Below are positions 1 to 33,948 of a stretch of DNA of 33,948 nt, in pieces. A model generated the notes under the pieces. It had not been told where the DNA came from. It made no database searches and saw only the letters and a program-made list of their open reading frames with translations. The stretch spans positions 1-33,948 of the forward strand of contig JAUNUI010000029.1 in the NCBI GenBank assembly GCA_030538255.1, written 5' to 3'. The stretch is from Pelistega sp. (GTDB lineage Bacteria > Pseudomonadota > Gammaproteobacteria > Burkholderiales > Burkholderiaceae_B). The position numbers and the translations under genes were made by a program. The stretch's first letter is position 1. Each line of letters begins with the position of its first letter.

Positions 1-25
1 TGCGTGAAGACATTAGCTTCACGCA
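1..25 (-). terminator. Perfect inverted repeat at the left edge, possible terminator of the YbbA-like gene
   Basis: Positions 1-9 (TGCGTGAAG) pair perfectly with 17-25 (CTTCACGCA) around a 7-base loop. It lies about 85 bases past the stop of the leftward ABC ATPase gene, so it could end that transcript, but any T-run would lie outside the window. The 26-110 stretch between it and the gene is AT-rich and holds nothing else recognisable. Confidence 0.35.
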
Positions 26-110
26 TTTCCAGGACCGTTTCAATGTGTGTTCTACAGACGCTTACTATACTTCGACTATCTAAAATACTTTTACTACTTA
101 TATTATCGAT

Positions 111-782
111 TTATACATTAGCGCGAATGATTTCACCTGCCTGTAATTCAATCTGCGCCTCACAACGAGTCGCCAAGACAGGATCATGGGTCACCAAAAC
201 AAGGGTACTTTGCTTCTCTTGTTGTAACTCAAACATCAAATCCATAATCAAAGCGCCGTTATTCGCATCTAAACTCCCTGTGGGCTCATCAGCAAACAAG
301 ATATCAGGTTGCATGACAAAGGCTCTTGCCAAGGCTACACGTTGACGCTCTCCGCCCGATAAGGTTTTCGGGTAATGGTGTAAGCGCGTACCTAAACCAA
401 CCCGTTCTAGGTGCTCTTTAGCAAGTTTCTGTGCAGGTTTACCTTGCAACTCCAATGGCAACATCACGTTCTCTAAAGCATTCAAGTTCGGTAATAGCTG
501 AAATGACTGAAAGACAAAACCAACGTGCTTAGCCCGTAGCTGTGCGCGTTGATCCTCATTCAAGGCAAATAAATCTTGGCCCATCAAGTGGACAGAACCT
601 GAACTTGGTTCATCTAAGCCTGCTAAAATCCCCAATAAGGTTGACTTACCCGATCCGGAACTTCCTGTAACCGCTAATGTCTTGGCTTGGCCTAAGTTAA
701 AAGAAATATCCTTTAAAATAAGAAGTTCACCTGTGGCATCATTCACTTTTTTTACGATATTTTTAACTTCAAGGGCTAGCAT
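111..782 (-). CDS. LolD/YbbA-family ABC transporter ATP-binding protein
   Basis: ATPase subunit of the MacB/LolD/FtsE class of ABC systems, which power extraction or movement of membrane-embedded substrates at the inner membrane. In the 223 residues one sees Walker A GSSGSGKST (40-48), the Q-loop VFQSFQLLPNL, the signature LSGGERQR, Walker B ILFADEPTGSLD and the H-loop VTHD, so all catalytic motifs are intact. It is divergent from tesA, the same pairing as ybbA/tesA in Escherichia coli. In E. coli a large permease (YbbP) follows ybbA; here no permease is seen before the window edge, and a hairpin at 1-25 suggests the transcript may end. Start chosen at 782 because the family-typical strand (LEVKN) begins directly after it and a GAGAG motif lies upstream. 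A true LolD exists elsewhere in the window, so this is a paralogue. Confidence 0.85.
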   Translation of the reverse strand: MLALEVKNIVKKVNDATGELLILKDISFNLGQAKTLAVTGSSGSGKSTLLGILAGLDEPSSGSVHLMGQDLFALNEDQRAQLRAKHVGFVFQSFQLLPNLNALENVMLPLELQGKPAQKLAKEHLERVGLGTRLHHYPKTLSGGERQRVALARAFVMQPDILFADEPTGSLDANNGALIMDLMFELQQEKQSTLVLVTHDPVLATRCEAQIELQAGEIIRANV

Positions 783-1431
783 GCTTAATTTCTCTCAATT
801 ATTACGTGGCTTGGGATTTACGTTCATTTTAACATTAGCGGCTTATCATGTGCCTGCCATGGCAAATAATACCATCGCTGTTGTCGGTGATAGTTTATCA
901 GCTGAATATGGCATTACGCGTGGTACAGGTTGGGTTGAAATCATGCGTAAAAACTATTTGAATTCAGCCTATCCTGATTATCAAGTGCATAATGCCAGCA
1001 TTAGTGGTGATACCACATCGGGTGGCTTAAGCCGCCTGCCCGCATTATTATCTCAACAGCCCGTTAAAATAGCTCTGATTGAGTTAGGCTCGAATGATGC
1101 ATTACGGGGTTTATCACTTGAGCAATCACGTCAAAATCTTGAAAAAATGCGCGATCTGGTGCACCAACAAGGTGGCATTGTGGTTTTTATCGGCATGCAA
1201 ATTCCACCGAATTTTGGTCCTATTTACACGCAACAATTTACCCAGATGTTTAAGGACGTGACGACGGAGAAAGACTTTCTTGTACCATTTCTAATGGAAG
1301 GTTTCGCCTTGGATATGGAGAAGTTCCAAGCTGATGGGATTCACCCAAACGAGTCCGCACAAGAGCAGATGGCCGCCACCGTATGGCCTGTATTAGAGCA
1401 AGCTTTGCAAGCGATAAAATCAGCACCTTAA
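781..1431 (+). CDS. tesA: Periplasmic SGNH/GDSL esterase, TesA (arylesterase/lysophospholipase L1)
   Basis: Hydrolyses thioesters, aryl esters and lysophospholipids in the periplasm. The 216-residue product has a signal peptide (hydrophobic 10-24, likely cleavage after A-M-A at 28), then the SGNH blocks: GDSLS with nucleophile Ser38, the glycine of ISGDTTSGG, GSND, and the C-terminal DGIHPN carrying the Asp and His. Length fits mature TesA. I chose the ATG at 781 rather than an in-frame start further upstream because it gives a clean signal peptide and has AAGGG about 6 bases before it; the upstream extension would lie inside the divergent ABC gene. Its ATG shares the tetranucleotide CATG (780-783) with the start of that gene on the other strand. 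Transcription probably stops at the hairpin at 1591-1617. Confidence 0.93.
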   Translation: MLNFSQLLRGLGFTFILTLAAYHVPAMANNTIAVVGDSLSAEYGITRGTGWVEIMRKNYLNSAYPDYQVHNASISGDTTSGGLSRLPALLSQQPVKIALIELGSNDALRGLSLEQSRQNLEKMRDLVHQQGGIVVFIGMQIPPNFGPIYTQQFTQMFKDVTTEKDFLVPFLMEGFALDMEKFQADGIHPNESAQEQMAATVWPVLEQALQAIKSAP

Positions 1432-1542
1432 TGCTTCTTAGACGCTTAACCCCCTCTCATTGATGGGTAGAGAACTAAGCAAGTTCCCTTAGCGAACAAA
1501 CGAGGCGTTTAGTCCTGAGCTCATTAATAATCATCAATAAAC

Positions 1543-1573
1543 AGCTATCAACAAAGAGCTATCAACAAAGAGC
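1543..1573. repeat. 14-bp tandem repeat
   Basis: The unit AGCTATCAACAAAG occurs twice without interruption (1543-1556, 1557-1570) and is followed by the first bases of a third copy (AGC). It lies just before the tesA/ppiD terminator hairpin. Confidence 0.85.
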
Positions 1574-1590
1574 AAGATAGCAATAAAAAA

Positions 1591-1617
1591 TCCCTAATGT
1601 TGCCTCAACACTAGGGA
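1591..1617. terminator. Bidirectional Rho-independent terminator between tesA and ppiD
   Basis: Arms 1591-1602 and 1606-1617 form a 12-bp stem with one A-C mismatch around the loop CCT. It is preceded by six As (1585-1590) and followed by TTAATTTCTT, so a U-rich tail would follow the hairpin on either strand. Both flanking genes point toward it. Confidence 0.75.
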
Positions 1618-1665
1618 TTAATTTCTTAGAAAATGAAAACGATATCAGTTAATTCTTAGTTAATG

Positions 1666-1719
1666 CTCAACTAAGTCTTGGTTAAGCCACAGCTATATCT
1701 CAACTAAGTCTTGGTTAAG
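1666..1719. repeat. 21-bp direct repeat with further degenerate copies
   Basis: An identical 21-mer (core ACTAAGTCTTGGTTAAG) is found at 1666-1686 and 1699-1719, a 33-bp offset. Decayed copies (TTAAGTCTTGTGTAAGTCT, CACTTAGTCTTGGGCTAA) continue to about 1753. Looks like an eroded minisatellite. Confidence 0.8.
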
Positions 1720-1788
1720 TCTTGTGTAAGTCTCCACTTAGTCTTGGGCTAAAACCAATGAGGTCCTAGCCAAGCTCAACACATCATT

Positions 1789-3711
1789 TTAACGTTGTTG
1801 CTCACCGGCAATAATTTGCTGCGCAGGTGCTAAGACTTCAACTTTATGCTGTTCACGTAGTAAGGAACTTACACCACGACCAACATCATTACCTAATACA
1901 ACTTCAAGTTGTGGCATCTGGTATAAATTAAAGAACTGCTTAGCATCGGCACTACCCTCTTTCTTAGATTCAATCAAAGCAATACCATAACCATTATCCA
2001 CTTCAAAGCCTACATAGCTAGGTAGCTTATCGCTTGGTGCATGCATAATCGCATTCATCATGCCTTCCGCTTGATTACCTAACATGCGGCTGAACATAAC
2101 CTCATTACTAAAGCCTGTGCTTGATGAGTCGGCTTGTACCTCAGCTAATACTTTGGCTCCGTCTTCACGTGCTAAGCGTAAGGCTTTTTCAGTTTTCACA
2201 CGAGCGAGTACTTGTTCACGTACTTTATCTAAACTTGGTACTGTTGCAGGAATTTTCTCTGCGATACGCACGACTAATATCTCAGAGGGTGACACTTCAA
2301 TCGTACCCGAGTTAAAGCCCTCATTGAAAACTTCACGCGAATATAAAACTTCTCGCACACGTGGCGTAGCAAATAGAGCTTCTACGGCACTACCTTGAGC
2401 CGCATCAGGACCGACTTGTTCAGCACTTAATAAGCCTGTTGGTGTAATACCTGCGACTTGTTTAATTTCTAGCTGCAAATCGTCTTGCACTGCTTGTAGT
2501 GAGTTACGTTGGTCGTTGACAATATTCGTCAGCTTCGTCGCCATCTCAGCAAACTGCTCGCTCGCTAATTGTAATTTAACTTCTTTCAGTACTTCATCTT
2601 TCACTTCATCATACGACTTTACTGAGCCAGGCTGGATAGAAACAATATTGAAGATATGGTATGAATTACCAACTTTAACAGGATCGGTAATGCCTTCCTG
2701 TGCTAAGGTGAATGCACCATCGTCCAAAGCAGCAATATCACCACGCGCTAATACCCCCAACTCTCCGCCTAAGTTCTTCGTACCCGCATCCATTGAGAAT
2801 TCTTTAGCGAGCGCATCAAAGCTGCTTGGGTCTGCTTTGGCCTTAGCCGTGACTTCATTGGCTTTTTCTAGATTATCACCAGGCAATTGAATATGCTTGA
2901 CATGACGACGCTCTAGCGTTGAATAACGGCGGATATTGCTATTGTAGTAGCCTTGCAACTCCTCAGTAGAAGGGTTAGCCACTTTCGCGACCGCTGCCTC
3001 TTGATTTAATAAGACGTAGCTGGCATTCACATAAGCAGGTACTTCGAGTTCTTTAGCATGAGCATCGTACCATTGCTGAACTTCAGCTTCACTGACTTCT
3101 AGGCCAGACTCATAATTAGCTGCCTCAAACATGCGTAAACGCACGCTACGTTCTTCGGTCATCGCGTCTTCAAGCAACTGCGTGGTTTTCTTAGGCAAGC
3201 TCACGGCAACCGTTGCCGGCCCTGTGACAAGTTGATAGGTCTGGTCTACACGTACAAAATTCTCGTATTGCTGTCCAGTGGCACCAATGCCTTGTAGGAA
3301 ATTATTATATTTCTCCATGGAGAATTGACCCCCTTCACTAAACTGAGGGTCAGTGGCAAGCGCTTGACGTACCATATTGTCACTTGCAAAATAACCTTTC
3401 TCTTGGATTTCTTGGCTAATGACTTTATCCGAAATCAAGCGGTCTAACCAAATTTGACGGTTAGCTGGGGTATCCACTGCAGCAAGATTAAATTGTGCAC
3501 CTTGCTCTTGACGCATCGCATTCAAGCGCTCAGTCCAGGTCTGATTAAATTCACTTTGTGAAATGCTTTCTTTATTAATATTGGCGATTTTCACTTCGTT
3601 AGACACGAAGCCAGAGTAATCTGAAACACCAAAAAAGACAAACGATGGCACAATCAAGATGAACAAAAGGCCCATCATGAGGCGTTGATGCTTACGAATA
3701 AATTCTAACAT
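1789..3711 (-). CDS. ppiD: PpiD-like SurA N-terminal/parvulin periplasmic chaperone
   Basis: Inner-membrane-anchored periplasmic chaperone that meets proteins leaving the SecYEG channel. The 640-residue product starts with a short cytoplasmic tail and one membrane segment (about 12-30), then a SurA_N-like helical region (about 38-200), a parvulin domain (about 268-362, with VKHIQLP, FSMDAGTKNLGGELG and YHIFNI), and a second helical C-terminal region. This matches the architecture and length (about 620 residues) of PpiD. In E. coli the parvulin domain of PpiD is inactive or weak; whether this one is active cannot be told. The start at 3711 places the membrane anchor correctly. It is a single-gene unit here: divergent from the phosphodiesterase gene and convergent with tesA; it is not next to lon/hupB as in enterics. 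Confidence 0.92.
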   Translation of the reverse strand: MLEFIRKHQRLMMGLLFILIVPSFVFFGVSDYSGFVSNEVKIANINKESISQSEFNQTWTERLNAMRQEQGAQFNLAAVDTPANRQIWLDRLISDKVISQEIQEKGYFASDNMVRQALATDPQFSEGGQFSMEKYNNFLQGIGATGQQYENFVRVDQTYQLVTGPATVAVSLPKKTTQLLEDAMTEERSVRLRMFEAANYESGLEVSEAEVQQWYDAHAKELEVPAYVNASYVLLNQEAAVAKVANPSTEELQGYYNSNIRRYSTLERRHVKHIQLPGDNLEKANEVTAKAKADPSSFDALAKEFSMDAGTKNLGGELGVLARGDIAALDDGAFTLAQEGITDPVKVGNSYHIFNIVSIQPGSVKSYDEVKDEVLKEVKLQLASEQFAEMATKLTNIVNDQRNSLQAVQDDLQLEIKQVAGITPTGLLSAEQVGPDAAQGSAVEALFATPRVREVLYSREVFNEGFNSGTIEVSPSEILVVRIAEKIPATVPSLDKVREQVLARVKTEKALRLAREDGAKVLAEVQADSSSTGFSNEVMFSRMLGNQAEGMMNAIMHAPSDKLPSYVGFEVDNGYGIALIESKKEGSADAKQFFNLYQMPQLEVVLGNDVGRGVSSLLREQHKVEVLAPAQQIIAGEQQR

Positions 3712-3757
3712 TGCCTATTCTCTAAAAAGTAATCCTCTATTTTAATGCTTTTCCGCG

Positions 3758-3817
3758 GCTAAGGTAAAGCTATGCGCCTCAGACGCAAGATTATTCATGA
3801 GGCCTTGAAACCTTAGC
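3758..3817. promoter_or_regulatory. Nested inverted repeat between ppiD and the phosphodiesterase gene
   Basis: Outer arms GCTAAGGT (3758-3765) and ACCTTAGC (3810-3817) are perfect complements; inside them GCCTCA (3776-3781) pairs with TGAGGC (3798-3803). The element sits in the divergent promoter region, upstream of both genes, so it could be a structured leader of ppiD or a pair of operator sites. Function is unknown. Confidence 0.4.
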
Positions 3818-3846
3818 AAATACTCACTTTCGTCTCAGCAGCCTCA

Positions 3847-3855
3847 TGCTACAAT
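3847..3855 (+). promoter_or_regulatory. Extended -10 promoter element of the phosphodiesterase gene
   Basis: TGC-TACAAT forms an extended -10 motif 35 bases before the start codon at 3890. No good -35 box is seen at the usual distance, which is common for extended -10 promoters. Prediction from motif only. Confidence 0.4.
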
Positions 3856-3889
3856 AGCTCAGCTTAATCACCTACCCTAAGGATCTATT

Positions 3890-4669
3890 ATGTCTGGCAA
3901 ATCGTCTGGCAAGTCATCAAAAAAATCATCGAGTTTATGGCCTTATCCACGTCTTATCGCCCACCGTGGTGGTGGACGTTTTTCCCCTGAGAATACCCTA
4001 GCCGCCATGCGCTGCGGGCTAGACTATGGTTTTGATATGGTTGAATTCGATGCTAAGTTAAGCCAGGATAATCATGTCATTTTATTGCATGATGACGACG
4101 TTAAGCGTACATCGAATGGGCAAGGCCTTGCCGCTAAGATGACTTTTGTTCAACTTTTAGCCTTGGATATGGGGCAGTGGCATAGTGCCTATTTTGCCGG
4201 CGAAAGCATACCAACGCTCGCTAGTGTTGCCCGCTTTACGAATGAAAATCAGATTATTTGTAATATTGAAATCAAGCCTTGCCCAGGTCGTGAAGAAGAA
4301 ACGGGCCGCTTAGTTGCGCAAGCCGCTGCAGAGCTTTTTAAAGATGCTGCCATTGCCCCCCTACTTTCTTCCTTCTCTGAAGTGTCACTTGAGGCGGCAT
4401 TTAAAGCAGCACCTCAGTTACCGCGAGCCTTCTTATGCGAAGAGTACGATAAATCTGCAGAAAAAGTGTTAAAACGTCTTGGCTGTGTTGCCGTCAACTT
4501 AAAGCAATCTGTTCTTACCGAGAAACTTATCACTAAAATTCATCAGGACGGCTATCGCGTATCCGCTTGGACAGTAAATGATTATCGCCGAGCCAAAGAA
4601 CTCTTAGCCTGGGGATGTGATGCGCTATTTACTGATGAGTTAGAGCGCATTCCTGCCTCGCTAGCTTAA
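3890..4669 (+). CDS. ugpQ: Cytoplasmic glycerophosphodiester phosphodiesterase
   Basis: Cleaves glycerophosphodiesters to glycerol-3-phosphate and an alcohol, feeding phospholipid-derived glycerol and phosphate into metabolism. The 259-residue product has the GDPD hallmarks: His25-Arg26 (AHRGG), Glu34-Asn35, Glu52 and Asp54 (VEFDAK), His67 (LLHDDD), and the EIKP metal-binding segment near 130, ending with SAWTVND and the ALFTDE motif. No signal peptide is present, so it resembles cytoplasmic UgpQ rather than periplasmic GlpQ. The N-terminus is a serine/lysine tract (SGKSSGKSSKKSSS) ahead of the catalytic barrel, itself encoded by a small tandem repeat. TAAGGA ends 6 bases before the ATG. The last codons run into the 23-24 bp repeat array that follows. 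No ugp transporter genes are nearby. Confidence 0.9.
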   Translation: MSGKSSGKSSKKSSSLWPYPRLIAHRGGGRFSPENTLAAMRCGLDYGFDMVEFDAKLSQDNHVILLHDDDVKRTSNGQGLAAKMTFVQLLALDMGQWHSAYFAGESIPTLASVARFTNENQIICNIEIKPCPGREEETGRLVAQAAAELFKDAAIAPLLSSFSEVSLEAAFKAAPQLPRAFLCEEYDKSAEKVLKRLGCVAVNLKQSVLTEKLITKIHQDGYRVSAWTVNDYRRAKELLAWGCDALFTDELERIPASLA

Positions 4670-4825
4670 CAAGGCCTGCCTTGCTCGCTTTAATAATGCT
4701 GGCTTCTCTCGCTTAATAACGGCGTCGTCACTTGCTTATATAATGCCGACGTCACTCGCTTAACAATGTTTGTCACACTCGCTTTTATAATGCCAGTTGC
4801 GCCCGCTTTAAAACTCCCGCCCCAA
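4657..4825. repeat. Degenerate 23-24 bp tandem array between the phosphodiesterase gene and rlmJ
   Basis: The anchor CTCGCTT (or a one-base variant) recurs at 4684, 4708, 4731, 4755, 4778 and 4802, giving spacings of 24, 23, 24, 23 and 24 bases. A seventh, longer copy at 4657-4683 contains the stop codon of the upstream gene. The approximate unit is CTCGCTT-TATAATGCC-GNNGTCA. Several units carry a TATAAT-like hexamer (for instance 4739-4744 and 4786-4791). The copies differ at many positions, so this is an old, eroded array. A small leftward open frame across it reads as repeat translation and is not called. Confidence 0.85.
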
Positions 4826-4854
4826 CTGGCCACCAAGGACTTAAAGGATTTATA

Positions 4855-5712
4855 GTGTTTAGTTATCGTCATGCCTTCCACGCAGGCAACCATGCAGACG
4901 TATTAAAACATACGATTCTCTTGCATGTATTAAATTACTTCAACAATAAACCAACCCCATACTGGGTGATTGATACTCATGCAGGTGCGGGGATTTATGA
5001 TCTTGCCGATGATTGGGCGGAAACCACAGCGGAATACGCTACAGGCATTACTCGTCTATTCGAGCAAACAGATTTACCCGCGGACCTGCAAGACTATATT
5101 GACCATATCCAGCAGTTTAATGAAGACGGTCAGCTAGAATTTTATCCAGGCTCTCCTTGGATCGCCTTAGCTCAGATGCGTGAAAAAGACCGTCTACGCC
5201 TTTTTGAATTACACCCAAGTGAAATTGAAGTCTTGGCCGATAATATTGCCCAACAAGATCGCTCTATTGCTCGCCAAGTGAGTATTTTTGAGAAAGACGG
5301 TTTTAGCGGACTCAAATCTCAGCTCCCACCACCAACGCGTCGCGCCATGATTTTAATTGACCCCTCTTATGAAGATAAGCAAGATTATCGTCATGTGTTG
5401 AAGTGTGTTAAAGAAGGCTTAGAGCGCTTTCAGACTGGCTGCTATATGGTCTGGTACCCGCTTGTACAACGCAAAGAAATACATGATATGTTGCAACAAT
5501 TAGAGCGATTACCCGGTATTGAGTGGGTACATGCCGCCTTAACTGTGAAAAAACCAAGTAGCGATGGTTATGGCCTGCATGGTAGCGGTATGTTTGTTAT
5601 CAATCCACCCTATACCTTGTATAAATCGATGCAAGAAGTTCTACCTTACTTAGCCAAGCATCTGGACCAAGATGGCCACGCAAGTTTTAAGCTAGAACAT
5701 CTTGAAAAGTAA
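4855..5712 (+). CDS. rlmJ: 23S rRNA (adenine(2030)-N(6))-methyltransferase RlmJ
   Basis: Methylates A2030 of 23S rRNA from S-adenosylmethionine. The 285-residue product begins with the family signature SYRHAFHAGNHADVLKH; the SAM-binding motif I is DTHAGAGIYDL (40-50) and the catalytic motif IV is IDPSYE with Asp169, a DPSY variant of the usual DPPY. Length matches the family (about 280). The start is GTG at 4855, chosen because it gives the conserved N-terminus (E. coli MLSYRHSFHAGNHADV); AAAGGA at 4843-4848 is the ribosome binding site. The gene is directly downstream of the degenerate repeat array and converges on greB with only 16 bases between stop codons, so read-through into each other's antisense is possible. 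Confidence 0.95.
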   Translation: MFSYRHAFHAGNHADVLKHTILLHVLNYFNNKPTPYWVIDTHAGAGIYDLADDWAETTAEYATGITRLFEQTDLPADLQDYIDHIQQFNEDGQLEFYPGSPWIALAQMREKDRLRLFELHPSEIEVLADNIAQQDRSIARQVSIFEKDGFSGLKSQLPPPTRRAMILIDPSYEDKQDYRHVLKCVKEGLERFQTGCYMVWYPLVQRKEIHDMLQQLERLPGIEWVHAALTVKKPSSDGYGLHGSGMFVINPPYTLYKSMQEVLPYLAKHLDQDGHASFKLEHLEK

Positions 5713-5728
5713 TACGTCCTCAGAGCAA

Positions 5729-6286
5729 TTATGCTTCTTCAGGGTAGCTAATTTCTAAAATATCTAATTCCTGACGCCCGGCAGGGGTCTGTAAATACAC
5801 GGTATCCCCTTCACGCGCTTTCAGAATCGCCTTAGCCACTGGTGAAATCCAACTGATTTTGCCATTCAAAGGATCCGCTTCGTCCACCCCGACAATAGTG
5901 ACACTAAACTCTTCGCCGTCTTGATTGCTATACAGTACGGTTGCACCAAAAAACACTTGGTCTTTATTCGGTTGCGTGGCTGGATTAATCACTTCAGCCG
6001 CCTCCAGTCGCTTAGTCAGAAAGCGAATGCGACGGTCAATTTCACGTAAGCGCTTCTTACCATAAAGGTAGTCGCCATTTTCCGAGCGATCACCATTGGA
6101 CGCTGCCCAAGACACGACACTCACCACATCTGGACGCTCTTTGGTTACTAAATGCGCCAGTTCTGCACGTAAGGTCTGATAACCACCCACGGTTAAGTAG
6201 TTCTTCACGCCTTGCGGTAAGGCGGAGTCAACAACGGCGTCATCGTCGTCATCGTGGTCTGTTTCTTTGGTAAATGCTTTACTCAT
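5729..6286 (-). CDS. greB: Transcription elongation factor GreB
   Basis: Binds the secondary channel of RNA polymerase and stimulates cleavage of backtracked RNA. The 185-residue product has the N-terminal coiled-coil hairpin with the acidic tip (NGDRSENGDYLYGKKR; the Asp/Glu pair at the tip is present) and the C-terminal FKBP-like domain (FFGATVLYSN to the end, with PVAKAILKAREGD). The YGKKRLREIDRR segment favours GreB over GreA. It carries an extra N-terminal acidic run (DHDDDDD, residues 10-16) before the coiled coil, not typical of GreB. It follows the PHP-domain gene by 79 bases in the same direction, with a short inverted repeat (6299-6316) in between, and may be co-transcribed with it. 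Confidence 0.92.
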   Translation of the reverse strand: MSKAFTKETDHDDDDDAVVDSALPQGVKNYLTVGGYQTLRAELAHLVTKERPDVVSVVSWAASNGDRSENGDYLYGKKRLREIDRRIRFLTKRLEAAEVINPATQPNKDQVFFGATVLYSNQDGEEFSVTIVGVDEADPLNGKISWISPVAKAILKAREGDTVYLQTPAGRQELDILEISYPEEA

Positions 6287-6365
6287 CGTTCTAATAATAT
6301 AAGCGCTTAAGCTTATGGCAAGCCTAAAGCAGCGGCAAAAAAGGTCAATAAAAAGGCTTTGTTAC

Positions 6366-7202
6366 TTAAAGGTGTTCCCATATCGGCTTCAGACCTGAGG
6401 GTAGCTCTGGCAAACGCCCTAAATCCATACGACTTTCTTCAGGACTATGAAAATCTGAGCCACAAGAGGCTAGAAAATCATAATGCTTCGCCACGTTCGC
6501 GTATTGTAAATATTGATCGGGCGAATGTGAACCCGTGACCACTTCAAGACCCTTGCCACCAAGGAGTTTGAAGCTTTTAAATAAATTACTAAATTCATTG
6601 CTTGAGTACTTATAACGACCAGGGTGCGCAATTACCGCAGTACCACCCGCTTCAGTAATCCATTCAACGGCTTCAGGTAAACTTGCCCAAGCGCCAGCCA
6701 CATAGGCTGGTTTACCATCGGCAAGGTACTTATCAAAAACCTCTTGCATATGATGGCAATGTCCTTGCTCCACGACATAGCGCGCAAAGTGCGTACGGCT
6801 AAGCAAATCAGGATTTCCCGCTAAAGCCAAAGCACCTTCATAAGCACCATGAATGCCTAAATGAGCTAATTTATCACCCATTAATCGCGCACGATTGCCA
6901 CGATCTTCACGAATGCGGTTTAAGCCCTCTGCCATGGCCTGATTCTTAGGATCGTAGCCAAGACCAACAATATGCAAAGTACGGTCAGCCCAAGTGACGG
7001 AAACTTCAATGCCTGTCACATAGTCCATGCCAACTTTACGTGCAGCTTGTGCCGCACGCTCTTGCCCACCGATCTCATCATGATCGGTTAAACTCCATAA
7101 GCGCACACCATTATGATAGGCACGCTCAGCCAAGGCTTCCGGTGTTAATGTTCCATCCGAAAAAGTGGAATGACAATGTAAATCTACGCTGGAATACTTC
7201 AT
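6366..7202 (-). CDS. rnm: PHP-domain phosphoesterase, RNase AM / 3',5'-nucleoside bisphosphate phosphatase type (YciV)
   Basis: Family members (E. coli YciV/RNase AM; a Chromobacterium homologue studied as a 3',5'-bisphosphate nucleotidase) remove 5' nucleotides from short RNAs and pAp-like substrates using a trinuclear metal site. The 278 residues show PHP motifs in order: DLHCHSTFSDG (His9, His11, Asp16), LTDHDEIGG (Asp40, His41), GIEVS, a middle HARYVVEQGH-like segment (THFARYVVEQGHC), VIAHPGRY and CGSDFHSPEE. All expected metal ligands are visible. Length matches the family. In many proteobacteria the gene sits near yciO or trp genes; neither is seen here. Confidence 0.85.
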   Translation of the reverse strand: MKYSSVDLHCHSTFSDGTLTPEALAERAYHNGVRLWSLTDHDEIGGQERAAQAARKVGMDYVTGIEVSVTWADRTLHIVGLGYDPKNQAMAEGLNRIREDRGNRARLMGDKLAHLGIHGAYEGALALAGNPDLLSRTHFARYVVEQGHCHHMQEVFDKYLADGKPAYVAGAWASLPEAVEWITEAGGTAVIAHPGRYKYSSNEFSNLFKSFKLLGGKGLEVVTGSHSPDQYLQYANVAKHYDFLASCGSDFHSPEESRMDLGRLPELPSGLKPIWEHL

Positions 7203-7333
7203 AATCTACTTCTTGAGCTTAGATCAAGCCCACCTTGAAAAAAGCGATATTCGCGAGACCTAGCTAAGTTGCTATATGCGCATACTATATATAGATTCTC
7301 GCCAAGCAAAACTTAAATAAGCCAAAAAAGAAA

Positions 7334-8263
7334 TTAGGTCCGTAAGAAATCGCGCACAATACTAATTTGCGCCTCATCTAGCAAAGTCGGCGCATGGCCA
7401 ACAAGAGGCACTTCAACCGCCTTCGCTTGCGGATTCATCGCTACCATTTTAGCCAAGGTATCCTTACTTAGCAAATCAGAGGTCTCTCCCCTAATAATCA
7501 TAATAGGACACTTCAGTGCTTGATAAGATGCCCATAAAATTGCCTCGCTATTTTTCACGACATCCGGATTATCCATCTGTGCAAAAGGCTCAGCAATACG
7601 TAAGTCATAATGATTGACCCATTTGCCGTCTTTCTCACGTAAGACAACTTGGGTGAACTCACGCCAATGTTCATCACTCATCGGTCCGAACGAGGCTGCA
7701 CGTAGCTTCATCGCTTGAGTTGCCTGTTCCAGAGAATCAAACACCATAGGGACACCGACATACGACTTAATCCGCGCAATTGACTCAGGCTCTAGCACAG
7801 GACCCACGTCATTTAAAATAAATTTATTAAAGCGCAGACCCGTACTCGCTGGCAAGGGACTGCTACTTGGCATATGCGTATACAGCATCTCAGTGCCTTC
7901 AACCAAGCCCGCTAAGCCCAAACCGATTAAGCCCCCCATAGAGGTGCCAAGATAATCTAAAGTTCGCGCCTTCAAGCGCGCTAATAAGGTCACCATCGCC
8001 GCCACATAATTCGGCACTGCATAGGCAGAGGCATCTTTCAAAAAGTCTGAAGCACCACGACCTGGCATATCAGGGCATACCACACGATACTCGCCCATCA
8101 TCGCACGTGCTAGCGCATCAAAATCACGTCCCGTGCGGGTTAAACCATGTACACATAACAAGACCTTATCATTCTCAGGATCACCCCACTCCCAATAAGC
8201 AAGGCGATGTAAGCCTGATTTATCAACGCAAGTAATATATTCAAGACGCGGTTCTTGTTGCAT
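7334..8263 (-). CDS. Alpha/beta hydrolase of unknown substrate
   Basis: Serine hydrolase of the alpha/beta fold. With the start at 8263 the 309-residue protein has the oxyanion HG (VHGLTRTG, 39-46), the nucleophile elbow GTSMGG (Ser108), Asp263 in RGETSDLLS and His290 in LVGHAPTLLD, a complete triad. I prefer the internal ATG at 8263 over one 36 bases upstream because AAGGA lies 5 bases before it. The VCPDMPGRGASD segment resembles ester hydrolases and C-C hydrolases but does not fix a substrate. It stands 131 bases upstream of the PHP gene and about 230 bases downstream of comEC, probably as its own unit. A cap region of about 100 residues lies between Ser108 and Asp263. Confidence 0.82.
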   Translation of the reverse strand: MQQEPRLEYITCVDKSGLHRLAYWEWGDPENDKVLLCVHGLTRTGRDFDALARAMMGEYRVVCPDMPGRGASDFLKDASAYAVPNYVAAMVTLLARLKARTLDYLGTSMGGLIGLGLAGLVEGTEMLYTHMPSSSPLPASTGLRFNKFILNDVGPVLEPESIARIKSYVGVPMVFDSLEQATQAMKLRAASFGPMSDEHWREFTQVVLREKDGKWVNHYDLRIAEPFAQMDNPDVVKNSEAILWASYQALKCPIMIIRGETSDLLSKDTLAKMVAMNPQAKAVEVPLVGHAPTLLDEAQISIVRDFLRT

Positions 8264-8491
8264 ACCAATCCTTCTCTGAGTAATGATTATTGACATCAAT
8301 TAACTATACACCAAACCCAAGACATTATTATGTAATCTGCCAAGCTAAAACGGCAATTAAGCTAGAGGCACATAAGTTTCTAGCACTAAGCTTGGAGGTG
8401 AAATTGAGCAATCAAGCAAGGCTTCTTAACCACGTCTAGTTTAATCAGCCCAATCAGCGCATTGATAGACACAGATCATGGCAGTTTTAAA
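8264..8491. other. Intergenic region between comEC and the alpha/beta hydrolase gene
   Basis: 228 bases. No gene is supported. On the + strand a perfect-looking Shine-Dalgarno string GGAGGTGA (8394-8401) precedes only an 11-codon TTG-initiated frame and is probably chance. No clear terminator for comEC is visible. Confidence 0.4.
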
Positions 8492-11266
8492 TTATGGCGC
8501 ATGCCAATAGCGTAATTGCTCCTCCCTTAAAGCCTTAAGCACCAGCCCCTTATAACTTGAGCTCACCTGGATAGCCCCCTGATTCGCGGTATTCCACAAC
8601 TGCGCTCCACTGTCCAACCAACGTCGCACCACCGCCTTATGTGGATGACCATAACGATTGCCATAAGCCGCTTGCACGATCACATGCTGTGGTTGAGTTT
8701 GTCCGACAAAATGCGGGCTTGATGAACTCGAAGAGCCGTGATGCGCAGCCACCACCAAATCCACGCTCGGCCAATCAAATTGCTCCTCTTGTGCACGTAA
8801 AATATCACCCGTTAATAAGGCGCTGTGCTGCCTCCCCTCAATCATCAGTACGCAGCTACGCTCATTGCCTGCATGTTGGGGTAACTCGGCTTGTGCTTGC
8901 GGGAACATAAAGCGAAACCGTACCCCATCCCAGCTAAACTCATGGCCACTTTGACACGCTTGATAAGCTAGCTCAGTTGTGACTGGGGTGATCTCACGAC
9001 CCCACTGAACCTGTTCAGCCTGTAAAAAATAATCTAATTGAAATGAGGCATAGGCATGTCGCACCGGCCAATCGCTAATTAAACTCGCAAAACCCCCACT
9101 GTGGTCACTATCGGTATGTGAAACCACCACCGCATCAAGTTCACCGACACCTAAGTAGCGAAAGCTTGGAATCAGCACTCTGGTCGCTGAGTCATGCTCT
9201 AGCTCAGTCTTAACACCCGTATCAAATAATAAGCTATGCTTGCTGGTCCGCACCAAGATAGCACTGGCCTGCCCCACATCGAACGCCCATAATTGCCAAT
9301 CACCCTCGGTTATGGGGTGTTGACGCCCGATAAAAGCGGGCATAAGAAATAGCAGTGCCAAGGGTTTCAAGGGCAAGCCTTTGGGTAAAACAAAACATAA
9401 CACACCAAACAAAGCCAAGGCTAAAGCCCAGCCTGATGCACCTGGTAGATTAAGACTTGCCCATGGTAAAGCAGCGAGCAGCTGGGTTAACTGCATCGTG
9501 TAATCAAGTAATTGATGGCATGAGTCGGCCCACCATTGCGTAAGCTTAATGTATGGATTAAACAATGCCAATACCCCTAGCAACAAGGCCATAGGCGTCA
9601 CTATAGCACCCACCATCAGAATCGCATAAGCATTGACCAGCGGTGATATCAGGGAGACTTGATTAAAGAAAATCAATAAAAAAGGCGCTAAAACTATAGT
9701 GATGGCCAATTGCATACGGCCCCATAGTTTAAGCTTATAGAGAATACTTATAAGCTTCGCCAAGGTAGTCGTGCCGACTTTCGGACTCGGTTCCAAGACC
9801 ATTTGAATCACAAGGTGCCGTAAAACCGCCACCGCGGCAAATGATAAGTAAAAGCCAGGGGCTAAGATAGCCCAGGGATCTAAGAACAAAACCACCAAGG
9901 CCACTACCGCAAACATGCTGCTAATCGACATAGGCAGTCGTAATAGATTACAGAGATAAAATAAAGCCAACATTAAGAAGGTTCGCTGCGCGGGTACTCC
10001 CCAACCTGCCAGCAAACAATAAGCTAGCGCTACAATCACCCCTAGCGCCCCTGCCCAATACAATCCTGCTTGGCGATCCGCTAAAGACTTGCCACGCCAA
10101 CGGCAATAAGGCCAAAGCCACATAAACATAAGAATGACGATGCTCGATAGCATAGTAATATGGGAGCCACTGATTGAGACGAGATGCGTCATCCCTGTGC
10201 GATTAAAGAGCTCCCAATCCTCACTGGAAATACTACTTTGGTCACCCATCACCAAGGCAATCAATACAGCACCATAACGCTTATCGTGCAAATAGCGGTG
10301 CATCGCTTCACGAATATCATGCCGTAAGGCTTGAACCCACGTATCCCAGGAGCCAGCCTCATAGCGTTTAAGCAATTGTGGCGTGCCACGCACATGGGCA
10401 AGTGCCAATACATTCTCACGAAAGGCATAGGTCTCATAATCAAAACCACCAGGATTGATTAAGCTACGTGGACTTTTTAATTCCAAACTCATGGCCCAAA
10501 CTTGCCCAGGCCGCACGAGAATGGGTCGCTGCACGAGTTGAACTCTTGCTGCAGTTGACGATTCAAGACCTACAAAATTTTCACCCACTTCTATGTCAGA
10601 GACGCTTATTGAGCCAGTCTTCGCAGGACTCTCAGCTAGATTAATTTCAGCGGCCTTTTGCTTAAGCTGCCCCTTCTTAGATTTTGCTGTTTCTTCAGGC
10701 TCAGTCAGCGGCCAGCGCACTCTAATAGTTTCGGGAATGCCTCCTGCAGGCGTAGAACTCAATACTTGCGCATCAAAGCGTATGGCTTCAGGTGTGTACA
10801 AGGCAATTGAACTAACTCGCAATTGCACACGTGCCACCTTACCTTCATGCACAGCCGTTAAGCGTTGATTAATACGTTCATGCGCTTGATCCAATGCATA
10901 GCTAAATGACAGACCAAACCCCAGTGCTATAGCCATACCATACGTGTATGGCTGGCCAAGTCGGCTAATGATGAGCCGCCCACCTATTATGCAGCGCCCA
11001 TCCACTACTCTAGATACCTGTTTAAGCCAGACCTTATGCAAAGAGTGCGCGATGAGTCGCCCACCCACGACTCTGCGTCTCTGTTTAAGCAAGGCCTTGC
11101 ATGAAGACCGTGTTGCAATGAGTAAGCACGTCAACGTAGACAGAGCCAAACCTACCCAGACAAATTCATGCGCAGGTAATTGAGGCAATATAGCCATAAG
11201 GGCGAAGGCAAGAATGCCGGCAAAACAGAAAGCGCTTAACATCTGCTCATCATACGAGCAAGCCAT
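8492..11266 (-). CDS. comEC: DNA internalization competence protein ComEC/Rec2
   Basis: Inner-membrane channel that carries single-stranded DNA into the cytoplasm during natural transformation. The 924 residues show N-terminal membrane segments, an OB-like DUF4131 region (about 135-300), the competence core with MTHLVSISGSHITML (SISGSH at 364-369) and about ten membrane helices (370-640), then a metallo-beta-lactamase domain: FDVGQAS, FDTG (682-685), VVSHTDSDHSGG (717-722 ligands), LLTGD (817-821) and AAHHGSSSSSS (842 on). The ligand set is complete, so the nuclease-like domain may be active. Full length and intact motifs suggest a working gene. Two atypical hydrophilic insertions are seen: residues 60-98, with a decayed internal duplication, and about 190-228. 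Start at 11266 is likely but a second Met (residue 9) is possible. Confidence 0.92.
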   Translation of the reverse strand: MACSYDEQMLSAFCFAGILAFALMAILPQLPAHEFVWVGLALSTLTCLLIATRSSCKALLKQRRRVVGGRLIAHSLHKVWLKQVSRVVDGRCIIGGRLIISRLGQPYTYGMAIALGFGLSFSYALDQAHERINQRLTAVHEGKVARVQLRVSSIALYTPEAIRFDAQVLSSTPAGGIPETIRVRWPLTEPEETAKSKKGQLKQKAAEINLAESPAKTGSISVSDIEVGENFVGLESSTAARVQLVQRPILVRPGQVWAMSLELKSPRSLINPGGFDYETYAFRENVLALAHVRGTPQLLKRYEAGSWDTWVQALRHDIREAMHRYLHDKRYGAVLIALVMGDQSSISSEDWELFNRTGMTHLVSISGSHITMLSSIVILMFMWLWPYCRWRGKSLADRQAGLYWAGALGVIVALAYCLLAGWGVPAQRTFLMLALFYLCNLLRLPMSISSMFAVVALVVLFLDPWAILAPGFYLSFAAVAVLRHLVIQMVLEPSPKVGTTTLAKLISILYKLKLWGRMQLAITIVLAPFLLIFFNQVSLISPLVNAYAILMVGAIVTPMALLLGVLALFNPYIKLTQWWADSCHQLLDYTMQLTQLLAALPWASLNLPGASGWALALALFGVLCFVLPKGLPLKPLALLFLMPAFIGRQHPITEGDWQLWAFDVGQASAILVRTSKHSLLFDTGVKTELEHDSATRVLIPSFRYLGVGELDAVVVSHTDSDHSGGFASLISDWPVRHAYASFQLDYFLQAEQVQWGREITPVTTELAYQACQSGHEFSWDGVRFRFMFPQAQAELPQHAGNERSCVLMIEGRQHSALLTGDILRAQEEQFDWPSVDLVVAAHHGSSSSSSPHFVGQTQPQHVIVQAAYGNRYGHPHKAVVRRWLDSGAQLWNTANQGAIQVSSSYKGLVLKALREEQLRYWHAP
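10970..11107. repeat. Degenerate in-frame duplication inside the comEC N-terminal region
   Basis: GATGAGCCGCCCACC at 10970-10984 recurs as GATGAGTCGCCCACC at 11051-11065, and each copy is followed at a shorter or longer distance by CTGTTTAAGC and a TTATGCAAAGA/TTGCATGAAGA-like end. The first copy is about 18 bases longer. In protein the copies read VVGGRLIAHSLHK and VVDGRCIIGGRLI, separating predicted membrane segments. Confidence 0.7.
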
Positions 11267-11385
11267 ACACTAATTAAGTGGTTTAGGCTAAAACTATCCA
11301 AGCGCAAAACTACCTATTCTACTTATAACGCCATGTGCTAGCCTAGTCACATGCATTCGCGATATCACAGGCTATTACACGACAC

Positions 11386-11408
11386 GCGCAAGCACTCGCT
11401 TCTTGCGC
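11386..11408. other. Hairpin between tatD and comEC
   Basis: GCGCAAG (11386-11392) and CTTGCGC (11402-11408) form a perfect 7-bp stem with a 9-base loop, 28 bases past the tatD stop in the leftward direction. No T-run follows, so it is not a classic terminator; it could stabilise the tatD 3' end. Confidence 0.35.
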
Positions 11409-11435
11409 TAACTGTTCAATCTCGCACTCAAGCCA

Positions 11436-12386
11436 TCAGCTCATGCGCGTAAGCACACGCTGCACATTAGCGCCTGTCGCACTAACAATATCTTGATAGG
11501 AAACCCCACGTAAATCAGCCAACTCACGGGCAATACGCGGCAAATACTCAGGGCTATTGCGGCGCTGACCTTGTGTATCTGGCGTTAAGAACGCAGGTGG
11601 GATATCAGGCGCATCGGTCTCTAAGACAATCTGCGCCAAGTCCAACTCAGTAGCCAAGCGACGGATTTGCAAGGAACGAGGATAGGTCAAGGTGCCGCCA
11701 AAGCCCAGACAAAAACCCAAATCGATAAATGCCTGCGCCTGTTGCATTGAGCCATTAAACGCGTGCGCAATACCGCCTGGCACCCTAATCCGCCGCAAGT
11801 ATTTAAGTAAAGTATCTTGGGAGCGTCGCACATGCAGGATAACTGGCAACTGATAACGCTGCGCCAATTTTAATTGTTCTTGGTAAAAATGCTCTTGCCG
11901 CTCACGTTCAGCACCTTCACTTATTTCAGGCACAAAGAAATCCAAACCAATCTCACCGATACCCACAAATAGGGGGTCATCTAAAGCCTTAACAATTGCC
12001 GCCTCCAAGTCGCTTAAGGCAGGTTCACGAGAATAAACCTCAACAGATCTATCAGAGCCTTGTTTATAGTCCATATCAACACGGACATCGACACTAGTGC
12101 CAATATCTCTATTAGCGCTCCTACCCTCATTCTCTTGATGGGATGGATTATTTCTCTCTTGAAATTCTGCTTGCGCACAATAGCGCACATACATGGGATG
12201 AATGCCTAAAGCATAATAGGCTCCCGTCACTTGTTGGGCAAACTCAGCGACAGTGGCAAAATTATCAGGATGCACCGCAGGGATGACTACCTTGCTTACG
12301 CCCAAACTCTGCGCCTGCGCCCAGACCTGCAAGCGGTCAGAATCAAACTCAGCTGCATCTAAGTGGCAATGACTATCGATCAACAT
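11436..12386 (-). CDS. tatD: TatD/YcfH-family metal-dependent hydrolase (DNase)
   Basis: TIM-barrel metallohydrolase of the TatD family; members act as 3'-5' exonucleases or other phosphoesterases. In 316 residues the metal ligands are all visible: His6 and His8 (DSHCHLD), Glu145 (GEIGLDF), His185 (ILHVRR), His208 (IAHAFNG) and the Asp of LETDAPD. Length exceeds the usual 255-265 because residues about 70-124 form a polar, low-complexity insertion between ALGIHPMYV and the SDLEAAI helix. The insertion is in frame and rich in Asp, Ser, Arg and Glu. Which family member (TatD, YcfH, YjjV) it is cannot be settled; the YjjV-like AHAFNGS segment is noted, so the symbol is tentative. Confidence 0.85.
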   Translation of the reverse strand: MLIDSHCHLDAAEFDSDRLQVWAQAQSLGVSKVVIPAVHPDNFATVAEFAQQVTGAYYALGIHPMYVRYCAQAEFQERNNPSHQENEGRSANRDIGTSVDVRVDMDYKQGSDRSVEVYSREPALSDLEAAIVKALDDPLFVGIGEIGLDFFVPEISEGAERERQEHFYQEQLKLAQRYQLPVILHVRRSQDTLLKYLRRIRVPGGIAHAFNGSMQQAQAFIDLGFCLGFGGTLTYPRSLQIRRLATELDLAQIVLETDAPDIPPAFLTPDTQGQRRNSPEYLPRIARELADLRGVSYQDIVSATGANVQRVLTRMS

Positions 12387-12490
12387 AGGATTCCTTTAAG
12401 CATAAATTCATAGCAGATTAGATGAATGAATTTACATATAATCGACATAGATCATTATACGTATAATTCTTCCACATTATTGACGCCCTC

Positions 12491-12612
12491 CTTGCCTTCA
12501 AGGATAGAGTTTTACTGTGCGTACTCATAGACTCCATAAAACTTCCCCCTTCTTGCCTTCAAGGATAGAGTTTTACTGTGCGCACTCATAGACTCCATAA
12601 CACTTCCTCCTC
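12491..12612. repeat. 61-bp tandem duplication
   Basis: Copy 1 at 12491-12551 and copy 2 at 12552-12612 abut and differ at only a few positions (GTACTC/GCACTC, CATAAAAC/CATAACAC, CCCCCT/CCTCCT). Each copy begins with CTTGCCTTCAAGG, which contains a short inverted repeat (CTTG/CAAG). The high identity makes this the youngest-looking repeat in the window. Part of it lies within about 100 bases of the tatD start and 280 bases upstream of ubiM. Confidence 0.92.
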
Positions 12613-12752
12613 AGGCCGAACAAAGCAATTCAATCTGTCGGTAATTCGCCGCTTAGTGTCCCATTTTACTCTCACTCATTTGATATACATTAAACAAGCT
12701 TAAATTAAAGCAAAGCAGGCAGAATAGTTCAGGTATTCTTAAGGGTATTTTC

Positions 12753-12779
12753 TTGATTTAATCACCTACTTGCTATATT
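12753..12779 (+). promoter_or_regulatory. Possible ubiM promoter
   Basis: TTGATT (12753-12758), a 15-base spacer and TATATT (12774-12779) preceded by TGC, an extended -10. The spacer is shorter than ideal. About 112 bases separate it from the ubiM start. Confidence 0.3.
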
Positions 12780-12891
12780 GATAGTCATTTTAAAGCTATT
12801 TTCATCGTTATTTGAGCGCTATTTTTACTAGCTATTACGTAGCTTATTGATTTCATACCTATTTAAGTTTTGGCTTTTTTGAGGAGTCCTT

Positions 12892-14082
12892 ATGTCTTTA
12901 GATGCGGATATTGTTGTTGTCGGTGCTGGACCTGCAGGCTTGGCATTTTGTCGTTCACTTGCACAGAGTCCTGTCTCCATGATTGTTGTTGAAAAGCAGG
13001 AACAAGAAAGCATTGCCAAGCCTCAATTTGACGGTCGTGAAATTGCCCTCACCCATGCGTCACGCCATGCCATGGAGAAATTCGGTATTTGGGACCATGT
13101 GCCCGCCGATGAGATTTATCTCCTACGCGACGCTAAAGTACTCGATGGCACCTCAGATTATCTCCTACACTTCCCACAACCCGATAGCAACAGCAAGAAA
13201 GAAGGTCTTGGCTACTTTATTGCCAACCATAATATCCGTCAAGCTTCGTACAATGCGGTCAGCACACAAGACAATGTGCAAATCCGCTACGGCCATGGTG
13301 TGGCCGATGTTGCTTTAAGTGAAAAAGGCGCTGTCGTGACGCTTGAAGATGGTTCAAGTATAAAGTGCCGTCTTGTGGTTGCTGCGGATAGTCGCTTTTC
13401 CAATACGCGTCGTAAGATGGGCATTGGTGCTGATTGGAATGACTTTGGTCGCACTGTACATGTGTTCCGTATGGAACATAGCATTAGCAATGAACATACC
13501 GCGATTGAATGCTTCTCCTATGGTCGCACCCTTGCGATTCTCCCCTTAGATGAACACTTATGTAGCTGTGTAGTAACGATTGATAGCCATCGTGCGCATG
13601 AGATTAGCGACCTCAGTCCTGAAGATCTCGAGCAAACCATTATGGAACAGCTCAAGCACCGCTTAGGCCAGATGAAGTTTGTAGAGAAGATGGTTACCTA
13701 TCCCTTAGTCGGCGTCCATGCTAAGCAATTTTATGGTCAATCTTGTGCGGTGATTGGTGATGCTGCCGTGGGTATGCACCCCGTTACTGCACATGGTTAT
13801 AACTTAGGCTTACAGAGTGCGGTTATCTTAGGTCAACTGATTGATGAAGCCGCACGTGCAGGCCAAGATATAGCTGCTCCTCGTCTACTCTCTCGCTATA
13901 ACATCAAGCATATGATGAGCACGCGCACAATTTATCATGGCACGAATTTTGTGGTGAAACTCTTTACCGCTGAAACACCGCCCGCTAAGTTATTACGTAA
14001 AGCGGTTATGCGCATTAGTAATAACTTACCACCCGTGAAATACCTGATTTCACGTCAGCTGACCCACGTGTCGCATCGATAA
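12892..14082 (+). CDS. ubiM: UbiM-type FAD-dependent ubiquinone-biosynthesis hydroxylase
   Basis: Flavin monooxygenase of the UbiH/UbiF/UbiI family that hydroxylates the ring of ubiquinone precursors at the inner membrane face. In 396 residues: Rossmann GAGPAG (11-16), the FGR-type DGREIALTHAS (48-57), the second FAD/NADH motif around ADSRFSNTRR (165-174), and GDAAVGMHPVTAHGYNLG (289-306). The MHPVTAHG form instead of the MHPxAGQG of UbiH/F/I is what points to UbiM, a member reported to have broad position use. GAGGAG lies a few bases before the ATG. No other ubi gene is nearby, so it is probably a single-gene unit ended by the hairpin at 14123-14157. Confidence 0.85.
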   Translation: MSLDADIVVVGAGPAGLAFCRSLAQSPVSMIVVEKQEQESIAKPQFDGREIALTHASRHAMEKFGIWDHVPADEIYLLRDAKVLDGTSDYLLHFPQPDSNSKKEGLGYFIANHNIRQASYNAVSTQDNVQIRYGHGVADVALSEKGAVVTLEDGSSIKCRLVVAADSRFSNTRRKMGIGADWNDFGRTVHVFRMEHSISNEHTAIECFSYGRTLAILPLDEHLCSCVVTIDSHRAHEISDLSPEDLEQTIMEQLKHRLGQMKFVEKMVTYPLVGVHAKQFYGQSCAVIGDAAVGMHPVTAHGYNLGLQSAVILGQLIDEAARAGQDIAAPRLLSRYNIKHMMSTRTIYHGTNFVVKLFTAETPPAKLLRKAVMRISNNLPPVKYLISRQLTHVSHR

Positions 14083-14122
14083 AGTGAACTTTAAAACAAA
14101 ACCTTGCATTCAAGATAAAACT

Positions 14123-14157
14123 AATGCCTCAATGACCATATTAATCATTGAGGCATT
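14123..14157. terminator. Hairpin terminator after ubiM
   Basis: AATGCCTCAATGA (14123-14135) and TCATTGAGGCATT (14145-14157) form a perfect 13-bp stem with a 9-base loop, 41 bases past the ubiM stop. The gene on the other side (lolD) converges on it, so it may serve both. The downstream tail (ACTCATTAAAAC) is only weakly T-rich. Confidence 0.65.
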
Positions 14158-14228
14158 ACTCATTAAAACAAAGTATGCGACTTATCACTTATAAACTCAA
14201 CTTAAAGCTTAATAAGCTTAATCTAATC

Positions 14229-14251
14229 AAGCGCGCCACACGGCCGCGCTT
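14229..14251 (-). terminator. GC-rich hairpin downstream of lolD
   Basis: AAGCGCG (14229-14235) pairs with CGCGCTT (14245-14251); inside, CC/GG can extend the stem with a bulge. It lies about 53 bases past the lolD stop in the leftward direction. The T-run is poor, so it may be a transcript-end stabiliser rather than a true terminator. Confidence 0.4.
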
Positions 14252-14303
14252 GCTTTGTTCAAGAATTCATCACCCATAAACAATTAGCACAGAACCCAGA
14301 GAA

Positions 14304-15134
14304 TTAAGCCACTGCTGGTGCAGCGCTTAACAAGCCGCCATCCATGACCAATTGACGCTCTGCCAAATCGGCGAGTTTCGGATCATGCGTCACAATAATA
14401 AATGCCGTATTAAAGTCTTGGTTGACTTCTTTTAAGAGACTAAACATGCTTTGTGCGGTTTCACGATCTAAATTACCGGTGGGTTCATCTGCCAAGACCA
14501 AGACGGGGTTGGCGACTAAAGCACGCGCTAAGGCCACGCGTTGACGCTCGCCACCTGATAGCTCACCTGGTCGATGCAACACACGCTGCTTAAGCCCTAC
14601 CTTCTCTAATACCACTTCAGCACGCGCCCGCGCACTTTCGTAACTATCACGGCGCATAATCAATGGCATGGCCACATTATCTAAGGCCGTAAACTCTGGT
14701 AAAAGGTGATGGAACTGATACACAAAGCCAAGCTTCTGATTACGCAATTGACTGCGTTGCGACTCGCTCAGATGCCCTGTCTCAACGCCATCGACACGTA
14801 CCGAGCCTGTACTTGGCTTATCTAAGAGCCCCATAATATGTAGCAAGGTACTCTTACCTGAGCCTGAAGCGCCGATAATCGCTAACATCTCACCTGAAGC
14901 CACCGTCAAATTCACACCACGCAGAATATCTAAGCGCTCGCCACCGTCTTCATAGAATTTCGTGACATTACTGACTTCAAGGGCGGCTTGAGCAGAGCCA
15001 AACTGACTCACCGTATTGCCAGTTCCCAGCGCAGATTCCTGAGCGGACCCTATCTGGCTTAAAGCACCACCCACCCCCTGCGTAGATTCATGTGCTTGAT
15101 AAATCGGTATATAGTTAAGAATAGATTTAATCAT
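14304..15134 (-). CDS. lolD: Lipoprotein-releasing system ATP-binding protein LolD
   Basis: ATPase that drives release of outer-membrane lipoproteins from the inner membrane to LolA. In 276 residues: Walker A GASGSGKST (88-96), Q-loop VYQFHHLLPEF, signature LSGGERQR, Walker B LVLADEPTGNLD, H-loop IIVTHD. QFHHLLPEFTALDNVAMP is characteristic of LolD. The start at 15134 overlaps the end of the permease gene by 8 bases, a sign of translational coupling, and I prefer it to one 36 bases upstream. The N-terminus is about 50 residues longer than usual: before ALEVSNVTKFY there is a Gly/Ser/Gln/Ala stretch in which the motif SQ(I/F)GSAQ occurs twice 17 residues apart, a decayed 51-bp tandem duplication. 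This tail is unlikely to be part of the ATPase fold. Confidence 0.93.
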   Translation of the reverse strand: MIKSILNYIPIYQAHESTQGVGGALSQIGSAQESALGTGNTVSQFGSAQAALEVSNVTKFYEDGGERLDILRGVNLTVASGEMLAIIGASGSGKSTLLHIMGLLDKPSTGSVRVDGVETGHLSESQRSQLRNQKLGFVYQFHHLLPEFTALDNVAMPLIMRRDSYESARARAEVVLEKVGLKQRVLHRPGELSGGERQRVALARALVANPVLVLADEPTGNLDRETAQSMFSLLKEVNQDFNTAFIIVTHDPKLADLAERQLVMDGGLLSAAPAVA

Positions 15135-16404
15135 GACGCAATACCTCTGCCGGTTGTAAGCGTGACGCACGCCAACTTGGGTACAGCGTCGCTAATAGAG
15201 AAAGAACTAATGAAGTAATCGCAATCGTGCTAACTTCATTTAAGTCGACTTGTGAAGGCAATTGGTTAATAAAATAAATACCTGGGTCTAAGAAATGCAT
15301 GCCTAATAAATTCTCAATCGCAGGCACAATCACATCAATATTATAGGCAATTAGCAAGCCTAAACCGACCCCAAGTGCTGTACCAATAATGCCTATGAGG
15401 GAGCCTTGCACCAGGAAAATCCAGGCAATAGCAACTGGACTTGCGCCCAACGTGCGTAAAATGGCAATATCCGATTGCTTATCTTTCACCGACATCACTA
15501 AAGAGGATAAAAGATTAAAAGCGGCCACCGCGACAATCAGCGCCAAGATTAAGAACATCATACGCTTTTCCGTCTTCACGGCGGCAAACCAGGTGCGGTT
15601 GTCATAGGTCCAGTCGCGCGCAATATAGCCTACTGGCAAGGTATTCATAAGTTGATTAGCGACTTCTGGCGCATCAATCATATTTTTAATTTTTAAGCGT
15701 GCGCCTGCAATACCTGAGTCGCGGAACAACACCGCAGCATCACGTGCCGAGATAAAAGCTAAATTCGCATCATATTCTGCATGACCTGAGGAGAATACCC
15801 CGCTCACCGTAAACTGGCGCATACGTGGCGAAAACCCCGTTGGGTTTAAGGAACCTTGTGGTGTCATCACTAATAAAGTAGAGCCTAAATTCACACCCAG
15901 CTGAGCGGCTGCACGCGAACCCAGGACAATATTGAAACTGCCAGGCGTGAGAGACGCTAAGTCACCATGTGTAATTTGCTCTGGTAATTCAGAGACTTGA
16001 CCTTCGGTAGCAGGGTCGATGCCACGCACTTCAACACCTTTTAACACATCCTCACGCGCCAGCATAGCACTCGCGGCGACAAAGGCCGAGGCCCCTTGCA
16101 CATTCGGGTTCTCTAGTGCTGCTTTGGCCAAAGCCTCCCAATTACTCAGGCCTTCGGTTGCTTGCACAGTCGGGTTATATAATTGAATATGTGGCAATAC
16201 GGATAACATACGATCTCGCACTTGCACTTGGAAGCCGGTCATCACCGACAGCACCACAATCAGGGCGGCTACACCGAGGGCAATGCCTGCCATTGAGCTG
16301 CCCGCCACAAAAGAGACAAAGCGGTCTCGTTTTTTACCACGCCCTTTTGAGCGCGTTAAACCCGCATAGCGCGAGCCAATCCATAATTCGTAAGGTATTT
16401 TCAC
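15127..16404 (-). CDS. lolC: Lipoprotein-releasing ABC permease LolC/E
   Basis: Inner-membrane permease that accepts mature outer-membrane lipoproteins. The 425-residue product has the N-terminal PYELWIGSRYA signature, a first membrane helix (about 33-57), a large periplasmic domain (about 58-275) and three C-terminal FtsX-type helices, ending ASRLQPAEVLRHD. Only one permease gene accompanies lolD, so the complex may use two copies of it or a partner elsewhere; a single LolC/E-type permease is the arrangement expected for this lineage. The start is GTG at 16404; no in-frame ATG lies between it and the upstream stop, and the conserved N-terminus begins here. Only 36 bases separate it from the divergent RpfE-type gene, so the two promoters must overlap or lie within coding sequence. 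Confidence 0.92.
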   Translation of the reverse strand: MKIPYELWIGSRYAGLTRSKGRGKKRDRFVSFVAGSSMAGIALGVAALIVVLSVMTGFQVQVRDRMLSVLPHIQLYNPTVQATEGLSNWEALAKAALENPNVQGASAFVAASAMLAREDVLKGVEVRGIDPATEGQVSELPEQITHGDLASLTPGSFNIVLGSRAAAQLGVNLGSTLLVMTPQGSLNPTGFSPRMRQFTVSGVFSSGHAEYDANLAFISARDAAVLFRDSGIAGARLKIKNMIDAPEVANQLMNTLPVGYIARDWTYDNRTWFAAVKTEKRMMFLILALIVAVAAFNLLSSLVMSVKDKQSDIAILRTLGASPVAIAWIFLVQGSLIGIIGTALGVGLGLLIAYNIDVIVPAIENLLGMHFLDPGIYFINQLPSQVDLNEVSTIAITSLVLSLLATLYPSWRASRLQPAEVLRHD

Positions 16405-16440
16405 AAGCGTTTCTTTTCAACTAAGGTTACAATCAGGGTC

Positions 16441-17430
16441 ATGGACATTGTTATCGCAGGGGCACTTCCCCATACTTCTATCGCTCGCGAAATGCAGCAG
16501 TTTCTTGAGAAATCCGCACCGCATATGCTTGAGCGACTACGCACTCATCACGCCCAACACCAGACCTATGATTTAGACCAGTTGGGCTATTCGCCATTGG
16601 ACGCTTATCAATTAGAAGCGGCTGGTTTGCCGCTCGCTGCCAGCAGCTTAAGCGCACTGCATTTACCGGCAAAGTTGCAGCAGCACCTCGTGCCCGAGCA
16701 CGGCATTTATCTACTGCAATTAGGTCATATTGCGCTTGGGCAACACAGTGCCAGCTTGCACACAGCGGATGAGTTAGCCATTACACCAGCGCAAAGCTTA
16801 GCATTATTTGAGAACGCACAGACGGTTTTTGCATACTCTCCGTATAAATTACTCGCCTATCATCACGATTATTTTCTCGTCGATTTAGGTCCCGAGTTTA
16901 ACGCTGAATTACCTAGCCCGAACTTATTAGCCACCGGCTATCTAAACGATTGGTGGCCACAAGACGGTGCTACCCGTCCCTTGCGCGCACTGTTAGGCGA
17001 ATTACAGATGAGTTGGTTTAACCACCCTGTCAATCAAGAACGTGAGGCCCAAGGCAAGCGCGCGATTAATACCGCCTGGATTTTTGGCGGGATAAAAGGC
17101 ACTGCTATTCGTTCGAGCCAATGGCAAAGCACACAGCAAGCGACAAGCTCAGCAACTTATCTATTGATTGAAGACCTTCTCTATGCGCATCGGCAACAGG
17201 ACTGGGGCATATGGTTGCAACAATTAAGCACCCTCGATCAACGCTTACCTGACATCATTGCCAAGGCTAGTACTGCTCCTGGACCCAACAACTCTGGCGC
17301 GGACACTGAGTCTAATGCAAGTCCTTATCGGCTCGTCTTGTGTGGCTTAGATAGACAAGTGACCCTAAGCCCACAAAGCTGGCTCAAGCGCACGCTACAA
17401 TCTAAAAATCAATGGAAGTCTTGGTGGTAA
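16441..17430 (+). CDS. RpfE-type conserved protein upstream of recJ
   Basis: 329 residues, no signal peptide or membrane segment. It starts with a Rossmann-like MDIVIAGALPH strand and contains SWFNHPVNQEREAQGKRAINTAWIF (about 189-213), which resembles the HPVNxxREARGxxxxNxxW signature of proteins annotated as RpfE-type regulatory or phosphoglycerate-mutase-like proteins next to recJ in beta- and xanthomonad gammaproteobacteria. Biochemical function is not established. AGGG precedes the ATG by three bases. Two short Ser/Thr/Gln/Ala-rich patches (around 223-237 and 276-293) look like in-frame insertions. The gene is divergent from lolC and is followed after 139 bases by recJ, probably its operon partner. 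Identification rests on motif memory and position, so moderate certainty. Confidence 0.6.
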   Translation: MDIVIAGALPHTSIAREMQQFLEKSAPHMLERLRTHHAQHQTYDLDQLGYSPLDAYQLEAAGLPLAASSLSALHLPAKLQQHLVPEHGIYLLQLGHIALGQHSASLHTADELAITPAQSLALFENAQTVFAYSPYKLLAYHHDYFLVDLGPEFNAELPSPNLLATGYLNDWWPQDGATRPLRALLGELQMSWFNHPVNQEREAQGKRAINTAWIFGGIKGTAIRSSQWQSTQQATSSATYLLIEDLLYAHRQQDWGIWLQQLSTLDQRLPDIIAKASTAPGPNNSGADTESNASPYRLVLCGLDRQVTLSPQSWLKRTLQSKNQWKSWW

Positions 17431-17569
17431 GTAATGTTATACATTGCAGCAACTACAGTGTCTTAACAAACACTACTATGCTAAACCAAACAAAAACCAC
17501 ACCTTTATTGTCATTATCATGAATACCGCCTCACTTCAGGCGCCAAGCTTAATCTAGGAACGTCCTAAC

Positions 17570-19273
17570 GTGGCCAATTATATTATTAAAGACCGTGAGG
17601 TCAACACAGAATTCGAAGCTAAACTTATCCAACAAGGTATCACACCCTTGATGGCACGTCTTTGGGCAGCACGTGGGGTGAGCGATATTGAACAAACCCA
17701 GACGCAATGGAAGCAGATGCTCGCCCCAAATCTCCTCACACAAGTCGAATATGGTGCGCAACTCTTAGCCGATGCAATTGAAACCGGCAAGCGCCTTTTA
17801 ATCGTTGCTGACTACGATTGCGATGGTGCCACCGCTTGTGCGGTTGGTGTGCGTGCCTTACGCATGATGGGGGCGCAAGTGGATTTTATGGTGCCCAATC
17901 GCTTTGAGACGGGTTATGGCTTATCGCCTGCGGTGATTGATGTGATTCTTCGTCAGGTCGAGCCAAAACCAGACATTCTGATTACCGTCGATAATGGTAT
18001 CGCCAGTGTTGACGGAGTGGCTGCCGCTAAAGCGCATGGCATGGAGGTTATTGTGACCGATCACCATCTACCTGGCGATGAGCTCCCTGATGCGCTCGCC
18101 ATCATTAATCCAAACCAAGTGGCTTGTGACTTCCCCTCTAAAAACTTAGCGGGCGTTGGTGTGATTTTCTATACTATGTTAGCGTTACGGGCCGAGCTGC
18201 GTGCTCGTGGACATTTTACTAATCGTCCCGAACCCAAACTGGATGGCTTGGCTGATTTAGTCGCCTTAGGTACCGTGGCTGACGTGGTGAAACTCGATAG
18301 CAATAATCGTATCTTTGTCAGTCAAGGTTTAGCGAAGATGCGCGCAGGTCAGATGCAAGCGGGGATTCAAGCCCTCTTCACGGTTGCCAGCACCGATCCT
18401 CGTCAAGCTAGCGCAATGGATCTCGGCTTTAAGATTGGCCCTCGCATCAATGCGGCAGGCCGCTTAGCCGATATGAGTATTGGCATCCGTTGCCTACTTA
18501 CCGATGACTTTGCTGAAGCCTTGGAGCTCGCGCAAGAACTGGATCAATGGAATCATTCACGTCGCTCAATTGAACAAAATATGAGTGAACAAGCCATGGT
18601 CACTCTAGATAGCGAAGATTTCCCCTTAAAACACAGCATTTGCATTTTTAATGCTGATTGGCATCAAGGGGTGGTCGGTATTGTCGCCTCTCGCTTAAAA
18701 GAGAAATTCTGGAAACCTACCTTAGCCTTTGCACCAGGTGATAATGGCGAAATTCGTGGCTCTGGTCGTTCGGTACCTGACGTGCATCTACGCGATGCTC
18801 TGGATCTCGTCTCTAAACGCCATCCACACTTAATTGCTAAGTTCGGTGGTCACGCCATGGCAGCAGGCCTCACCATTGCTGAGGCTGATTTTGAGACCTT
18901 TATCCACGCCTTTGACCAAGCCGTAGTCGATATTAGTGGCAAGACTGAGTTCGCCCCCATCATTGAAACCGATGGTTCCTTAAACCCCTTGTATGCCAGC
19001 GCAGATACCGCGGTTGCGCTAAACAATATGGTCTGGGGGGCGGGTTTCCCAGCACCTATTTTCCGCGATGTCTTTGAGATTCGTTCGCAGCGCCTTTTAA
19101 AAGATAAACACTTAAAACTCCAAGTCGCACGCCATAATATGGTGTTTGATGCCATCTGGTTTAATCATAATGAGGCCTTACCACCAAGCGTCGAGTTAAT
19201 TTATGAGTTAAGCCCGAATTATTGGAATGGCAATGTGACTCTACAATTTATGGTGCGCCATGCGATATACTAG
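17570..19273 (+). CDS. recJ: Single-stranded-DNA-specific 5'-3' exonuclease RecJ
   Basis: Degrades single-stranded DNA 5' to 3' in RecF-pathway recombination, mismatch repair and base excision repair. The 567 residues show the DHH core: VADYDCDGA (Asp81, Asp83, Asp85), TVDNG (Asp141), VTDHHLPG (Asp164, His165, His166), a later LVALGTVADVV segment with the final Asp, then GPRINAAGRL, the DHHA1 motif GGHAMAAGLTI, and the C-terminal OB domain. All metal ligands are present and length matches the family. The start is GTG at 17570 with AGGAA nine bases upstream. It is followed by a small lipoprotein gene and prfB. Near comEC and tatD, it adds to a local set of DNA-processing genes, but no shared operon exists. 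Confidence 0.95.
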   Translation: MANYIIKDREVNTEFEAKLIQQGITPLMARLWAARGVSDIEQTQTQWKQMLAPNLLTQVEYGAQLLADAIETGKRLLIVADYDCDGATACAVGVRALRMMGAQVDFMVPNRFETGYGLSPAVIDVILRQVEPKPDILITVDNGIASVDGVAAAKAHGMEVIVTDHHLPGDELPDALAIINPNQVACDFPSKNLAGVGVIFYTMLALRAELRARGHFTNRPEPKLDGLADLVALGTVADVVKLDSNNRIFVSQGLAKMRAGQMQAGIQALFTVASTDPRQASAMDLGFKIGPRINAAGRLADMSIGIRCLLTDDFAEALELAQELDQWNHSRRSIEQNMSEQAMVTLDSEDFPLKHSICIFNADWHQGVVGIVASRLKEKFWKPTLAFAPGDNGEIRGSGRSVPDVHLRDALDLVSKRHPHLIAKFGGHAMAAGLTIAEADFETFIHAFDQAVVDISGKTEFAPIIETDGSLNPLYASADTAVALNNMVWGAGFPAPIFRDVFEIRSQRLLKDKHLKLQVARHNMVFDAIWFNHNEALPPSVELIYELSPNYWNGNVTLQFMVRHAIY

Positions 19274-19376
19274 GGCAGACAACTTAACAATTAACTGGTA
19301 AAGTCATCACCAACCTGCCATTATTAGCATGCTGTGATAACTTAAACCAAATTTTGACGACTGCTCGCTTTAGCAT

Positions 19377-19544
19377 ATGATTAAAATCTCAAGAATCATC
19401 CTTATACTGAGTCTATTCAATCCACTATTTTTGACCTCCTGTGCCCATATTAATTCTGACGCCTCCGTTGATGGCGTACTAGGCACAGTAGGTGGCGCTT
19501 TTGGCAATATTAGCCAACCTGGTGCACCTACTGCCAAGCCTTAG
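19377..19544 (+). CDS. Small predicted lipoprotein (55 residues) between recJ and prfB
   Basis: Not recognised as a named family. Reading from ATG 19377 to TAG 19542-19544 gives a 55-residue product: two positive residues (Lys3, Arg6), a hydrophobic stretch (7-19), then the lipobox L-T-S-C with Cys22, and a short tail (AHINSDASVDGVLGTVGG, then ending GAPTAKP). This is a textbook type II signal peptide with a mature part of only 34 residues, glycine-rich and without charge clusters. An in-frame stop (19371-19373) just upstream makes 19377 the first usable ATG. No good Shine-Dalgarno is visible, which is the main weakness. A serine after the signal peptide, not Asp at +2 (Ala23), suggests outer-membrane sorting by the nearby Lol genes. 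Expression is unproven. Confidence 0.6.
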   Translation: MIKISRIILILSLFNPLFLTSCAHINSDASVDGVLGTVGGAFGNISQPGAPTAKP

Positions 19545-19569
19545 TTTTTCCCTATATTTCACCTACTTA

Positions 19570-19578
19570 TGTTATAAT
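19570..19578 (+). promoter_or_regulatory. Extended -10 promoter of the prfB transcript
   Basis: TGT-TATAAT is a consensus extended -10 (TATAAT at 19573-19578), 59 bases before the prfB start. The -35 region (around 19550-19555) is poor. The predicted transcription start near 19584-19586 would place the hairpin 19583-19614 at the very 5' end of the mRNA. Confidence 0.5.
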
Positions 19579-19582
19579 TTTC

Positions 19583-19614
19583 GGTTTGGTAGAAATTATT
19601 CTACCTTCTAAACC
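19583..19614 (+). other. Hairpin in the prfB 5' leader
   Basis: GGTAGAA (19588-19594) pairs perfectly with TTCTACC (19599-19605) around ATTA; outside, GGTTT (19583-19587) can pair with AAACC (19610-19614) across a TTCT bulge. It ends 6 bases before the AGGAAA ribosome binding site and could protect the 5' end or tune translation. Confidence 0.45.
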
Positions 19615-19636
19615 ACACACAGGAAATCACATTATC

Positions 19637-20741
19637 ATGGAAGCAGAGCGCCAGAATCAATTAGAGGCCTTGCTTGAGGATTACGCCGAGCGCGAACATG
19701 CCCTACGGGGGTATCTTTGACTTTGAGGCTAAATCCGAGCGCCTACAAGTCGTCAATTTAGAGATGGAAGACCCTAGCATTTGGGAAAATCCAGAACGCG
19801 CCCAAGAATTAGGTCGCGAAAAGAAGAATCTTGAAGCCGTCGTTCATGTACTGACGGAACTGCAACAATCCATCAAAGACAGTCGTGACATTTTCGAGTT
19901 AGCCAGTGCTGACGACGACGATGACACCCTCTTAGCGATTGAAGAAGATGCCAAGGAATATGGCGAAATCATCGAAGGTTTCGAGTTCCGCCGTATGTTC
20001 AATAACCCTGCTGACCCGATGAATTGCTTTATCGATATCCAGGCAGGTGCGGGTGGTACCGAAGCACAGGACTGGGCTTCCATGCTCTTGCGTCAATACC
20101 TACGCTATTGCGAACGCAAAGACTTCAAGACTGAGATTCTTGAAGAGTCTGACGGTGATGTGGCAGGTATTAAATCAGCCACGATTAAAGTAGAAGGTGA
20201 ATACGCATTTGGCTTTTTACGTACCGAAAGCGGTGTGCATCGCCTAGTGCGTAAGAGTCCTTTTGACTCTTCGAATGGCCGCCATACCTCTTTTGCCAGC
20301 ATCTACGTCTACCCTGAGATTGATGACTCTTTTGAGATTGATATCAACCCAGCCGATTTACGTATTGATACTTACCGTGCAAGTGGCGCGGGCGGTCAGC
20401 ATATTAATAAGACCGACTCTGCGGTACGTATTACTCATGGACCGACTGGGATTGTGGTGCAATGTCAGAACGACCGCTCACAGCACCGTAATAAGGCTGA
20501 AGCCATGTCTATGTTACGCTCTAAGCTGTATGAACTTGAGATGCGTAAGCGTATGGAAGATCAGCAACGTATGGAAGATGCGAAGACCGAGGTCGGTTGG
20601 GGGCATCAAATTCGTTCGTATGTCTTAGACCAAAGCCGTATTAAAGACCTACGCACCAATGTTGAGATTTCAAACACCCAGAAAGTTCTTGACGGTGATC
20701 TCGACCCCTTTATCGAAGCCAGCCTTAAATTAGGAATCTAA
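19637..20741 (+). CDS. prfB: Peptide chain release factor 2 (RF2), programmed +1 frameshift
   Basis: Recognises UGA and UAA stop codons and triggers peptide release. The gene is read as 19637-19717 joined to 19719-20741, 367 residues. The first frame runs from ATG 19637 (AGGAAA at 19621-19626) and meets TGA at 19718-19720 after codon 27; ribosomes slip +1 at CTT to continue in the long frame. After the join: acidic domain 1, SPF anticodon-like motif at 207-209, GGQ at 252-254 in [13 protein letters not shown]. The residue equivalent to E. coli K-12 Thr246 is Ala here, the usual high-activity form. The SDR gene starts 3 bases after the stop, so prfB, SDR and lysS are co-transcribed. A start further in (such as 19674) is not used. 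Confidence 0.96.
19706..19721 (+). promoter_or_regulatory. prfB programmed frameshift site
   Basis: CGGGGG-TAT-CTT-TGA-C: a Shine-Dalgarno-like G-run (19706-19711) three bases before the slippery CTT (19715-19717), followed by UGA (19718-19720) and C. This equals the E. coli site except for C in place of A at the first position of the G-run. RF2 shortage raises frameshifting, giving autoregulation. Confidence 0.95.
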
Positions 20742-20744
20742 ACC

Positions 20745-21812
20745 ATGAGTACACGCCTTGCGCTCTCTCCTCGTACTGTTGCTATTGTGACAGGGGCCTC
20801 ACGCGGCCTGGGCCAGGCGTTTGCGCATGAACTGGTGACTCAGTGTACGCATGTGTTAACGCTTGCACGGCAGGCACAAGCCGACAAGCAAACCGCTCTG
20901 ATAGCGGCGCAACACGGTTGTCAGTTGCAACATATTGCCTGTGATCTAAGTGATGCTGCTCAATGGCCAGCTATTGCTGAACAAGTGCAAGCATGGTTTA
21001 AGCAACTTGGTTCTACAAGTGCACAAGAACCAGTCGCTATTTTTAAGCAAGAGCCAAGTTTTAAGCAAGAGCCAAGTGCGGATATCGCACAGCAAGAACC
21101 AAGGCTGAGTAACACTGAGCAAGCACAGACCACTGCAGCCGCCCTATTACCTGAGCGTTATTTGCTAATTAATAATGCGGGTACACTTGGACCAATGGCG
21201 CAATACTCAGGCTTAGCCGAACTCGGTAGCGAAAGTGCCGCGATTGCTCAAGCCATGAACTTGAATATCAGCGCTGTGATTTATTTAAGCAGTGTGTTTG
21301 TGCATACGGCCAAGTCTAGTCATGACAATGCACTCGCACATACAGTAGCAGTAAACCACGACAATGCTTTTGTAGCTGCAGTACCCTCAAGTCATGGCAC
21401 CGATGCTCTGCTAACACCTGCAGTACCATCAAGCTATGATGCTGATGCTTCGCAGACACCGAAGATTCAAGTAATTAATATTTCCTCTGGCGCGGCACGC
21501 AATCCCTATCCAGGATGGGCAGTGTATTGCGCCAGCAAAGCTGCTTTAGACCGTTATAGCGAGGTCTTACAAGTCGAAGCGCCTTTTGCTCAGATTGTTT
21601 CTATCGCACCTGGTGTGCTCGACACCGCTATGCAAGCTGATATTCGCCAAAGTTGCGCTGAGGACTTCCCGAACGTTCAGCGCTTTATCGATTTACATGC
21701 TGAGCACGCATTAAGCTCACCACCCGCTGTCGCTAAGCAGATTTTAGCGTACAGCCTTAGCCCAGAATTTGGCCAACAAACCTTACAAGATATTCGTTTA
21801 ATTACCCCGTAA
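20745..21812 (+). CDS. Short-chain dehydrogenase/reductase with repeat-derived insertions
   Basis: Classical SDR fold, NAD(P)H-dependent, substrate unknown; the overall pattern (ISSGAARNPYPGWAVYCASKAALD) is reminiscent of sepiapterin/benzil-reductase-like SDRs. Motifs: TGASRGLG cofactor loop (16-23), LINNAG, active Ser in NISSGAA and Tyr/Lys in YCASK. The chain is 355 residues, about 100 more than usual, because of two in-frame insertions: about 101-132, with FKQEPS twice in tandem, and about 192-240, with four degenerate 10-14-residue repeats of the S-H-D-N-A type. Both lie at loops between core strands. It sits 3 bases after prfB and 6 before lysS and depends on their transcription. A catalytic role in translation is not implied by this position. 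Confidence 0.85.
   Translation: MSTRLALSPRTVAIVTGASRGLGQAFAHELVTQCTHVLTLARQAQADKQTALIAAQHGCQLQHIACDLSDAAQWPAIAEQVQAWFKQLGSTSAQEPVAIFKQEPSFKQEPSADIAQQEPRLSNTEQAQTTAAALLPERYLLINNAGTLGPMAQYSGLAELGSESAAIAQAMNLNISAVIYLSSVFVHTAKSSHDNALAHTVAVNHDNAFVAAVPSSHGTDALLTPAVPSSYDADASQTPKIQVINISSGAARNPYPGWAVYCASKAALDRYSEVLQVEAPFAQIVSIAPGVLDTAMQADIRQSCAEDFPNVQRFIDLHAEHALSSPPAVAKQILAYSLSPEFGQQTLQDIRLITP
21041..21076. repeat. 18-bp exact tandem repeat in the SDR gene
   Basis: TTTTAAGCAAGAGCCAAG occurs at 21041-21058 and 21059-21076 with no gap. It adds one FKQEPS hexapeptide in frame. Looser copies (CAGCAAGAACCAAGG) follow. Confidence 0.92.
21318..21461. repeat. Degenerate 36-42 bp coding repeat, four copies, in the SDR gene
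   Basis: Units begin at 21318 (36 bp), 21354 (36 bp), 21390 (42 bp) and 21432 (about 30 bp), each starting with an AGT-CAT-GAC-like codon set and two ending GCAGTACC(C/A)TCA. Protein units read SHDNALAHTVAV, NHDNAFVAAVPS, SHGTDALLTPAVPS and SYDADASQTP. Confidence 0.85.
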
Positions 21813-21818
21813 ATAATC

Positions 21819-23342
21819 ATGACTGAACAAACTCAAACCCCTGAACTTGATGAGAACCGATTAATCGCTGAGCGTCGCGCTAAGCTTGATAAGATCCGTC
21901 AAGAAAAAGGCATCGCATTTCCGAATAATTTCCGTCCTAGCGATAAGGCGCAAGACTTGCATGACAAGTATGATGCGATTGAGAAAGCCGATTTAGACCC
22001 ACAAGAAAATAGCGCTTGTGTGGCCGGCCGCATGATGCTCAAACGCATAATGGGTAAAGCCAGTTTTGCCACACTCCAAGACGTCAGCGGACGCATCCAA
22101 ATTTATTTGGATAAAGCCCATATCGGTGAAGATGTGTACGAACAATTTAAGACTTGGGATATTGGTGATATTTTAGGCGTTAAGGGTTTAATGTTTAAAA
22201 CCAACAAGGGTGAATTATCAATTCGCGCCCAATCGCTTGAGTTGATTAGCAAATCTTTACGTCCCCTACCCGATAAATTCCACGGCATTGCCGACCAAGA
22301 GTTACGTTATCGCCAACGTTATGTCGACCTCATCATGACAGATGAAACACGCGATACCTTTAGAAAGCGTAGTGCAGCGATTAATCACTTGCGTAGCCTG
22401 ATGATGGAGGAGCAATTCCTTGAGGTGGAAACCCCAATGTTGCAACCGATTCCTGGTGGTGCTGCGGCTAAGCCATTTATCACCCACCACAATGCCTTGG
22501 ACATGGATATGTACCTACGTATTGCGCCAGAATTGTACTTGAAGCGCTTAGTAGTTGGTGGTTTTGAGCGTGTGTTCGAGATTAACCGCAACTTCCGTAA
22601 TGAAGGTGTGAGCCCACGTCATAATCCAGAATTTACCATGATGGAATTCTATGCGGCCTATACCGATTACCAATGGATTATGAACTTCACGGAATACCTC
22701 ATCCGTGAGACTGCTCGCCGCACAACAGGTTCAGCAAAGATTGAACACCAAGGTCGTGAGTTAGATCTTGAATCACCATTTGAGCGCTTAACGATTGTGC
22801 AAGCCATCTTAAAACACGCGCCTCAATACACTGAAGAGCAACTCAGAGATGAAGCCTTCCTACGCACAGAGCTGCGTAAGTTTGTTGGTAATGAGATTGA
22901 TGGTCCCGTATTAAGCAATGCAGGTATCGGTGCCCTACAATTAGCGTTCTTTGAAGAAACCGCTGAAAGCAAGTTATGGAATCCAACCTTCATTATTGAT
23001 TATCCCGTTGAGGTGTCGCCGTTGGCGCGTGCATCAGATACACAAGAAGGCATTACCGAGCGCTTTGAACTGTTTATCACAGGTCGTGAAATCGCCAATG
23101 GTTTCTCTGAGTTAAATGATCCTGAAGACCAAGCTGAGCGTTTTATGGCCCAAGTCAAAGCGAAAGACGCAGGTGACGAAGAAGCCATGTACTTCGACGC
23201 GGACTATATCCGTGCGCTTGAGTACGGGATGCCACCTGCTGGTGGTTGCGGTATCGGTATTGATCGCTTGATTATGTTACTCACCGACAGCCCAAGTATT
23301 CGTGATGTATTGCTGTTCCCGCACTTACGTAAAGCGGATTAA
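21819..23342 (+). CDS. lysS: Lysyl-tRNA synthetase, class II
   Basis: Charges tRNA-Lys with lysine. The 507 residues match the class II enzyme: N-terminal OB anticodon-binding domain (about 65-170, with [21 protein letters not shown]), motif 1 around [21 protein letters not shown], motif 2 with [20 protein letters not shown], and motif 3 [13 protein letters not shown] near the C-terminus. No extension or loss is seen. ATG at 21819 follows the SDR stop by 6 bases; its Shine-Dalgarno is weak, so translation probably depends on coupling to the upstream gene. Transcription ends at the strong terminator starting 4 bases after the stop. Confidence 0.97.
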
Positions 23343-23345
23343 TTG

Positions 23346-23379
23346 AAATAAAGCCACCTTTTTATGGGTGGCTTTATTT
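23346..23379 (+). terminator. Rho-independent terminator of the prfB-SDR-lysS operon
   Basis: AAATAAAGCCACC (23346-23358) pairs perfectly with GGTGGCTTTATTT (23367-23379), a 13-bp stem with an 8-base loop, ending in a T-rich arm. It begins 4 bases past the lysS stop codon. Confidence 0.92.
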
Positions 23380-23591
23380 TATATGGATTTTAGAATTGTT
23401 TAGCGCATGCTGATTAAAGATGTTTTGCAGTCTTATTGTACGCAATAAATATATTTTCTTATTGGTAAGCACAATGACAATTCTTTTCTCAACACTCCAA
23501 AGCAACTACTCATCTTCCAGCCTCAGTGACCCACGTTTTGGCTCTCTCTAATATTACTCTACGCCTTATGAGACAACTTACGTGAACGCAA

Positions 23592-23616
23592 AAAAACCAC
23601 CATAATAGTGGTTTTT
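23592..23616 (-). terminator. Terminator of the DUF808 gene (may act both ways)
   Basis: AAAAACCAC (23592-23600) and GTGGTTTTT (23608-23616) form a perfect 9-bp stem with a 7-base loop. On the leftward strand it is followed by seven Ts (complement of the A-run 23590-23596). It lies about 90 bases past the DUF808 stop. Confidence 0.8.
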
Positions 23617-23703
23617 CTAGTGCTATCGATAAAAGCAAACATACACACGGTCTTGTCCAGCTGAACCGTATTCGACGCATCCTTATAGGTTTTAGATTAA
23701 GCC

Positions 23704-24702
23704 TCACTCAACTATAAGCCGTGAAGGCTCATCACGCTTAAGTTTCATAAACAAGGAGACGACTAAGTACACGGCAAGCCCAACGATCATACCCACCACC
23801 AAATCGGCTAAGGTCGTGCCGACGAAAGAATCACCGACCAAGCTCACCACAAGTTCATGTAGCCAAGGCCAGTTATGGGTAAAGATACCGCCACCCACCA
23901 AGAACATGGCGATGGTGCCAATAATCGCTAAGCCTTGCATTAGCTTCGGCATAAACGTAATCATACCTTTGCCTATTGTTTGCCACAACGAGGAGTCTTT
24001 TTGCATAAGCCACAAGCCCATATCATCCAGCTTCACAATCAGCGCCACCACGCCATACACAAACACTGTAATACCTAGACCAATTGCCACCATCACTAAG
24101 GTTTTCGGCCAAAAGTCCATGTTCGCCACTACCCCCATAGCAATAATAATGATCTCTGCCGATAAAATAAAATCGGTACGGATAGCACCACGGACCTTCG
24201 TGCGTTCCAGGCTTTTTAATTCCTCTTCACTTTTCAAGGTATCTGAGTGAATCACAGTGGGCTGCGCAGATCCTTGACTCGTAATATTGCTTTCACTATG
24301 AACTGAATCGGCATGAACGCCGCCAACTACGGCTAAGACCTCAGCTTTAGCATGCCCAGCAGATTTATGTTGCAAATGGTGGATGACTTTTTCCATACCC
24401 TCAAAGGCCAAATAAGCACCACCAATTAGCAAGAGAATGGTAATCATCATCGGCGAGAAATAGGCGATTAATAAGGCCGCAGGAATAATAATTGCCTTAT
24501 TAATGAAAGAGCCTTTAGTGACAGCCCAAATCACGGGCAACTCACGTTGAGCGGCAATGCCCGTCAGCTGATTTGCATTAACGGCTAAGTCATCCCCAAC
24601 AATCCCCGCTGTTTTCTTGGCCGCTACCTTGGTCATCACCGCCACATCATCCAAGACCGCAGCTACATCATCCAGTAAGGTAAATAAACTCGCAAAAGCC
24701 AT
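23704..24702 (-). CDS. yedI: DUF808/YedI-family integral membrane protein
   Basis: Function is not known for this family. The 332 residues start with the family signature FASLFTLLDDVAAVLDDVA and KKTAGIVGDDLAVNA, and show about six to seven hydrophobic segments (around 67-105, 180-225, 245-275 and 295-320), with GAIRTDFILSAEIIIIA as the conserved core. Between the HHLQHKS segment and GAIRTDF there is a polar stretch (about 120-165, Ser/His/Val/Glu-rich) longer than in E. coli YedI, so another in-frame linker expansion. It is a single-gene unit with its own terminator, upstream of and divergent from the peptide transporter operon. Confidence 0.88.
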   Translation of the reverse strand: MAFASLFTLLDDVAAVLDDVAVMTKVAAKKTAGIVGDDLAVNANQLTGIAAQRELPVIWAVTKGSFINKAIIIPAALLIAYFSPMMITILLLIGGAYLAFEGMEKVIHHLQHKSAGHAKAEVLAVVGGVHADSVHSESNITSQGSAQPTVIHSDTLKSEEELKSLERTKVRGAIRTDFILSAEIIIIAMGVVANMDFWPKTLVMVAIGLGITVFVYGVVALIVKLDDMGLWLMQKDSSLWQTIGKGMITFMPKLMQGLAIIGTIAMFLVGGGIFTHNWPWLHELVVSLVGDSFVGTTLADLVVGMIVGLAVYLVVSLFMKLKRDEPSRLIVE

Positions 24703-25124
24703 ATATCCCTCGCACCCATAAATAGTTTAAGATTCGCATTTATCAAAACTCACCGTAAAACAAAGTCTACCAGGACAGTGAGGACAGCAAGGTAAATGCA
24801 TTTTAAATTTTCAGTACTAATTTTAGCGGTTCGTGAAAATATTTTTCGTAAAGGATTGTAAGTGAACAGGGAAATTCTACTTTGCTCACTGAGCAGATCT
24901 TACAAACGACAGCACATTTCTGTGGTACATCTACTTAACGCTACGACGAATCTGTTATATACATGGACCTATATCTTATAAGCTACGCTGGATCCCTCTC
25001 TTAAGCAGTGGTGATCAATGTTAGAAGCAGTGGCCAGCTATATAGCATTCACCGTTGACAAGCTATTGGTAACAATGACAAAATCATTTACACTGATTAC
25101 GTCTTTTAAAGAACTGGAGAAATT
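24703..25124. other. Divergent regulatory region between the DUF808 gene and the peptide-transport operon
   Basis: 422 bases. It must hold promoters for both sides. Seen: a nested inverted repeat (24856-24905), a TTGACA hexamer at 25055-25060 without a convincing -10 at proper distance, and a ribosome binding site GGAGAA before the ATG at 25125. A rightward open frame from 25018 overlaps the binding-protein start and is not considered real. Confidence 0.5.
24856..24905. promoter_or_regulatory. Nested inverted repeat upstream of the peptide-transport operon
   Basis: TTGTAAG (24856-24862) pairs with CTTACAA (24899-24905), and inside lies TGCTCA-C-TGAGCA (24883-24895), a near-perfect 13-base dyad. 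The inner dyad resembles a dimeric repressor site in size; the whole could also fold as RNA. It lies about 220 bases before the operon start and 155 bases before the DUF808 start. Confidence 0.45.
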
Positions 25125-26702
25125 ATGCATAAGAAGTTACTCATTTCAGCATTATCCGCGGCACTGCTGGTACCCATGGCGGCCCAAGCCAAGACTTTTC
25201 GTTGGGCGAGTCAAGGTGATATTTTGACCTTAGACCCTCATGCACAAAACGAAGGGCTTAACATTGCCGCCAGTAGTTACGTCTATGATACCCTCGTGCA
25301 ATACGATAAAGACTTTAAAATCACACCAATGCTTGCCACCGAGTGGGAAACACCTTCTGACACTTTATGGCGCTTTAAAATTCGTGAAGGCGTGAAATTT
25401 CATGATGGTTCAGACTTTAGCGCTGAAGATGCGGCATTCTCCATTCACCGTGCCATGGCCCCTACTTCTAACTTCAAAGCCTATGTCTATGGCATTAAAC
25501 AAGCACGCGCGATCGACGCTCACACCCTAGAAATTGAACTCATCGCCCCCAATCCCGTCTTACTGCGTCAATTAACCAATCTCTTTATCATGAGTAAGGC
25601 CTGGTCTGAGGCGAACAATGCCGCACAACCACAAGATTTTACGAAAAAGGAAGAGACTTTCTCGGCACGCAATGCCATGGGTACAGGCCCTTATAAACTG
25701 TCATCGCGTCAAGTAGATGTTCGTACCGAGTATGTCGAGAATGAAAACTGGTGGAATAAAGACCAGAAAGTCGGCAATGTTACGCGTATCATCTATACCC
25801 CAATTACCCAAAGTGCTACCCGTACCGCCGCGCTTTTATCAGGTGAAGTTGACTTTGTGCTTGATCCTCCAGCGCAAGACCTTGACCGCATCAAGCGCCA
25901 AGCCAAAGTAGTTGAAGGCAATGAATACCGCACGATTTATATTGGTCTCGACCAAAAGAGCGATGAGTTGAAGTACAGCTCACTCAAAGGCAAAAATCCC
26001 TTTGCTGATGTACGTGTTCGTGAAGCCCTCTATTTAGCTATCGATACCGAAGCGATTAAGCGCTCTGTTATGCGTGGTTCTTCAGCGCCTACCGGCACCA
26101 TGATTGCCCCACAAGTTAACGGTTGGACCGAAGAATTAGCACAGCGCCCTAAACCTGATGTGGAAAAAGCCCAAGAGCTGATTAAACAAGCGGGTTATCA
26201 GCCAAACGAAATTAATTTCACTCTGGACTGTCCAAATAACCGTTACATTAACGATGAAGCAATTTGCCAAGCCGTTGTGGCGATGTGGGCACGAATTGGC
26301 GTGAAAGCTAACCTAAACTCAATGCCTCGCGCCACCTACTTCCCGAAAGTCCAGTCTTACGATACTAGCGCCTATTTATTCGGCTGGGGTGTACCGACAT
26401 TCGATGCGCTGTATACCTTACAGAGTCTAATTCATAGTAAGGGCGAAGGGGCTGATGGTTCATTTAACTTTGGTAATTATGAAAATGCTGAAGTCGATAA
26501 ACTGATCGATACCGTTAAGACCGAAACCGATGATGCAAAGCGCACCGCCGCCATTCATCAAGTTTTAAAAACCCACGCCCAAGAATTCGGTCATCTTCCC
26601 ATCCATGACCAAGTTATCCCTTGGGCCATGGCGAAGAATGTAGATGTCATCCACCGTGCGGATAATCGCTTAACAATAGACTGGGTAGTGATTAATGACT
26701 AA
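25125..26702 (+). CDS. Periplasmic peptide-type substrate-binding protein (SBP family 5)
   Basis: Captures substrate (peptides, or another family-5 ligand) in the periplasm for the permease pair encoded downstream. The 525 residues begin with a classic signal peptide (KK at 3-4, hydrophobic core, cleavage after A-Q-A at 22), then FRWASQGDILTLDPHAQ, the family motif WRFKIREGVKFHDGSDFSAED (about 85-105), GTGPYKL, and ADVRVREALYLAIDTEAI. The fold and length are those of DppA/GsiB-type proteins. Ligand cannot be read from the sequence. GGAG lies 8 bases before the ATG. It is the first gene of a five-gene importer; the 220-base gap and hairpin after it probably let it be made in excess over the permeases. 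Confidence 0.9.
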   Translation: MHKKLLISALSAALLVPMAAQAKTFRWASQGDILTLDPHAQNEGLNIAASSYVYDTLVQYDKDFKITPMLATEWETPSDTLWRFKIREGVKFHDGSDFSAEDAAFSIHRAMAPTSNFKAYVYGIKQARAIDAHTLEIELIAPNPVLLRQLTNLFIMSKAWSEANNAAQPQDFTKKEETFSARNAMGTGPYKLSSRQVDVRTEYVENENWWNKDQKVGNVTRIIYTPITQSATRTAALLSGEVDFVLDPPAQDLDRIKRQAKVVEGNEYRTIYIGLDQKSDELKYSSLKGKNPFADVRVREALYLAIDTEAIKRSVMRGSSAPTGTMIAPQVNGWTEELAQRPKPDVEKAQELIKQAGYQPNEINFTLDCPNNRYINDEAICQAVVAMWARIGVKANLNSMPRATYFPKVQSYDTSAYLFGWGVPTFDALYTLQSLIHSKGEGADGSFNFGNYENAEVDKLIDTVKTETDDAKRTAAIHQVLKTHAQEFGHLPIHDQVIPWAMAKNVDVIHRADNRLTIDWVVIND

Positions 26703-26748
26703 TCGTTAATGACGAATAATTATTGACGAATCATGAATGACGTATTTT

Positions 26749-26805
26749 GTGTGGTTAATCATTAGCAACTAAAGCGAATGCTTAATAAGCGAACATTAAC
26801 CACAC
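26749..26805 (+). other. Long inverted repeat between binding-protein and permease genes
   Basis: GTGTGGTTAAT (26749-26759) and ATTAACCACAC (26795-26805) form a perfect 11-bp stem with a 35-base loop, 46 bases after the binding-protein stop. The preceding 26695-26745 is made of decayed TAATGACGAAT copies. As in other ABC operons, a 3' stem here may stabilise the upstream mRNA or limit read-through. It is not followed by a T-run. Confidence 0.6.
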
Positions 26806-26922
26806 TGATAAGTCTTATAATTTACCTTCACGCAGTTCTTATTATCAGCTACACGACCAGCAAGTCTTAAGCAGTATTTCCTGTTCTCGTATTTCTCGTT
26901 AAGACTTGCTTTATTGGTGCCT

Positions 26923-27906
26923 ATGTTAGTTTTTCTTATACGCCGCCTGTTGCAGGCAATTCTGGTGATGCTAGTCGTCGCCTTATTAGCATTTATTCTC
27001 TTTCGATACGTTGGTGATCCCGTCACCATTATGTTGGGCCAAGATGCGACCGACCTTGACCGACAACGTCTACGCGAAAGTCTCGGCTTAGACCAATCCG
27101 CTCTATTACAGTTCTGGAACTTTCTGCAGAATGCCGTCTCTGGCGAGTTTGGTTTGTCCTTACGTCAAGGTCAAAACGTCTCTGAACTCATCAAAGACCG
27201 ACTCCCAGCTACCGTAGAACTTTCTGTAGTGGCGGCTTTTCTTGCGCTTTTCATCGGTTTGCCTTTAGGCGTCTATACAGCGCTTAAGCGTAACTCCTGG
27301 ATTTCACAGGCGATTTTATCTTTTTCATTATTAGGTATTTCCTTACCTACCTTCTTAATCGGTATTTTACTCATTCTGGTTTTTTCCGTTCAATTAGGCT
27401 GGCTGCCGAGTTATGGACGTGGAGAAACCATTAGTATCGGCTGGTGGAGTAGTGGTTTATTCACCTTGGACGGGCTTAAGCACCTCATTCTACCCTCCAT
27501 CACCCTTTGCTTATTCCAACTCACCTTAATTCTGCGCCTAGTTCGCTCCGAGATGCTTGAAGTCTTAAGAGCCGACTACATTAAATTTGCCCGTGCACGT
27601 GGTTTAACCCAACAAGCCATTCACTTTGGCCATGCCTTGAAAAACACCATGATTCCCGTAATTACTATCACAGGCTTACAACTTGGCGGCATTATTGCCT
27701 TCTCTATTGTGACCGAAACCGTATTCCAATGGCCTGGTATGGGTTTACTATTTATTCAAGCGGTGCAGTTTGCCGATGTGCCCGTGATGGCCGCGTATTT
27801 GTGCTTAATTGCTTTAGTATTTGTCACGATTAACTTAATTGTTGACCTCCTGTATTTTGCTGTCGATCCGCGATTACTCGCCAACCTTAACAGCCCAGGA
27901 GCCTAA
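26923..27906 (+). CDS. Peptide-type ABC transporter permease, DppB-like
   Basis: One half of the transmembrane channel. The 327-residue product starts MLVFLIRRLLQAILVM, the usual membrane-entry segment, contains GDPVTIMLG and about six helices, and has the EAA loop around ARARGLTQQAIHFGHALKNTMIPVI with ETVFQWPGMG after it, as in DppB/GsiC/NikB. I start at ATG 26923; in-frame TTG (26914) and GTG (26917) just before it are possible but would add only two or three residues. The ribosome binding site is weak. It follows the binding-protein gene after a gap with a hairpin and precedes the second permease by 2 bases. Confidence 0.9.
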   Translation: MLVFLIRRLLQAILVMLVVALLAFILFRYVGDPVTIMLGQDATDLDRQRLRESLGLDQSALLQFWNFLQNAVSGEFGLSLRQGQNVSELIKDRLPATVELSVVAAFLALFIGLPLGVYTALKRNSWISQAILSFSLLGISLPTFLIGILLILVFSVQLGWLPSYGRGETISIGWWSSGLFTLDGLKHLILPSITLCLFQLTLILRLVRSEMLEVLRADYIKFARARGLTQQAIHFGHALKNTMIPVITITGLQLGGIIAFSIVTETVFQWPGMGLLFIQAVQFADVPVMAAYLCLIALVFVTINLIVDLLYFAVDPRLLANLNSPGA

Positions 27907-27908
27907 GC

Positions 27909-28820
27909 ATGAATATACTACAACGCTTTTGGGATGGCGATCTGGCTTGGTCTTGGCGCCACACACCGACAGCCATATTTGGCACGATTGTCTCTATCCT
28001 GCTATTTCTTGGCGCATTTGGAGCGCCTTGGTTAGCACCACACAACCCCTTTGATCTCGCCTCCATCGATTTATTTGATGCCTTACTCCCGCCCGCCTGG
28101 GAAGCCGATGGCAAGATGACTTACCTACTCGGCACCGATAGCCAGGGTCGTGATTTATTCTCTTCACTCCTCTATGGCACTCGCATCTCCTTACTCATTG
28201 GCTTCGCCTCAGTGCTCTTAGCCATGGTCATTGGCATTCTTCTCGGCTTGATTGCGGGTTATGCCGGTGGACGCATTGAATCCTTTATTATGCGTGTCGC
28301 CGACGTACAGCTTTCATTCCCTGCCATTTTAATTGCTCTCTTAATCGATGGTGTCGCTCGTGCGGTAGTACCTCAGCACCTCTTGGAATCAATCTCGTTT
28401 CCTGTGCTTATTGGCGCTATTGCCCTAGCAGGATGGCCTCAATATGCACGTACTGTACGTGGCTCGACTATGGTAGAAAAGAACAAAGAATACGTCCAAG
28501 CCGCCAAGGTAATTGGGGTGTCTTCACCGCGGATTATGCTAACCCATGTCTTACCCAATGTCCTAGGCCCAGTCTTAGTCTTAGCAACCGTGCATCTCGC
28601 AACTGCGATTATTACAGAAGCCACCCTCTCCTTCCTCGGTGTGGGCGTACCACCCACCTCGCCCTCACTGGGCACCTTAATTCGTGTGGGCAATGACTTT
28701 CTCTTCTCAGGCGAATGGTGGATTACCATCTTCCCTGGAGTGATGTTAGTTCTCTTGGTACTTTCAGTAAACTTACTCGGCGATTGGCTGCGCGATGCAC
28801 TCAATCCCAAACTGAACTAG
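27909..28820 (+). CDS. Peptide-type ABC transporter permease, DppC-like
   Basis: Second half of the channel. The 303 residues begin with a short cytoplasmic segment, a first helix (about 22-45), then the family motif YLLGTDSQGRDLFSSLLYGTRISL, further helices, and the EAA loop EYVQAAKVIGVSSPRIMLTHVLPNVLGP, followed by TEATLSFLGVGVPPTSPSLG. All are standard for DppC/OppC/GsiD. AGGAG at 27897-27901 precedes the ATG. It is translated in tight order with the DppB-like gene upstream and the first ATPase gene 8 bases downstream. Confidence 0.92.
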   Translation: MNILQRFWDGDLAWSWRHTPTAIFGTIVSILLFLGAFGAPWLAPHNPFDLASIDLFDALLPPAWEADGKMTYLLGTDSQGRDLFSSLLYGTRISLLIGFASVLLAMVIGILLGLIAGYAGGRIESFIMRVADVQLSFPAILIALLIDGVARAVVPQHLLESISFPVLIGAIALAGWPQYARTVRGSTMVEKNKEYVQAAKVIGVSSPRIMLTHVLPNVLGPVLVLATVHLATAIITEATLSFLGVGVPPTSPSLGTLIRVGNDFLFSGEWWITIFPGVMLVLLVLSVNLLGDWLRDALNPKLN

Positions 28821-28828
28821 GCTAAACA

Positions 28829-29800
28829 ATGAGTTCATTATTAGAAGTTAAACAACTTAATGTAGAGTTCCCCACCCGTCGCGGCGTATTAAAAGCCTTA
28901 GATGATGTGTCATTTACTATTGGACGTGGTGAGGTATTAGGCGTGGTCGGTGAGTCAGGCGCAGGTAAATCACTCACGGGTGCATCGATCATTGGCCTAC
29001 TTGATCCCCCTGGGCGAATTAGCCATGGTGAAATTCACTTGGATGGCCGACGTATTGATAATCTACCCCCGCAGGAAATGCGCAAGGTGCGTGGCCGAGA
29101 GATTGGAGCTATTTTCCAAGACCCCTTAACCTCATTGAATCCGCTCTACACCGTGGGTCAACAAATTGTCCAAACCATTCAAACCCACTTAAACTTGAGT
29201 CAAAAGCAAGCAAAAGATCGTGCCATTGAACTTTTAGAGTCGACCGGCATCCCCGCCGCTCGTGAGCGCATCGATCACTATCCGCACCAGTTTTCTGGGG
29301 GTATGCGTCAACGTGTCGTGATTGCCTTAGCGCTTGCTGCTGAACCAAAATTAATTGTCGCTGATGAGCCCACTACGGCCCTAGACGTGTCGATTCAGGC
29401 ACAAATTATTGATCTCTTAAAAAAACTTTGCCGTGAACATGGCACCTCAGTCATGCTGATTACCCACGATATGGGTGTTATTGCCGAAACCGCTGATCGT
29501 GTAGCGGTAATGTATGCGGGTCGTATTATTGAAATTGGCGCGGTACAAGATGTGATTCAACACTCTCTTCATCCTTATACTAATGGTCTTATGCGATCCA
29601 TTCCGACACTCGATCCCACTATCCATGAACTTGAACAAATTCCAGGTAGTATGCCGCGCTTAAATGCCATCCCTACAGGCTGTGCCTTTAATCCTCGCTG
29701 CCGCGAAGTCTTCGATAAGTGTCGAGTCGAACGCCCTGAATTAGTGTCGGTTAATAGTCGTCAGGTCGCCTGTTGGCTGCATGAGGAGGTGAAAGCATGA
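28829..29800 (+). CDS. Peptide-type ABC transporter ATP-binding protein, DppD-like
   Basis: First of two ATPases of the importer. In 323 residues: Walker A GESGAGKS (41-48), Q-loop IFQDPLTSLNPL, signature FSGGMRQR, Walker B LIVADEPTTALD, H-loop ITHD, and the C-terminal oligopeptide-transporter domain with TGCAFNPRCREVFDKC and a final Cys in QVACWL. The four cysteines match the set that binds an iron-sulphur cluster in at least one studied DppD; whether a cluster forms here is inference. The second ATPase gene overlaps its end by four bases (ATGA), so the two are translationally coupled. Confidence 0.92.
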   Translation: MSSLLEVKQLNVEFPTRRGVLKALDDVSFTIGRGEVLGVVGESGAGKSLTGASIIGLLDPPGRISHGEIHLDGRRIDNLPPQEMRKVRGREIGAIFQDPLTSLNPLYTVGQQIVQTIQTHLNLSQKQAKDRAIELLESTGIPAARERIDHYPHQFSGGMRQRVVIALALAAEPKLIVADEPTTALDVSIQAQIIDLLKKLCREHGTSVMLITHDMGVIAETADRVAVMYAGRIIEIGAVQDVIQHSLHPYTNGLMRSIPTLDPTIHELEQIPGSMPRLNAIPTGCAFNPRCREVFDKCRVERPELVSVNSRQVACWLHEEVKA

Positions 29801-30792
29801 GTCAGCAAGCGCTCCTTGAAGTCAAAAATATCGCCCGCCACTTTGATGTTTCAGCACCGTGGTTAGAACGTGTAATTTATCGCCGCCCTAAAACCTATGT
29901 CCGTGCGGTTGATGATGTCAGCTTTACTCTCTATAAGGGTGAAACCTTAGCCTTGGTTGGCGAATCTGGTTGTGGCAAGTCCACAGTCGCTCGCCTACTT
30001 ACGGGTTTATATGGTTTAAGCCAAGGTAGTATTAAGTTTGATGGACAAGAGCTATCGAGCATGAACAAACAACAAAGCTTGCAAATGCGTCGTCGCTTAC
30101 AGATGATTTTCCAAGACCCCTATGCCAGCTTAAACCCTCGTTGGCGTGTTGGGCACATTATTGCAGAACCCTTACGCACCCATAGCAGTCTATCCAAGAC
30201 AGAGCAAGAGGCACGAGCAGCCGAGCTTTTAGAACTCGTCGGCTTGAGTGCCACGGATGTTAATCGTTATCCCCATCAATTCTCTGGTGGCCAGCGACAA
30301 CGTATCTCCATTGCCCGCGCCTTGGCGCTCAACCCTGAGTTTATCGTCTGTGACGAACCCACCTCGGCCCTTGATGTGTCGGTACAAGCCCAAGTTCTAA
30401 ACCTGATGAAAAAACTTCAAAAGGAATTGGGTTTAAGCTATTTATTTATCTCACATAATCTGGCTGTAATTCATCATATGGCTGATCGTGTTGGTGTGAT
30501 GTATTTAGGCAAAATCGTAGAAATCGCCTCTCGCGATAGTTTATTCGGCAACCCACGTCACCCCTATACGAAAATGCTACTAGGTGCTATTCCTGATATG
30601 AGTGGCAGCGGTCGGCGTCGAGTTCAGGTGGCTGGTGAAGTACCCAACCCACTAAATCCTCCAAGTGGCTGTACCTTCCACCCTCGGTGCCCATTAGCGA
30701 ATGAACGTTGCAAGCAAGAAATCCCTCAACTCTTGGCGTTTCAGGGCATTCAGATTGCTTGTCATGCGGTGGCTGAGGGACGTGATAGCTAA
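29797..30792 (+). CDS. Peptide-type ABC transporter ATP-binding protein, DppF-like
   Basis: Second ATPase, pairing with the DppD-like subunit. The 331 residues show Walker A GESGCGKST (55-63), Q-loop IFQDPYASLNPRW, signature FSGGQRQR, Walker B FIVCDEPTSALD, H-loop FISHN, and a C-terminal domain with CTFHPRCPLANERC and ACHAV. The ERVIYRRPKTYVRAVDDVSF N-terminal insertion before strand 2 is usual for DppF/OppF. It ends the five-gene operon; a composite hairpin region follows at 30852-30941. Confidence 0.92.
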   Translation: MSQQALLEVKNIARHFDVSAPWLERVIYRRPKTYVRAVDDVSFTLYKGETLALVGESGCGKSTVARLLTGLYGLSQGSIKFDGQELSSMNKQQSLQMRRRLQMIFQDPYASLNPRWRVGHIIAEPLRTHSSLSKTEQEARAAELLELVGLSATDVNRYPHQFSGGQRQRISIARALALNPEFIVCDEPTSALDVSVQAQVLNLMKKLQKELGLSYLFISHNLAVIHHMADRVGVMYLGKIVEIASRDSLFGNPRHPYTKMLLGAIPDMSGSGRRRVQVAGEVPNPLNPPSGCTFHPRCPLANERCKQEIPQLLAFQGIQIACHAVAEGRDS

Positions 30793-30851
30793 GCGCCCAT
30801 AGCTCTTCTGTCAAAGTAAGTGTACAAAGCCACCTCTTAACTATGATGGTT

Positions 30852-30941
30852 CATCAACGCCGACATATTCTGGGATGATCCTAGTAGAACTCACAGTGGC
30901 CCCTTAACTATAAAGCTGAGGGGCGTGATTAGGCGTTGATG
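30852..30941 (+). other. Nested inverted repeat / possible composite terminator after the DppF-like gene
   Basis: CATCAACGCC (30852-30861) is the exact complement of GGCGTTGATG (30932-30941), and inside lies GCCCCTTA (30899-30906) pairing with TGAGGGGC (30917-30924) with one G-U pair. The 90-base element begins 60 bases past the operon stop. No T-run follows closely, so a terminator is only one option; the two-level stem also fits a structured RNA. Confidence 0.5.
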
Positions 30942-31035
30942 CAGAAAACCACCTTCCTTTTCTAAAGTCTACCAGCAGGTCTTCCCCTAGCTTCCTTCTT
31001 TAAAAGGCGTCAGAACAAGCACTTCACCCAATCCA

Positions 31036-31045
31036 TGACATGTCA
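31036..31045. promoter_or_regulatory. Perfect palindrome TGACATGTCA
   Basis: A self-complementary 10-mer 131 bases upstream of the cdiI-like gene start. TTGTCA (31051-31056) follows within 6 bases. It could be an operator, but 10-bp palindromes occur by chance. Confidence 0.25.
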
Positions 31046-31166
31046 CGATATTGTCATTTTAGCCATCTACAATAGAGCCAATGAATGCTAAATACCTATA
31101 AAAACAAATAGTTATTTAGCAATTAACAGACCATATTTCTAAGCAATATTTCATATGGTGACGGCG

Positions 31167-31493
31167 ATGAATGATTACCCTCTTCTTGAACAATTAATGT
31201 GCGAATACCTGCATCGAGACTACGACTTGCTTACAGGCACAGATAATATTGAAGATGTAATTGATGTGTATATTGAAGAAACTTGTCTTCAGAACTTACA
31301 CAATATCATCATAGAAATCAGTTACTTCACCTCTAGCTACCAACAAGATCTGGATAACAAGTTCGAGCGTATCTTGGATCCCGATATCCCTATTCAATCA
31401 GCAGCAGAGTTTCTCAACATGGTAAGCAACAAAGTCAAGGCGCGAATCCTGCGTAATGGCTACGACTATTCTGCTGATAAGTTGTGTGCTTAA
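31167..31493 (+). CDS. CdiI-like contact-dependent inhibition immunity protein, orphan
   Basis: 108 residues, acidic, mostly helical, no signal peptide. The opening NDYPLLEQLMCEYLHRDYDLL followed by an acidic helix (NIEDVIDVYIEE) matches in pattern the (F/Y)PxLxQLxxxYxHQDW start of a family of CDI immunity proteins that protect a cell from a neighbour's toxin. Identification is from pattern memory only. I chose ATG 31167 because GGTGA lies 5 bases before it; ATG 31155 would add four residues. No cdiA toxin, cdiB secretion gene or toxin fragment is seen on either side, so it is an orphan. Low-GC, AT-rich flanks and tandem repeats right after it fit an acquired cassette remnant, but this is inference. 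Confidence 0.6.
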   Translation: MNDYPLLEQLMCEYLHRDYDLLTGTDNIEDVIDVYIEETCLQNLHNIIIEISYFTSSYQQDLDNKFERILDPDIPIQSAAEFLNMVSNKVKARILRNGYDYSADKLCA

Positions 31494-31530
31494 ACTCCTT
31501 ATGTGCTGTTCATGTAAGAAGTTGTCGCTC

Positions 31531-31675
31531 AGCCTTCAAGCTAGTCGTGCAAAGTCAGTATTCAATTTAGCCGTTCAGCTACTTCAAGCTATCCCTTCAA
31601 GCTATCCCTTCAAGCGCCCAGTTCAGCTAAATTTCAGCCAAACTTCCGTTTATCTGAACCCTCCCTTCAGCGTAT
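31531..31675. repeat. TTCAAGC/TTCAGC tandem repeat region
   Basis: TTCAAGCTATCCC occurs at 31583-31595 and 31596-31608, followed by the partial copy TTCAAGCGCCC (31609-31619). Looser TTCA(A)GC copies (CTTCAAGCTAGTC, GTTCAGCTAC, GTTCAGCTAAATTTCAGCC) extend on both sides. It fills most of the gap between the cdiI-like gene and the MFS gene. Confidence 0.85.
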
Positions 31676-31743
31676 ATTGATATCTGAAATACGCAGAACT
31701 GTATAGAATCAAAAGCATGTTTCATCTTTTTCTTTAATATGCT

Positions 31744-32919
31744 GTGGAATCGTTTATCAGTCCTCGGGCCAAGACAAATTATATTCTGTTTTGTATAGCC
31801 ACTTTTCTAGCCTTCTTAACCATGTCAACCTTGGCATACTTGGCTGTGGTACTCGACAATCTGCACTATTCCACTGAGCGCATCGGTTTCGTCTTATCGT
31901 CCCCTTTTCTGCCAACCTTATTTGGCACGCTGGTTGTTGGGCGTCTTATGCAAAGTTATAGTGCGATCCAGATTGCCATTTCAGGCTTGTTAATCTGTTC
32001 TATCAGCTTTTTACTCATGCAATATGGGGTGCATCACCCCTTGTTTCTCACTATTCTACGTGGCTGTGTCGGTCTAGGATTCGGGCTGTTTTTCTCTTCT
32101 TCCATGCTATTTGCTCGCAATTTGCTGCAAGGACCCAACATCCCTTATTTTTTCGGTATTTATGTCAGTATGCTACCCCTGCCAAATATTCTTGGTCCGA
32201 GTTTGATGGAAATTTATTATGACCGTATTGGGATTAATGGCTTATTTTTAATACTGGGAATTCCACTGCTTACTGGCTTACTGATGTTGATTTGGATTGC
32301 ACGCCATGAGGATAAGACGGCCGCACTTGGCCCGCAAACTAACAGTACAACTAGCTATTTATCGGTTTTTAAAGACCGCCGTAATTACTTACCAATGTCA
32401 GGCGTGATTGTCGTCGGATTTTTATGGGGATTTATCGCCTCATTCTTGGCGCTCCATCTCAAGAATAATCAGATTCCTATGATTTATTACTTTTTACCGA
32501 CCACCGGTACTTTATTCTTATCACGCTTGATACTTATGAAATGGATCATTCGTTATCCAATTGCAACAGGCGTCGGCCTTGGATTTGTGGCCATGGGCTT
32601 GGCCAATCTCATCTTATTCTACCCAAGCATACCAACAGTGATTATCGCGGGAGCGGTCTTTGGCTTAGGCTATAGCTTTGCTTTCCCTTTGCTCAGTACA
32701 TGGTTCTCTGAACATTACCCCCTGCATGAACGAGCCAAACCCACCGCTATCTTCAACGCTTGCTTTCAATTCGGTATCTGCTTAATCCCACTCATTAGTG
32801 GTTATATCATTGCTAACTTCAGCACCACCACAGTCTTAATTGGTTTGGTAACTGTGGCGTTTGTGTTCGCCTGCTTAATGCTATTAAATCGACACGCGGG
32901 GAAATTAGGAACCCAATAA
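31744..32919 (+). CDS. Major facilitator superfamily transporter
   Basis: Integral inner-membrane transporter; substrate unknown. The 391 residues contain about twelve hydrophobic segments in two halves separated by a polar loop near 190-205 (RHEDKTAALGPQTNSTTS). The segment between helices 2 and 3 reads VVGRLMQSYSA, a poor version of the MFS loop motif, and helix 4-5 has RGCVGLGFGLFFSS. The first residues (SPRAKTNYILFC) look like a normal short N-terminus. The start is GTG at 31744, the first possible codon after an in-frame TAA (31735-31737); no Shine-Dalgarno is seen, so translation may be weak. Drug, sugar and siderophore export are all possible; no neighbour helps to choose. Confidence 0.8.
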   Translation: MESFISPRAKTNYILFCIATFLAFLTMSTLAYLAVVLDNLHYSTERIGFVLSSPFLPTLFGTLVVGRLMQSYSAIQIAISGLLICSISFLLMQYGVHHPLFLTILRGCVGLGFGLFFSSSMLFARNLLQGPNIPYFFGIYVSMLPLPNILGPSLMEIYYDRIGINGLFLILGIPLLTGLLMLIWIARHEDKTAALGPQTNSTTSYLSVFKDRRNYLPMSGVIVVGFLWGFIASFLALHLKNNQIPMIYYFLPTTGTLFLSRLILMKWIIRYPIATGVGLGFVAMGLANLILFYPSIPTVIIAGAVFGLGYSFAFPLLSTWFSEHYPLHERAKPTAIFNACFQFGICLIPLISGYIIANFSTTTVLIGLVTVAFVFACLMLLNRHAGKLGTQ

Positions 32920-33062
32920 GGGTTAGTTTAAACCTCCAAAGATCTTGAATAAAACAAGCAGGCAAACTTAAGCTAAAGTGCCATTGATATACGCGATGAA
33001 ATTAACGCATAAACTACGTGGGCAACTGGACTGAAAGTGCTTACAAGCCACTAAGTTGAAAA

Positions 33063-33434
33063 TCACATATGAGCAAATTGATTCTGTAGATAGTCAATAA
33101 TCTGCTTTGACTCATAAAGCCAAGTGACATTGCCCTCATCATCCGTAATCCGTAAGCAAGGTACTTGGCGCTTGCCCCCTTGTTCGATAAGGACTTTTTC
33201 ATTCGCTGGCTCTTTCGCATCGACAAGTGTGACAGGCACGTTCAAAACATGTAAAGTACGACGTACTTTAATGCAGAATGGGCAAGCATGAAATTGGTAT
33301 AAAGCAAGTTTAGCGGCTTGTTCATTCACTTGCGCCTGTACCTCAGCACTACGCTGCTTCTTAGCCGGGCGAGTCATTTGCTCAACGCCTGCAATAACAC
33401 AACCTAAGCCATTACGAAGGGCATTAACAATCAT
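33063..33434 (-). CDS. Glutaredoxin/GST-N-terminal-domain protein
   Basis: Thioredoxin-fold protein of 123 residues, likely a glutathione-linked redox protein. It has an amphipathic N-terminal segment (MIVNALRNGLGCVIAGVEQM) and a basic linker (RPAKKQRS), then LALYQFHACPFCIKVRR with the dithiol active site Cys51-Pro-Phe-Cys54, the cis-proline segment KRQVPCLRI and the glutathione-binding YESKQIIDYL. The order fits a common proteobacterial family annotated glutaredoxin. The start at 33434 is preferred over one 42 bases upstream because the conserved IVNALRNGLG N-terminus begins there and GAGAGA lies before it. The N-terminal segment may touch the membrane. No partner is seen. Confidence 0.88.
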   Translation of the reverse strand: MIVNALRNGLGCVIAGVEQMTRPAKKQRSAEVQAQVNEQAAKLALYQFHACPFCIKVRRTLHVLNVPVTLVDAKEPANEKVLIEQGGKRQVPCLRITDDEGNVTWLYESKQIIDYLQNQFAHM

Positions 33435-33503
33435 TCTTTTCTCTCTATATGTAATTACTGTCAGAATCCCGCACACGTAAAAATTGTGGCGAACTTCTTG
33501 GGA

Positions 33504-33948
33504 TTATAAGGGTAATTGAGCCTGCAAGTGCGCAATAGATCGCTGCAATTGCTCTTGACGTAGAATAACCTCTTCTTGCAGTTGCTCTAACTCAGTATCA
33601 AGCAACTGTTGCAGATTATAGAGATTATCCTGAATCTGCTTGGAGGCCAAATTCTCTAAGTTAAGATAAATTTTCTCAAAATCATCGGCTCGCAAAACCT
33701 TGGCCTGCTTAAAGTACGCTTCAATCAGCACTCCATTAAACTCACTGACTTCGATCAAGTGGCTTGGAAGGACATACATATCAACAAGAGATTGCTGAAC
33801 TTGAGTTTGATACTCTTTTGCTAGCACTTCAGTGAGGCCTAATTGTAGCGTAGCAAGAGAGGATGAAGACTGCGCACCACTAGCAGCAGCCTCCTCCTGT
33901 GTTATTACCACACAATCAGCGCCATTTACCTCAGCAACATTTACCTCA
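33504..33948 (-). CDS. Coiled-coil protein of unknown function, 5' end outside the window
   Basis: Not recognised. Reading leftward, the frame is open from the window edge to TAA at 33504-33506, giving at least 147 residues. No ATG lies in frame near the right edge; GTG at 33911 is possible (135 residues) but has no clear ribosome binding site, so a start beyond the window is more likely. The visible N-terminal part has a five-residue repeat (EVNVA, EVNGA), then EEAAASGAQSSSS. The C-terminal 60 residues (NLENLASKQIQDNL onward) show heptad-like Leu/Gln/Glu spacing, a predicted coiled coil, ending AHLQAQLPL. The protein is acidic and hydrophilic with no membrane segment. It lies 70 bases from the glutaredoxin-like gene in the same direction. 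Confidence 0.6.
   Translation of the reverse strand, partial: EVNVAEVNGADCVVITQEEAAASGAQSSSSLATLQLGLTEVLAKEYQTQVQQSLVDMYVLPSHLIEVSEFNGVLIEAYFKQAKVLRADDFEKIYLNLENLASKQIQDNLYNLQQLLDTELEQLQEEVILRQEQLQRSIAHLQAQLPL
33923..33948. repeat. 15-bp direct repeat at the right edge, in frame
   Basis: CATTTACCTCA at 33923-33933 recurs at 33938-33948 (period 15). In the leftward gene it encodes two five-residue copies. More copies may lie beyond the window. Confidence 0.6.

Follow-up and report, generated by a model that had tools for sequence, protein, structure and literature searches.

A spacer-confined excess of tandem arrays in the genome of a Pelistega-related bacterium

The spacers of a Pelistega-related genome (G000) hold more tandem arrays than those of its relatives, and this excess is genome-wide and confined to spacers. 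We read the spacers as a long-lived record of independent local duplications that built up through longer retention or during a past burst, rather than through a present mutator state or as contingency loci, and we put the probability of this reading at just under one in two (0.48).

The window, which is the whole stretch of DNA that was analyzed (33,948 nucleotides), is the entire contig C27 of G000. The genome is a draft of 2,949,379 bases in 47 contigs with a listed completeness of 100%, and its RecJ is 78% identical to that of Pelistega suis and 77% identical to that of P. europaea. In the samples used here its G+C content was 45.0%, compared with 37.7 to 41.9% across the six other genus members. 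A sequence-only reading of the window had claimed at least six intergenic repeats. TRF gave six, five of them scoring at least 45; when these gaps were shuffled five times with dinucleotides preserved, no array reached that score. These arrays, with one further weak one, are as follows.

1533 to 1573, convergent gap: tandem array of 14 bp x 2.9 copies, 92% match, TRF score 68
1705 to 1733, intergenic: tandem array of 11 bp x 2.6 copies, 88% match, TRF score 44, under the counting cut of 45
4684 to 4794, intergenic: decayed array of 47 bp x 2.4 copies with a 23-bp subperiod, 75% match, TRF score 122
12486 to 12612, divergent gap: tandem duplication of 61 bp x 2.1 copies, 92% match, TRF score 226
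26691 to 26742, intergenic: decayed array of 14 bp x 3.7 copies, 78% match, TRF score 69
31582 to 31615, intergenic: tandem array of 13 bp x 2.6 copies, 100% match, TRF score 68
31622 to 31646, intergenic: weak TRF array

Array density was compared across 38 stretches of G000 (676,265 bases, about 23% of the genome), six genus relatives (about 1.40 Mb, including 513 kb of P. suis and 372 kb of P. europaea), a family sample of 450 kb in five sets (Advenella loci, G007, G010, G012, and G028), and 240 kb of G020, a member of the same family but of another genus that is reported separately from the family pool. Genes were called alike in all samples as the longest open reading frames (ORFs) of at least 80 amino acids, which is a crude procedure, and arrays were counted by TRF under a single setting for all (period of at least 9 and score of at least 45, inside gaps of at least 50 bp). 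Gaps shorter than 50 bp, gaps at the ends of stretches, loci L002, L003, L006, L007, L009, and L194, and the short RecJ loci were left out of the array counts. ORFs made up 87.3% of the G000 sample, and the median length of gaps of at least 50 bp was 201.5 bp in G000, 203 bp in P. suis, and 206 bp in P. europaea.

The G000 gaps contained 72 arrays in 77.3 kb, or 93 per 100 kb (interval, 74 to 111), and about one gap in five (20.8% of 318) held an array; dinucleotide-shuffled G000 gaps gave 1.0 array per 100 kb. Extrapolated from the sample, the genome total would be roughly 310 arrays. The window gaps alone gave 5 arrays in 4.6 kb (108 per 100 kb). Densities in the two best-sampled relatives were 16 per 100 kb in P. 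suis, where 7 arrays in 43.6 kb occupied 3.0% of 232 gaps, and 30 per 100 kb in P. europaea, where 11 arrays in 36.5 kb occupied 5.9% of 169 gaps, and the four other genus members ranged from 0 to 26 per 100 kb, with 5 arrays in 22.2 kb of gap DNA in G002, 4 in 15.3 kb in G004, and none in the 5.3 kb of G003 or the 8.0 kb of G005. The five family samples spanned 0 to 23 arrays per 100 kb of gap: Advenella had 3 arrays in 12.9 kb and G012 had 1 in 7.5 kb, while G007, G010, and G028 had none in 19.2 kb combined, although the gap DNA sampled from G010 and G028, which at 47% G+C bear on the comparison with relatives of similar composition, amounted to only 5.7 and 5.6 kb. The identical pipeline found no arrays in 16.2 kb of gaps from Escherichia coli K-12. 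With the p-values assuming that arrays are independent of each other, the rate ratios for G000 plus the window were 5.8 against P. suis (p = 3e-8), 3.1 against P. europaea (p = 1e-4), 4.2 against G002 (p = 2e-4), and 3.6 against G004 (p = 0.005). The earlier expectation of a genome-wide repeat density above that of relatives was thus borne out in spacers, with ratios of 3.1 to 5.8 over four genus members.

The expectation failed in coding DNA, where G000 had 4.7 arrays per 100 kb, inside the relatives' range of 0 to 9.4 (P. suis, 3.6; P. europaea, 5.3). The habit is also not exclusive to G000 within the family, since G020 is array rich too, with 16 arrays in 29.2 kb of gap (55 per 100 kb; rate ratio of 1.7 for G000 plus the window, p = 0.046). 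The G020 arrays are mostly long and fresher than those of G000, with 10 of 16 at a match of at least 92%; 7 of 120 array pairs have a common 10-mer, and one array has a tRNA-like unit. An exact 9-mer test agreed with the G000 excess by share of gaps, finding close direct repeats in 34% of G000 gaps against 11% after shuffling and in 18 against 13% in P. suis, but the share was raised too in P. europaea (28 and 17%) and G020 (32 and 11%). Measured as base pairs under such close repeats, G000 (34.6 per kb) was equaled by G020 (34.4) and P. europaea (32.8). Spectra of 10-mer lags were set aside because a handful of long, perfect arrays found in relatives dominated them.

The 77 gap arrays of G000 and the window occupy 6.2% of the sampled gap DNA. 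They have periods of 12 to 70 bp, with medians of 2.5 copies and 85% match, and their periods are divisible by three at chance level (25 of 77), compared with 25 of 26 in G000 genes. The claim that the units are independent and lack a common sequence withstood comparison with control DNA: 23 of the 77 array segments had a 14-mer elsewhere in the sample (25 of 77 under a slightly different exclusion), while equal-length array-free gap segments gave 23.8 (17 to 29). Independent units occurring genome-wide, and more densely than in genus relatives, uphold the proposal of a process in place of a spreading element.

The arrays are also unevenly placed relative to genes. Array cover was 1.7% in the 25 bp closest to a start codon, climbing to 7.5% at 125 to 150 bp, and was 5 to 14% on the stop-codon side. 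Convergent gaps held 21 arrays in 15.1 kb compared with 16 in 23.8 kb of divergent gaps (p = 0.029), and co-directional gaps held 40 in 43.0 kb. This placement fits mildly harmful insertions under selection and is the opposite of that of promoter contingency loci.

Arrays with a match below 95% were six-fold denser in G000 and the window (69 arrays, 84.2 per 100 kb) than in the six genus relatives (19 arrays, 14.5 per 100 kb; p = 3e-14). At a match of at least 95%, G000 and the window had 8 arrays (9.8 per 100 kb) compared with 8 in the relatives (6.1 per 100 kb; p = 0.44), counts that are small and in which perfect arrays may have been collapsed by short-read assembly. At a cut of 92% or 90% younger arrays, too, were in excess (p = 0.040 and 0.001, respectively). 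When cut and minimum period were varied together, a Fisher test of young against old arrays gave p < 0.05 in 4 of the 9 settings. The excess is greatest among decayed arrays and small or absent among the freshest, a contrast that depends on the cutoff and is not robust to every choice of it. Under the reading of the spacers as a duplication record, each duplication would have arisen by slipped-strand mispairing or by local recopying of resident sequence. Most arrays would then have remained at two or three copies while point mutation eroded them; the decay itself is visible in the copies, and the order of events is the conjectural part. Selection would bar arrays from genes unless they are in frame and would thin them on the start-codon side, as the distribution biases indicate. 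What distinguishes the lineage may be that duplicated spacer DNA is retained for longer, being purged more slowly or deleted less, or that duplications came in an earlier burst and have since subsided. That G000 is the largest of the seven genus genomes compared is in keeping with weaker DNA loss.

An unlikely alternative, though one of appreciable weight, is a present mutator state, in which slippage duplications arise now at a raised rate, for example under weak control by single-stranded DNA (ssDNA) exonucleases, with ExoI missing and ExoVII possibly lost. The sequence-only reading had suggested weak mismatch or exonuclease correction and intactness of the repair genes as a check. The mismatch part gained no support, since mutS and mutL are both present without stops in G000; polA, recJ, and xseB are likewise present without stops, and the mutL frame (744 amino acids) is the longest of the seven genus genomes (others, 580 to 690). 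One of these genes lies in the window.

17570 to 19273, plus strand: recJ, ssDNA exonuclease gene, open over its full length

Weak mismatch repair would also explain units of this length poorly, because the efficiency of the pathway falls sharply past loops of 1 to 3 bp (PMC4060949). The ssDNA exonucleases ExoI, ExoX, and RecJ are reported to stabilize tandem repeats (PMC3942315), which speaks for a mutator state, as do the raised younger arrays at the 90% cut. The ExoI C-terminal domain was unmatched in G000, and no match to xseA was found there, while xseA was found in all six other genus members and widely across the family (205 of 207 genomes), with a genome of 0.7 Mb as the second blank. 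However, five of the six relatives also lack a match to the ExoI domain and yet show no array excess, xseB is retained, coding arrays are not raised in G000, and the freshest arrays are not clearly commoner there.

The check on xseA ended at what is likely an assembly gap. The gene order in P. suis, going by the putative names of the encoded proteins, is sodB-xseA-lpxK-kdsB-adk. On contig C17 of G000 (49,332 bases), adk (47449 to 48093) is followed by kdsB (67% identity), and the contig ends a few hundred bases later, where lpxK is expected, past a putative Trm112-like frame. P. suis queries for lpxK and sodB were likewise unmatched in G000, an empty answer that, with no positive-control genome, is uninformative alone. 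The kdsB gene belongs to lipopolysaccharide synthesis, for which lpxK is normally required alongside. Since lpxK and sodB are also unmatched and C17 breaks at this point, the xseA blank is likely an assembly gap, and for these reasons the loss of ExoVII, once considered as the cause, was demoted to a rival. That ExoI and ExoVII were both lost, and that this natural loss seeded hundreds of independent, selection-filtered spacer duplications, seems quite improbable; if true, G000 would mirror in nature the exonuclease mutants made in the laboratory and, with the 0.7-Mb genome set aside, would stand alone among 207 family genomes in lacking xseA. The case carries a warning that a repair gene absent from a draft assembly can pass for a cause.

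Selection for variability, which had also been offered as an explanation, finds little in the arrays to sustain it. Contingency loci, that is, variable repeats held by selection for expression variation, resemble the G000 arrays in that bacterial VNTR and contingency loci described in PMC3287509 include intergenic head-to-tail units of minisatellite size. In contrast to those loci, the G000 arrays are few-copy, imperfect (3 of 77 at 100% match), and kept off start codons; they are sparse in divergent gaps as well, and coding periods nearly always keep the frame, so that this explanation is very unlikely. A dispersed short element or common motif that seeds the arrays could be suspected from the motifs CTTAAG, GCCTTA, and AGGCCT, which occur about two-fold above a dinucleotide model in G000 gaps, a mild k-mer excess, and from the 8 of 2,926 array pairs that have a common 10-mer; with 14-mer sharing at the level of array-free segments, we consider such an element extremely improbable. 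There is just as slight a chance that the excess is an artifact of assembly, gene calling, or composition. The genome is a draft and its genes are long ORFs only, but the copies diverge by many substitutions, which assembly would not invent, and the same pipeline gave low densities in draft relatives and none in E. coli K-12. Composition alone, as the dinucleotide shuffles show, yields almost no arrays, and gap periods spread evenly over the three residues modulo 3 are not those of missed genes.

G000 is a new, milder case of repeat-rich spacers that have already been described, with Ehrlichia ruminantium as a precedent. E. ruminantium has a small genome, about 64% coding, with long intergenic regions in which expansion and contraction target noncoding tandem repeats (PMC10710844; the species is also named in PMC3287509). 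As in G000, its tandem repeats are concentrated in noncoding DNA genome-wide, and gap repeats in G000 are denser than in relatives (93 versus 16 and 30 per 100 kb). In E. ruminantium, however, expansion and contraction are active, whereas G000 is about 87% ORF with few and mostly decayed copies, and the long gaps and low coding ratio of that species were not found in the G000 sample. Borg elements share with G000 independent units in both gaps and ORFs, with lengths divisible by three in ORFs and not in gaps (PMC9879509). The repeats of these archaeal extrachromosomal elements are perfect, recent, and A enriched (PMC9879509), whereas those of G000 are chromosomal, raised in gaps only, and imperfect, their median match falling short of perfect units. 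Close 10-mer pairs are mostly overrepresented in prokaryotic intergenic regions (PMC4060949, section 3.2), and from this general tendency G000 differs in degree, exceeding four genus members 3- to 6-fold. No report of the habit in Pelistega or Alcaligenaceae was noticed among the matches listed, as judged from the openings of their abstracts. Such repeat-rich spacers are described in intracellular bacteria, and G000 adds a measured case beyond that group. Many weathered gap duplications coexist in it with ordinary-looking coding arrays and repair genes, as tested, and the case could bear on whether the birth rate of duplications or their retention time sets spacer content.

Repeats had been claimed in several window genes as well, and these fared unevenly. 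Those in the short-chain dehydrogenase/reductase-type (SDR-type), ComEC-type, and right-edge genes were recovered, LolD showed weak separated pairs at most (24 nt at 71% and 14 nt at 86%), and no direct repeat of at least 14 nt was found by the direct-repeat search at the phosphodiesterase N terminus (3890 to 4100). TRF found one strong array in the coding DNA of the window. The coding features are as follows.

20745 to 21812, plus strand: SDR-type gene carrying two in-frame repeats
21041 to 21077, plus strand: SDR in-frame repeat of 18 bp x 2.1 copies, TRF score 74, exact in the direct-repeat search (18 bp x 2, 21041 to 21076)
21376 to 21459, plus strand: SDR in-frame decayed repeat of 42 bp x 2 copies, 74%, from the direct-repeat search
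10995 to 11098, minus strand: direct repeat of 41 nt, 78%, spaced 63, in the ComEC-type gene (8492 to 11266), from the direct-repeat search
33916 to 33945, minus strand: repeat of 15 bp x 2 copies, 87%, in the right-edge gene, from the direct-repeat search
31246 to 31279, coding: weak array of 12 x 2.8 copies, 73%
11436 to 12386, minus strand: TatD-type gene with a 49-amino-acid insertion relative to P. suis and no DNA repeat remaining inside

Linker expansions in TatD and other proteins had been taken for older products of the same process. Of this, the lengthening itself is seen in window proteins, TatD included; the direct-repeat search found no repeat of at least 14 nt in either the TatD or the DUF808 gene. 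Across 12 reciprocal pairs with P. suis, the window proteins had 10 insertions (212 amino acids) compared with 2 (10 amino acids) in P. suis. TatD, SDR, and ComEC contributed most, and the SDR repeat at 21376 to 21459 sits within insertions that P. suis is without. Lengthening of linkers is clearly strong in the window proteins only and is mixed in the rest of the G000 sample, which was compared with each relative, the window excluded, for insertions of at least 4 amino acids. Against P. suis there were 8 insertions (92 amino acids) in G000 versus 12 (88 amino acids) in 95 pairs; against P. europaea, 9 (100 amino acids) versus 7 (56 amino acids) in 28 pairs; against G002, 4 (31 amino acids) versus 2 (9 amino acids) in 13 pairs; and against G004, 4 (67 amino acids) versus 1 (4 amino acids) in 22 pairs. 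The excess over the last three stems from two to four proteins each. P. europaea is also lopsided relative to P. suis, with 15 insertions (178 amino acids) versus 6 (27 amino acids) in 48 pairs. Relative to family outgroups, 40 G000 proteins showed 6 insertions and 1 deletion, almost all in two proteins.

Tandem arrays lying inside intergenic spacers were found at 55 per 100 kb in a genome from a different genus of the same family (G020), where the majority of the arrays were long and fresher and some had 10-mers in common. Examples from two sampled stretches of that genome are as follows.

L177, positions 4143-4489: gap array
L179, positions 12625-13113: gap array

Within coding sequence, comparison with P. 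suis showed insertions of up to 49 amino acids in the window's SDR (20745-21812), TatD (11436-12386), and ComEC (8492-11266) proteins, part of which consist of decayed in-frame repeats. The words CTTAAG, GCCTTA, and AGGCCT occurred across the sampled G000 gaps at 2.2 to 2.5 times the frequency expected from a dinucleotide model. Separately, the gap sample from P. europaea contained 10 copies of the palindrome TTCACGTGAA, counting both strands, which is similar to a parS site.

A search of the G000 genome returned no match to xseA (the ExoVII gene), lpxK, or sodB. In P. suis these genes occur in the order sodB-xseA-lpxK-kdsB-adk, and the G000 contig carrying kdsB (C17, stretch 46500-49332) stops just beyond that gene and a Trm112-like frame. 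The missing genes therefore likely represent an assembly gap that imitates the loss of ExoVII. Among seven genomes of the genus, an ExoI C-terminal domain was present only in G004 (C1:273030-273818), and the mutL open frame of G000 (C7:44155-46044) was the longest, at 744 amino acids (580 to 690 in the others).
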